Below, piece after piece: positions 1 to 47,080 of a stretch of 47,080 nt of DNA (positions are counted from its first letter, which is position 1; every line of letters starts with the position of its first letter). The stretch comes from an uncultured Desulfosporosinus sp. GTDB lineage: Bacteria; Bacillota; Desulfitobacteriia; Desulfitobacteriales; Desulfitobacteriaceae. The position numbers were made by a program, and so were the translations under genes. Below the pieces are notes generated by a model. That model was given only the letters and a program-made list of their open reading frames with translations, did no database searches and was not told where the DNA came from. Location of the stretch: the NCBI GenBank assembly GCA_927405585.1, contig CAKMJS010000020.1:1-47080 (forward strand), read 5' to 3'.

Positions 1-48
1 ATCTCTCACTCATCTGTTAGTCTCCTTCCTTCACGACCTTCAGCGCGA

Positions 49-276
49 ATGTATTCGTTAAGGGTTGTGCGCTTTCGGCGAAACCCTCCACCGGAGGCTT
101 TCGTGTGCGACGCCGGCATCCGAGACAGGACTCGAACAGGACGTTCGAGATTAGAGCGCCGCCATGGACGGCAAGGCGCCGTGATGTCGAGTTGCCGGGT
201 ATCCCGCCGGAACCCGAGCTTGAGGCGTTAGTTTGGCCTGCGAGTGCATGGGATGAACGATTGTGAACGTCCCCCC
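49..276. repeat. Degenerate copy of the long palindromic AAGGAC-loop element
   Basis: No gene is credible here. The stretch contains the hairpin CTCGAAC (131-137), loop AGGAC (138-142), GTTCGAG (143-149). It is followed by GC-rich hairpins and by the arm GCGTTAGTTTGG (about 226-237) and a CCCCCC terminus near 271-276. The same arm occurs at 15788-15799 and 37016-37027 in the two better copies of this element. The stem bases around the loop differ from those copies but still pair. The element abuts the 3' end of the aminotransferase gene at 284. The left arm is not recognisable, so the copy is decayed or only half preserved. Confidence 0.55.
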
Positions 277-283
277 GTCATCT

Positions 284-1447
284 TTAACGTCGAAAACGCT
301 CCACTATGCGTCTGACAGCCTCAATAACATCTTCCGTATCCTGCGCACTCATCCTCGGATAAAGCGGCAAAGAAATAATCCGTTCAAACGTTGTTTCCGC
401 TTGCGGGAAATCTCCTTTTTGGAAATTAAACGTATCTCTATAATAAGGGTGCATTGGTACGGGAATAAAGTGAACGCTCGTGCCAATCTGTTCAAGATGT
501 AATTCTTCAATGAACTGTGCGCGGTCTATGGTGAGTTTCTCTAGGTTCAGCTTCAGGATGTACAAATGCCAAGCATGACGGGCATAAGCTTGGGTCACGG
601 GAATTTCCAGTTCGGGCATTTTGCCAAACGCTTCGTTAAAGCGCTCAGCTATTTCTAAGCGAACCCCCTGCATGCGCTCGAGCTTAGCAAGCTGAGTTAT
701 ACCCAGAGCCGCTTGAATATCCGTCATATTATATTTAAAGCCTGGATACAGAACTTCATAGTACCAGGAACCTGTCGCCGAATAACGATTCCAGGCGTTC
801 CTGCTCATACCATGTGAACTCATGATTCTGATCTTATCCGCTAGCTCGTCATCGTTCGTAGTGACCATACCCCCTTCTCCGGTCGCTAGGTTCTTCGTAG
901 CATAAAAGGAAAAAGCGGTGGCATTGGCAATAGAGCCGATCAGTGTCCCTTTGTACTGAGTATAAACGGCATGCGCCGCATCCTCAAGAACAAAGAGGTT
1001 GTGTTCCCGGGCAAGGTCCATGATCTCATCCATCTCACAGGGATGCCCCGCCATATGCACTGGAATAATCGCCTTGGTTCGGGGGGTTATCTTTTTGCGG
1101 ATTTCGTTGACATCAATATTCATCGTCACAGGATCGATGTCTGCGAAGACCGGTGTTGCTCCAGTATGAATGATTACGTTCGCTGAGGCGGCAAAGGTCA
1201 TCGGTGTCGTGATCACTTCGTCCCCTACACCCAGTCCGGCAGCGACGAGTGAGAGATGTAACCCTGCGGTGCAAGAGTTCACTGCTATAGCATGTTTAAC
1301 TCCAATATACTCTGCAAATTGTTTCTCAAATTCTTGGGTTTTGGGTCCCTTCGTAATCCAATTTGATCGAAGGCTATCGACTACTTCGCTGATATCGTCC
1401 TCTTCAATGAGAGGTAATCCATAGGTTAAAAATTCTTTGCGTGCCAT
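284..1447 (-). CDS. DegT/DnrJ/EryC1/StrS-family sugar aminotransferase
   Basis: PLP-dependent aminotransferase (387 aa) predicted to aminate a nucleotide-linked keto-sugar in the cytoplasm. The fold-type I signature is intact: a phosphate-binding NSCTAG segment near residues 57-62, EDAAHA with the PLP-contacting Asp156, and the Schiff-base Lys185 in SFYATKNLATGEGG. Length is normal for the family. The ATG start has an AAGGAG about 11 bases upstream. It is the last gene of the minus-strand polysaccharide cluster. A second aminotransferase at 13359-14450 is better explained by the diacetamido-uronic acid route. This one may therefore act on the 4-keto-6-deoxy product of the CapD-like dehydratase at 18499 (a PglF/PglE-like pairing). 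That substrate is an inference from context only. Confidence 0.88.
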   Translation of the reverse strand: MARKEFLTYGLPLIEEDDISEVVDSLRSNWITKGPKTQEFEKQFAEYIGVKHAIAVNSCTAGLHLSLVAAGLGVGDEVITTPMTFAASANVIIHTGATPVFADIDPVTMNIDVNEIRKKITPRTKAIIPVHMAGHPCEMDEIMDLAREHNLFVLEDAAHAVYTQYKGTLIGSIANATAFSFYATKNLATGEGGMVTTNDDELADKIRIMSSHGMSRNAWNRYSATGSWYYEVLYPGFKYNMTDIQAALGITQLAKLERMQGVRLEIAERFNEAFGKMPELEIPVTQAYARHAWHLYILKLNLEKLTIDRAQFIEELHLEQIGTSVHFIPVPMHPYYRDTFNFQKGDFPQAETTFERIISLPLYPRMSAQDTEDVIEAVRRIVERFRR

Positions 1448-1463
1448 GTTTTATGCAACTCCT

Positions 1464-2546
1464 TTATATTGAAAGCTTTGACTTAATCAAGGCTTTATAA
1501 ACCTTTTCCATCTGGGTCACGTTATCTTGAAAATCATAGTTCTTCAAGACAAACTCCCGACCAGCTAGGCCCATTCGTGCCCGTTCTTCTGGATTTTCCA
1601 ACATATACTCCATGGCATCGACTAGACTACCGACATTTTGGGACTCAATCATAATTCCAGTCTCTCCGTCTAAAACCACTTCCGGTAGTCCTCCTACACG
1701 GCTAGCAATAATCGGACGAGCACATGCTGAGCCTTCCACCGCAGTCACCCCAAAACTTTCCTCAAGTGAAGGCACGACAACGACATCTAATTCTTGGTAG
1801 AAGCTTGCAACTTCAGCATTCGTCACTTCCCCTAACCACTCGACTTTACTCGAAATCTCAAGCTTTTCGGCCATAGCCTGAAGACGGCCAAGCTCGGGTC
1901 CGTCCCCGGCGATTTTAAGTAAAGCGCGACCTGGATGATTATGCTCCACTCGAGCGAACGCCTTGACCAAATAATCAAGTCCATAGATCGGCTGTAGGTA
2001 TTTGGCTACTCCGAAGACCACTTGCTCACGGGGCGCAATCTCTCTCTTCTGTGGGGGAGAAAACTGTTCAAGATCAACACCGAACGGTATGACTTCAATC
2101 TTGCTATCCTTGTCGATATAGCGGTACATTTCTTTGGCCATGATTTCGCTGGTTGAACAAAGGAAGTTTGCTTTTCTCAAAATCCACGACAGCAATATTC
2201 TATGGAAAAAAGACTTCCTCGGGAAAGAAAAGATATCGCTCCCCCACGCCGATATCACAAACGGGCGTTTTCGGGAAAGAGCTCCAATAAAGCCAAAACT
2301 TGTGGCGTAGTGAGCATGAAGCAAGTCGGGTTGTAGCTCCTGGACCTTTCTCTCAACCCACTGCAGTCGCAATATGAAGTCAGCTTTACCGCCGAGACTT
2401 TTTGGGACAACATGGACCGAGATATCGGGGATTTCTGCAGGCAAGAAACTGATGAGTTCAACGACCCATCCTCGACGGGATAGTTCGATCGCCCATTTTT
2501 GGGTATGTGGGCTTGCTGCATTCGCTAATAAACACAGTTTTGGCAT
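1464..2546 (-). CDS. GT4-type glycosyltransferase
   Basis: Retaining GT-B glycosyltransferase of 360 aa that probably adds one sugar to the lipid-linked repeat unit at the cytoplasmic membrane face. The N-terminal half has the acceptor-side motif LLHAHYATSFG. The C-terminal half has the donor-binding signature PSLEESFGVTAVEGSACARP, with the two glutamates of the E-x7-E motif. No signal peptide or membrane segment is evident. The ATG follows a G-rich ribosome site. It lies 17 bp upstream of the aminotransferase gene, so the two are probably cotranscribed. It is clearly paralogous to the protein at 6471-7562, with the same N-terminal layout and the same HAHYATSFG motif. Donor and acceptor cannot be read from sequence. 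Confidence 0.85.
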   Translation of the reverse strand: MPKLCLLANAASPHTQKWAIELSRRGWVVELISFLPAEIPDISVHVVPKSLGGKADFILRLQWVERKVQELQPDLLHAHYATSFGFIGALSRKRPFVISAWGSDIFSFPRKSFFHRILLSWILRKANFLCSTSEIMAKEMYRYIDKDSKIEVIPFGVDLEQFSPPQKREIAPREQVVFGVAKYLQPIYGLDYLVKAFARVEHNHPGRALLKIAGDGPELGRLQAMAEKLEISSKVEWLGEVTNAEVASFYQELDVVVVPSLEESFGVTAVEGSACARPIIASRVGGLPEVVLDGETGIMIESQNVGSLVDAMEYMLENPEERARMGLAGREFVLKNYDFQDNVTQMEKVYKALIKSKLSI

Positions 2547-2614
2547 GTCAGTTCCCCCCTTTCTTCTCAGTCTAGATTCCCAAACGATGGTCCTCCCAGA
2601 GGCTCTAGCTTAGC

Positions 2615-3829
2615 TTATAAGTCTAACTTCCCTGACCAGCGGGCGACGATAGAATTCCAAGCATAGTGTAGCGTCACAAACTCACGTCCCTGCTTGCCCA
2701 TTTCCCGGCAACGCGCTGGATCCTTCTGCAGCTCTAGAATAGCTCGGACAAGGAGTTCCGGTTCCTCTGGTGGAAGGACGATCCCCCCGCCACTATCTTC
2801 CACAATCTTTGCCCCTTCCCCTTCTCCGACATAGATTAGGGGTTTGGCACTCGCTAAGCCAGGAAATAACTTCGAAGGACGTACTCCTTCGGAGAGCTTG
2901 TAGCGCCGAAGAGTCGAGAGCGTAACGCTTGCTAGACTATAGTAACGTCTCATTTCAGTAATGGGTTGAAAGTCCACCCAGCGTACATTACTGAGTCCCA
3001 GATCCAGCGCCATGTCTTGGAGACGTGGTTTTTCTGAGCCGTCCCCTACGAGCAGAAATACAACCTCTGGAGCTATTACTTCAAGGCTCTTAGCAGCTTG
3101 TAAAGCTACTTCTAGACCATGAGCATACCCCATAGTCCCCGCGTAAAGGATGACAAACTTATCATGAAGCGCCAGTTCCTGGAGTAGGAGCTTATCGGGT
3201 GCTTGCGGGGCAAAAAGATCCGGATTTACTCCGTTTGGTAAGAAAACAAGCTTATCTGCCGAAATTCCTCGGTCATTTAAAGATTTTATAATTCCTTCCG
3301 TCTGGGCGGAAATCCGCCAAGCTGCTTTATACATAGACCTTTCTAACCTTTCAGTCAAGGCGATCACAGATTTGTTGGTGACCAGACCTAAGGAAACCGC
3401 TGATTCAGGCCAGAGGTCAGAGATATTTAAGATTAATTTTGCCCCCTTCACCCACTTAGCAAAAAATGCTGTAAACCCAATGAAAAGCGGGGGTGACTCC
3501 ACAAATATATAATCGGCTTTTCCTGCCTTGACGACCCCATATAGGGCGGAAAAGACAAAGGAAAAATAGTTAAGCAATCTCTTCCATAGTTTTCCTCTTT
3601 GGACTGGGTAAATCCAAGTTCGGTAGATGGGTATTCCCTCGTGAGAATCCTTCATAAAAAACCTGCCTTGGTATTCCTTAGGGATTATCCCGGTCGGGTA
3701 ATTCGGGAACGCTGTCACTACCTCTATTTCATGCCCATTATCCCGAATGGCTTTGGCTACTTCCAACAGGCGAACTTGCGCCGCTCCGTTTTCTGGATAA
3801 AAATACTGAGTCAGCATCAAAATTCGCAC
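2615..3829 (-). CDS. GT4 glycosyltransferase, WbuB-like
   Basis: A 404-aa GT-B glycosyltransferase starting MRILMLTQYFYPENGAAQVR, a form common in WbuB/WcaI-type enzymes that transfer amino-sugars such as FucNAc. It has a Glyco_transf_4 N-terminal region, a hydrophobic stretch near residues 85-140 that may mediate membrane association, and a donor domain with YAGTMGYAHGLE and a C-terminal region containing RPSKLFPGLASAKP. The start is GTG, chosen because AAAGGAG lies about 9 bases upstream. A 185-bp spacer rich in simple repeats separates it from the upstream gene at 4015. Its exact substrate is unknown. Confidence 0.83.
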   Translation of the reverse strand: MRILMLTQYFYPENGAAQVRLLEVAKAIRDNGHEIEVVTAFPNYPTGIIPKEYQGRFFMKDSHEGIPIYRTWIYPVQRGKLWKRLLNYFSFVFSALYGVVKAGKADYIFVESPPLFIGFTAFFAKWVKGAKLILNISDLWPESAVSLGLVTNKSVIALTERLERSMYKAAWRISAQTEGIIKSLNDRGISADKLVFLPNGVNPDLFAPQAPDKLLLQELALHDKFVILYAGTMGYAHGLEVALQAAKSLEVIAPEVVFLLVGDGSEKPRLQDMALDLGLSNVRWVDFQPITEMRRYYSLASVTLSTLRRYKLSEGVRPSKLFPGLASAKPLIYVGEGEGAKIVEDSGGGIVLPPEEPELLVRAILELQKDPARCREMGKQGREFVTLHYAWNSIVARWSGKLDL

Positions 3830-3906
3830 GTCTTGGTCTCCTTTCCATCACGTATTACTTATATTGCAACGATTTCTTCTACTGGTTTCCACTTCCGCTG
3901 CTGTCC

Positions 3907-3970
3907 ACTACTACTACTACTACTACTATTACTTCTATTACTTCTATTACTTCTAACTTCTACCACTTCT
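3907..3970. repeat. Simple-sequence repeat: (TAC)n next to nonamer TTACTTCTA repeats
   Basis: About seven TAC/ACT triplets are followed by three near-identical TTACTTCTA nonamers and decaying derivatives. The tract lies in the 185-bp spacer between two glycosyltransferase genes (2615-3829 and 4015-5484). On the transcribed strand it reads as purine-rich TAG/AGAAGTAAT repeats. It is not inside a gene. Confidence 0.85.
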
Positions 3971-4014
3971 AGTTTTCATTACATTTTTCATATTACTGTA
4001 TCATTTTTCGTCTT

Positions 4015-5484
4015 CTAATTCATCAAGCTAGCAAGCTGGCCCGCTAAATTTAACCGGTTAAAATCGGCGCACTTCTCAGTCGCTGTAGCTTGGATTTCAG
4101 AACTCATTCCTTCTAGCGTCTCAACGCTCTGTCCTAAAGTGTCGGCGACCTGTCCTTCTTGAACCTCAGCACGCGATCCTTCTCGCTCCTGCTCTCGCCA
4201 GCTATTAAAATACTGACTCACTGCGTTGGCAAGTTCGAGAGGTTGTCCTAAGGAAACCACTGTACCCAGCTTTCGTTTCTCGATAAGCTCAGCGGCTACC
4301 CCACCCGGCAGAAGCCCTAAGATTGGCTTGCCGACGCCTATATAATCAAAGATTTTCCCGGAATAAGCGACATCGACACTCTGATCAAACGTGAGGAACA
4401 GCAAGTGTGATCCGGCTTGGTAGTTCAGAACCTCTTTGTGGCTCATATAGGGCAGGATTTTAACCGTTTCTTTCAGTGTATTCCTTAAAAGGTCTTCATA
4501 TTTCGGTGGAACAAAACCGATAAATAGGACTTGGAAAAGTTCACGCGCCTCTGGTTGTTTCTTAAGAAAGCTGTCAACCCCTTCTACAAAGGTTGCCATG
4601 TCATAAGCCTCAGTAATAATTCCAGTATGTATAAGCGTGAATTTTTCCTGTATTACAGGGCAGATACCCATGAAATCGTCTGGATCGAACCCATTGGTAA
4701 TAGTAATCATCTTTTTCGCCTGCTCAGGATAACGTTTTTTGTACATCTCGGTGAGGGAGGGTGTTACATTCACCAGATAATCTGCCTTCTGAACGACCTT
4801 ACTTTCTAGCCAAGCATCTATTTTCAAGCGAAAGGGAAGCTCTTTTTGCATCGCTTTATTTCCCACCCAAGGATCCCGAAAATCCGCAATCCAGGGTTTT
4901 CTGTAGAACTTATGAACCCATAAAGCTATGAGATGAGTCGTATACGGGTAAGAAGTGGAAAAAAGATAATCAACGCGTTCCTTGCGGGCAACCCGTAATG
5001 ATTTAAGAAACCCAAACGGTAGCCAACGCACTTTGGAGTCTGGAATAAACAAATAGTTGTCGATAAACTCAAAAATCTTTTGTTTAGAAGTTTTTTTTGA
5101 TGTCTTTTCATACGCTCCATCCAAGCGTGGGACTTTTATTTCTACGCGTGGTACTGGTACCTCTGACTCTGCTTCGGTGGTGGTAGCCTCTTGTACCGAG
5201 GTCTGTATGTTCGGTACCCCCCGGGACCTTCGAAGGTGAGCTAACTTTTCGATTATACTTCTCAGCCACAGAGTTTCCAAACTGCTCGAGCGATAGACCT
5301 GAACTGTGTCTGGGATCTCGTTCAAGAGGGACTCATCGTACGCGAAGTTATGGCCACTCTGCACGGTGCTAACAATTGGTTGCAGCCCATAAGTCGGCAA
5401 ATATTTGACAAACTTTAAGGTTCGCTGTACTCCGCTTCCACCTAGAGGGGGGAAAAAGTACGAAATCATCAGAACTTTCTTCAT
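4015..5484 (-). CDS. Glycosyltransferase (GT4-like) with charged insert and C-terminal extension
   Basis: A 489-aa protein beginning MKKVLMISYFFPPLGGSGVQR, a typical GT-B N-terminus. The body has LWVHKFYRKPWIADFRDPWVG and a donor-domain segment YSGKIFDYIGVGKPILGLLP. Two parts look inserted relative to a plain GT4 fold. One is a low-complexity, acidic-then-basic stretch at about residues 88-135. The other is a glutamate-rich tail from about residue 425 to the end (REQEREGSRAEVQEGQ). Both could be flexible linkers. The ATG is preceded by GGAGG at good spacing. It sits 20 bp after the C5-epimerase gene, so they are probably cotranscribed. Role: sugar transfer to the lipid-linked repeat, substrate unknown. 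Confidence 0.8.
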   Translation of the reverse strand: MKKVLMISYFFPPLGGSGVQRTLKFVKYLPTYGLQPIVSTVQSGHNFAYDESLLNEIPDTVQVYRSSSLETLWLRSIIEKLAHLRRSRGVPNIQTSVQEATTTEAESEVPVPRVEIKVPRLDGAYEKTSKKTSKQKIFEFIDNYLFIPDSKVRWLPFGFLKSLRVARKERVDYLFSTSYPYTTHLIALWVHKFYRKPWIADFRDPWVGNKAMQKELPFRLKIDAWLESKVVQKADYLVNVTPSLTEMYKKRYPEQAKKMITITNGFDPDDFMGICPVIQEKFTLIHTGIITEAYDMATFVEGVDSFLKKQPEARELFQVLFIGFVPPKYEDLLRNTLKETVKILPYMSHKEVLNYQAGSHLLFLTFDQSVDVAYSGKIFDYIGVGKPILGLLPGGVAAELIEKRKLGTVVSLGQPLELANAVSQYFNSWREQEREGSRAEVQEGQVADTLGQSVETLEGMSSEIQATATEKCADFNRLNLAGQLASLMN

Positions 5485-5503
5485 TGTCTTCCTCCGACTA
5501 TTT

Positions 5504-6493
5504 CTACCCTTTTTTCACACTGGGCACATAACTGCTCTGCTTGCTAATCGAGAGCTTATGAAGTATTTTATATCCCGTCGCCAGGACATAACGGACTGTG
5601 CTCTTTCTTCCCTTTTCCCAACTTTCTGCTTGCTGCTTGAACAGGTCGTTTCCGGTGAGAAGGGCCATGGCTCTCAGTTGTTGGATATGGAGCTTATGAT
5701 AAAAGATGCTGGCAATATCCGTCACTTTAAAGGGGTAAAGGTCATACCTGGACCAGTTCAGATGGGGGACTTGGTACTCCTTCAAACAGTGTTCCAGCGT
5801 TTTCAGCCCGGACTCATAGTACGCCTTGGCCTCTGCGCTCTTTGTGATTAGAGAAAATTCCCATAAGCCCCACAGTGCAAAGATAAAGCCATTTAAAACA
5901 AAGGACGGTGTCTGAGACGGATACTCTTCGAAATAATCTAAGCCTTGCCATTTGGCAAGCAAGCCACCTTCAGCAACTGGAACATTGAAGGCTCTGAGTG
6001 CTTTTTGCCCGCTATCTCGGTACACCTCATCGTTCGTTTCCTGATAAGCCCTGACTAAAACGGAGAGTGCCTGCCCTTGAGATAAGGCGGAAAGCCAAGG
6101 TTTCTTGAGGTTATAGATTAATTTATCATGATCATTAATCCATCCCCACTGTCCGCTTTGATACTCTACTAGGTTCTGAACGAGCCAATCCGCCGAGCCT
6201 ATGAAACGTTTGAGATACTTTGACTTCTGAGTTCTTATATACTCGTCATAATTACCCAAGGCATACTGGGCGATTGTGACGGATAAATGGCTTAAGTGTC
6301 CATCCATTTCGACCAGAGGGATCTGGTCTTCATCGAACACTCCGGCATATTCGGCCTTAGCGGACATATCCACGGGGTATTTTGCAACACACTCTGTACT
6401 CAGGGCCTGGTTGGTATTCATATCGGGATGCCAGTAGTCTGTCTTTCCCATCATCATTCCAGAATAGGCTTTAACCATTTGAATTATATTCAT
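5504..6493 (-). CDS. D-glucuronyl C5-epimerase domain protein (GLCE C-terminal family)
   Basis: Recognised as the catalytic alpha/alpha-barrel domain of heparan-sulfate-type D-glucuronyl C5-epimerases, which convert D-glucuronic to L-iduronic acid within a polysaccharide. Seen in the 329-aa product: W133 followed by SALSQGQALSVLVRAY (134-150), FEEYP (188-192), a conserved NGFIFALWGLWE (201-212), SRYD (248-251) and YHKLHIQQL (265-273). These match animal GLCE blocks in order and spacing. There is no signal peptide and no N-terminal beta domain, so the protein is probably cytoplasmic and may act on lipid-linked chains before export. The start at 6493 is chosen for the AAAGGGA upstream; it overlaps the preceding glycosyltransferase by 23 bp. 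A start at 6577 would add 28 residues with no family similarity. Activity on GlcA versus another uronate (for example a diacetamido-uronate) is open. Confidence 0.8.
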   Translation of the reverse strand: MNIIQMVKAYSGMMMGKTDYWHPDMNTNQALSTECVAKYPVDMSAKAEYAGVFDEDQIPLVEMDGHLSHLSVTIAQYALGNYDEYIRTQKSKYLKRFIGSADWLVQNLVEYQSGQWGWINDHDKLIYNLKKPWLSALSQGQALSVLVRAYQETNDEVYRDSGQKALRAFNVPVAEGGLLAKWQGLDYFEEYPSQTPSFVLNGFIFALWGLWEFSLITKSAEAKAYYESGLKTLEHCLKEYQVPHLNWSRYDLYPFKVTDIASIFYHKLHIQQLRAMALLTGNDLFKQQAESWEKGRKSTVRYVLATGYKILHKLSISKQSSYVPSVKKG

Positions 6494-7562
6494 GACGTCC
6501 CTTTCTTTGGCGTAGCAATTGTTGATACAGCTCTTCCACTTCGCCCATGTTATCTTCCCAGATCGCCTTATCACCAACGCGTTGACGATTGATGTCTCTC
6601 GCTTTATCTCTCAGAGCTCCGTCTGCTAAGGCTCGAATAATTGCCTCTGCCAAGGCTTTGGAATCTTTGACCGGAACTAGGAGTCCGTTCACTTTATCGT
6701 CCACCCATTCCCTGTTGGCAGGCAAGTCTGTAACGATGGGGAATGAACCGCAAGCCATGGTCTCTAGGAGGGAGACGGCGGTAGCATCTGAGGTGGGAAC
6801 ACTAGCGGAAATGGAGGACTCGTTCAGATAGCTTTGAACTGCTGCGTGAGGGAGTTGACCGACGAAATGAACGTTTCCTTCCACTCCTAGGGAAGCGCTT
6901 AACTCTTTGAGTGCTAGCGTTTCCGGGCCTTCTCCGGCCACGATCAATTGGGCCTCGGGAACTGCTCTCGTCACATCAGGCATCGCCTGGATCAATACGT
7001 CAATATTATAGTTGGTCTGATGACCTCTTAGGCTGAGGATTTGAAAAGGCTTCTTCTCAGTCTCTGGAATCTGCTCAAACCAATCCCGTGAAACCCCCAT
7101 CGTAATGGTCTTTAAAATGCCCTCGTGCCCGTTGAGGAGTTCCCTCATTCGCTCGGACATATTAGAAGAATCCGAGGTCAAAGCATCGGCATGCCTTAAT
7201 ACTCGCTCCACAATTAACTTCAAAACCACGGATTCCTTCGGAGCAACCAAGACATCTGAACCCCATGCTGTGACAACGAGTGGTTTGAAGCCACTCACTA
7301 AGGCCAGTAAACCAAAACTTGTCGCATAATGGGCATGGAGCAAATTCGGTTGAATCTCACGAATAAGCTGGCGGATTTTGTAAACTGCCTTTACATAGGC
7401 AAGCCTTCCACCGTGTCCCTGAGCCAAAAGGTGTACTTTAGCCCCCTCGATCTCGCACGGACGAAAGGATATCACGTCCACCTGATAACCTGCCTTTAAG
7501 AAATAGTTAATCCAGCGTTGCAAATGAATGCTTCCGGCGTCACCAAGAAAGCATAAGCGCAC
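6471..7562 (-). CDS. GT4-type glycosyltransferase
   Basis: A 363-aa retaining GT-B glycosyltransferase, paralogue of the product of 1464-2546. It shares the N-terminal pattern LCFLGDAGSIHLQRW and the motif LLHAHYATSFG, and has the donor motif SLLETMACGSFPIVTD. The start is GTG, one base after the stop codon of the upstream ligase-like gene. The GGAGG ribosome site lies inside the end of that gene, which suggests translational coupling. Its own end overlaps the C5-epimerase start, so the ligase, GT and epimerase genes form a tightly packed group and probably work on the same repeat unit. Confidence 0.85.
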   Translation of the reverse strand: MRLCFLGDAGSIHLQRWINYFLKAGYQVDVISFRPCEIEGAKVHLLAQGHGGRLAYVKAVYKIRQLIREIQPNLLHAHYATSFGLLALVSGFKPLVVTAWGSDVLVAPKESVVLKLIVERVLRHADALTSDSSNMSERMRELLNGHEGILKTITMGVSRDWFEQIPETEKKPFQILSLRGHQTNYNIDVLIQAMPDVTRAVPEAQLIVAGEGPETLALKELSASLGVEGNVHFVGQLPHAAVQSYLNESSISASVPTSDATAVSLLETMACGSFPIVTDLPANREWVDDKVNGLLVPVKDSKALAEAIIRALADGALRDKARDINRQRVGDKAIWEDNMGEVEELYQQLLRQRKGRHEYNSNG

Positions 7563-7563
7563 T

Positions 7564-8901
7564 TTAGCTCACCTCCTTAAGTTTTCGAACTGCTGTTAAA
7601 AAGCCTATTAGGATCCATAAGTAAGGGTCTTCCAAGAAACGGCCTTCGCCTTGAGCACTAATAAAAATCGCAGTAATCGCGAGCACGGCAAAAATCTCTT
7701 GATAGTAGAGCTTTGTGTCGTGAGATTGTTGATAAGAGTAGCGAAGGGCCATACGCGCTCTGTGAAGGCGCCCGTAAAGATATACTAAAAAAATTGCCAG
7801 AATGCCTAAGCCTACGACCCCCAGCTCTGCAGCCGTGGTGACCAGCGCGGTATGGGAAAGACTGACTTCGTTCACGACTTGCGAAGCATAGGTTGTTAGC
7901 ATGGCATGTTGAAACCCACCGAGTCCTAGCCCACCCCAAGGATTTTGGCTAAACATATCAAGTCCGGAAAGGATTAAATAATGCCTCGCTGTGGAAGCCG
8001 CCCAGAAATTTTGGGTTACTTCCATGACTCGCATCAGTAATCCGTTATTGAGCAGGATACTCATCGCCAATAAAGCCAAGGCTCCCAAGACTGTCAAAAC
8101 AACCGCCCGACTGCGAGCCAAAACTGCTAGGCCGATGGCTACAAGGATCATGGCCAGCCAACCCACTCTTGATCCTGTCCCGAGCAACGCTGCGATCTGA
8201 AGTACTAAAGCGAGTACTCCTATTAGTTTGCCCGTCTTATTCATATTAAACATCAAAAAGGCCGTGGCCAGGCAACCTATGATTAGAAAACGAGCGTAAA
8301 TATTGGCGTCTACAAAGGTTGCGTTAATCCGATTAATCGGCTGATAGATCTCTGCTAACCAGATGTAGTGTTTACTCAATAGCTCATAGATGCCAATTCC
8401 CGCCAAAGTTGTCGATACCACTGCAAAGGCGGCAGGTAGCGATACAAGTCCCTCTCGGCGTCTGACGAGGTCATACACAGCCGCTCCGAGTAGCCAAAGT
8501 AGGGCTAATCGAGCGACACCCACTGACGTATGTAATCGATCTACCGACCAAATGGCCGAGAATGCACCCCAAACAATATAACTCCCTAAGGCAACAAATA
8601 AGGGGGAGCGGAGGGTCTCGGCTAAACTATCACGGGCATTTTTGAGAAACTGATCCGCCCCCCTCCGTCTTAGAAGGCTAACTATAAAGTAGGCGATCAC
8701 AGCTAGAGTAAAAATTCGGCCAAAGTAAATGACACCGACAAATTCCCCGAATTTATCTAAGATTGATAAGTGAGGAAACCAGGTTCTAGAGATTTCTAAG
8801 GGTAGGCTAAGAATTAAAAGGGGGAGCAAATAACGTGAATCTTTCCACCCCCAACCGACTGCTAAAATGGTCATGACTAAGATAATCCACAACAAGTTCA
8901 T
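7564..8901 (-). CDS. O-antigen ligase/polymerase-like membrane protein
   Basis: A 445-aa polytopic protein with roughly ten to twelve hydrophobic segments. A larger hydrophilic loop contains the usual Wzy_C/WaaL-type region, including FSQNPWGGLGLGGFQH, followed by LSHTALVTTAAELGVVGLG. This pattern occurs in proteins that either polymerise lipid-linked repeat units or attach finished chains to an acceptor on the outer membrane face. The start is ATG behind a run of G residues. Sequence alone does not separate Wzy polymerase from ligase. A second family member at 11785-13272 suggests a division of labour. Confidence 0.8.
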   Translation of the reverse strand: MNLLWIILVMTILAVGWGWKDSRYLLPLLILSLPLEISRTWFPHLSILDKFGEFVGVIYFGRIFTLAVIAYFIVSLLRRRGADQFLKNARDSLAETLRSPLFVALGSYIVWGAFSAIWSVDRLHTSVGVARLALLWLLGAAVYDLVRRREGLVSLPAAFAVVSTTLAGIGIYELLSKHYIWLAEIYQPINRINATFVDANIYARFLIIGCLATAFLMFNMNKTGKLIGVLALVLQIAALLGTGSRVGWLAMILVAIGLAVLARSRAVVLTVLGALALLAMSILLNNGLLMRVMEVTQNFWAASTARHYLILSGLDMFSQNPWGGLGLGGFQHAMLTTYASQVVNEVSLSHTALVTTAAELGVVGLGILAIFLVYLYGRLHRARMALRYSYQQSHDTKLYYQEIFAVLAITAIFISAQGEGRFLEDPYLWILIGFLTAVRKLKEVS

Positions 8902-8942
8902 TCCCCCCCACTTAGAATTCTCGGTGCACTCCCTATAATATG

Positions 8943-9059
8943 TTAAATGGTTGCTTACTCAAGTTACTTATCCTTGAGTAATCTAATTTTACTTGTTTTA
9001 TTGCTTTTACTTGTTTAATTTCTTTTCCTTTTATAATCTACTTTTGCTACTTTAATCTA
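8943..9059. repeat. Degenerate purine-rich/pyrimidine-rich repeats in gene spacer
   Basis: The spacer between the ligase-like gene and the flippase gene is built from short decayed repeats. On the minus strand AAATTAAACAAG occurs twice, AAACAAGTAAAA twice and AGTAGATTA twice. No gene, terminator or clear promoter is visible. Similar spacers occur at 3907-3970 and 35760-35850. Confidence 0.6.
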
Positions 9060-10367
9060 CTATTTCTTGTTTAATTTACTGGCAATAACTGCTCTGATTT
9101 GCGTAATATCAGACCTCTTGAGAAGGATAATATCTTGCCATCGCGCCTGTGTATATCGGTTATAAAACCAAATCGTCATCAAGGTGAAGACTATGTAGGA
9201 AAGACTAGTCGCAATCGCTGCCCCGTTAATCCCAATTTTGGGTATCAGATAAATATTAAAGATGACAGTCACAATAACTGAAACGATCGAAGAGTAAATG
9301 TTTTTCTCGACCAGACCAACTCCCGCTAAATAGCTGGCTAGGATGTTGGAGACGGAAAAAATACAAATCCCAGGTAAAAGCCAGAGCAGCGCTCCAGCGG
9401 CTGATGCAAACGCTGGCCCAAACCAAAGAATAATAAACGTTTTTCCAACGAGAGCGATGATAATTGAGAAGATAATAATAATCGAAAAGCTAACCCTGGT
9501 CACCTGATTAGTAAACTTAACCAATTCTTGTTTATTGGTGGATGAGGATGCAATCGGGAAAACGATGGTCGCTATGCTGCCCGTAACCCCCCAAAGGGTT
9601 TCCCCTAAGACCACGGCAATTCCATAGATCCCGACTTGTTCAATCGGTAAATAGTAATTGACGATAAACACATCAAGACGGTAATTCAAACGTTGAATAA
9701 TGTTACCCGCTTGAGCTTTCAACCCATACCCCAACATCGATTTCATCAGCGGGGAATCCAGCCGGGGGGATATTCTTCGCTGGATCATAAAGTTATACAG
9801 TTGCCAAACACAGATCACGGCTGTTCCTGCTAAGATGGACAGCATAGCCGCAGTAGGATTCACAGCAATCAGTAAAAATCCTGCGAGCAGGATAAGACTC
9901 AAAATCTTGTCCACTATATTAATTCGATTATATTCCACAATTTCCTGCAATCCTAGCAAGACATTGATGATTGACGATTTAAAAATTATTAAGGGAACGG
10001 TCATGAGAACAATGATCAGCTGTAGGTTTGTGATTCCTTCCAGAAATTTAAATTGCCAACGAATCTGAATAAAATAGATAGGCACCAAAACTAAGCTGCC
10101 TAAAATTACAATAAGTATATTATTCCCGAAAATCTTGTTTAAATTTTCCTTTTTCTTTCCCAAGAAATAAACATTCGAAGCTGCAAACCCCATTCCAAGA
10201 ATGAGTGTAATAAAACTTAAAAAGTTAAATGCAACGTCGACAATCCCTTTCCCTTCGGGACCCAGGACACGGGATAGAATAGTCGTATTAACAATGGAAA
10301 GGAAGAACAAAAGCAAGTTGCTGAAGAAAGTAATCATAACGGATTTAGTAAAACCCATTTCTTTCAT
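9060..10367 (-). CDS. Wzx-like polysaccharide flippase (MATE/MVF superfamily)
   Basis: A 435-aa integral membrane protein with about twelve to fourteen hydrophobic segments and the usual opening of polysaccharide-export flippases (SVMITFFSNLLLFFLSIVNTTILSRVLGPEGKG). The RVLGPEGKG motif after the first helix is typical. It would flip the undecaprenyl-linked repeat unit to the outer face for polymerisation. An in-frame ATG at 10358 has better spacing to AAAGGA than the ATG at 10367, so the product may be three residues shorter. It is the only flippase in the cluster and has two ligase/polymerase-like neighbours, which supports a Wzx/Wzy-type assembly route. Confidence 0.87.
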   Translation of the reverse strand: MKEMGFTKSVMITFFSNLLLFFLSIVNTTILSRVLGPEGKGIVDVAFNFLSFITLILGMGFAASNVYFLGKKKENLNKIFGNNILIVILGSLVLVPIYFIQIRWQFKFLEGITNLQLIIVLMTVPLIIFKSSIINVLLGLQEIVEYNRINIVDKILSLILLAGFLLIAVNPTAAMLSILAGTAVICVWQLYNFMIQRRISPRLDSPLMKSMLGYGLKAQAGNIIQRLNYRLDVFIVNYYLPIEQVGIYGIAVVLGETLWGVTGSIATIVFPIASSSTNKQELVKFTNQVTRVSFSIIIIFSIIIALVGKTFIILWFGPAFASAAGALLWLLPGICIFSVSNILASYLAGVGLVEKNIYSSIVSVIVTVIFNIYLIPKIGINGAAIATSLSYIVFTLMTIWFYNRYTQARWQDIILLKRSDITQIRAVIASKLNKK

Positions 10368-10510
10368 AATTCCTTTCTTAATGTTTAATAGTAACTAAAT
10401 AGCGATACATAGTTGAGGGGTTATTGCGGAGTTTATGTGAGGTTTTTTAGAAGTTTAAGTTTATAGAAATTTATTGAAGTATTGAAGTTTTGAAAGTACT
10501 GAGGAGATTT

Positions 10511-11698
10511 TCATAGACCTTTCTTAGACCCCTTCAAAGACCTTTCATAGACCTCTCTCAACATAATTCCTAAAGCTTGACCACTGAAATGGGTGATTGC
10601 ATAGTCCCTTATGTCACCTGATCGGTATTGATCCAGCGTGTTCAGCATTGTTCTCATGCCCTTAACCAGCTCTTCAATACTTCCTGGTTCCACCAAGAGG
10701 CCCACCGTTTGATTGACTATACCTTGAGGACCCCCACAGTTCGTTGCGAGCACAGGCTTACCCGTCGATAGGGCTTCGATCAGTACACAGCCGAAGGTTT
10801 CTTTCAAGGATGGCAGGATTATAAAATCTGATTTCCTATAGAGCTCAGGCATATCTCTAGGGTCAACTCGTCCGTGGAAGGTGCAGCAACTTGAAATACC
10901 CTTCTGCTTGGCTAACTCTACATAAGCAGGACGCTTTACACCATCTCCTACTAAATCTAAATGGAGCCTCAGAGGCGCCACTTCCTGACAAACTTGAGCA
11001 AAGGCCGGCAGAAGATACTGAACTCCCTTAACCTGAGTTTCTTCCATATTCCCAGCAAACAGCAGATGGATTGTTTTCGGAGCCCCTTCCTGATCTATTA
11101 TAGCAGGATGCTTCGTTTGTTCCTCTGTGGATATCGGCGTAAATCGCTCTGTGTCCACGACATTAGGTACAGGCTTAAGTTTCATCTTCCAGCCAAAACT
11201 CTTGATTTGCTGGGCTAATGCCTGACTGACCGGCAAAACAAAAGCTGCCTGTTCAAACGCCGGCTTAAGCAGGATCCGATGTTGCCATTTAGCTACATAG
11301 TCTTGAAGATAGGACATGTGTTCCGTAATAATATAAGGGATCTTATGGTACCGTGTGAAAAGATAGGCCACGATCCCAGCAGGATAGCCTACATGAACGT
11401 GTATTAAATCCGGTTGGAAACGTTTAACAACTTCTCCTAACCGGTGAAGCGCCGTGAAATAACTAACAATCCGAGCGAGGTAGCGGTTTTTTAAACCAAG
11501 AGTGTTGGCCCGAAAGACGAAAACGCTCTGTTCGTTTTCAACTTTCATCTCTCCAGGTTTGATGGCTTCATCAAAAAGGGAAAAAACAGCCACCGAGAGA
11601 CCGGCCTTCGCTAGGGCAAGTGCTTGCTCCTTGACAAAGATTCCTTTCATAGGATTTCCTTGGTTAGGGTACCAGCCTGCCAAAATCAAAATACGCAC
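10511..11698 (-). CDS. GT4-type glycosyltransferase
   Basis: A 395-aa GT-B enzyme starting with GTG (GAGGAGGG about 6 bases upstream) and MRILILAGWYPNQGNPMKGIF, a widespread GT4 N-terminus. HVHVGYPAGIVAYLF and ITEHMSYL lie in the acceptor half. The donor half has PSLKETFGCVLIEALSTGKPVLATNCGG with the paired glutamates. The last codons are built from a small DNA repeat (GAAAGGTCT-type units), giving the C-terminus ERSLKGSKKGL. That tail may have been added or reshaped by repeat slippage. Predicted cytoplasmic or membrane-associated; substrate unknown. Confidence 0.86.
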   Translation of the reverse strand: MRILILAGWYPNQGNPMKGIFVKEQALALAKAGLSVAVFSLFDEAIKPGEMKVENEQSVFVFRANTLGLKNRYLARIVSYFTALHRLGEVVKRFQPDLIHVHVGYPAGIVAYLFTRYHKIPYIITEHMSYLQDYVAKWQHRILLKPAFEQAAFVLPVSQALAQQIKSFGWKMKLKPVPNVVDTERFTPISTEEQTKHPAIIDQEGAPKTIHLLFAGNMEETQVKGVQYLLPAFAQVCQEVAPLRLHLDLVGDGVKRPAYVELAKQKGISSCCTFHGRVDPRDMPELYRKSDFIILPSLKETFGCVLIEALSTGKPVLATNCGGPQGIVNQTVGLLVEPGSIEELVKGMRTMLNTLDQYRSGDIRDYAITHFSGQALGIMLREVYERSLKGSKKGL

Positions 11699-11784
11699 AA
11701 ATGCCCTCCTCAGTCACTAATGCTAGGCTTAATCCAGCTTTTTAAGCTTTCAGCCTAAAGAATCGTAGAACTTCTATTAAGAGG

Positions 11785-13272
11785 TTACTTTGAGGTATTT
11801 TCAAGGAACTCCTTTTGGTGAAGAATCACGGCCGCTGCCAACCCAAATAACAGCCACATCTGAGAGAAGCTTATCACTGAGCTTGGGGCAAAGGCTGACA
11901 AAACAAACCCTCCAAGGGCACCAAATAAGCTTATCGTTAAATAAGAGGTTAACCCATAGGCTCCACTCTTAATACTTTTACGATAAACCTTAAGCAAGTC
12001 CCAGAGGAGGCTAAGGTAGATAAAGACAGAATATAGGAATATTCCTATGCCAAAATCCCCCAGCAATTCGAACCAGAGACTGTGAGGGTTGACAATTCCA
12101 TGCGTATTCCCAACGTCTTTCAAATACATTGTGGTGTTATTAACTCCAAAGCCTTGAAATTGTCCTTTGATAACGACTCCCTCAACAATATTAACAATGG
12201 TTGTCCATCGATCGTTGGTGGACCCCTCTTCTCCATATTGAACGATCGGTTGCTCGGTTACAATTCGGTTAAAACTTAGGAAATTGAGAATTGGAGTATC
12301 GTTAAATTTCCCGTAATACATTCTCATGTCAGGCATAAAAGACAAACCATAAAAAATGATCAGTGTCACCATTCCCGCGGCCAAGACCCGACGGAATTTA
12401 TGCCATTCCCTCGTAAACATAAAGAATAGGATAAACCCAAATACCGTAAGCAGCATGACTATGTAAGATGTCCTTGACGTGCAAAAAATCAAATTTAAAA
12501 CCGATCCAATTAGGATAACCCAAAATAATCCTGTGGGTCCCTTCGCACGTTTGTAAGCAAAAAAGGGAAGTACAAACGATATGACCATCACCAAGAAAAC
12601 GCCATAGTTGTTGGGATTATAGAAAAATACAGTCGGAATCGTCTGGAGAAATTCAGGTCCTTTTTCGTACCATCCACCCTCTTTGAAGATATTTCTGATC
12701 GGCAAACGGATGGCCATCATCTCAAAGGTGCCAATAATCAAGACAGGAATGGTCGTATAGAGTAGGACTTTAAGGGTTTCTCTCGCCTTATCCAGATTGG
12801 GATTAAAGGTGTATACGGCAAGCATGAAGCAAATCATGATTGCGTAATTAATCATATACTTGATAGCCATGCCCAGATTCTCAACCCAGGCCAATGATAG
12901 AAACATATAAGCGACAAAAATTACAAGAAATATAATGTACCGATTGCTGAAAATATCCTTTAATCTAGGCAACGGTCGTCTCTTAATAAACGATAGCCCC
13001 ATGGATAGTGTAAGTATAAACATCGCGATATGCAGATAGTAAATATTAAAACGCCCACCCACCGGAAGGTTAAAGGCAAAATCCGTCACTGAAAACAAGA
13101 GCACAAAGTAAAAGAGAAGTTCTGAAGGTTTTTCCCACTTGATATTGTAAATAATGATGATACCTAGAATCAAGGCGTACGTACTGACACCCATTGAACT
13201 AGGGCTTAGGACTATATTAAATAGAATAAAAAGGGCGAATAAGGCAGTTATCCATTTTTTATTATCTTTCAA
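11785..13272 (-). CDS. O-antigen ligase/polymerase-like membrane protein
   Basis: A 495-aa polytopic membrane protein (about twelve hydrophobic segments) with a large extracytoplasmic loop after residue 320 that includes GQFQGFGVNNTTMYLKDVG and HGIVNPHSLWFELLGDFGIG. The segment NPHSLWFELLGDFG resembles the conserved Wzy_C block, where a histidine near an N/H-S motif is common. The start is TTG; the only nearby ATG is out of frame, and AAGGGAG lies about 11 bases upstream. It lies 86 bp downstream of the aminotransferase gene. Likely the repeat-unit polymerase or the chain ligase. Confidence 0.8.
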   Translation of the reverse strand: MKDNKKWITALFALFILFNIVLSPSSMGVSTYALILGIIIIYNIKWEKPSELLFYFVLLFSVTDFAFNLPVGGRFNIYYLHIAMFILTLSMGLSFIKRRPLPRLKDIFSNRYIIFLVIFVAYMFLSLAWVENLGMAIKYMINYAIMICFMLAVYTFNPNLDKARETLKVLLYTTIPVLIIGTFEMMAIRLPIRNIFKEGGWYEKGPEFLQTIPTVFFYNPNNYGVFLVMVISFVLPFFAYKRAKGPTGLFWVILIGSVLNLIFCTSRTSYIVMLLTVFGFILFFMFTREWHKFRRVLAAGMVTLIIFYGLSFMPDMRMYYGKFNDTPILNFLSFNRIVTEQPIVQYGEEGSTNDRWTTIVNIVEGVVIKGQFQGFGVNNTTMYLKDVGNTHGIVNPHSLWFELLGDFGIGIFLYSVFIYLSLLWDLLKVYRKSIKSGAYGLTSYLTISLFGALGGFVLSAFAPSSVISFSQMWLLFGLAAAVILHQKEFLENTSK

Positions 13273-13358
13273 AATATGCCATACTCCCTTTCTGCTTTAA
13301 ATCACTGCTCCACATTTTACTACAGACTTTGCGCATTTACAACAAAACACGCACTTAC

Positions 13359-14450
13359 TTAAGATCGGATCAAAGCTGCGATCTCTTGTTGTTGTTCAAG
13401 GCTCAATTCAGGGTAACATGGTATCGCAAGGGCTTGTTCACAAGCTTTTTCTGACACTGGAAAATCTCCGACCTTATAGCCAAGATTTCGGAACGCCTTT
13501 TGTAAGTGGAGTGGAAGTGGATAATAAATAGCATTGGCCACACCGCCGGCTTTAAGTCGCTCCATGAGGGCACTGCGTTCTTCCGTCCGGAGCACATAAA
13601 GGTGATAGACGGGCAAGGCTTGGGGATCGCGGCCCGGTATCTGAACCGCTGCATCGGCGAGGAGTTGATCATAAAGCTTAGCCTTTTTTCGTCGAGCCTC
13701 ATTCCAGACGGGGAGATAACGAAGCTTAACCCGCAAAATTGCAGCTTGGAGCTCATCAAGTCGACTATTATACCCTATTTCGTCATGATAATACTTAATT
13801 TTCGTTCCATGGAATCGAAGTATCCGAAGTTGCGAGGCTAGGTCTGCATCATCAGTGACGATCATACCAGCATCCCCATAGGCTCCTAAATTTTTTGTTG
13901 GGAAGAAGCTAAAGGTTGAGGCATGTCCAATAGAGCCCGCTTTTTTACCTCGATACTCTGCCCCAATTGCTTGAGCAGCGTCTTCTATGACTTTTAGGTC
14001 ATGACGAGCTGCAATTTCCATGATTTTTTCTACATCCACCATTTGACCAAAAATATGTACAGGAATAATGGCTTTTGTTTTAGAGGTTATTTTCCCCTCA
14101 AGCTGAGTTATGTCCATGTTCAAGGTCACTGGGTCGATATCAACAAAAACAGGCGTTGCGCCGACCTGAGCAATCGTTTCTGCTGACGCAAAGAACGTAA
14201 ACGGCGTGGTGATGACTTCATCTCCCGGGCCTATACCAAAAGCCTTGAGCGTCAATACCAAAGCATCCGTCCCGTTGGCCACGGCAACCGCTTCCTTGGT
14301 TCCGCAGAAAGCTGCAATTTCCTTCTCTAACGTCTTCATTTCCGGACCTAAGATATACACAGAAGAATTCAGCACGTTCTGAATGGCTTCATTAATTTCA
14401 TCTTTAATCGACAAATACTGTGCTTGAAGGTCTAAAAGTGGAATCCTCAT
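13359..14450 (-). CDS. Sugar aminotransferase, WbpE-like
   Basis: A 363-aa DegT/DnrJ/EryC1/StrS aminotransferase. It has VANGTDAL at the phosphate site, EDAAQAIGAEY with Asp157, and the Schiff-base Lys186 in SFFPTKNLGAYGDAG. This form is typical of WbpE/FdtB-type C3-aminotransferases. In the Wbp pathway the enzyme aminates the C3-keto sugar made by WbpB from UDP-GlcNAcA. The three preceding genes on this strand encode WbpD-, WbpB- and WbpA-like proteins, so the set is complete and in order. The ATG follows AAAGGAAG. It lies 38 bp after the acyltransferase gene. Confidence in the family is high; pathway assignment is from context. Confidence 0.87.
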   Translation of the reverse strand: MRIPLLDLQAQYLSIKDEINEAIQNVLNSSVYILGPEMKTLEKEIAAFCGTKEAVAVANGTDALVLTLKAFGIGPGDEVITTPFTFFASAETIAQVGATPVFVDIDPVTLNMDITQLEGKITSKTKAIIPVHIFGQMVDVEKIMEIAARHDLKVIEDAAQAIGAEYRGKKAGSIGHASTFSFFPTKNLGAYGDAGMIVTDDADLASQLRILRFHGTKIKYYHDEIGYNSRLDELQAAILRVKLRYLPVWNEARRKKAKLYDQLLADAAVQIPGRDPQALPVYHLYVLRTEERSALMERLKAGGVANAIYYPLPLHLQKAFRNLGYKVGDFPVSEKACEQALAIPCYPELSLEQQQEIAALIRS

Positions 14451-14488
14451 ATTAATCTTCCTTTCTATACTGCATATATATTGTCTGT

Positions 14489-15334
14489 TTACAGGAGTTC
14501 TTCCTCTGGTACCGCTCTGAGGTCTTTGGCTGGGAACCCTTTTAGGACGCGTTTTGCTGTGGTGTCTTTGGTGATTAGAGCACCTGCGGCTACGAAGGTT
14601 TCTGGAGCGACGTTGATACCCGGCAAGAGGATGGCACCACCGCCGATACGGGCTCCCCGCTGAATGGTCGCACCTTTGATTGATTTGAAGCGTTTTTCGG
14701 TACGGCCCATATAGTTATCATTAGTCGTAGTAACCATTGGGGCGATAAAAACTCGCTCTTCAATCTCCATGTAAGCCGTGATATAAGAACCGGTCTGGAT
14801 CTTAGTGAAGGAACCAATCTTGGTATCGTTTTCTACCGCAACTCCGCTACCGATAACGACATTCTGCCCAATCGAGCATCTCTCGCGCACGACTGCTCCG
14901 TCTCCAATAAAGGCCGCGTCGGCATAGCTTGTCCCTGCATAGAGAACGGCAGAACAGCCGACTGTGAAACCATTTCCCATCCTTAGAGGAGGCAAGTCTG
15001 CCTGTGCTTTAACAGTACTCGTAGCAGCAGCCTTAGGCAAACGTCCGATCGAAGAGTTGCTCCCTATAAAGCCGTCTTCTCCTAGCTCAACTTGTGCGTA
15101 AATCGTGGTATGATCTCCTATGCGTGTGCGAGCGCCTAAACGTCCTTCTACTCCAATACTAACATAATTCCCTAGTACGCTTCCCTCACCTACCTTAGAT
15201 CCGTCGCCAAGAACACATCCCACTCCCAAAACGACATTTTCCTCGAGCACTACATTTTCGCCGATTACACAGAAAGGGGCTATGGAGGCACTGATTGGTA
15301 TTGATGCTGACGAGGCGATTATTCGATTAGTCAT
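14489..15334 (-). CDS. Hexapeptide-repeat acyltransferase, WbpD-like role
   Basis: A 281-aa left-handed beta-helix protein with many [LIV]-G-x4 hexapeptides (GENVVLEENVVLGVGCVLGD). The C-terminal half (TTTNDNYMGRTEKRFKSIKG, then GARIGGGAILLPGINVA) matches N-acetyltransferases acting on UDP-amino-sugars. In the Wbp scheme WbpD acetylates the new 3-amino group to give UDP-2,3-diacetamido-2,3-dideoxy-D-glucuronic acid. The protein is longer than WbpD (about 190 aa) because of an extra N-terminal run of hexapeptides, so it may combine two coils or be a different acyltransferase. The ATG is preceded by AAAGGAG. A long palindromic element separates it from the oxidoreductase gene. Confidence 0.8.
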   Translation of the reverse strand: MTNRIIASSASIPISASIAPFCVIGENVVLEENVVLGVGCVLGDGSKVGEGSVLGNYVSIGVEGRLGARTRIGDHTTIYAQVELGEDGFIGSNSSIGRLPKAAATSTVKAQADLPPLRMGNGFTVGCSAVLYAGTSYADAAFIGDGAVVRERCSIGQNVVIGSGVAVENDTKIGSFTKIQTGSYITAYMEIEERVFIAPMVTTTNDNYMGRTEKRFKSIKGATIQRGARIGGGAILLPGINVAPETFVAAGALITKDTTAKRVLKGFPAKDLRAVPEEELL

Positions 15335-15353
15335 TAATTTGCTCCTTTCGTGG

Positions 15354-15567
15354 GAGAGTTACGTTACAGACGCTCCTCCGTTACGCTCGCAGACCAAACT
15401 AAGGCAAACCTGCTAATGCAAGTGGGCGGGGTTCCGCCAAATTCGACTCCTGTCTCAGTTGGCGCGGGATCCGTCCTTGGATCCCGCCCCGCCGATGAAA
15501 GAGCAGTTTTTCCTAAGTTTGGTTAGCTGCTCACGTAGAGGCATCGCTTACTGTAATCGTAACTCTC
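15354..15567. repeat. Long palindrome, module 1 of element copy A
   Basis: A 214-bp imperfect inverted repeat. The left end GAGAGTTACG (15354-15363) pairs with CGTAACTCTC (15558-15567). Further in, GACCAAACTAAGG (left) pairs with CCTAAGTTTGGTT (right). At the apex is a perfect hairpin GCGGGATCC (15464-15472), loop GTCCTT, GGATCCCGC (15479-15487). Its homologue is the inner palindrome at 36427-36640, which has the same length. It contains no credible gene. Confidence 0.85.
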
Positions 15568-15626
15568 AGGCTTAGATTACGGCCATGAGAAAGGCATTCG
15601 AGAATTCCGCGTCAAACCAACATCAC

Positions 15627-15840
15627 GGGGAGTTTGATTTACAAAAGAGAACGACTTAAGCGAGTAGCTTACCAAACTTCGCGAAAAGCAGGCTGCGGAG
15701 ACGAGTTGGAAACAGGACGTTTCCAACCGGCAACTGAGGCAAGGACGCCGAATTTGCCGGGCACTCGTCGGAGCGGGCGGCTTTGCGCGTTAGTTTGGTC
15801 TACGCAGCTTTCGGAGCGAACGTTGTAAATCAAACTCCCC
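15627..15840. repeat. Long palindrome, module 2 of element copy A
   Basis: A 214-bp inverted repeat with perfect 18-bp ends: GGGGAGTTTGATTTACAA (15627-15644) and its complement at 15823-15840. Inside are the hairpins TTGGAAAC/GTTTCCAA with loop AGGAC (15706-15726) and GGC/GCC with loop AAGGAC (15738-15749), nested in CCGGCAA/TTGCCGG. The homologous module at 36806-37069 has different terminal bases that still pair. Together with module 1 it fills the 530-bp gap between the WbpD-like and WbpB-like genes. Confidence 0.87.
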
Positions 15841-15864
15841 TAGCTCCATATATCCCTAATTTCC

Positions 15865-16911
15865 TTACTCGGAAGGCATAGGAAACACAACGGGCTCCTT
15901 CGTTTCTTGGCATTTATAAATGGCTAAAATAATCTCTAAGGCTTTACGCCCTTCTTCGCCTGGAATCGCTGGTTCCCGGTCTTCTCGAATTGCTTGGATG
16001 AGATCCAATATCAATTCTCTATGTCCAAAGCCGTAGACGTTCGGCGGATCTCCTTCTTGATTGGCGAAGATTTCTCTTTTCTCTTCCTCGCTATCCGGTA
16101 ATTCCCAGACTTCAATTCGGTTAACGGCGATTCCACCGACAATGACTGAGCCTGTTTCCCCGAAAACATTGAGGGTCTCTTCAATGTTAGTCGGATAGAT
16201 GGTTGAGGCTGCTTCGATCAGTCCGATGGCACCGCTTTTGAACTTGATAACAGCTGCGCCCATATCTTCCATTTCGATTTTGCGCATAAAGGTTGCTGTA
16301 TATCCAAAAACAGACTCCACTGGGCCAAAGGTCCACTGTAAAAGGTCAATATTATGAATGGATTGATTCATAAGTACCCCTCCATCATGGAGCTTGGTCC
16401 CGCGCCAAGGTGCTTGAGTATAATAATTATCATTGCGATTCCAGCGTACTGTTGCCTGTCCGTGCGTTAGCTTGCCAAAGCGACCGGCTTCTAAGGCCGT
16501 GCGCAGGAGTTTTACCGAGTCGTTAAAACGGTTTTGATGTATGACGCCTAATTTCACGCCGGCTTTATGGCAAGCAGCAATCATCTCATCCGCTGTTTTT
16601 AAGGTCATGGCCATTGGTTTTTCGACCAAGATATGTTTGCCTGCTTCTGCTGCTGCTATCCCTATTTCAGCATGTATTCCACTCGAAGTGGCAATGGTGA
16701 CGACATCAATGTCGTCTCTCTTTAACATTTCCAAATAATCGGTATAGGGCTCTGCTCCATATTTGTCGGCAAAAGCCTGAGCAAGCTCAGGCACTAAATC
16801 GCACACAGCGACGAGTTCTGCCTCAGGAAGCGCAACAATAGAATCTGCATGTTTCGGGGCAATTCTCCCACACCCAATAATCGCAAACCGGATCTTTTTT
16901 TGTTCACTCAT
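15865..16911 (-). CDS. Gfo/Idh/MocA oxidoreductase, WbpB/WlbA-like
   Basis: A 348-aa NAD(P)-dependent sugar oxidoreductase. The Rossmann motif GCGRIAPKH is at residues 13-21 and the EKP motif (Glu97-Lys98-Pro99) is typical of the Gfo/Idh/MocA fold. The C-terminal half has the substrate region GVLMNQSIHNIDLLQW. In the Wbp/Wlb route this type oxidises C3 of UDP-GlcNAc uronic acid. The gene lies between the UDP-GlcNAc-dehydrogenase-like gene and the acyltransferase/aminotransferase pair, matching that route. The ATG at 16911 is preferred over the TTG at 16917; the ribosome site is weak for both. It is separated from the downstream acyltransferase gene by palindromic element A. Confidence 0.85.
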   Translation of the reverse strand: MSEQKKIRFAIIGCGRIAPKHADSIVALPEAELVAVCDLVPELAQAFADKYGAEPYTDYLEMLKRDDIDVVTIATSSGIHAEIGIAAAEAGKHILVEKPMAMTLKTADEMIAACHKAGVKLGVIHQNRFNDSVKLLRTALEAGRFGKLTHGQATVRWNRNDNYYTQAPWRGTKLHDGGVLMNQSIHNIDLLQWTFGPVESVFGYTATFMRKIEMEDMGAAVIKFKSGAIGLIEAASTIYPTNIEETLNVFGETGSVIVGGIAVNRIEVWELPDSEEEKREIFANQEGDPPNVYGFGHRELILDLIQAIREDREPAIPGEEGRKALEIILAIYKCQETKEPVVFPMPSE

Positions 16912-17008
16912 ATACAACAGCTCTTTTCTTTTTTTGGTATTTTATTTGTGCTTCTTTTTATTGATTCTGTACTATTACTACCTCTGATGGCTAGCCCCTA
17001 TGATATAG

Positions 17009-17040
17009 GTATAAGGGGAATCTGCCGATTCCCCTTATAC
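17009..17040. terminator. Strong hairpin between dehydrogenase and oxidoreductase genes
   Basis: A perfect 14-bp stem, GTATAAGGGGAATC (17009-17022) and GATTCCCCTTATAC (17027-17040), with a four-base loop. On the minus strand it follows the stop of the UDP-sugar dehydrogenase gene. No T-run follows the stem, so it may be a processing or attenuation structure that lowers downstream expression and not a full terminator. Confidence 0.45.
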
Positions 17041-17072
17041 TCGGGTCTGTGATTAAATACTTAAGATAAGTT

Positions 17073-18428
17073 TTAAATTTTAACAATCTTCTCACGATTT
17101 TCTAGGACGTTTTTCGTGGCATTTCGAGTATCTACTACGAGTTGGGCCTTGGCCACAACATGCTGATAATCAACATTACTATGGTCTGTGAGTATCAAGA
17201 CACTATCTGCGTTGGCCAGTAATTCATCGGTCAAAGGCAAGCTCTCTAGGTGAAGGGTACTGCCACCGTGTGGCTCAATCACTGGAATAAAGGGATCATG
17301 ATAGGTGATATTCGCTCCCTGTTTACGCAGGAGTTCTATAATCTTCAAAGCTGGAGATTCTCGCATATCGTCAATGTCTTTTTTGTAAGCTACGCCTAGA
17401 ATGAAGATTTTGGCATCCTTTAAGCTCTTGTTTTCGTTGTTCAGGGCCCGAACGACTTTATTGACGACATAATAGGACACTTCGACATTGATTTCTCCGG
17501 CAAGTTCTATGAAGCGGGTATGAAAATCATACTCTCGAGCTTTCCAGGTAAGGTAGAACGGATCGATGGGTATACAGTGACCCCCTACGCCGGGTCCTGG
17601 GTAAAAGGTTTGGATGCCAAACGGTTTTGTTCCAGCAGCTTCAACCACTTCCCAAATATCGATCCCCATTCGGTCACAGAGCATCATTAATTCGTTGACC
17701 ATAGCGATGTTGACAGCCCGGTAAGTGTTTTCAAAGACTTTGGTCAGCTCCGCTGCGGCTGGCGAGGAGACTGGAACGACATTGGTGATCGTTTGGATAT
17801 AAAGAGCATAGGCAATTTCTAGGCAAACTGGGGTCATCCCTCCAACCACTTTAGACGTATTTTTCGTGCTAAAGCGTTTATTGCCTGGATCAACGCGTTC
17901 TGGAGAGAAAGCAAGGAAGAAGTCCTTACCCACCTTAAGTCCCGCCTTTTCCAATAAAGGAAGAATAACTTCCTCAGTGGTCCCGGGATAAGTCGTGCTT
18001 TCTAAGGTGATTAATTGCCCTGGGCGAAGATACTGTACGATTCGTTCTGTGGATGCTTGGATGTAAGAAATATCTGGGTCACGGGTCACGGTTAAGGGCG
18101 TGGGAACACATATAATGATAACGTCACACTCAGCGAGTTGGGAGAAATCCGTAGTCGCTACCAATAAGCCGTTACTCACTACATTTTGGAGATCTTCATC
18201 TAAAACATCTCCAATGTAGTTGTCTGCTGCATTTACGCGTCCGACCCGTTCAGCATTAATGTCAAACCCAATCACGGGGAATCCAACCTTGCCTTTCTCG
18301 ACGGCTAAAGGGAGTCCTACATACCCTAAACCTATGACCCCAATTTTTGCTTTGTGTTTAAGGATTTTTTCTTTAAGAGCGGCGGCGACAACATCTTCGC
18401 TGGTAATTACGTTCTTAACAGTTATCAT
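17073..18428 (-). CDS. wbpA: UDP-N-acetylglucosamine 6-dehydrogenase, WbpA-like
   Basis: A 451-aa nucleotide-sugar dehydrogenase that oxidises C6 of a UDP-hexose to the uronic acid with two NAD+. The NAD motif GVIGLGYVGLP lies at residues 30-40, the central block is TLESTTYPGTTEEV, and the catalytic Cys285 lies in GPGVGGHCIPIDP, followed by FYLTWKA. This last block is typical of the UDP-GlcNAc/ManNAc group (WbpA/WecC) and less like UDP-glucose dehydrogenases. An about 28-residue N-terminal extension precedes the Rossmann fold. The ATG follows AAGGAGG. With the next three genes it forms a full WbpA-B-D-E set. Activity on UDP-glucose as well cannot be excluded. Confidence 0.87.
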   Translation of the reverse strand: MITVKNVITSEDVVAAALKEKILKHKAKIGVIGLGYVGLPLAVEKGKVGFPVIGFDINAERVGRVNAADNYIGDVLDEDLQNVVSNGLLVATTDFSQLAECDVIIICVPTPLTVTRDPDISYIQASTERIVQYLRPGQLITLESTTYPGTTEEVILPLLEKAGLKVGKDFFLAFSPERVDPGNKRFSTKNTSKVVGGMTPVCLEIAYALYIQTITNVVPVSSPAAAELTKVFENTYRAVNIAMVNELMMLCDRMGIDIWEVVEAAGTKPFGIQTFYPGPGVGGHCIPIDPFYLTWKAREYDFHTRFIELAGEINVEVSYYVVNKVVRALNNENKSLKDAKIFILGVAYKKDIDDMRESPALKIIELLRKQGANITYHDPFIPVIEPHGGSTLHLESLPLTDELLANADSVLILTDHSNVDYQHVVAKAQLVVDTRNATKNVLENREKIVKI

Positions 18429-18498
18429 GTTACGGATTTCCTCCTTATCACTTTCAAGTCCCCCACACTTCTATAAGTAGTGAGTGGGAGTTCACTGA

Positions 18499-20379
18499 TT
18501 AGCTACTGACTACTTTAGCCGCCTTCTTACGGAAAGTAGGGATGACTGTCTGCAATAATTCAATGACTTCATCTCGCGTTAAATAACTGCCTCGCTCTCG
18601 AACAATATGGGTTAGCTCTTCAAGAAGTTTAACGTCAATTACGTTCGGTTTCGCTACGAAAATTCGGCTGTGTTTCGTAGAGGTAATTCCTTCTTCAGCC
18701 GTTAACAATTCTTCAAATAGTTTTTCCCCCGGCCGAATTCCAGTGAATTGTATCTTAATATCAACCTCGGGTTCAAAGCCCGAAAGTCGAATTAAGTCTT
18801 TGGCTAGATCCACAATTTTGACTGGCTTTCCCATATCCAAAATAAAGATTTCTCCACCTTCGGCCATGGCCCCTGCTTGAATGACTAATTGGGCCGCTTC
18901 TGGGATCGTCATAAAATAGCGCACCATATCCGGATGGGTAACCGTTACCGGCCCCCCCTTGGCAATTTGTCGCTTGAACGTTGGGATAACGCTTCCGCTG
19001 CTTCCTAAGACATTTCCAAAGCGAACGGCTACGAACTTAGTTTGTGAAACACGATCTAGGCTTTGAATCAACAGTTCAACTGTTCGTTTGGTTGCTCCCA
19101 TAACGCTCGTTGGGTTAACCGCTTTATCTGTGGAGATCGAGACGAAGGTTTTCACTCTAACCTTATCGGCAGCTTCTGCCAGATTTTGCGAACCAACGAT
19201 ATTGTTTTTAAGGGCTTCTTCAGGATTACGTTCCATTAAAGGGACATGTTTATGCGCTGCGGCATGAAAGACGACGCCTGGCTTATAACGTTCAAAGATT
19301 AATTGTACTTTCTGCCGGTCTTTAATATCCAATATTTCGGTGATATAGTCGATCCCTGGGTGTTCGCCTCGCAACTCCTGTTCGATCCCAAAGATGCTGT
19401 TTTCTCCATGCCCAAGTAAGACGAGTTTTCCAGGATTAAACCGGGCAATTTGTCGGCAAATTTCTGAACCGATAGAGCCACCAGCACCGGTGACAAACAC
19501 CGTCTCACCTGCAACATATCCCGCTACTTCTTCAAGATCAACGCAAACGGGGTCTCTACCTAATAAATCCTCCACTTGAATCTGTCGAATCGGGGTGACA
19601 CTGATGTCTCCGCTAATAATGTCATAAACCCCCGGCATAATCTTAAGATCGACCCCAGACTTTTCACATATTTCCACGATTTCTCGGACAGACTCCCCTG
19701 ATGCAGAAGGCATGGCAATAATGACTTCATCAATATTATGACCGATTACTACGCGGACAATGTCCTTACGCGTACCTAAGACCGGAATGCCAAGGACCTG
19801 TAACTTTAGCTTTGCACTGTCATCGTCAATAAACCCAACCGGGCGACCATCCCGATAATTACGATTCTTTAGTTCTCGAGCTGCCAAGACCCCTGCATCG
19901 CCTGCCCCAACTATAAGCACCTGTTTTTGCGAGCCTGGGATATGGCGATCATAGGTGTTTTCTTGTAAGATCCGCCAAATAAAGCGCGAACCTCCAATTA
20001 AAAAGATCATTGCTAGCCAAAGTAATACCGCGGCAGTATGTGGCATCCTAATATATGTCGAAGGCGTAGGATTAAGAAGCCCATATAGATAAACTACCGC
20101 CACGGTTCCACCTGTCCCCACAGTAACGGCATAGATGATTGAAAGTAACTCCCCCGTACTTGCGTACTGCCAAAGTCGATTGTATAACCCGAAAACTTGA
20201 AAAACTATAATATATAAGATCGTAGCCGCAATGGCTGTTTGATAGTACGTTTGATAATACTCGATCGGTATACCGCCTTCAGAGCGTTCAAAACGCAAAT
20301 AAAAACTGCCGAAAGCTGCCAGGTTGATTAACATAGCATCAATCAGCATTAAAAATAACGTTCGTTTGCGAAATATCAC
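18499..20379 (-). CDS. CapD/WbpM-type UDP-sugar 4,6-dehydratase (membrane-anchored)
   Basis: A 626-aa member of the FlaA1/CapD/WbpM group, which usually converts UDP-GlcNAc to the 4-keto-6-deoxy sugar. Four hydrophobic segments fill residues 1-140. A first Rossmann-like region (VLIVGAGDAGVLAARELKNR) follows, then the catalytic SDR domain with VFVTGAGGSIGSEICRQ. The catalytic site is STDKAVNPTSVMGATKR, where Met replaces the usual Tyr of Y-x3-K. That S-M-K arrangement is characteristic of the large WbpM-type enzymes. The start is GTG behind AGAAGGAG. It is probably the first gene of the polysaccharide operon, since a strong terminator lies upstream at 20564-20606. Confidence 0.88.
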   Translation of the reverse strand: MIFRKRTLFLMLIDAMLINLAAFGSFYLRFERSEGGIPIEYYQTYYQTAIAATILYIIVFQVFGLYNRLWQYASTGELLSIIYAVTVGTGGTVAVVYLYGLLNPTPSTYIRMPHTAAVLLWLAMIFLIGGSRFIWRILQENTYDRHIPGSQKQVLIVGAGDAGVLAARELKNRNYRDGRPVGFIDDDSAKLKLQVLGIPVLGTRKDIVRVVIGHNIDEVIIAMPSASGESVREIVEICEKSGVDLKIMPGVYDIISGDISVTPIRQIQVEDLLGRDPVCVDLEEVAGYVAGETVFVTGAGGSIGSEICRQIARFNPGKLVLLGHGENSIFGIEQELRGEHPGIDYITEILDIKDRQKVQLIFERYKPGVVFHAAAHKHVPLMERNPEEALKNNIVGSQNLAEAADKVRVKTFVSISTDKAVNPTSVMGATKRTVELLIQSLDRVSQTKFVAVRFGNVLGSSGSVIPTFKRQIAKGGPVTVTHPDMVRYFMTIPEAAQLVIQAGAMAEGGEIFILDMGKPVKIVDLAKDLIRLSGFEPEVDIKIQFTGIRPGEKLFEELLTAEEGITSTKHSRIFVAKPNVIDVKLLEELTHIVRERGSYLTRDEVIELLQTVIPTFRKKAAKVVSS

Positions 20380-20563
20380 CTAGTTCAGCTCCTTCTCGAT
20401 AATAACCAGTACGTAAACTTTATCGTTCTAAAGTTTACTACAACTCACTAGGTTTTACAACTCACCAGGGGATCAAGCCTTAACAGTATCTAGCAAATTA
20501 TATAGAACTTATGCTACTTCAGTGTATCTGACATAATTCTATCATACACCCTAGTTTTCTGCA

Positions 20564-20606
20564 CGAAAAAAGGACTACCTTATCATTTACGTCTAACGGT
20601 AGTCCT
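20564..20606 (-). terminator. Rho-independent terminator of the gene at 20614
   Basis: The stem AGGACTACC (20571-20579) / GGTAGTCCT (20598-20606) is followed on the minus strand by a run of six to seven T residues. It lies directly after the stop codon of the anchored protein gene and separates it from the CapD-type gene. Confidence 0.85.
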
Positions 20607-20613
20607 CTGCACA

Positions 20614-21249
20614 TTACTGGATTGAGCTCTCTCCTGTAATCATCCAGCGCGAATTTTGTTTCAATAAATTAACTCGGACCTGTACGATTTGTTCATGTTC
20701 TTCACCGAAGGAAGTCCCATCTGCTAGGCTATAATCTCTTGCCTTGTAACGGTAATCCACTCGCAGTGTGGCTGTGTTTGCGTCGGCGCTTTCCACATCA
20801 ATTTGATCAAAGGTTATTTTTGTAACATCTAAACCAACGCCTTGTGCCAAGAATTCCTCCGCACGTCGGGCATGTCTTTCAAATAGATCTCCGGTATAAG
20901 CTTTAGCTAGCTTGAGACGAAAGGTATTCATATCCGCTGACTTCCACGCCCCGAAAAAGATACCAATACCCTGCTTATAGTCTGCTACGATTTGTTGCTC
21001 TGCCTGATTTAAGATTGAATCAGGATTGGCGCTATACACGGCGACGTTCGTGTCGGAAGGATCATCCACTGCCGTATTAAGGAGTGGGATTTGCGTCCCA
21101 GTGACCGGTTGAACGTTCTCCTGCCCACGCAGTTTAGAGATAAAAGATCCCGTAGAACTTGGATTAGTGAGTAAATACACACCTAGAGTTCCAACGAGCA
21201 CACCAAGACATAAAGCCAAGGCTCCAAAAAGCAAATTCATTTTACGCAT
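20614..21249 (-). CDS. Membrane-anchored protein of unknown function
   Basis: Not recognised. The 211-aa product has one hydrophobic N-terminal helix (MNLLFGALALCLGVLVGTLG) and no lipobox. A Gly/Ser/Pro-rich linker follows, then a globular domain from about residue 70 that is probably outside the membrane. The C-terminal part (LRVDYRYKARDYSLADG, QVRVNLLKQNSRWMITG) has the strand pattern and final W-x-I of SnoaL/NTF2-like domains. That resemblance is tentative. An upstream TTG at 21270 is part of the GAAGGAG ribosome site itself, so the ATG at 21249 is preferred even though spacing is about 12 bases. It is a monocistronic unit ending in a strong terminator, at the head of the polysaccharide cluster. 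Confidence 0.7.
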   Translation of the reverse strand: MRKMNLLFGALALCLGVLVGTLGVYLLTNPSSTGSFISKLRGQENVQPVTGTQIPLLNTAVDDPSDTNVAVYSANPDSILNQAEQQIVADYKQGIGIFFGAWKSADMNTFRLKLAKAYTGDLFERHARRAEEFLAQGVGLDVTKITFDQIDVESADANTATLRVDYRYKARDYSLADGTSFGEEHEQIVQVRVNLLKQNSRWMITGESSIQ

Positions 21250-21339
21250 AAAGAACAAAATCTCCTTCAAACTGGTTTTTATTACTAGCTTGACCAGCGC
21301 GAGAAGATTTTAGACATAGAATTCTCATAACTTGGGAAT

Positions 21340-21620
21340 TAGGCTCTGAGCCTCTGTCCAAGACTTGAACAAGGATAATAGAGCGCTGTCCAAAGCCGGA
21401 CGATTGTCACTGGAGTTATGACTCAACCAGGACGTTCGAGATTAGCCTTACCATGAATGGCTCGATGCCGTGCTGGCAAGGTGTTTACAGCGCAAGGCGC
21501 CATGCTGCTAGAAGGGACCGCCATCATGGAGGTTATCCCCGATGCCGAAGGGGCACGATGCATCGTGCCCCTTCGGGGAAAGCGTAAGGACTGTCCCTGT
21601 GGGGCAGGTCTTGCGCTGAT
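21340..21620. repeat. Structured non-coding stretch, distant relative of the AAGGAC-loop element
   Basis: This part of the 726-bp gene-free stretch 21250-21975 is dense in inverted repeats. AGGACGTTCGAGATTAG (21429-21445) is also present at 138-154 near the window start. A perfect 32-bp palindrome occupies 21545-21576 (CCGAAGGGGCACGATG and its complement). An imperfect 17-bp hairpin lies at 21581-21617 (AGCGTAAGGACTGTCCC versus GGGGCAGGTCTTGCGCT). The remainder, 21650-21960, is AT-rich with nothing I can name; it probably holds the promoter for the minus-strand gene at 20614 and the 3' region of the gene at 21976. Confidence 0.6.
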
Positions 21621-21975
21621 ATTCAGTTTTCACGATGAGCAACACAACAACTAAATTAGTTATTCAACCTTGATACTTACAAGGTTGCACATTGACTTAA
21701 CTTAGTTGCCTATTCATTTATCCAGACCAATGAACCAATAAAATCATTCCTCTAATTATTAATTGTAAAATATATATTAATTCTTGTAAATACATGCTCT
21801 CGGGGCATACCTAAGCATTATTTTTACTCAATGTCTGATTTACTCAAACGTTTAATAAGTACTGAAGCCATCTGCACCTGGGAAATAATTCAGTGTGAAT
21901 ATTAGCGGATATCCTATTCCTACTTAACTTCATTTCATTCCTACTGTCAAAACGTTAGCTCAATGAACTGAATTA

Positions 21976-22725
21976 TTACCGTTTGGTTGCAAACGGCGTC
22001 GCTCCGTAGATTTTTGAGCTTAGGTCATTACGCATAATGTGGGTATCTAAATCATGGATGCCTTGGTGGAACTGTTCAATCCGCGTTTTATCCTTTGAAT
22101 CAAAAGCATCGATTCCGCTGTTCAAAAGCACATCCAGGTAACTGGTGAATGTGACTGCTTTGGAACCATTCGCTTCATTTTTATACTGCTTATCCAAGAG
22201 TGCTTTATGGAACACAATATACTTCTTGATATCCTCCTCGTTCATCTGTGGACCCGCGGCCGGCCCATAGAGATAACCGTCTACGTATTGGTGAATGTTC
22301 CATGCAGTGCCAAAAACTAATGACTTGGCATCATTGCTTAAGGCCACATCACCAAAGAACATCGCAACAGACGGTGCTAGGGCTATCAGTTTATTGTCCG
22401 GTTCCCGATATTTACTCTTAGAAGCTGTGTCTCCTTGTGGAGGTGCAATTGGAGGTGCAGTAATGGTAGTGGTTGGTTGAACAATTACAGATGTCCCGGG
22501 TGGAGCCGTACCATTTGATATGCCATTTGCTCCGTTGATAGTGGCTCCCTTCGCATCAACGGCTGGGGATTGAATGACTATCGAGTCGGTGATGGCGCTT
22601 TGTTGCCTAAAAACCTTCCAGACGCTCGGGCCATAAACCCCTGCAGCAACAACAGCACCGGCCAAAACTAACGTCCCGGCTAAGGTCACAATCCTCTTTT
22701 TGTCCATAGGTATCAGTGGTCTCAT
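21976..22725 (-). CDS. Single-pass membrane-anchored protein of unknown function
   Basis: Not recognised. The 249-aa product has an N-terminal hydrophobic helix (IVTLAGTLVLAGAVVAAGVY) after a short basic start. A Thr/Pro-rich low-complexity linker occupies about residues 75-105 (PGTSVIVQPTTTITAPPIAP), and a helical domain lies from residue 110 to the end. The layout suggests an extracytoplasmic domain tethered by a flexible stalk. No catalytic motif is visible. The start ATG has AAAGGAGG at good spacing. The gene lies between GalU and the structured stretch 21340-21620. Like the protein at 20614 it is a lone anchored protein at the edge of the polysaccharide cluster, but a role there is only a guess. 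Confidence 0.72.
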   Translation of the reverse strand: MRPLIPMDKKRIVTLAGTLVLAGAVVAAGVYGPSVWKVFRQQSAITDSIVIQSPAVDAKGATINGANGISNGTAPPGTSVIVQPTTTITAPPIAPPQGDTASKSKYREPDNKLIALAPSVAMFFGDVALSNDAKSLVFGTAWNIHQYVDGYLYGPAAGPQMNEEDIKKYIVFHKALLDKQYKNEANGSKAVTFTSYLDVLLNSGIDAFDSKDKTRIEQFHQGIHDLDTHIMRNDLSSKIYGATPFATKR

Positions 22726-22925
22726 TGGTCTCTTCCCTCCTTTAATTTTATTTTCATGCTACACAAGCATTCTACCAATTATTAGGAGAAAAGAGTGTCG
22801 TTTTTGCTGTAAAGCTTGGACCATTTTCCGTCCTGTGTTTTCGTGAAATGTCATAAGAACCTGTCTGGTACATAAATTTCGCGAAGATGAAACAGCATGT
22901 CCAAAATATAGTTTGTCTCTCTATC

Positions 22926-23807
22926 TTACATTTTTTCCTTTTCAACTAATACCCGTAGATAATTCATAAGATCCTCTGCAAGATCTCCGCGGCGCAAAGC
23001 ATATTCTATGGTCGCTTCCACAAAGCCCAACTTGTCCCCGACATCATATCTCCGACCTTCAAACTCATAAGCAAGAATTTCCTGGTATAGGCCCAGTTCC
23101 TTAATCCCATCCGTGAGCTGAATCTCACCGCCCTTGCCTGGTTGAAGGACACCTAAAATATCAAAAATCTCCGGATTCAAGATATACCGACCCATGATAG
23201 CTAATCGAGTTCCCGGAGCATCCTCCGAACGAGGTTTCTCTACCATATTCTTGGCACGATAAAGCCGATCGGCAAATTTTTCACCATCGACGATCCCGTA
23301 CTTTGAGGTATCCTCGAGTGGAACTTCCTGAACCCCAACCATGCTAGCTCCATAGCGCTCATATTGAGTCATCATTTGACGCAACGCCGGCACTTCAGAA
23401 TAGATGACATCATCCCCTAAAAGGACCGCAAACGGTTCATTTCCAATAAATTTTCGGGCGCTATAGATGGCGTGTCCCAAGCCTAAGGCTTCTTTTTGGC
23501 GAACGTAATAAATATCTGCCATTCGGGCGACATCCTGTACCAAATCGAGCAGTTCATCCTTCGCGTTTTTCTCTAAGAACACCTCGAGTTCCATCGAGCG
23601 ATCAAAGTGGTCTTCAATTGCCCGCTTATTCCGTCCTGTAACAATGATAATATCCTCAATTCCGGATTTAATGGCTTCTTCCACTATGTATTGAATGGTC
23701 GGTTTATCCACAATGGGCAACATTTCCTTCGGTTGGGCCTTTGTAGCAGGCAAAAAACGAGTCCCTAGTCCGGCCGCTGGGATTACAGCTTTACGAATTC
23801 TACGCAT
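22926..23807 (-). CDS. galU: UTP-glucose-1-phosphate uridylyltransferase
   Basis: A 293-aa nucleotidyltransferase making UDP-glucose from UTP and glucose-1-phosphate, which feeds UDP-sugar pools for the polysaccharide cluster. The nucleotide-binding signature [20 protein letters not shown] is complete, including the catalytic Lys of the pyrophosphorylase loop. Downstream blocks [12 protein letters not shown] and [11 protein letters not shown] are standard for bacterial GalU. Length is typical. The ATG follows AGAAGGGGAG. It is probably monocistronic, with the chemotaxis gene's terminator upstream at 23959-23982. Confidence 0.95.
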
Positions 23808-23848
23808 TTTTTACTCCCCTTCTTCTAATCTATAACAATTCATTTGAA

Positions 23849-23920
23849 CGAGTTCACTTAGCGATTGTAGTTGAATTCAGTTCGACTGACCTCTTAAGTG
23901 AAGTCTGCCGTTAAGCTCGT
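23849..23920. repeat. Nested inverted repeat sharing the GAACGAGTTCAC motif
   Basis: Nested complementary arms ACGAG...CTCGT and TTCACTTA...TAAGTGAA surround an inner GTTGAA/TTCGAC hairpin. The sequence GAACGAGTTCAC also occurs in the repeat at 29898-29923. It lies just upstream of galU. It may be a remnant mobile repeat or a leader structure. Confidence 0.4.
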
Positions 23921-23958
23921 GTTTTTATTCTATAATAAATGTAAAATTTATGCAAAAT

Positions 23959-23982
23959 AAACGAGGCCCTATGACCTCGTTT
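23959..23982 (-). terminator. Probable terminator of the chemotaxis receptor gene
   Basis: The stem AAACGAGG (23959-23966) / CCTCGTTT (23975-23982) is followed on the minus strand by ATTTTGC. It lies about 95 bp after the receptor gene's stop and before galU. Confidence 0.6.
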
Positions 23983-24075
23983 TGTAAAATTTCAGATCAA
24001 TTTATTTCCCTGTGGTTAGTTGACTGATAACTATTTTGTCAAGCTGTGAAGCTGGAAGCTGCAATCAAGGGATCT

Positions 24076-25797
24076 CTATAATTTAAAATGATTGATTAAC
24101 TGCTTCAAATTCCTAGCTAATTCGTTCAAGCTTTCCGCTGAGGCAAACAATTCCTCGACTGAGGCGTTTTGCTCCTCTGCCGCTGCAGCTGTAGTCTGGG
24201 TGCCGATTGAGGTGGATTCGGCTTGATGCACGACATTTTGCATACCAATTTTTATTAGTTCTCCGTCTTGTTGGACTTTTTGAACTGTGCTTTCAATGTC
24301 CTGCGCTAACTCAGTACTTTCTTCAACCGAACCAAGGATCACAGTAAATTGATGAGAGATCTCTTTTAAGTAGGCACTTCCTTGATTAACGCTTTCTACA
24401 CTTGTTTTCATGCCATGATGGGCATTCTTAGAGGCTTGCTGCATTTCTTGCACTCGCTGAGAAATATTGACTAAGCTTGTTTGAACTTGCTCAGCAAGTT
24501 TGCGGACTTCTTCTGCCACCACCGCAAACCCTCGTCCGTTCTCTCCAGCACGGGCTGCTTCTATCGCTGCATTTAAGGCTAAGAGATTGGTTTGTTGGGC
24601 AATGTCATTAATAATTTGAACAGTTTTGGCGATCTCTTCTGACTTTTGATCAACATCCCCAATCACTTCGCTCAGACTGTGTACCTGACTCTCGATTTCA
24701 TCCATTTGTCTGACCACCTGGCCGAGGGCTAAGTTACCCCTGCGAGAAAGGTCAGCCGAACGCTCAGAGGCAAGGCTTACTTTTTCTGCACGCTGTTCTG
24801 TTTGGTTAAGCTGATTGATTACCTGACTCATCAATTCATGATTTTTGGTCATTTCTTGAACTTGCAGCTCAGCATCGGTAGCGATTTCACTTGCAGACGT
24901 GGCTACTTGTTCAGCAGACTGCGCTGATTGTTCGGCGCCAAGCCGCATTTCTTGGGCGGTCTGGGTCAATTGACCCGCCATGCCGGCCACGTTCGTCATG
25001 ATGTCTCTCAAGGAAACTACCATGTCATCAAAGGCCTTCTGTAACTCAACGCCTTCACGGCTCCAGACTTTCCAAGGGGATTTCTTCCCTCGAGTAATAT
25101 TCCCTGTCGCGATTTCGTTCGCATTGAGCACAAGGTTTTTCATCATATTACTGAGAACACGGCTTAGAAACCAGCCTATCAGAACGCTTAGCAGGACGTT
25201 AATCACAACAAGAATGAGAGAAAATTTTGAAGTCCTCGTGAAAATTTGGCTCGTTGCTTCGTTGCTGTTAATCTTCACCTTATCCATCTTAGAGTCAACC
25301 ATCGTTTGCAACATATCTCCAGCTAACTTGTTTTTGGTTCCAGCGTCCCCGTACATATTCGACAAGGATTCTTCCATACGTCCTTCTTCAGCATTTTGAA
25401 TGGTTATTTGAGCGGACACGACATAATCATACCAGGCAGTTTTAAACTTTTTCCAGGTTTCATCTTCTTCAGCTGTTCTCGGGATTGCTTCATACCTGCC
25501 AATATGCACGACCATGGCATCTTTTTTCTGATCAATTTGAACCAAATACTTTTCTCGTTCCTCAGGGGTGCGCGCACTAACCGCTAATACGACACTTGAC
25601 CGATAGGCCTGGGCGTCGAAGCTCATTAGCGAGAGTTGGTTCATTGGAACTACGTCTTGTTGATAAATCCGTTTCGAGTTTTCATACAGTTGAGACATGC
25701 CATAGATTCCAATGGCTCCGACGATACCCGCTGCCAAAGCAATTATCAGCATTAAAGACGTAACCTGGAATCCAAGTCTCAGGTTCTTAAAATTCAA
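24076..25797 (-). CDS. Methyl-accepting chemotaxis protein (4HB sensor)
   Basis: Transmembrane chemoreceptor. It has TM1 near the N-terminus ([20 protein letters not shown]), an external four-helix-bundle sensor of about 150 residues, TM2 ([20 protein letters not shown]), a HAMP-like linker and the long cytoplasmic signalling coiled coil. The conserved hairpin tip is complete: [20 protein letters not shown] then [20 protein letters not shown]. This tip contacts CheA/CheW. The preferred start is the TTG at 25797, because an in-frame AGAGGAG sits 8 bases before it. The ATG at 25833 would place that ribosome site inside the gene and lacks one of its own. Ligand unknown; no other chemotaxis genes are nearby, so it is an orphan receptor. 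Confidence 0.9.
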
Positions 25798-25901
25798 CTT
25801 ATTCACTCCTCTAGTTAAAACCTGTCTGAGCATTAATTATTCTACATATAAAGGGAATATCCTGTATAAAAATATCTATTAAAGAAAAATTTAATCGAAT
25901 G

Positions 25902-25954
25902 AAGTAATAAAGAACGCAAAGACGATTCAATCGCCCTTGCGTTCTTTATTACTT
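25902..25954. terminator. Bidirectional-looking terminator after clpP
   Basis: An 18-bp perfect stem AAGTAATAAAGAACGCAA (25902-25919) / complement (25937-25954). It begins 12 bp after the clpP stop on the minus strand and ends transcription before the chemoreceptor gene. Confidence 0.8.
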
Positions 25955-25965
25955 ATCTCAATAAC

Positions 25966-26583
25966 CTACTTCTTGGTCTCCTTAGTCTGCTCAGATTTTT
26001 CTAAAACTTGATCAACGATACCATATTCTTTTGCCTCTTCTGCTGTCATATAGTAATCGCGCTCTGTGTCTCTTGAAACTTTTTCGAGCGGTTGGCCGGT
26101 TTTCTCAGAGAGGATTCTGTTCATCTTGGCCTTGGTCCGGAGCAACTGCTTAGCGTGAATTTCAATCTCGGTCGCTTGCCCGGAAAGTCCATGCCCGCCG
26201 ATTAACGGCTGATGAATTAGAACCTCTGAATTAGGCAACGCGACGCGCTTATCTTTTGCACCCGCGGCAAGGAGGAATGCCCCCATACTGGCTGCCATTC
26301 CGATACAAATCGTGCGAACATCCGAGCGTATGTACTGCATGGTGTCGTAAATGGCCATACCTGCTGTAATTGAACCACCAGGACTGTTGATATACAGATT
26401 GATATCTTTTTCGGGGTCTTCTGCTTCGAGAAAGAGCATTTGTGCTACGATGAGATTGGACACATCATCGTCAATTGCTCCGCCGAGGAAAATAATTCGG
26501 TCCTTTAAAAGACGCGAATAAATATCGTAGGAACGTTCACCACGATTTGTTTGTTCCACAACCATTGGGACGAGATAACCCAT
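25966..26583 (-). CDS. clpP: ATP-dependent Clp protease proteolytic subunit
   Basis: A 205-aa serine protease subunit forming the ClpP tetradecamer that degrades proteins fed by Clp ATPases. The catalytic triad is visible: Ser99 in [10 protein letters not shown], His124 in LIHQPLIGG and Asp172 in RDTERDYYM. The N-terminus [20 protein letters not shown] is typical. The ATG is preceded by a GGGGGA ribosome site. No tig or clpX gene is adjacent, unlike the usual housekeeping arrangement, so this may be a second, stand-alone clpP copy. That is an inference from context. It ends in a strong terminator. Confidence 0.95.
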
Positions 26584-26720
26584 TTATAATTCCCCCTATT
26601 CATATTTATTAATTAATACGGTCTTAAATCTATTATATTCTGACCAACTAATTATATTTTAGTACAAAGGTCAGTTAAGGTCAAATTTTTTATCAAGAAA
26701 ACTCTTAATGTGATCAATCT

Positions 26721-26870
26721 TGAGACTCCCCTTCTTGAAGTGGGAGTGGGAGTGGTACTCAGGACTCTGCTTAGGTGAGCGGTTGACTCCTCCTTAACCG
26801 CGAAGTGTTCCTTTTAGAATATGCGGTTCGGCAAGGCCCTATCCTGTTCAACTTTAGTTGGACGCGATTA
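26721..26870. repeat. Hairpin repeat with GAGACTCCC start and GTTCAACTTTAGTTG end
   Basis: Within the 356-bp gene-free stretch 26584-26939. It begins with GAGACTCCC and a hairpin ACTCCCCTTC/AAGTGGGAGT (about 26724-26748). It ends with GTTCAACTTTAGTTGGACG (26846-26864). The same start and end frame a shorter stretch at 29831-29923. The layout resembles the palindromic ends of IS200/IS605-type elements, but no transposase is present. Confidence 0.5.
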
Positions 26871-26874
26871 GAGA

Positions 26875-26904
26875 TTAACCTAATTTCGTCTAATGGAATA
26901 TAAT
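26875..26904 (+). promoter_or_regulatory. Possible sigma-A promoter of the channel gene
   Basis: A perfect -10 box TATAAT (26899-26904) with a weak -35 box TTAACC (26875-26880) at 18-bp spacing, 36 bp before the GTG start at 26940. Confidence 0.35.
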
Positions 26905-26939
26905 GGTATTATTTATTCAGGAAAGGTGGTCGTTCAGAC

Positions 26940-27566
26940 GTGGATTACTCTGGGAATTATCCCGTTAACCCGAGCTTGATTCGTGGTTATAAGCCCCCTT
27001 TTCTAAATACCCGCTATTGCGCCCCTCCCTCCGCACCGATCCCTCCGATTAACCCGACGCTCAACCTAGGTTATTGGGAGCTGTTATCTCCAGCGCTTTT
27101 TGGGACAGCCGGTGCGCTTTTTCTGAGCCTTTTCTCGGACACTAAACACGTAACTGAACATTGTGGAGGAACTCTCTTAAAATTAACTATCATCGGCTAT
27201 GCTATTGTCGCTTCAGTCTCTGCCTCCTTTGCAATAACTAAAGTCTTGAAGGACTCTCGCCCTCCCTACGATCATTTAACTCTACCAATTTCAGGAGTTC
27301 TTGTCTCACTTATTCTACTTTTTGGTTCAGAGTACCTGCTGCTGTACAGATTATTTCCGTCTAGTTTTGAGGGGGAAGTCGGGGATGACTTTGGCACCCA
27401 GCTTTTCTCGTTTTTATATTTAAGTACAACAACGATTGCTACTGCGGGCTTAGGTGACATCCTGCCGAATGGTTTGACTGCGCGTGCTTTGGTCGCTATA
27501 GAAATAGCGTTTTATCTGTTCACCATGGCTACAGCAGTTCAACTCCTCCTTGCTCAAAACCATTAG
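26940..27566 (+). CDS. Small potassium-channel-like membrane protein with atypical filter
   Basis: A 208-aa membrane protein with a proline-rich N-terminus (residues 28-40) and four hydrophobic segments (about 48-66, 80-100, 114-136 and 182-204). A pore-loop-like segment before the last helix reads STTTIATAGLGDILPNG. Its position between two helices and the T-x-G-x-G-D pattern match the Ion_trans_2 pore. The filter is T168-A-G-L-G-D173 instead of the usual T-V-G-Y-G-D, so selectivity may differ. There is no RCK/TrkA domain. The GTG start follows AAAGGTGG. A hairpin GGGACAGTT/AACTGCCCC lies 8 bp after the stop. The gene is monocistronic. Confidence 0.72.
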   Translation: MDYSGNYPVNPSLIRGYKPPFLNTRYCAPPSAPIPPINPTLNLGYWELLSPALFGTAGALFLSLFSDTKHVTEHCGGTLLKLTIIGYAIVASVSASFAITKVLKDSRPPYDHLTLPISGVLVSLILLFGSEYLLLYRLFPSSFEGEVGDDFGTQLFSFLYLSTTTIATAGLGDILPNGLTARALVAIEIAFYLFTMATAVQLLLAQNH

Positions 27567-27711
27567 CCATAAGGGACAGTTTACCAACTGCCCCTACTTA
27601 CATATTTCATGTATTATGAATTCATTTCGAATTTCTCTTTTATTATTCTCTAAAAGAAGTATTATTATATAACACGCACTTTTTTTATATAAATTAAGGA
27701 GGTTACTTAAA

Positions 27712-29352
27712 ATGTTTCAATGGCCAAAAACAAATGATGTCTTAGGAACCGTAAACCGCGGAAACCCAAGTGAATCAGGTCTTTGTACCTTGTGCCGCGC
27801 TGATTGCCAGGGAAAGTGTGAAAACTGGATGTCCAGCCTTAAAGGCAGAAAAATGCTTTATCCTCGAGATTTCGGCTTAGTCACTGCTGGTAGTGGCAAT
27901 ACCACTCATGTTGGCGTTAACTATAACTCACTTCGGGTTCAAGGCTTTAATTACGGGGCAAATGGGTTGCCCGGTGCATTGACTAAGAGTGCCGATGATT
28001 GCATCTTCCCTAATGTTAGCACTGAAACTGAATTTGGCGGCCAAATTAAAACCAAGGTCAGAGTGCCCATGATGACAGGTGCCTTGGGTTCAACTTTTAT
28101 TGCTGCAAAATACTGGGATTCCTTTGCCATTGGTGCTGCATTAGTTGGCTTCCCTATTGTTGTCGGTGAAAACGTCGTTGGAGTTGATAAAGAGTCTGTT
28201 CTGAAAAACGGGAAAATCGCAAAAGCTCCAGAACTAGACCGTCGAATTCAAACGTATCTCAAGTATTATGATGGCTATGGTGCCATTATCGTCCAAATGA
28301 ATGTTGAAGATACTCGTAATGGTGTTGCTGAATACATTATCGAAAAATACGGCAATGATGTCATCTTGGAATTAAAGTGGGGACAAGGGGCTAAAGATAT
28401 CGGGGGAGAAATCCAGGTTACTGACTTAGATTACGCTCTTTTCCTACAAGATAGAGGGTATGTGGTTGACCCTGATCCGAGCAAACCGGCCGTGCAGGCA
28501 GCCTTCAAAAACGGTGCTCTGAAATCATTCGCGCGCCACAGCCGCCTTGGTTATACGGATCTTTCCAATTACGATGAGGTCCGAGCAGATTTCATGAAAT
28601 CAGTAGACTATCTGAGAGGTTTAGGTTACAAACGTATATCATTAAAAACGGGTTCTTACGGTATGGAAGCGTTAGCTGCCTCCATTAAACTCGCCACTGA
28701 CGCTCATCTCGATTTATTAACGATTGACGGTTCAGGTGGCGGCACGGGTATGAGCCCATGGAACATGATGGAAACCTGGGGTGTTCCTTCCCTCCTTCTG
28801 CATGCCAAAGCCCATCAATATGCCAGTATTTTAGCAGCCAAAGGACATAAAGTGGTTGATATGGCCTTTGCTGGTGGATTAGCCAGAGAGGATCATATCT
28901 TTAAAGCCTTATCTTTAGGCGCACCCTTCACGAAGTTAGTGTGTATGGGAAGAGGCATGATGATCCCGGCGTTTGTCGGAGCTAATATCGAGGGGGCTCT
29001 TAACCCGGAACGCAAAGATCTATTGAGCGGTAATTGGGATACCCTACCGAAGAGCGTACTAGAACACGGTTCAAAAGCAGAAGAAATTTTTGCAGGCTAT
29101 TATGACATTCAAAACAAGATCGGCGCAGATGCCATGAAGAACATCCCCTACGGTGCGATTGCTGTCTGGACTTTAGCCGATAAACTTGCCGGTGGACTTC
29201 AACAGTTTATGGCAGGCGCTCGCAAGTTCTCACTTAGCCAAATTGCTCGAACGGATATTTCCTCAGCTAATCGCGAAACGGAACTCGAAACGGGTGTCCC
29301 CTTTATCACAGATTTCCAAGATGAGTTTGCCAAGAAGATTTTGAATAGTTAG
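27712..29352 (+). CDS. FMN-binding glutamate-synthase-family protein
   Basis: A 546-aa protein with the TIM-barrel domain of the GltB FMN region: VRVPMMTGALGS, a nucleotide/phosphate region LTIDGSGGGTGMSPWNMME and FAGGLAREDHIFKALSLGA. Residues 25-36 hold an unusual C-x2-C-x3-C-x3-C motif. The C-x5-C-x4-C iron-sulfur motif that normally follows the FMN domain is absent; the only late cysteine is in KLVCMGRG. There is no glutaminase domain, so classical glutamate synthase activity is uncertain. It could be a stand-alone oxidoreductase using ammonia or another substrate. The nearby PII and Amt genes make a nitrogen role plausible. The ATG is preceded by AAGGAGG. Confidence 0.83.
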   Translation: MFQWPKTNDVLGTVNRGNPSESGLCTLCRADCQGKCENWMSSLKGRKMLYPRDFGLVTAGSGNTTHVGVNYNSLRVQGFNYGANGLPGALTKSADDCIFPNVSTETEFGGQIKTKVRVPMMTGALGSTFIAAKYWDSFAIGAALVGFPIVVGENVVGVDKESVLKNGKIAKAPELDRRIQTYLKYYDGYGAIIVQMNVEDTRNGVAEYIIEKYGNDVILELKWGQGAKDIGGEIQVTDLDYALFLQDRGYVVDPDPSKPAVQAAFKNGALKSFARHSRLGYTDLSNYDEVRADFMKSVDYLRGLGYKRISLKTGSYGMEALAASIKLATDAHLDLLTIDGSGGGTGMSPWNMMETWGVPSLLLHAKAHQYASILAAKGHKVVDMAFAGGLAREDHIFKALSLGAPFTKLVCMGRGMMIPAFVGANIEGALNPERKDLLSGNWDTLPKSVLEHGSKAEEIFAGYYDIQNKIGADAMKNIPYGAIAVWTLADKLAGGLQQFMAGARKFSLSQIARTDISSANRETELETGVPFITDFQDEFAKKILNS

Positions 29353-29385
29353 CCCTTAATCCATAGCCTTAGAGGTATAAGTACA

Positions 29386-29428
29386 AAAGGGGATGTGTCG
29401 AAACATAAAGTTTCTCTACATCCCCTTT
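29386..29428. terminator. Bidirectional terminator between convergent genes
   Basis: The stem AAAGGGGATGT (29386-29396) / ACATCCCCTTT (29418-29428) lies between the glutamate-synthase-like gene (plus) and the small sporulation-type gene (minus). The T-run is clearest in the minus direction. Confidence 0.82.
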
Positions 29429-29446
29429 CCGTGTTAGATCTTTTAT

Positions 29447-29572
29447 TTAGAAGATAACAGCCAAAGCAATTAAGATTAATATTGCAACCGCAATAATCGC
29501 TGCCCCTACACCAGTAGCAACGGGAGCAACAGGAGCAACGCGACAGCAGCAAGCACCGCCATATCCGTACAT
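29447..29572 (-). CDS. Tiny YjcZ-like sporulation peptide
   Basis: A 41-codon gene read from sequence: MYGYGGACCCRVAPVAPVAT, then a hydrophobic tail (GVGAAIIAVAILILIALAVI) and Phe. The Gly/Tyr/Cys start followed by one C-terminal membrane helix is the hallmark of YjcZ/YhjR-type small proteins found in spore coats or forespore membranes. GGAGG lies 7 bases before the ATG. A terminator follows. A paralogue is next to it at 29625-29735. Function is unknown even in the family. The CCC cysteine run is unusual. Confidence 0.82.
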   Translation of the reverse strand: MYGYGGACCCRVAPVAPVATGVGAAIIAVAILILIALAVIF

Positions 29573-29624
29573 ATTGTCTTACCTCCTTCAAATTTAGGTT
29601 ATTGAACGCGAGCGGCTAAGAGTT

Positions 29625-29735
29625 TTAGAATACGATACCCAATGCAATGAGAAGCAAAATTATTACGACAACAATTGCGATACCAGTCCCTACACCACCG
29701 CAACCAGCTAAACCAGGTCCACCAGCTCCGAGCAT
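29625..29735 (-). CDS. Tiny YjcZ-like sporulation peptide (paralogue)
   Basis: A 36-codon gene: MLGAGGPGLAGCGGVGTG followed by the hydrophobic helix IAIVVVIILLLIALGIVF. It has the same Gly-rich start, length class and terminal helix ending in VF as the product of 29447-29572, so the pair is a tandem duplication. A G-rich ribosome site (AAAGGGGG) precedes the ATG. Probably expressed during sporulation, by family analogy. Confidence 0.8.
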   Translation of the reverse strand: MLGAGGPGLAGCGGVGTGIAIVVVIILLLIALGIVF

Positions 29736-29830
29736 TTTGAATCCCCCTTTCATCGTTTGTACATCATACGCTTAGCTAAAATCATTTGTTCCATAAATTA
29801 CCAAAACTTGTATAATTTTTATCCTATCGT

Positions 29831-29923
29831 GAGACTCCCACTTCTACAAGTGGGAGTGGTACCCCGTGCTCCGCTTCGGTCCCACCGAAGTCTCGATGTT
29901 CAACTTTAGTTGAACGAGTTCAC
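29831..29923. repeat. Short hairpin repeat, IS200/IS605-end-like
   Basis: The hairpin ACTCCCACTT (29834-29843) / AAGTGGGAGT (29848-29857) is followed by a second hairpin near CTTCGGT/ACCGAAG and by the palindromic GTTCAACTTTAGTTGAAC (29898-29915). The first and last parts match the repeat at 26721-26870. Confidence 0.55.
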
Positions 29924-29980
29924 TGGCCAAACTTCTGTCTCTAGCAATTGTCTGGCAGTTTTTTCTCTGTAAAAATTATG

Positions 29981-30018
29981 AGAGTCCATTACCCCTTGCG
30001 TGAGGGATAACGGACTCT
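29981..30018 (-). terminator. Terminator of the amt-PII operon
   Basis: The stem AGAGTCC...GGACTCT, extended by imperfect pairing of ATTACCCCTTG with GAGGGATAAC, lies about 27 bp after the PII gene stop on the minus strand. A T-rich stretch follows (ATAATTTTTA). Confidence 0.75.
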
Positions 30019-30044
30019 CTGCTTATGATATTTTGCCCATAAAC

Positions 30045-30383
30045 TTATAGCGCTTGCTCTCCGGTAGCTCCGGTTCTTATGGTAAAGGCATTTTCAACGG
30101 CGGACACAAAAATCTTTCCGTCTCCAATTTCCCCGGTTCGGGCTTCTGTGGTGATGATCTGGATGATCTCTTCCACGAATTTATCCATAACGATGACTTC
30201 GATCTTCACCTTGGGAATAAGATGGACTGTATACTCCACACCCCGATAGATCTGGGTGTTCCCCTTTTGTTTACCGCACCCGATTACTTGGGTCACTGTC
30301 AAACCGTTGACACCGTGATTGCTCAGCGCATCTTTTACGCTGTCTAGCTTTCCAGGACGGATAATCGCCTCAATTTTCTTCAA
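30045..30383 (-). CDS. glnK: Nitrogen regulatory protein PII
   Basis: A 112-aa PII signal protein. The T-loop is complete (QIYRGVEYTVHLIPK), with Tyr51, the residue uridylylated in enterics. The C-terminal ATP/2-oxoglutarate segment TGEIGDGKIFV is present. It senses nitrogen status and blocks the ammonium transporter when nitrogen is plentiful. It lies 34 bp downstream of amt, the standard amt-glnK pair. The start is TTG, supported by AAAGGAG about 9 bases upstream. Whether Tyr51 is modified in this organism is unknown. Confidence 0.92.
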   Translation of the reverse strand: MKKIEAIIRPGKLDSVKDALSNHGVNGLTVTQVIGCGKQKGNTQIYRGVEYTVHLIPKVKIEVIVMDKFVEEIIQIITTEARTGEIGDGKIFVSAVENAFTIRTGATGEQAL

Positions 30384-30417
30384 ACTAAATCACTCCTTTT
30401 GTCTTTACTCACATAGC

Positions 30418-31647
30418 TCAAACGAATTCCGAATAAGCTCTTTCTCCGTGCAACGATAGATCTAAACCATTTGATTCCTGTTCCTCACTAACGCGAAGTT
30501 TCATGACGAGAGCAATCAGTTTCAAAATAATGAACGTTGCTGCCACGGTAAACATTACCGTGATCCCAACACTCATTGCCTGTATTCCCAAGAGTGATGA
30601 ATTCCCATAGATCAAGCCGTCTGCTCCGGCTGGGTTAATGGACGTGGTGGCAAATATTCCTGTTGCCAAGGCTCCCCAAGTTCCACCAATTCCGTGGCAT
30701 CCAAAAGCGTCCAGGGCATCGTCATAACCGAATTTCGCTTTGATCACGCTAATTGCTAAATAACAAACCGCACCACCAACCAAACCGATTACTATGGAGG
30801 AGAGCGGAGTTACAAAGCCTGCACCAGGGGTAATGGCTACTAATCCGGCCACTGCACCGCTGGCTGCCCCGAGCATGGTGGATTTTCCTCTGTGTAAGCG
30901 CTCCACAACTACCCAGGAAATTGCTGCAGCAGCTGCGGCAGTGTTTGTATTGACAAAGGCCATTGCCGCTAAGCCGTTAGCACCCAAGGAACTACCTGCA
31001 TTAAATCCAAACCAGCCAAACCAGAGAAGACCTGCTCCTAAAACGGTCATCGGCACGTGATGCGGGGCCATGGAGTCTTTACCGAATCCATTACGTTTTC
31101 CAAGTACTAAGGCCGCTATCAAGGCCGAGTAACCCGAACTAATATGCACCACATTCCCTCCTGCAAAGTCCAACGCACCCAGTTCTCTAAGAAAGCCACC
31201 AACACCCCAAACCCAATGGGCCAATGGATCGTAAACAAAGGTCGCCCACAACAGCATGAAGACAATAAAGGCTGGAAAACGCATTCGTTCTGCGATAGAA
31301 CCACTAATTAAAGCGGGAGTGATGACGGCAAACATCATTTGAAATCCCATAAATAGAATTGCGGGTATGGTTCCTGCATAATCAGGGTTGGGCTCCATGC
31401 CAACTCCCTTTAACCCCAGCCAGTCTAAGCCTCCAATTAAACCGTAATGATCTGGCCCAAAGGCCAACGTAAATCCCACCAAAATCCATTGTAAAGACAT
31501 TATACCAATGATTATCCAACTATGCATCAAAGTACTGAGAACATTCTTTTTACGTACCATACCACCATAAAAAAGTGCTAAACCGGGGGTCATGAGAAAA
31601 ACCAGTGCTGTACAAATCATTATAAATCCTGTATCACCTGTATCCAT
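30418..31647 (-). CDS. amt: Ammonium transporter
   Basis: A 409-aa Amt/Rh-family membrane channel for ammonium with eleven predicted helices. Standard blocks are seen: GLALFYGGMVRKKN in the first helix, FDYAGTIP-like and VHISSGYSAL in the centre with the first pore histidine region, and DALDAFGCHGIGGTWGALATG near the C-terminus. The C-terminal cytoplasmic tail LHGERAYSEF is the part that PII-type regulators read. There is no cleavable signal peptide beyond the first helix. The ATG follows GAGGAGG. It is the first gene of a two-gene unit with the PII gene. A long hairpin leader or upstream terminator lies at 31679-31778. Confidence 0.95.
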   Translation of the reverse strand: MDTGDTGFIMICTALVFLMTPGLALFYGGMVRKKNVLSTLMHSWIIIGIMSLQWILVGFTLAFGPDHYGLIGGLDWLGLKGVGMEPNPDYAGTIPAILFMGFQMMFAVITPALISGSIAERMRFPAFIVFMLLWATFVYDPLAHWVWGVGGFLRELGALDFAGGNVVHISSGYSALIAALVLGKRNGFGKDSMAPHHVPMTVLGAGLLWFGWFGFNAGSSLGANGLAAMAFVNTNTAAAAAAISWVVVERLHRGKSTMLGAASGAVAGLVAITPGAGFVTPLSSIVIGLVGGAVCYLAISVIKAKFGYDDALDAFGCHGIGGTWGALATGIFATTSINPAGADGLIYGNSSLLGIQAMSVGITVMFTVAATFIILKLIALVMKLRVSEEQESNGLDLSLHGERAYSEFV

Positions 31648-31678
31648 ATTCTTTCCTCCTCATTTGTGTTACTGCAAA

Positions 31679-31778
31679 CTCGGTTAGCGCCGGCGTTCGC
31701 AAAAAAAATGGCGCTTTGAGCTACTCTTGCGAGTATCCTCAAAGCGCCATTGCTTTGCGAAATATTTTCCTAACCGAG
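31679..31778 (-). terminator. Nested long hairpin upstream of amt (terminator or leader)
   Basis: Three nested arms: CTCGGTTAG (31679-31687) with CTAACCGAG (31770-31778), TTCGCAAA with TTTGCGAA, and ATGGCGCTTTGAG (31708-31720) with its complement (31738-31750). On the minus strand the inner stem is followed by eight T residues, a textbook intrinsic terminator. It could end the DUF445 operon or attenuate amt. Confidence 0.75.
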
Positions 31779-31871
31779 ACTTGTTTCGGCTGTGCACACC
31801 TTATGTTTGAGATTCTAGCAGGATATGTTCTAACATGCAATACTTTTTTCGAATGAATCCTGTATACGTGA

Positions 31872-31912
31872 CGCGATGCGCGATGCGCGATGCACGAAGC
31901 TCGATGCTCGAA
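31872..31912. repeat. Seven-base tandem repeat (GCGATGC-like)
   Basis: About six imperfect units of CGCGATG drifting to CTCGATG/CACGAAG, immediately after the 3' end of the DUF445 gene at 31929. Confidence 0.6.
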
Positions 31913-31928
31913 CCTAGACTTAGTGTTA

Positions 31929-33236
31929 TCATCGGATATAGTTCAATAACGTAGGCACGATCGGGTCATAGACATATTCTAAGAATAAGAACAAGAACAA
32001 CCCAACAATCCCACCGATCATCGATCCATTAATCCGGATCCACTGGAGGTCGTTCCCTGCCTTCTCATCCACAAATCGATTGAGATCCTGATCCGTGTAC
32101 GCAGCTAGGGTCTCCCTAACCATACCACCGATCAGATCATGCTCATTCTGAATCACTTGGCATAGGGTATCCACGAAGAACGCATTGAGCCTTGCCTTAA
32201 ATTCGGAGTTATGCTGTACAAAAAGCCAGTATTTTTCTACAACCGGATAAATCGCACGATACAAGACACTTGGATCCGCTGGAGTAGACGGAGATCTGGC
32301 CACTTTCAGGGCTTCCCCAAGAACTGCTTCCAAAAATCTGCTCAACAAGACATCGTTCAATACGTCGTCTTTCCATTGCTCTATATGAGAGTTAAACCGG
32401 GTATCGAACTCTAATTTTACTACCCTGTTAAGAAGGATATCCTTTAGGCTTATCCGCAAAGGATCTAAGGGATCTCTTAACTTTCGTAAGGTTAAGAGTA
32501 ACTCCACTTGCAAGGCATCGGCGGCTTCGTCGAGGTTTAATCCATCTGACATTTCCACAAATCCCATCAAAGTGCGAAATATTGACCCCCCATTGCTTAC
32601 TTTTTCTTCTTTTAGTTCCTCTAGGTAACTAAGAATAGCGTTGCGGGTTTCCCCATCAGCTGCTTTGTCCCAGAGTCCTTCAGCTAAGCGATCTAGTCCT
32701 TGATCGATATATCCATGTTCTAACGCCCACCCACTGACACCCTGCACCCTTGGCGCTAAGTTCCAGGTCTTCGCCGTACGACGAATAAACATAGCTAGCT
32801 TTTCTGCCAGTTGGACCGGTTCCTGTTTTTCTGCATATCGCCGCAGGTAGGTCAAAATCGTATCCGTTAGGTAAACTGAGCCGCCTACTTTCTCCACCCT
32901 CAGAAGGAGTCCTTCAATAAGTGGAATCCTCTCGATTTTCTTACGTAAAATATTCACGTTCAGCAGCTCTGTTTGAACGATTGTCGCGACAGCTTCGATC
33001 ACCTTTTCGCGGTTTCGAGGGATTAGGGCAGTATGATAGCCCCAACCCAAGGGCTTTCTAAAAATCGCGGTTACCGCAAACCAATCGGCAATTCCCCCTA
33101 CTAAGGCAGCTTCTGAGACAAAAAACAGCAGTCTGATTCCAAAGTGACCTGGGTAGAAATACTTTAACACTGCAGCACCTAAGAAAAAGAGGAAAACTGC
33201 AGCTAGGATAATATTAGCCTTTCTATGATAATTCAT
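31929..33236 (-). CDS. DUF445 membrane protein
   Basis: A 435-aa protein of the DUF445 (YheB-like) family. It has an N-terminal pair of hydrophobic segments around GGIADWFAVTAIFRKPLGWGYHTALIPRNREKV. A long helical domain follows, then the C-terminal family block NDLQWIRINGSMIGGIVGLFLFLF with a last membrane helix. The ADWFAV-alFRrPLG and NDLQ-IRiNGs-vGG motifs are family hallmarks. Biochemical function is unknown. The start overlaps the stop of the upstream paralogue by four bases (ATGA), so they are translationally coupled. Confidence 0.88.
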   Translation of the reverse strand: MNYHRKANIILAAVFLFFLGAAVLKYFYPGHFGIRLLFFVSEAALVGGIADWFAVTAIFRKPLGWGYHTALIPRNREKVIEAVATIVQTELLNVNILRKKIERIPLIEGLLLRVEKVGGSVYLTDTILTYLRRYAEKQEPVQLAEKLAMFIRRTAKTWNLAPRVQGVSGWALEHGYIDQGLDRLAEGLWDKAADGETRNAILSYLEELKEEKVSNGGSIFRTLMGFVEMSDGLNLDEAADALQVELLLTLRKLRDPLDPLRISLKDILLNRVVKLEFDTRFNSHIEQWKDDVLNDVLLSRFLEAVLGEALKVARSPSTPADPSVLYRAIYPVVEKYWLFVQHNSEFKARLNAFFVDTLCQVIQNEHDLIGGMVRETLAAYTDQDLNRFVDEKAGNDLQWIRINGSMIGGIVGLFLFLFLEYVYDPIVPTLLNYIR

Positions 33237-34480
33237 GTTAACACCATCCCTAGCACATAGATCAACATTCCCGCCAGACCTCCAACGACCGAACCGTTAA
33301 TTCGGATCATTTGCAGGTCATTTCCCGCTTTGTCTTCAATTAATCCGACGAGTTTATCATCTGTCAGAGGGTCCAAACCTTCACGAACTAAGCGTCCAAT
33401 GGCATCGTGGTGGAATCCTATTTGTTTTTCAAGGAGAAGCTTGACCGTTTCATCCACTTTCAATCTGAGGGAAGCATTACGCTCTAATACTTCAAGGTAC
33501 TCATCCCAATGGTTAGGCAAATCCTCTATCAAGCGTTCAATAACAGAGGGTGTTTTTTTCGAGCCTGTCCTCGTGAAAGCCATAGTTTCATATTTTGTTG
33601 CTGATTTTATTGGGTTCCTATTGAAGATATCAAGTAAAAACTGATTGACACTTCCTTGAAGCGAGGGTTTTGTCTTAAGTTCTAACACAAAGCGAAGCAG
33701 AGAATCCTTAAGCCATCGCTCAACTGAACCGTCTTCTAGTGCTGTTTTGACCTTATCTTGAAGCCCATGTGCTAGAACAGCGGGTGCTGGAAGAAACTTT
33801 ATGACCATTTTACGCGTGGGATTGCTGTCACCATACCTTATTAGGGCTGCTTCCATCATATTCATTAAGGCAACCTTAACCTCAGGTTGCTCAACATATT
33901 CATTGACTGCCCGGCAAATAACCTTTAAAACCTGATCAACATCTCCATGGTCTAATGAGAATTCGATGACTTCCGCCAGAGTTTGTGAAAGCTTCAAGGT
34001 AGCCAAGTTTTCTTGGAGTAAGCCCTGAAGAATTCGAGTGAATTCTCCTTGCTCCGTATTTCTATCGATATCCTCTGCAAGATTGGTTAGTAAAGTGCTA
34101 ACGGAAAGCTTAACCTCCTGCTTGCCCAAGATTCGAAGGAGCACGCCTGAAAAGTCCCAAGCGGATAATTTGCGCCTGAGTACGTCTTGCGATAGTAATT
34201 CATTCTGAACCATGCCCGCCAAAGCTGCAAAAATCCGCTCTCGGTTCTGTGGAATTATCTCAGTGCGAATTACTTTGCCCGGTCGGATCCCCAACGGACG
34301 ACGAAAAAGCGCTGTCACTGCAAACCAATCAGCTAGCCCCCCGATCATACCCGCGATACATCCACTAGAGATGAGCCCGCCAACAAAACTCGCATGAAAC
34401 GGATAACTGAGCAAAAAACCAAGGGTAATTCCACCTAGAGTGTAGTTAGCCAAGCGAGTATTATTTATAGTTTTCGTCAT
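33233..34480 (-). CDS. DUF445 membrane protein (paralogue)
   Basis: A 415-aa DUF445 protein, sharing with its neighbour the N-terminal block GGLADWFAVTALFRRPLGIRPGKVI and the C-terminal block NDLQMIRINGSVVGGLAGMLIY. The middle is helical and diverged. The two products may form a hetero-oligomer, as suggested by the ATGA overlap. The ATG at 34480 is preferred over the GTG at 34492 because AGGTGG lies 9 bases before it. Function unknown. Confidence 0.87.
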   Translation of the reverse strand: MTKTINNTRLANYTLGGITLGFLLSYPFHASFVGGLISSGCIAGMIGGLADWFAVTALFRRPLGIRPGKVIRTEIIPQNRERIFAALAGMVQNELLSQDVLRRKLSAWDFSGVLLRILGKQEVKLSVSTLLTNLAEDIDRNTEQGEFTRILQGLLQENLATLKLSQTLAEVIEFSLDHGDVDQVLKVICRAVNEYVEQPEVKVALMNMMEAALIRYGDSNPTRKMVIKFLPAPAVLAHGLQDKVKTALEDGSVERWLKDSLLRFVLELKTKPSLQGSVNQFLLDIFNRNPIKSATKYETMAFTRTGSKKTPSVIERLIEDLPNHWDEYLEVLERNASLRLKVDETVKLLLEKQIGFHHDAIGRLVREGLDPLTDDKLVGLIEDKAGNDLQMIRINGSVVGGLAGMLIYVLGMVLT

Positions 34481-34562
34481 AATTTTTTCCACCTACAACC
34501 TTAATTAAATATTCCCATGGATCGCAACACTTTCCCTCCCTATTCTAGTCTATTTTTCGTTC

Positions 34563-35747
34563 CTATACCAGCGAAGCGCTTGTCTTAGCACTTAGCTTCC
34601 TTCCTGCGACTAAAATGATTAACACCAAGAATGCTGATCCCGCGACATAAGGTAATTCCATACTTAATCCAAAAAGTGCTCCGCCTGCCACTGGTCCAAT
34701 AATTCGACCCAAGCTAGCAAAGGACGCAAAAAGTCCGAGAGAAGCTCCCTGTCCAACAGAACTCTGTTTTGTAACGAGACTAGAACTGGTTGGCACCATC
34801 AAGGAATTCCCCACCATGAAAACAACAGTCGATGAAACTAAAGAGGTAATATTTCCATAATTCGCAGATAAAATAATCAAAAGCAGCCCAACAGCGCAAA
34901 GGACTGCTCCGGCCTTAACCAGCAAAGCGTCCCCGAACTTCTTAGCCAATGGACCAATAAGTCCACCTTGAACAATCACAGCAAAAATACCCAAGATGGC
35001 AAAGGTGATTCCCATATCCCTAGGGCCGAAGCCAACTTTAGCAGCTGCCAGCAACGCAAACGTGCTCTCAAACATGGACATCGTAAAATTTAAAACGAAA
35101 TTGAAAGCAAAAAGCGCAAATAAGGGGTGCTTCAATACTTCCAAGGTAAGCTTTGGTCTCTTGCTGACTGTAAGAGCTGGGTTTTGTTGCTTCAAGGATT
35201 CTGGCAGAAAGGCCCAAGTGAACGGTAAAAGCAATAAGGCTAACCCTCCTGCTACAAAGAAGGGCAATGAAAAACTATAGTGACCGAGCCAACCTCCTAT
35301 GGCTGGACCAAAGATCATGCCGAGTCCCATCGCCGCACCTATCATCCCCATTCCTTTCGAACGATCAGCACCTTCCGTAATATCCGATAAATAAGCCATA
35401 GCCGTTGGTAAGGTTGCCGAGGACACTATTCCTGATAAGGCGCGAATCCCGATCAGTAAATAAAGATTATTAACCATTCCAAACATCAGAAACGTTAAGC
35501 CATAGCCACTGAGCCCGATGAGAATAACCGGTCGACGGCCAATACGATCGGACAGTTTACCCCAAAGTGGTGCAAAAAAAAATTGCATAATGGAATAGGC
35601 GGACATAAAAATCCCTAGGGAGAGTGCTCCTCCGCCGAGCTTATCGACAAAAAACGGCAAAATCGGAATGACGATACCAAACCCTACCATGACAAGAAAC
35701 TGTATGATTAGTAAGATCGCCATTGGTCCTATCATTTTCTTTTGCAT
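34563..35747 (-). CDS. MFS drug-exporter-like transporter
   Basis: A 394-aa major facilitator with twelve predicted helices, of the tetracycline/multidrug antiporter (DHA1) group. Motif A is clear (GKLSDRIGRRPVILIG) after helix 2. A motif C-like GPAIGGWLG is seen in helix 5, a mark of antiporters. It probably exports a drug or metabolite using the proton gradient. The ATG follows TAGGAG. A MarR-type regulator gene ends 108 bp upstream on the same strand, and the pair may be co-regulated. The substrate is unknown. Confidence 0.88.
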   Translation of the reverse strand: MQKKMIGPMAILLIIQFLVMVGFGIVIPILPFFVDKLGGGALSLGIFMSAYSIMQFFFAPLWGKLSDRIGRRPVILIGLSGYGLTFLMFGMVNNLYLLIGIRALSGIVSSATLPTAMAYLSDITEGADRSKGMGMIGAAMGLGMIFGPAIGGWLGHYSFSLPFFVAGGLALLLLPFTWAFLPESLKQQNPALTVSKRPKLTLEVLKHPLFALFAFNFVLNFTMSMFESTFALLAAAKVGFGPRDMGITFAILGIFAVIVQGGLIGPLAKKFGDALLVKAGAVLCAVGLLLIILSANYGNITSLVSSTVVFMVGNSLMVPTSSSLVTKQSSVGQGASLGLFASFASLGRIIGPVAGGALFGLSMELPYVAGSAFLVLIILVAGRKLSAKTSASLV

Positions 35748-35759
35748 TTAAAAAACTCC

Positions 35760-35850
35760 TATGTGCCTACATTTTCTATATACATTTCTTTTACATTTCT
35801 ATCTACTTTTCTATATAAATTCTTATTTACTTCTTATTTACATTTATCGA
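35760..35850. repeat. Degenerate simple repeats in gene spacer
   Basis: On the plus strand the spacer is made of decayed units such as TACATTTCTATCTAC and TTCTTATTTAC. It lies between the MarR gene and the MFS gene, on the transcript leading into the exporter. Confidence 0.55.
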
Positions 35851-35855
35851 CATTC

Positions 35856-36311
35856 TTATCTATTCTTATCTGCTGCTAAACCATCTAAAACAGCGTTCAA
35901 TTGTTCTAAGGACCTAATCAAGTCTGCCAATTGATGAGCGTCTAGTTGCTCAGATAAGCGAGCAAACTTTATTTTTCGTGCCTTTTCAAAAGCAGTTAGG
36001 GGTTCCATTCCTAGAGGAGAAAGTTGGATCATAACCACTCGACGGTCTGCCTCGCTACGTGTTCGCGTGATCAGGCCCAATTTATAGAGACGATCTACAA
36101 ATCCAGTCACTGCACCCAACGTGATCCCGAACTGTTGTGCAATTTCAGACGGCGTACAGGTAATGCGACGTTCCAGATACTTTAAGAACATCATTTGATG
36201 CATAGATAAGTCAATGTCTTCTGGCATAAGAAAGCATTGATACTTTTTCCAAACTGCACTAAATAAATGGTCTGTCTCTTCCATGAGAGCAGTGTCTTTT
36301 TCCTTGGTCAT
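35856..36311 (-). CDS. MarR-family transcriptional regulator
   Basis: A 151-aa winged-helix regulator. The recognition-helix region is TPSEIAQQFGITLGAVTGFVDRLYKLGLITR and the wing is RSEADRRVVMIQLSPLG, both typical of MarR. It probably represses the adjacent exporter gene until a ligand binds. The ATG at 36311 has TAGGAGG 7 bases upstream. A longer frame to 36377 would run into palindromic element B and has no ribosome site. No clear operator palindrome was found, because the upstream region is filled by the repeat element. Confidence 0.9.
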   Translation of the reverse strand: MTKEKDTALMEETDHLFSAVWKKYQCFLMPEDIDLSMHQMMFLKYLERRITCTPSEIAQQFGITLGAVTGFVDRLYKLGLITRTRSEADRRVVMIQLSPLGMEPLTAFEKARKIKFARLSEQLDAHQLADLIRSLEQLNAVLDGLAADKNR

Positions 36312-36332
36312 GGGTATTCCTCCTAATGTTGT

Positions 36333-36742
36333 GGAGAGTTGCGTTACAGCCGCTCCGCCCATACGCTCGCAGACCAAACTAAAGGCAAATCTGCTAATGC
36401 ATGTAGGCGGGGTTCCGCCAAATTCAGAAAGCTACGTTACAGACGCTCCACCGTTACGCTCGCAGACCAAACTAAGGCAAACTTGCTAATGCAAGCGGGC
36501 GGGGTTCCGCCAAATTCGACTCCTGTCTCAGTTGGCGCGGGATCCGTCCTTGGATCCCGCCCCGCCATGGAAGAGCAAGTTTGCCTAAGTTTGGTGGGCT
36601 GCTTACGTAGAGGCATCGCTTACTGTAAGCGTAACTCTCTGGTCTAGGATCTGTTAGGTCATCCCGCCATAAAAGAGCAGATCTGCCTAAGTTTGGTTAG
36701 CTGCACACGCAGAGGTATCACTTGAAGTAATCGCAACTCTCC
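36333..36742. repeat. Nested double palindrome, module 1 of element copy B
   Basis: Two palindromes sit one inside the other. Outer arms: GGAGAGTTGCG (36333-36343) with CGCAACTCTCC (36732-36742), and GGCAAATCTGCT (left) with AGCAGATCTGCC (right). Inner palindrome 36427-36640: AAGGCAAACTTGCT (left) pairs with AGCAAGTTTGCCTAAG (right). Its apex hairpin GCGGGATCC, loop GTCCTT, GGATCCCGC lies at 36537-36560. The inner palindrome is the homologue of 15354-15567. It is inserted exactly at the outer palindrome's apex. Confidence 0.85.
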
Positions 36743-36805
36743 GGGCTAAGATTACGGCTTTTTACGAAGCCATGCTTGCAAGTTTCTCGTTCTCATGACC
36801 ATCAC

Positions 36806-37069
36806 GAGGATATTATTTACAAAAGAGATCGACTAAAGCGAGTAGCTTACCAAACTTCGCGAAAAGCAGGCTGCGGAGACGAGTTGGAAACAAGGACGTT
36901 TCCAACCGGCAGCTGAGCCAAGGTCGCCTGCCACCATCCTTGGTTCCGGCGACACTCGGCCGTCCTTGGCCAGCGGATGGCGAATTGCCGGAAACTCGTT
37001 GGAGCGGACGGCTTACGCGTTAGTTTGGTCTACGCAGCTTACGGAGTGAACGTTGTAAATAATATCCCC
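36806..37069. repeat. Long palindrome, module 2 of element copy B
   Basis: The ends are GAGGATATTATTTACAA (36806-36822) and TTGTAAATAATATCCCC (37053-37069). The hairpin TTGGAAAC/GTTTCCAA has loop AAGGAC (36892-36897). It carries extra hairpins not found in copy A: ACC/GGT with loop ATCCTT (36933-36944) and GGCC/GGCC with loop GTCCTT (36958-36971). The terminal bases differ from those of copy A yet remain paired. Confidence 0.87.
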
Positions 37070-37200
37070 ATGATTGTCTCGAGAACAGCCTTTAGTTTAG
37101 TCTTCGAGTGTATGTACGGAGTACTGTAACTGAATGCGTCCCTAATTATAATCCCCATAAATAGTTTATGTCAATTAGTACTTTCCCGCGTTGGTTCTAC

Positions 37201-37374
37201 TTAGGATTCTTCGACTTCTTTAGCTACACTATACGTCGTTCCATTGGTCAAGCCAGTGATCTCAGTGCCAGTCAATACTTCGGCTACCGAGTCTTCAATT
37301 CCCAAGGTCCCGTCTGCCTTCAGGATTAGCCACTAATATTGAGTAGTTGTGAGCGGCAGCAACACCCTCTTGAT
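37201..37374 (-). pseudogene. Fragment of an FN3-like surface protein gene
   Basis: On the minus strand the frame ending at the TAA at 37201 reads DGTLGIEDSVAEVLTGTEIT, then GLTNGTTYSVAKEVEES. The ITGLTNGTTYSV piece is the typical F-G region of a fibronectin type III domain. Going upstream the frame shifts near 37326 to read GVAAAHNYSILVANPEG. There is no start codon or ribosome site. It is a decayed 3' remnant lying between repeat element B and the hydrogenase operon. Confidence 0.5.
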
Positions 37375-37489
37375 TAATTATGCTTTCCGTCTGTGAACTT
37401 TTTTTTTAAATTTATACTTAGTTTTTGAAACAATGGGAACAATGAACATATATTTGTGCCTGCGCACAGCGAAAGGAATGATACTTTTT

Positions 37490-37984
37490 ATGTCGATGTG
37501 TGACAACCCTTCGACCGATGATCACTATCACCAGCTAGATAGGTATATTGACAGCCTCCACTACAAAAAGGAAAACTTAATTGGGATCTTGCATTACGCC
37601 CAAGAACTCTTCGGCTTCCTGCCCGACAAGTTACAGTTGCACATCGCCCAGAAACTCGACATCCCTGCTGCCAAGGTCTATGGAGTTGTGAGTTTCTACT
37701 CCTTCTTCACCATGAAACCCCGAGGAAAACACACTGCCAATATTTGCATGGGTACCGCCTGTTATGTGCGAGGTGCCGAGAAACTAAAGGAAGAAATCGA
37801 AAAACAGATGGGAATTAAAACCGGACAAATCACAGAGGATAATCTCTTTTCCTTAGATTCTCTGCGCTGTATTGGAGCGTGTGGGCTTGCACCTGTGATG
37901 ATGGTGGATGGAAAAGTCTATGGCAGAATTCACGAGCCAGAGGAAGTTAGGCAGGTACTTGAAAAATATCGCCCACAAGGTTAG
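37490..37984 (+). CDS. hydC: Hydrogenase subunit, NuoE-like (HydC/HndA)
   Basis: A 164-aa thioredoxin-like [2Fe-2S] protein, the small electron-transfer subunit of a trimeric NAD-dependent [FeFe]-hydrogenase. Four cluster cysteines are visible: Cys86 and Cys91 in CMGTAC, Cys127 and Cys131 in CIGAC. N-terminal NuoE blocks LIGILHYAQELFGFLP and VYGVVSFYSFF are present. The ATG at 37490 gives the usual length with AAAGGA about 12 bases upstream; upstream starts at 37433 or 37478 would add residues without family similarity. It is followed 40 bp later by the NuoF-like gene, in the order hydC-hydB-hydA. Confidence 0.88.
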   Translation: MSMCDNPSTDDHYHQLDRYIDSLHYKKENLIGILHYAQELFGFLPDKLQLHIAQKLDIPAAKVYGVVSFYSFFTMKPRGKHTANICMGTACYVRGAEKLKEEIEKQMGIKTGQITEDNLFSLDSLRCIGACGLAPVMMVDGKVYGRIHEPEEVRQVLEKYRPQG

Positions 37985-38024
37985 AGGACGGAAAGCTATA
38001 GATGGAAAGGAAGGAAAGCCATTA

Positions 38025-39908
38025 ATGAAGCTCAACAATACCGATGCCCTGAATGCGCTTAAGGCACAAAGCCTCAGTCTCCTCAAAAATCGGCACGTGA
38101 CTAGCCCTGTCACAATTAAGGATGCTCAAGGCATGCCTAGGTACATTATGGTCTGTGGGGGAACCGGTTGCCACGCCTCAAATAGTCCCCATATTGCGGA
38201 GCTCCTAGAAAAGGGACTTGCGCAGCATGGATTATCCGATCAAGTTAAGGTACTGCAAACAGGTTGTTTTGGTTTTTGTGAAAAGGGTCCAATCCTCGAT
38301 ATTCACCCCGATAATACCCTCTATCTCGAAGTTTCTACTGACGACATAGAAGACATCATCGAGGAACACTTCATCCAAGGGAGGCCGCTAGAACGCCTTC
38401 TCTATAAGGATCCGCATACTGAAGAGCGTATTGCTTCCGATCTGCCCTTTTACCATAGTCAGTTACGCATTGCCCTGCGCAACTGCAGCTATATTGCCCC
38501 TGAAGATATTCGTGAATATATCTCAGCAGACGGATATCAGGCTTTGGCTAGAGTCCTATTTGATATGAATCCAACCGTGGTGATTGACACCCTAAAAAAA
38601 AGTGGCCTCAGAGGACGAGGCGGCGGCGGCTTCCCTACAGGCTTGAAATGGGATTATACGCGTAATAACGAAGCGGCTCAGCGGTATATCATTTGCAATG
38701 CTGATGAAGGGGATCCTGGTGCCTTTATGGATCGCTCCATTTTGGAAGGGGACCCCCACAGTGTTTTAGAGGCCATGCTAATTGCTGGCTCTACCATCGG
38801 GGCTACTCACGGGTTTATCTACATTCGAGCGGAATATCCTTTAGCCATTCACCGTTTGGAAATTGCTATTAAGCAAGCTCAGAGCTACGGCTTACTTGGG
38901 GACGGGATATTAGGGAGCGATTTGTGTTTTGACGTTGAGATTAAATACGGTGCCGGGGCCTTTGTCTGTGGAGAAGAAACGGCGCTGATTCATTCCATCG
39001 AAGGGGCCCGAGGGGAGCCTTCCGTTAAACCCCCCTTCCCTGCCCAAGAGGGGCTATGGGGTAAACCAACTTGTGTCAATAATGTGGAAACGTTGGCGAA
39101 TATTCCCCCCATTATTTTAAAGGGAGCTGACTGGTATGCCGGAATCGGTACAGAAAAAAGCAAAGGAACGAAAGTATTTGCCTTAGCTGGCAAGATTAAT
39201 AATGTAGGACTTGTCGAAGTGCCCATGGGGACAACTCTCCGGAAGATTATCTTCGATATTGGCGGAGGGATTAAGCACGATAAAGCATTTAAAGCTGCAC
39301 AGACTGGGGGGCCCTCTGGGGGGTGTATTCCCACCCAGTATTTAGATATCCCAATTGATTATGAATCCTTAGCTAGCATAGGCTCCATGATGGGCTCCGG
39401 CGGACTCATCATCATGGATGAAAGTGATTGTATGGTTAACATTGCAAAGTTTTTCCTCGAATTCTCGGTCGATGAATCCTGTGGCCGGTGTACTGCTTGC
39501 CGAGTGGGTACCAAGCGTCTTCATGAAATCCTGACTAAGATCACGGAAGGCGAAGGGTCGTTAGATGATTTAGATAAGCTGATGCAGCTCGGAAAGATTA
39601 TCAAAACCTCGTCCCTTTGCGGTTTGGGACAAGCTGCTCCAAATCCTATTCTCTCCACGATTGAGTATTTCCGGGACGAATACCTAGCCCATATCGTCGA
39701 TAAAACTTGTCCAGCTGGTGTCTGTAAGAGCTTATTGAAGTATAACATCACCGAAAAATGCGTAGGGTGTACCCTTTGCGCCAAGAAATGCCCGACAAGT
39801 TGCATTTCCGGCAAGGCCAAGGAACGCCACGTCATTGACCAAGAACGTTGCATAAAGTGCGGGGCCTGCATGGACCAATGCCACTTCAATGCCATCATCC
39901 GTCATTAA
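38025..39908 (+). CDS. hydB: Hydrogenase flavin subunit, NuoF-like (HydB/HndC)
   Basis: A 627-aa NAD(H)-binding flavoprotein subunit. The order of domains is: an N-terminal thioredoxin-like [2Fe-2S] domain (CGGTGC ... CFGFC); the NuoF core with the NAD-binding glycine loop GLRGRGGGGFPTGLKW and FMN region NADEGDPGAFMDRSILEGDP; an SLBB-type segment; a [4Fe-4S] site SCGRCTACRVGTKR with a later Cys in SSLCGLG; and a C-terminal 2x[4Fe-4S] ferredoxin (CVGCTLCAKKCP and CIKCGACMDQC). The start ATG at 38025 follows AAGGAAGG. In the HydABC complex this subunit reacts with NAD(H), and bifurcation with ferredoxin is proposed to take place here. Confidence 0.93.
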   Translation: MKLNNTDALNALKAQSLSLLKNRHVTSPVTIKDAQGMPRYIMVCGGTGCHASNSPHIAELLEKGLAQHGLSDQVKVLQTGCFGFCEKGPILDIHPDNTLYLEVSTDDIEDIIEEHFIQGRPLERLLYKDPHTEERIASDLPFYHSQLRIALRNCSYIAPEDIREYISADGYQALARVLFDMNPTVVIDTLKKSGLRGRGGGGFPTGLKWDYTRNNEAAQRYIICNADEGDPGAFMDRSILEGDPHSVLEAMLIAGSTIGATHGFIYIRAEYPLAIHRLEIAIKQAQSYGLLGDGILGSDLCFDVEIKYGAGAFVCGEETALIHSIEGARGEPSVKPPFPAQEGLWGKPTCVNNVETLANIPPIILKGADWYAGIGTEKSKGTKVFALAGKINNVGLVEVPMGTTLRKIIFDIGGGIKHDKAFKAAQTGGPSGGCIPTQYLDIPIDYESLASIGSMMGSGGLIIMDESDCMVNIAKFFLEFSVDESCGRCTACRVGTKRLHEILTKITEGEGSLDDLDKLMQLGKIIKTSSLCGLGQAAPNPILSTIEYFRDEYLAHIVDKTCPAGVCKSLLKYNITEKCVGCTLCAKKCPTSCISGKAKERHVIDQERCIKCGACMDQCHFNAIIRH

Positions 39909-39932
39909 AGTATCCCTGAAGGAGGACTCTGC

Positions 39933-41675
39933 ATGGATATACAGCTGACCATCAATGATATAGCCCTTACCGTACCCGAAGGAATGTCTATTTTAGACGC
40001 CGCACGCACCATTAACATTGACATTCCAACGTTATGCTACCTTAACCTTCATGAAATGAAACTTAATAATCACATTGCATCGTGCCGAGTATGTTTGGTC
40101 GATGTTGAGGGTAGACGGAATCTCGCCCCCTCCTGTTCAACCCCTGTCCAACATGGTATGGTCGTTAAAACAGATACCCCTCTTGCCATTCAGGCTAGAC
40201 GCACCATGGTTGAACTTCTCCTTTCGGATCATCCTAAATCATGTTTGACCTGTGCTAAAAACCTAGACTGTGACCTCCAGGCTCTCGCGGCGGATTTAGG
40301 GGTGCGAAATATCAGCTATGAAGGTGAAGAATGTGAATTTAAAATTGATACCTCCAGTTTAGCCATTATCCGCGAACCCAATAAATGTATTCTCTGTCGC
40401 CGCTGTGAAACCATGTGCGACGACGTTCAGACTGTGGGCGTTTACTCCGCCGTGGGGCGCGGTTTTGAAACGGTGATTAAGACCGCCTTTGATCTACCCC
40501 TTCACGAGACCTCTTGTACGTTCTGTGGGCAGTGCTTGGCGGTCTGCCCGACCGGTGCCTTAATGGAACTCGATCAAACTGACAAGGTTCGGAAAGCCCT
40601 TAACGATCCCAACCGCTTCGTGATTGTGGAAACAGCACCCGCTGTACGGGTTGCACTCGGGGAAGGATTCGGGTTAGAACCGGGTACGATTGTAACGGGA
40701 AAAATGGTTGCTGCACTCAGGCGACTTGGCTTCGATCGTGTCTTTGATACCGAGTTCGGAGCGGATGTTACGATTATGGAGGAAGCTACTGAACTGATTC
40801 ACCGCCTAGAACATGGCGGGCGCCTTCCAATGCTCACGAGTTGTTGCCCTGCTTGGGTCAAATTCTTCGAACATCAATTCCCCGATTTATTGGACGTACC
40901 CTCGACCTGTAAATCCCCCCATGAAATGTTAGGTGTATTGGCTAAGAGCTATTACGCAGAAACCTATGGGATCGACCCCAAAAAGATCACCGTTGTATCT
41001 GTGATGCCCTGCGTAGCAAAAAAATACGAAGCGGCACGCCCTGAACTTGGCCAAAGCAAGGTCATCCCAGATGTAGACATTGTCATCACGACCCGCGAAC
41101 TGTCACGTATGATTCGGGAGGCTGGTATTCATTTTAACCACCTCAAAGAAGAAGACTTTGATCATCCCTTAGGGGAATCGACGGGTGCTGCGGTGGTATT
41201 CGGGACAACAGGCGGTGTGATCGAAGCAGCTCTGCGGACTGCCTATGAGTGGTTGTCGGGTCAGACGCTTGAGAAAGTTGAGTTTGAGGCTCTCCGTGGA
41301 ATGGATGGGATTAAAGAAGCCGTAATCCCTATCGGTGATCGCGATTTTCGGATTGCTGTCACCCATGGTCTAGGGAATGCTCGATCCATTCTTGAAAAAA
41401 TTCAAGCGGGAGAAGCCCATTATGACGCGATTGAGATCATGGCATGCCCTGGTGGATGCATCGGTGGAGGAGGACAACCCTATCACCATGGGAATGTTGA
41501 TATTCTCAAAGCCCGTGCTAACGCCATATATCAAGAAGACCGCTCCAAGCCTTTGCGAAAGTCACACGAAAATCCGGCAGTCCTCGCTCTATATAAAGAT
41601 TTCATTGGCGAACCATATGGAGAAAAAGCGCGTCAATTACTTCACACTAGCTTTACGAAACGCCGGAAAATATAA
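39933..41675 (+). CDS. hydA: [FeFe]-hydrogenase catalytic subunit (HydA/HndD)
   Basis: A 580-aa catalytic subunit with all H-cluster motifs: L1 TSCCPAW (Cys304, proton-relay Cys305), L2 MPCVAKKYE (Cys360) and L3 with Cys505 and Cys509 in MACPGGCIGGGGQP. Before it come a [2Fe-2S] domain (Cys35, 51, 54, 68), a His-ligated cluster (His100, Cys104, 107, 113) and two [4Fe-4S] clusters (CILCRRCETMC, CTFCGQCLAVCP). The C-terminal small-subunit-like domain follows. This is the A3-type layout found in NAD-linked, possibly electron-bifurcating enzymes. It lacks the extra C-terminal [2Fe-2S] domain of Thermotoga HydA and resembles HndD. The ATG follows GGAGG. The maturases HydE, HydF and HydG are not in the window. 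Confidence 0.95.
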   Translation: MDIQLTINDIALTVPEGMSILDAARTINIDIPTLCYLNLHEMKLNNHIASCRVCLVDVEGRRNLAPSCSTPVQHGMVVKTDTPLAIQARRTMVELLLSDHPKSCLTCAKNLDCDLQALAADLGVRNISYEGEECEFKIDTSSLAIIREPNKCILCRRCETMCDDVQTVGVYSAVGRGFETVIKTAFDLPLHETSCTFCGQCLAVCPTGALMELDQTDKVRKALNDPNRFVIVETAPAVRVALGEGFGLEPGTIVTGKMVAALRRLGFDRVFDTEFGADVTIMEEATELIHRLEHGGRLPMLTSCCPAWVKFFEHQFPDLLDVPSTCKSPHEMLGVLAKSYYAETYGIDPKKITVVSVMPCVAKKYEAARPELGQSKVIPDVDIVITTRELSRMIREAGIHFNHLKEEDFDHPLGESTGAAVVFGTTGGVIEAALRTAYEWLSGQTLEKVEFEALRGMDGIKEAVIPIGDRDFRIAVTHGLGNARSILEKIQAGEAHYDAIEIMACPGGCIGGGGQPYHHGNVDILKARANAIYQEDRSKPLRKSHENPAVLALYKDFIGEPYGEKARQLLHTSFTKRRKI

Positions 41676-41700
41676 TTCCCACTGCGCGCGACCCGGGCCG

Positions 41701-41982
41701 GGGGCTGTCTCAAAATAGCAATTGGATTTCTATGAGAGGTAGTCCCTTTTCTTTTTATACCTCGATGACTCAGGGAGAACAGGGAGAAGGGACGGTTCTC
41801 GCTCCCTTTGTAAGCCATATATGTCCCACGCTCCTCTTTTGTATGAGTATATTAAACCCTATGTGGGACTTCATACTTCATTTAAACTACGTTCTTGGAT
41901 TATCACACAGCCTGACAGGTTCCCTATCCCCAGTTGCGACCGGTCCGAAAAGACTGGGACAAGGAACCTGTCCCCTTGTCCC
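41701..41982. repeat. IS-end-like remnant and GGGAC-rich hairpin cluster
   Basis: The gap between hydA and tcdA (384 bp) has no gene. At 41701-41718 lies GGGGCTGTCTCAAAATAG, a sequence like the terminal repeat of several IS families. It is followed by three hairpins: GGGAGAAC/GTTCTCGCTCCC (41773-41806), GTCCCAC/GTGGGAC (41823-41869), and CAGGT...ACCTG (41916-41970) which overlaps an alternative stem GGGACAAGG/CCTTGTCCC (41956-41982). No transposase remains. The GGGACA-rich hairpins resemble REP-type palindromes. Confidence 0.5.
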
Positions 41983-42059
41983 ACTGCCTTTTGGATAATG
42001 GTTATGTTATGGTAAACTATACATACTAAAATCTATAAGTGTATAAGCGAGGGGCCATC

Positions 42060-42827
42060 ATGCAACACGAATTCTCTAGAATAGAACTTCTTATCGGAAA
42101 TAGTGGTTTGGAAAAGCTCCGCCAGAGCACGGTCATAATTTTTGGTATTGGAGGGGTAGGATCTTTCACAGTGGAAGCTCTGGCCCGAGCAGCCATAGGT
42201 CATTTAATCTTGGTTGACTTTGATGATATTTGTCTAACTAATATTAATCGCCAAATACACGCTCTCCGCTCCACGGTGGGTGAAGCCAAAGTCGAGGTCA
42301 TGAAACGCCGTGTTTTAGAAATCAATCCCGAGGCCAACGTCGAAGTGATTAAGGAGTTTTATTCTGACGCGGAGGCAGAACGTATGCTTGGACGGAAGCT
42401 AGATTATGTCGTCGATGCAATTGATACTGTGTCCAGCAAAGTAAGTCTTGTCAAACAATGTTTGCATCGCAATATCCCCTTGATCTCTAGCATGGGTGCC
42501 GGAAACCGCCTTACAGCAGAGAACTACCGGGTAACAGATATCTCCAATACCAGCGGGGATCCTCTAGCCAAGGCAGTACGCAAATTACTGCGCAAAGAAG
42601 GGATTACCAAAGGGGTTAAAGTCGTATCTACCCCTGATCTTCCTCTTACTCCGCTCTCCTCGGAAGCCAATTGCCAAACAAACTGTATCTGTCCTAGCGG
42701 AGATGCTCACTGTGCGGTGAAACGCCAAATCCCTGGAAGTATTTCGTTTGTTACCTCCGTTGTAGGATTGCTGATTGCTGGAGAAGTAGTACGAGATTTA
42801 TTGCAAGGCTGTGAACGGAAAGCGTGA
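42060..42827 (+). CDS. tcdA: tRNA threonylcarbamoyladenosine dehydratase
   Basis: A 255-aa E1-like enzyme that uses ATP to cyclise t6A37 in tRNAs. The ATP-binding Rossmann motif IIFGIGGVGSFTVEALAR is followed by LVDFDDICLTNINRQ with the conserved Asp and Asn-x-x-Arg. The C-terminal SFVTSVVGLLIAGEVV is typical of the family. Also seen is the CP-x-G-D-AHC cysteine region (NCICPSGDAHC). Length matches E. coli TcdA (about 268 aa). The ATG at 42060 is used because GAGGGG lies just before it; a GTG at 42039 has no ribosome site. The gene stands alone. Confidence 0.9.
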   Translation: MQHEFSRIELLIGNSGLEKLRQSTVIIFGIGGVGSFTVEALARAAIGHLILVDFDDICLTNINRQIHALRSTVGEAKVEVMKRRVLEINPEANVEVIKEFYSDAEAERMLGRKLDYVVDAIDTVSSKVSLVKQCLHRNIPLISSMGAGNRLTAENYRVTDISNTSGDPLAKAVRKLLRKEGITKGVKVVSTPDLPLTPLSSEANCQTNCICPSGDAHCAVKRQIPGSISFVTSVVGLLIAGEVVRDLLQGCERKA

Positions 42828-42917
42828 TAGTATATAAAATTATAATTTCCTAGAGTTATTACAACATTCGTCAAGTAAAAGGGTACCCTCACCCCAATAA
42901 TCAATACTTCTAATATG

Positions 42918-42968
42918 AAAAGGGTCTGTAGCAAACTGGTTTATTTTACAGTGTGCTTCAGACCCTTT
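42918..42968. terminator. Bidirectional terminator between tcdA and the DUF5317 gene
   Basis: The stem AAAGGGTCTG / CAGACCCTTT is extended by AGCAAACTG/CAGTGTGCT, between the convergent genes ending at 42827 and 43034. Confidence 0.8.
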
Positions 42969-43033
42969 GTCAATTTACATTTTATAATTCATTTTAATAA
43001 CACACTTTAATTACAACTTCCCAATCCCTTGTG

Positions 43034-43606
43034 TTATCTAATTACTTTCTTAAATGAAAATAGGTCAACTCTTTGAGGGTATTTCATCGTCTTATAAACT
43101 AGGAGAAAAACTCCTATATCAATCAATACATCCCCAACACTGAACATTTGTTTTCTCAGACCCCATAGATCTATATAAAGTACATCCGCTAGAAAGCTCA
43201 AATGGGTCGAGGAAGTCATCAACCCGTGAGTTCCCTGGCCCCCTTGTAATGCGTTACGACTGGCCTCCGGAAGTAACGACGGATCGACTGGCATTACTCC
43301 TCCATTAAACCCAATTACGAGGGCATTAAGTAAAATTCCCAAGGTGATGAAGCGCATACCAGGTAGAGAGATATTACGCAACGTGAAAATTAACAATAAA
43401 AAATAGGACCCTGTATCCAGCACTGGGCTTACCCAACTTGGGCCTAACCCAATCCCTCGCACGGCTGCCCAATAAACTCCACTTTGTATCAATAGCGCCA
43501 ACGGAACCAGCCAAAATTCTCGGAGAACGAACTCTCCGAGACGACTTATTTTTCCACCGCTTATAAGACTTATGAAGAATGCCAAAATTAGCGTTTCTAT
43601 GAGCAT
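43034..43606 (-). CDS. DUF5317-like membrane protein
   Basis: A 190-aa protein with five to six hydrophobic segments. Conserved-looking parts are GFNGGVMPVDPSLLP and HGLMTSSTHLSFLADVLYIDL between membrane helices, and the final FLLVYKTMKYP. I assign it to the DUF5317 family from this pattern; function is unknown. The ATG follows AGAGGTG. It lies 15 bp after the HD-GYP gene, so they are cotranscribed and may act together. Confidence 0.7.
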   Translation of the reverse strand: MLIETLILAFFISLISGGKISRLGEFVLREFWLVPLALLIQSGVYWAAVRGIGLGPSWVSPVLDTGSYFLLLIFTLRNISLPGMRFITLGILLNALVIGFNGGVMPVDPSLLPEASRNALQGGQGTHGLMTSSTHLSFLADVLYIDLWGLRKQMFSVGDVLIDIGVFLLVYKTMKYPQRVDLFSFKKVIR

Positions 43607-43621
43607 GCTACACCTCTTAAG

Positions 43622-44914
43622 CTAACCTAATGACTCTGCAATTTGTCCATGATCAGCATCTTCCGTCCGTGCTGCCATTTCATATGTAACCGCTTTGCAA
43701 AATATTTTTACTATTTCTGGGTCTAATTGCGATCCTGCGACTCTTTTGAGTTCTGCAAGGGCTTCGTCATGAGTACTGCCTTTTCGGTAGCTCCGATCTG
43801 AAGTAATCGCATCATAAGTATCTGCCACGGCAATGATTCGGGATTCTATTGGAATATCTACGCCTTTGATTCCATCTGGATAGCCATTCCCATCAAAACG
43901 CTCGTGGTGATGGCGTACCACTTGTCCAATATCAAACAAAAATTTAATACTTTTAATAATTGTTTGCCCCATGACGGGATGACTGCGAATGACTTCCCAT
44001 TCTGAATCTAGGAGTTTACCCTCTTTATTAAGGATTATTTCGCTTACACCGATCTTACCTACGTCATGTAGAACTGCGGCGTATTTGAGGGACTCTATCT
44101 TGTCGTCACTCATTTCGAGTTCTTCAGCGATAGCAACTGCAAACTTCCCGACTCTTGCAGAATGTCCGCTTGTGTATGTGTCCTTAGCCTCAAGTGCTTG
44201 GACCAAAGCCTCTACCGTATTAAGATAATTTTCTCGCATGTCGATATAAAGTTGAAAAGAATGGCGAGAAATTAAAAGTGGGATAAAGAGCAGGAGGAGT
44301 CCTAGTGCACCCCAGTTTTTATAGAGCAGAGTTAATAAAAATCCAAGAGGAACGAGTGCTATAAAATTTGGCACAGACCAACGAATATTACTGACAAATA
44401 TTGACCAAGGTGATTTATTAGAAACCATGCCTATTATAATGGCAATAATTGTCATGTTCATTATCATATAAACAAAGGCTGCTACTAAATATAATATAAG
44501 GGATATTGAATCGAATTGAATTGGAGAAGAATTGAAAAAATTCATAACCCAATACGCGGTCGCTAAGGACAAAACATATTGTGACGCATTAAACACCCGC
44601 TTATAAAACGGTTGTTCCGAAGCAACCTTTCCAAAGATTAACAGACCCGATAGCGCCATTGCTGTCAGTGTTACTCCCAAAGGAAACAAGATCAGTGAGG
44701 TGAGAAAAATTGGATAACTAACTGTCACATATCCTCCCTTTGGAAGAGCAACTGGTAAGGATTCACTGCAGATCGCGAGGATCGCAAATACTATCAGATG
44801 AATTAATAGTTCATGATTCCAATCAGTACGAATAACATTCCACCCTAAAACCAATGTGGCAGAGGTAGTTATAATAGCAAGGAATAGTTTAACCTTCATT
44901 GACAGTTTTTCCAT
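43622..44914 (-). CDS. Membrane HD-GYP cyclic-di-GMP phosphodiesterase-like protein
   Basis: A 430-aa protein with an N-terminal membrane domain (about six to seven hydrophobic segments to residue 220) and a C-terminal HD-GYP domain. The motifs are complete: HSARVGKFA (251-259), HD at 283-284 in LHDVGKIG, HHERFDGNGYPDG with GYP at 344-346, and VADTYDAITSDRSYRKG. Such domains hydrolyse cyclic di-GMP or related dinucleotides with two or three metals. The membrane part could sense a signal but is not recognised as a named domain. The ATG follows AGAGGTGG. It is cotranscribed with the DUF5317 gene. Confidence 0.9.
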   Translation of the reverse strand: MEKLSMKVKLFLAIITTSATLVLGWNVIRTDWNHELLIHLIVFAILAICSESLPVALPKGGYVTVSYPIFLTSLILFPLGVTLTAMALSGLLIFGKVASEQPFYKRVFNASQYVLSLATAYWVMNFFNSSPIQFDSISLILYLVAAFVYMIMNMTIIAIIIGMVSNKSPWSIFVSNIRWSVPNFIALVPLGFLLTLLYKNWGALGLLLLFIPLLISRHSFQLYIDMRENYLNTVEALVQALEAKDTYTSGHSARVGKFAVAIAEELEMSDDKIESLKYAAVLHDVGKIGVSEIILNKEGKLLDSEWEVIRSHPVMGQTIIKSIKFLFDIGQVVRHHHERFDGNGYPDGIKGVDIPIESRIIAVADTYDAITSDRSYRKGSTHDEALAELKRVAGSQLDPEIVKIFCKAVTYEMAARTEDADHGQIAESLG

Positions 44915-44930
44915 TAGCCACCTCTTATAT

Positions 44931-45237
44931 AGTTTGGCCGACTTCTTACAACCAGATTCAAAGGTTTCGCAGTTGGTAAGAACGCTGTCAACAAAAACTC
45001 TGAGTTTAAGTTATACGTTCTACCACCTATAGGTAGCGCCACCTGCGAGAACGAGAGTAACGAGAACAGTAATAGCTTTATAAATTTTGCTCATTTGCGG
45101 TAAACCTCCTTGACATTTTTTTATCAAAGGGACAGTTTAACCGCTTCGCTCGTTTTCCGTTCCGCTGTTTTTTCCGCTTCGCTAAGTAGGATTAAAACAG
45201 AGTTTCAAATCTAATTGTTTGGTAAGTCGGCCAAAGT
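44931..45237. mobile_element. Small inverted-repeat element (MITE-like)
   Basis: Imperfect terminal inverted repeats of about 28-30 bp bound a 307-bp stretch. Left AGTTTGGCCGACTT...CAGATT (44931-44958); right AATCTAATTG...AAGTCGGCCAAAGT (45208-45237). The outer 12 bp AAGTCGGCCAAA are perfectly complementary. Inside are the 24-codon gene at 45020-45094 and AT-rich sequence. No transposase. Target duplications are not obvious. Confidence 0.5.
45020..45094 (-). CDS. 24-residue hydrophobic peptide
   Basis: A short gene: MSKIYKAITVLVTLVLAGGA then TYRW. It has a basic start followed by one membrane-helix-length hydrophobic stretch. AAGGAGG lies 10 bases before the ATG, which is much better than chance. 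It resembles small membrane peptides or the hydrophobic end of an export signal. It lies inside the small inverted-repeat element. No family is recognised; coding status is plausible but not proven. Confidence 0.5.
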   Translation of the reverse strand: MSKIYKAITVLVTLVLAGGATYRW

Positions 45238-45244
45238 TAGCTAG

Positions 45245-45895
45245 TTAATCTCCGTTGGAGAACCACAGTTTTCGATTGACGGCATCAAGAGTCGCCTTCA
45301 CGACAGCTTCGCGATCATCGTTTCGTACCACTGCAGATCCAGTTAAGGATTGTTCTACCCCTGAAGTGATCAAGGTTATGGAGACTAGCGCAATTTGATG
45401 CTTGGTAAATTGACTAATTCCAACATCCTCAACAAATAGGAATTTATCTAAGGTGAGTGGGGAAAGTGCTTTCAGGGTCGCCTCTACGAACAGTCTCAAC
45501 TTATTGTGAGCCGAGCTCGGCCCTTGGGCGGTTCCTTCAATAATCTTGTCTCCTGTTAACAGTTCAACTTTAACATCAGCCATGCCGTTAACGGTTCTGA
45601 GTGTCACCCCAACTAATTTGGGGCGCGTTGATTCTACTATGGCGAAGGTTCCGTCCTCATCATCTTCCACTTGGGCTACACTGATTTTCTTATGGTCAAT
45701 TTGCACATCGAATTGAGCTACCAGAATTGATTCTACATCCCTGACGATTTGCTTAGGAGCTCGTCCTGAACCAGCCAGAATGTGAACTTCTTCGATTTCT
45801 CCTTGATTATTAACTTTAATCCGAGCAGCTACTACAGACTTGATTTGCTTTATAGCCTGCTCCCAGTCTTGAATTGGACAAGACATCTCTGACAT
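45245..45895 (-). CDS. Soluble protein of unknown function
   Basis: Not recognised. The 216-aa product has no signal peptide or membrane helix. The first half (AARIKVNNQGEIEEVHILAG, then RDVESILVAQFDVQIDHKKI) looks like a small alpha/beta domain with a cation-binding or BON/Asp23-like strand order. The second half (LRTVNGMADVKVELLTGDKI ... FVEATLKALSPLTLDKFLFV) repeats a similar beta-alpha pattern, so it may be an internal duplication. The ATG follows GAGGAG. It is a single gene between the inverted-repeat element and a 295-bp spacer (45896-46190) in which I see nothing clear. Confidence 0.7.
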   Translation of the reverse strand: MSEMSCPIQDWEQAIKQIKSVVAARIKVNNQGEIEEVHILAGSGRAPKQIVRDVESILVAQFDVQIDHKKISVAQVEDDEDGTFAIVESTRPKLVGVTLRTVNGMADVKVELLTGDKIIEGTAQGPSSAHNKLRLFVEATLKALSPLTLDKFLFVEDVGISQFTKHQIALVSITLITSGVEQSLTGSAVVRNDDREAVVKATLDAVNRKLWFSNGD

Positions 45896-46190
45896 GTAAA
45901 CACTCCTCGGTATTCCAAATTACTAATTAAAAAATAATACTGTTAAGAGTATTTTCGACGTGCGACTGTGTATTCCTTCCTCCCTTCTGGCAAAAGTGTC
46001 AAAACTTTCATCTTTTCCACTAATATAAATGCGTAGAACATAATACTATTGGTTTTCGTTCTTTTTCACCCTTAAATCAGCGAAAAACCCCTTTCCTCAG
46101 AATTTGTGGAGAGAGGTACAGCTTATTTACATAAAGCGACTTAAAAAAACCATGCTATAGTTAAACCTTTTCAAAGGAGTTGCTACGAGA

Positions 46191-46667
46191 ATGAAGAGAG
46201 AACAATTAATTACACATCTCAACTGGTTTTATAGCTTAGAGCGTAATCAAGTCGATTTGTACACCTCTCAAAGCTCATCCTTCAATAAACATTACACGGG
46301 TTTAGTCTTTGAACGCATTGCCTACATCGAACAAGAGCATGTGGACAATCTTGCCCACAAAATTAAAGAACTCGGAGCGAACCCCAGCCTTTTAGGGGAT
46401 GTTCTATCTCCGATAATCGGAAGTTTCGCAGGGAAACTGATTAGCTTGACTGGGTTAGAGGAGGTACTCAAAATCAACATCATGATCGAACAAAAAGCCA
46501 TGAAAGACTATAAGGAGCTGATTAATACCCTTAAAAAAAAAGAGCACGCTGGTAGTGAACTGATAAAACTGCTTGAGTACAACTTCATCGATGAAAATCT
46601 CCATACTGAATGGTTCAAAAGCAAACTATCTCAACTGCAAAACATAGATTCTTCCCTAGAACACTAG
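46191..46667 (+). CDS. COQ7-like diiron ferritin-fold protein
   Basis: A 158-aa four-helix protein with ligands of the diiron-carboxylate kind: Glu17, the pair Glu47-x2-His50 (EQEH), Glu100 (IMIEQKAM) and Glu135-x2-His138 (ENLH). This two-E-x-x-H plus two-Glu layout matches demethoxyubiquinone hydroxylase/COQ7-type and DUF2383/ferritin-like families. A hydrophobic helix at about residues 68-90 is also COQ7-like. In an anaerobe it is more probably an oxygen or peroxide defence protein than a quinone hydroxylase. That is an inference. The ATG follows AAAGGAG. Confidence 0.75.
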   Translation: MKREQLITHLNWFYSLERNQVDLYTSQSSSFNKHYTGLVFERIAYIEQEHVDNLAHKIKELGANPSLLGDVLSPIIGSFAGKLISLTGLEEVLKINIMIEQKAMKDYKELINTLKKKEHAGSELIKLLEYNFIDENLHTEWFKSKLSQLQNIDSSLEH

Positions 46668-46736
46668 AACCTAACTTCTGAGTAATTCGCCTGATCTAGT
46701 ATAACTAGCCTTTCAGATTCTTCTCCAGTATAATAA

Positions 46737-46754
46737 ACTCGTCCAACTAAAATG
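46737..46754 (-). repeat. Copy of the TTTAGTTGGACGAGTT repeat motif
   Basis: Reads CCATTTTAGTTGGACGAGTT on the minus strand, matching the ends of the repeats at 26846-26864 and 29898-29920. It lies in the leader of the carbonic-anhydrase-like gene. Confidence 0.4.
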
Positions 46755-46787
46755 GTACATCGAGTTAGGAAACGGAGGAGACGCAAA

Positions 46788-47080
46788 GTGCTAAATGAAG
46801 CAATTAACGCAAGCAACACAATCAATACAAGCAAACCAATCGAAGCACCACAAATTGCTAGAAGCGTATTTCTGGCGGACGGCTGTAAGGTAATAGGAGA
46901 TGTAACGATCGGTGAGCAATCCAGTGTATGGTATAATTCAGTAATTCGAGGGGATTTAGCAAAAATCAGTATTGGAAAGAATACTAATATTCAAGACTTA
47001 GTAGTGATCCATGTAAACAAAAATCAACCTGTCATCATTGATGACTATGTCACGATCGGTCATTCCGCAATTCTTCACGG
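46788..47080 (+). CDS. Gamma-carbonic-anhydrase-like hexapeptide protein (5' part)
   Basis: A partial gene cut by the window end, 97 codons visible. The product has hexapeptide turns (ADGCKVIGDVTIGEQSSVWY) and the family blocks NSVIRGDLAKISIGKNTNIQ, DLVVIHVNK and VTIGHSAILH. The three zinc-ligand histidine positions of gamma-carbonic anhydrase/YrdA-PaaY proteins are represented by His in VIHV and in GHSAILH. The start is GTG with GGAGGAG 7 bases upstream. A 20-residue Asn/Thr/Ile-rich tail precedes the fold and is atypical. Confidence 0.88.
   Translation, partial: MLNEAINASNTINTSKPIEAPQIARSVFLADGCKVIGDVTIGEQSSVWYNSVIRGDLAKISIGKNTNIQDLVVIHVNKNQPVIIDDYVTIGHSAILH

Follow-up and report, generated by a model that had tools for sequence, protein, structure and literature searches.

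Palindromic elements in the window

The window, 47,080 nucleotides of a contig from an uncultured Desulfosporosinus sp., carries palindromic elements at two loci and a probable element remnant at its start. An element comprises 200 to 300 bases, in which a long bulged stem leads to a three-way junction with two hairpins (HP1 and HP2). The hairpin loops have the form C-ANGGAY-G or C-AGGAY-G, with a common polarity for both loops of one element, and the HP1 loop is often AGGAY, without the N. The window copies fall into divergent subfamilies whose CAAACT/AGTTTG stem is conserved. The features are as follows.

102..247, plus strand: probable element remnant at the window start, HP1 at 131-149 (R1 15.2 bits, E 0.097)
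15354..15565, minus strand: module 1 element, TTAGG subfamily; bulged stem, two apical hairpins, minus-strand GGA loops (R1 match 15383-15533 minus, 121.5 bits, training copy; fold; repeat families D1-D4)
15445..15454, minus strand: HP2 tip of module 1, GAC-AGGA-GTC on the minus strand, GGA retained (sequence, fold)
15464..15487, minus strand: HP1 of module 1, loop AAGGAC on the minus strand
15628..15844, plus strand: module 2 element, TTCGCG subfamily, plus-strand GGA loops (R1 match 15661-15809 plus, 114.3 bits, training copy; fold)
15705..15727, plus strand: HP1 of module 2, in which C-G closes the loop AGGAC
15738..15749, plus strand: HP2 tip of module 2, GGC-AAGGAC-GCC (sequence, fold)
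36333..36425, minus strand: fragment of a further TTAGG-type module (BLAST 90% identity over 93 bases; R1 15.6 bits, E 0.077)
36426..36645, minus strand: module 1, second copy (R1 match 36456-36605 minus, 118.4 bits, training copy)
36662..36749, minus strand: fragment of a half of module-1 type (repeat family D1, 77%)
36795..37080, plus strand: module 2, second copy, with an insert in HP2 (R1 match 36839-37039 plus, 83.2 bits, non-training copy; fold)
36924..36976, minus strand: mini-element of about 53 bases, nested in the HP2 loop (AAGG^AT)

The second copy of module 1 is 96% identical to the first over 140 bases, and the remnant at the window start has the GCGTTAGTTTGG arm in common (repeat family D8). 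The nested mini-element has two hairpins of its own, with GGA loops on the minus strand. The eight loops reported by the first-pass annotation are all present in the window sequence with the stems described: on the plus strand, GTCCTT at 15473-15478, AGGAC at 15714-15718, AAGGAC at 15741-15746, GTCCTT at 36546-36551, AAGGAC at 36892-36897, ATCCTT at 36936-36941, GTCCTT at 36962-36967, and AGGAC at 138-142. Five of them (15473, 15714, 15741, 36546, and 36892) belong to the four elements at 15354-15565, 15628-15844, 36426-36645, and 36795-37080; the insert within the second hairpin of the last element accounts for those at 36936 and 36962 through the two hairpins of the mini-element, and the loop at 138 falls within the weak remnant. 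The loop polarities in the window are mixed because two elements stand back to back and one loop holds a nested insert. A GGA-type loop or its complement occurs in 11 of the 88 perfect hairpin registers of the window (perfect stem of at least 6, loop of 4 to 8), compared to a mean of 0.7 and a maximum of 4 in 60 first-order Markov simulations counted alike; these 11 registers represent 6 separate places, 5 of which are counted twice, and one of the 6, the hairpin at 6311-6328, lies outside any element. At either window locus, neither a promoter-like site (sigma-70 type only) nor a terminator-like site, including a T-run, was found.

Conservation of the loops and relation to TwoAYGGAY

The interpretation given in the first-pass annotation, a conserved loop whose two polarities kiss between modules, held in its first part but not as a general kissing function. 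The loop is indeed more conserved than the stem: among 96 insertion-free copies, the GGA positions of HP1 are kept in 94, 95, and 96 copies, and the loop columns of HP2 read C (94/94), A (94/94), N, G (85/85), G (95/96), and A (85/96), while many stem columns of the same alignment are variable and the stems covary. Two loop-motif matches were counted in 77 of 108 distinct copies, one in 25, three in 3, and none in 3. The share of G-U pairs in the alignment is 0.5 to 3.9% in element stems versus 11.1% in the RNase P RNA of the same genus, a comparison that is uninformative on the strand, the complement of RNase P also having 9.9% G-U. It was the sole test that separated RNase P from the elements. 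An early count of G-U against A-C (69:59) mostly reflected unpaired columns, the ratio was 12:6, next to 152 other mismatches, for single mismatches with paired bases on either side, and a folding test without G-U pairs (31:19 for the elements and 37:35 for RNase P) failed its own control.

The family TwoAYGGAY (RF01731) has been catalogued since 2010. Its covariance model has no match at the gathering score of 43 across the whole window or in seven further loci; relaxing the threshold to E 1 brings up none in 15300-15900 either (the search at the second locus used gathering only). Sibling copies of the same genus do match: nine reach 43.4 to 50.3 bits (L209, L207, L183, L184, and L177), and below gathering are four further genus copies at 41.8 to 42.9 (L185 and L190) and one from outside the genus at 39.2 (L245). 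The elements have two adjacent GGA-loop hairpins on one strand, as does TwoAYGGAY, and ANGGA loops in hairpins, as do CsrA-sequestering sRNAs; E. coli CsrB (RF00018) bears the same clan label as TwoAYGGAY, CL00106. In its passages on TwoAYGGAY, PMC4333381 predicts binding to CsrA and names tandem G-A pairs in the stem as a family trait. Candidates for such pairs were seen by eye in HP2 of window module 2 (TGAG/CGAA) and in distant copies (CGAG/CGAG), and none were seen by eye in the GGCTTTAA subfamily. PMC7652899 gives the CsrA consensus as RUACARGGAUGU, which in most cases forms a hexaloop through pairing of AC with GU, and the RsmE consensus as ANGGAN, and describes the CsrA SELEX ligands as mostly short-stemmed. 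The element loops fit both consensus sequences closely, whereas the stems are long, unlike those ligands. Passages from three papers that name TwoAYGGAY contain no experimental check of its binding to CsrA.

Distribution, dispersal, and association with csrA

The element occurs in many Firmicutes: 28 of the 29 genus genomes carry it, as do 66 of 398 genomes sampled from the phylum. In the phylum sample, csrA was found in 62 of the 66 carriers versus 223 of the 332 other genomes (Fisher p 2e-6, a test that ignores the relatedness of genomes). Three genomes of the genus have no csrA match, G004 (79% complete), G012 (67% complete), and G023 (94% complete); copies in the first two retain GGA loops, and G023 has a single copy that has lost GGA in both loops. 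Four carriers in the phylum sample have no csrA match, and the two that are near complete, G215 and G383 (94% and 97%), keep GGA in both loops. Therefore, loss of GGA wherever csrA is missing is not a rule, although G023 would fit it.

Up to 59 model matches were found per genome, in both orientations (59 in G000, which has csrA), and tandem arrays occur. One copy is polymorphic: G006 has it and G010 lacks it, and a short direct repeat flanking it was recognized by eye. Inserts of at least 20 bases were sought in five regions of 108 distinct copies, and 10 copies have one, in every case within a hairpin loop; a single mini-element, always in the same orientation, makes up 8 of these inserts, and in G004, two copies hold the mini-element in both loops. 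Two lower-scoring copies (L028 and L061 near 1355) have the insert after HP2, outside the loops.

In G003, G006, and G008, all 24 listed copies (2/2, 8/9, and 14/16 of the matches, respectively) fall beyond the midpoint of the deposited coordinates; in G048, copies occur throughout.

Two candidate sources were considered in addition. Integron attC sites, considered because of a GTTAG-like arm, were dropped, since no cassette array surrounds the copies inspected, as judged from the surroundings alone. For a phage source, one exact pattern had no match in viral_contigs, which is weak evidence.

Interpretation

In sum, we propose, at roughly even odds (about 50%), that the hairpins cap a dispersed palindromic variant of TwoAYGGAY, a divergent Desulfosporosinus form with paired CsrA-type sites. 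The proposal builds on observed features, namely, the architecture, the covarying stems, the near-invariant GGA loops, the family relation, the copy number, and the polymorphic and nested copies. The GGA strand would be transcribed, and its two loops would bind both faces of one CsrA dimer, which would thus be withheld from mRNAs; the loop may be conserved since CsrA recognizes the A and the GGA and accepts any base at N. As mobile palindromes, the copies may disperse and insert into intergenic sites, in many cases directly after a stop codon. The loop and stem statistics, the fit to the CsrA consensus, the RF01731 matches of sibling copies, the clan label shared with CsrB, the published prediction for TwoAYGGAY, and the association with csrA support this account, and the single copy of G023, with GGA lost and no csrA match, counts for it as well; the 59 matches in G000, the polymorphism between G006 and G010, and the nested inserts speak for dispersal. 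Counted against it are the window copies under the Rfam threshold, the carriers that keep GGA without csrA, and the long stems. The low G-U share, the lack of a promoter-like site, and the frequent position just after stop codons, where the GGA strand runs antisense, weigh against it as well, and together with the nested insertions and the up to 59 matches in both orientations they argue against a simple sponge RNA.

It is possible, if less probable, that the element is mobile DNA in which the folded single strand matters and RNA and CsrA have no part. A recombinase or transposase would then recognize loops and bulged stem in their single-stranded DNA form, with GGA as contact and preferred landing site. 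Consistent with this, the stems are almost wholly Watson-Crick paired, the polymorphic copy has its short direct repeat, copies occur in tandem and in both orientations, all 10 large inserts sit in hairpin loops, two copies in G004 hold the mini-element in both loops, and the two near-complete carriers keep their GGA loops without a csrA match. However, the inserts of L028 and L061 lie outside the loops, and the free N and the csrA association find no ready reason. The candidate enzyme, Y1 transposase (PF01797), was matched in 12 of 16 genomes searched but not in the carriers G003, G049, and G051 (2, 16, and 26 elements), and Y1/RAYT mobilization was set aside on this ground. A doubtful further step would join both aspects: TwoAYGGAY would then be, instead of a small RNA of a single locus, a family of mobile palindromes across Firmicutes that has inserted after stop codons and into the GGA loops of its own members, with CsrA as the host partner and the scattered copies jointly tuning free CsrA, a repeat turned sponge.

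It is unlikely that the opposite, TCC-loop strand acts as an element of mRNA 3' ends that stabilizes the message or damps downstream transcription. In 65 of 95 copies (binomial p 0.0004, which ignores the shared ancestry of copies), the stop of the adjoining gene faces the TCC side, which makes the GGA strand antisense to that gene end, and in 22 of these 65 the stop codon is 0 to 5 bases from the element end (16 TAG, 4 TAA, and 2 TGA; both the end and the tally were assessed by eye). Furthermore, one operon-internal intergenic site has loop-motif matches in 16 of 24 Desulfosporosinus loci. On the other hand, 30 of the 95 copies are reversed, the window loci have no T-run terminator, and the conserved loops and tandem G-A pairs make sense on the opposite strand.

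Kissing between the loops of two modules, as the first-pass annotation had proposed from the AAGGAC and GTCCTT loops on one strand of each copy, is very improbable and is rejected as a general function: copies do not all have a loop of each polarity, the two loops of an element share one polarity and so cannot pair with each other, most listed copies are single (126 of 150 listed elements, out of 173 matches in seven genomes, lie more than 1 kb from every other listed one), the locus at 15.4-15.8 kb has one module alone in two of seven relatives (L035 and L039) and both in five, and the identity of the loops is explicable without it. Pairs with complementary loops do stand back to back in 11 of 13 close pairs from the seven genomes, all 11 ordered minus then plus, and at both window loci; a transcript through such modules would carry complementary loops that may pair. 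The proposed CsrA-binding variant does not need it.

Mobile repeats with CsrA-site loops, if that is what the elements are, would be an RNA that titrates CsrA in bacteria other than Gammaproteobacteria and an example of a global regulatory circuit that has recruited a repeat family; should the loops serve a DNA recombinase instead, an Rfam family would need to be reread as a DNA element.

Comparison with known systems

Like kissing-loop RNAs, the elements present complementary loops on one strand where modules adjoin back to back, but most listed copies are single and the loops of one element share polarity. REP/BIME sequences with RAYT are likewise intergenic, palindromic, and present in many copies, in both orientations and as back-to-back pairs. 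PMC3733652 describes REPs as 20 to 40 bp long and tagged at one end (for example, by GTAG or CGTC), whereas our element has 200 to 300 bases with a three-way junction, and three carriers lack a Y1 match. With the sRNAs CsrB, CsrC, and RsmX/Y/Z, it has ANGGA loops in hairpins in common, and TwoAYGGAY shares the clan label of RF00018; those sRNAs have many sites and one gene each, whereas the element has two sites and forms dispersed repeats, with no promoter-like or terminator-like site at the window loci. From TwoAYGGAY, it differs in that the window copies score below the model, in the divergent subfamilies with their conserved stem, and in the many copies per genome, the inverted pairs, and the nested inserts; it resembles this family in the two side-by-side GGA-loop hairpins on an outer stem, and sibling copies match the TwoAYGGAY model itself.

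Structure and conservation of the element

The first-pass annotation had pointed to eight hairpin loops reading AAGGAC, GTCCTT, or a close variant (AGGAC, ATCCTT), all of which we found at their positions. Two modules, one of about 210 bases and one of about 215, recur in the DNA around them, each present twice in the window, and there are fragments as well. Of the window's 88 perfect hairpin registers, 11 have GGA-type loops, against a mean of 0.7 and a maximum of 4 in 60 simulations; these 11 registers fall in six separate places (four in elements, one in a remnant, one elsewhere). At window 21413-21445, the stretch ACCAGGACGTTCGAGATTAG is similar to the remnant at the start of the window (85% across 33 bases).

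Each module is predicted to fold into one long bulged hairpin leading to a three-way junction with hairpins HP1 and HP2. At the core base, CAAACT pairs with AGTTTG beside a small uneven bulge, and CANGGAYG forms the tip of both hairpins. N is often absent in HP1: the 77 copies with precisely two motif matches include 36 CAGGACG and one CAGGATG. The covariance model R1 was built from 49 copies, in whose alignment 18 of 29 consensus pairs have at least one copy changed on both sides; this seed was found partly via loops and arms and therefore favours them, later matches being to the whole model. From the best 150 of 166 matches we obtained 108 distinct copies, of which 96 lack insertions. In these 96, the GGA of HP1 is conserved in 94/96, 95/96, and 96/96, and the HP2 loop in C (94/94), A (94/94), G (85/85), G (95/96), and A (85/96), with a mixed N position (A 51, G 15, C 14, T 5). 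The loop-closing C-G pairs are nearly invariant (HP1, 93/95 and 96/96; HP2, 94/94 and 94/94), and the middle pair of HP2 varies, being mostly A-T, C-G, G-C, or T-A. The proposal that the loop, more than the stem, is the conserved part is supported.

Relation to TwoAYGGAY and distribution

We identify the element as a divergent and repeated TwoAYGGAY (Rfam RF01731). Rfam searches gave no match in the window at gathering, at the first window locus (about 15.4-15.8 kb) at E values up to 1, or at seven other element loci at gathering. RF01731 is matched by sibling copies at other loci of the same genus, four in L207 and L209 (43.4 to 48.9 bits) and five in L183, L184, and L177 (45.0 to 50.3 bits); below the threshold of 43 lie four genus copies (L185 and L190, 41.8 to 42.9) and one outside the genus (L245, 39.2). 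RF01731 and CsrB share the clan label CL00106 (checked with Escherichia coli csrB). A table entry in PMC2864571 rates TwoAYGGAY as probable RNA and not cis-regulatory. A passage of PMC4333381 mentions tandem G-A pairs for it and predicts that its RNAs bind CsrA, validation then being in progress; the CsrA idea is therefore not new here. Our literature searches found neither a divergent subfamily nor repeat-like behavior of TwoAYGGAY.

R1 has 59 matches in the window's own genome and finds the element in 28 of the 29 genomes of the genus (the exception is G015). In the class, 36 of 82 genomes match: those 28, 8 of 16 from other genera of the family, and none of 37 outside it, one of which (G033) gave a single 38-base BLAST match. 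At least 66 of 398 genomes in a phylum sample match, six of the 66 from the own family; this is a lower bound, with stricter filters and seven candidates scored per genome. Distant copies have the same fold as genus copies. In viral contigs, the one exact pattern searched had no match.

Probable mobility, nesting, and the RNA or DNA level

Several observations are evidence that the element behaves as a mobile palindrome. By eye, a copy in genome G006 is absent at the same site in its close relative G010 and is flanked by a short direct repeat, and in G005 the HP2 tip of one unit holds the start of a second. Tandem arrays occur, e.g., three 300-base units in G007. Inserts of at least 20 bases are present in 10 of the 108 distinct copies (five regions examined), each in a hairpin loop (six HP2, four HP1). 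Eight of the ten are one mini-element of 54 to 55 aligned bases that has a single orientation and interrupts the loop behind AGG; L032 and L033, which belong to these eight, probably go back to a single event at a single locus. At L036 1873-2054, which falls outside this count, the mini-element is flanked by the left half of HP1 and the right half of HP2; in L028 and L061 near 1355, lower-scoring and outside the 108-copy set, the insert lies behind HP2 instead. In G004, both loops of two copies hold the mini-element. Sufficient flank was available for 95 copies, and no ORF of more than 250 codons overlaps any of these.

Another nested mini-element, roughly 68 bases long (CACGAWAGYCTCC...AAGG), lies inside or adjoining apical hairpins and, by eye, has two versions with matching changes on both arms. 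A third insert type, of about 41 bases with GAAGACACTGTCTTC, occupies the HP2 loop in G013 and in G012, and an extra conserved block (CCGTTTCCC..GGGGAACGAACGAT) stands ahead of some copies and recurs nearby.

Sites of further inserts and of the extra block
L025 1368-1586: mini-element of about 68 bases
L028 466-682: mini-element of about 68 bases
L061 1355-1571: mini-element of about 68 bases
Window 45-115: mini-element of about 68 bases
L038 1535-1717: third insert type, about 41 bases
L261: third insert type, about 41 bases
G006, L110, about 5230-5400: extra block
G005, L200: extra block

Consensus pairs of RNase P RNA (24 sequences from the genus) are 11.1% G-U and 0.29% A-C, and those of five element groups, aligned by the same method, 0.5 to 3.9% G-U and 0.5 to 1.4% A-C. 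On the complement strand, G-U amounts to 2.2 to 7.8% in the elements, above the GGA strand, and to 9.9% in RNase P; because the latter is also high, the comparison is silent on strand. Another count in the elements gave 12 G-U to 6 A-C, and two further ways of counting were uninformative. The low G-U tends to favor constraint or templated correction acting on DNA and is compatible with RNA. A mobile element acting solely as DNA is conceivable, if rather unlikely. Inspection by eye showed tandem G-A pairs in several subfamilies; these pairs argue for the GGA strand. Our leading reading, at a probability of about 0.5, is that transcripts of the element bind CsrA through the paired loops and that the element itself spreads as a repeated palindrome.

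Placement in genomes

With genes taken as the longest ORFs (no gene finder), 65 of 95 copies have, on the TCC-strand side, a gene whose end faces the element; not all are independent, as some sites are orthologous. By eye, 22 of these 65 have the stop codon at a distance of 0 to 5 bases from the end of the element (16 TAG, 4 TAA, 2 TGA), and in six more among the 28 listed it lies inside the element. Such placement would suit an element of 3' ends, which we regard as improbable. Neither window locus yielded a promoter-like or terminator-like site (chance level in shuffles, 0.6 to 0.8).

One intergenic site, between what we take to be a radical-SAM-associated gene and a ribonuclease G-like gene, was compared in 24 Desulfosporosinus loci. 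Loop motifs match in 16, with the far gene beyond reach in four (L158, L164, L167, and L168); four spaces of 519 to 709 bases have no match (L159, L160, L161, and L163), and four are short, at 0 to 85 bases (L156, L165, L166, and L173). The two genes flanking the first window locus recur in seven relatives, with both modules in five and one in two. Among 150 of 173 matches, 11 of 13 close pairs run minus then plus (back to back), two plus-plus, and none plus then minus. In G003, G006, and G008, the 24 listed copies are all confined to the latter half of the deposited chromosome coordinates, 20 of them being on the plus strand, unlike in G048, where the listed copies are spread throughout.

The two loops of a single element share one polarity; polarities are mixed in the window because modules stand back to back and because, in the last module, HP2 is interrupted by an insert of about 53 bases whose loops face the opposite way. 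The kissing contacts proposed between modules are very improbable.

The possible link to CsrA

As to CsrA binding by the paired loops, csrA (PF02599) was detected in 285 of the 398 phylum-sample genomes (281 over the curated cut-off). In a cross-tabulation by hand, uncorrected for kinship, 62 of 66 carriers and 223 of 332 others have it (Fisher p = 2e-6). When the set is limited to genomes with completeness of 90% or more and contamination of 5% or less, the figures are 58 of 60 carriers and 208 of 296 others, again uncorrected. One carrier, G082, has a weak match (8.4e-5). Carriers with no csrA match are G215 (94% complete), G309 (75%), G332 (63%), and G383 (97%) in the phylum sample and G004 (79%), G012 (67%), and G023 (94%) in the genus, with one to three element matches each. 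Their loops give a mixed answer: GGA is gone from both loops of the sole copy in G023 and kept in both in G215, G383, G309, and G332, and copies in G004 and G012 keep GGA or are split by inserts.

A review (PMC7652899) lists RUACARGGAUGU as the CsrA consensus, mostly presented as a hexaloop with paired AC and GU, and ANGGAN for RsmE. The element loops, C-ANGGAY-G in HP2 and C-ANGGAY-G or C-AGGAY-G in HP1, fit these sequences closely.
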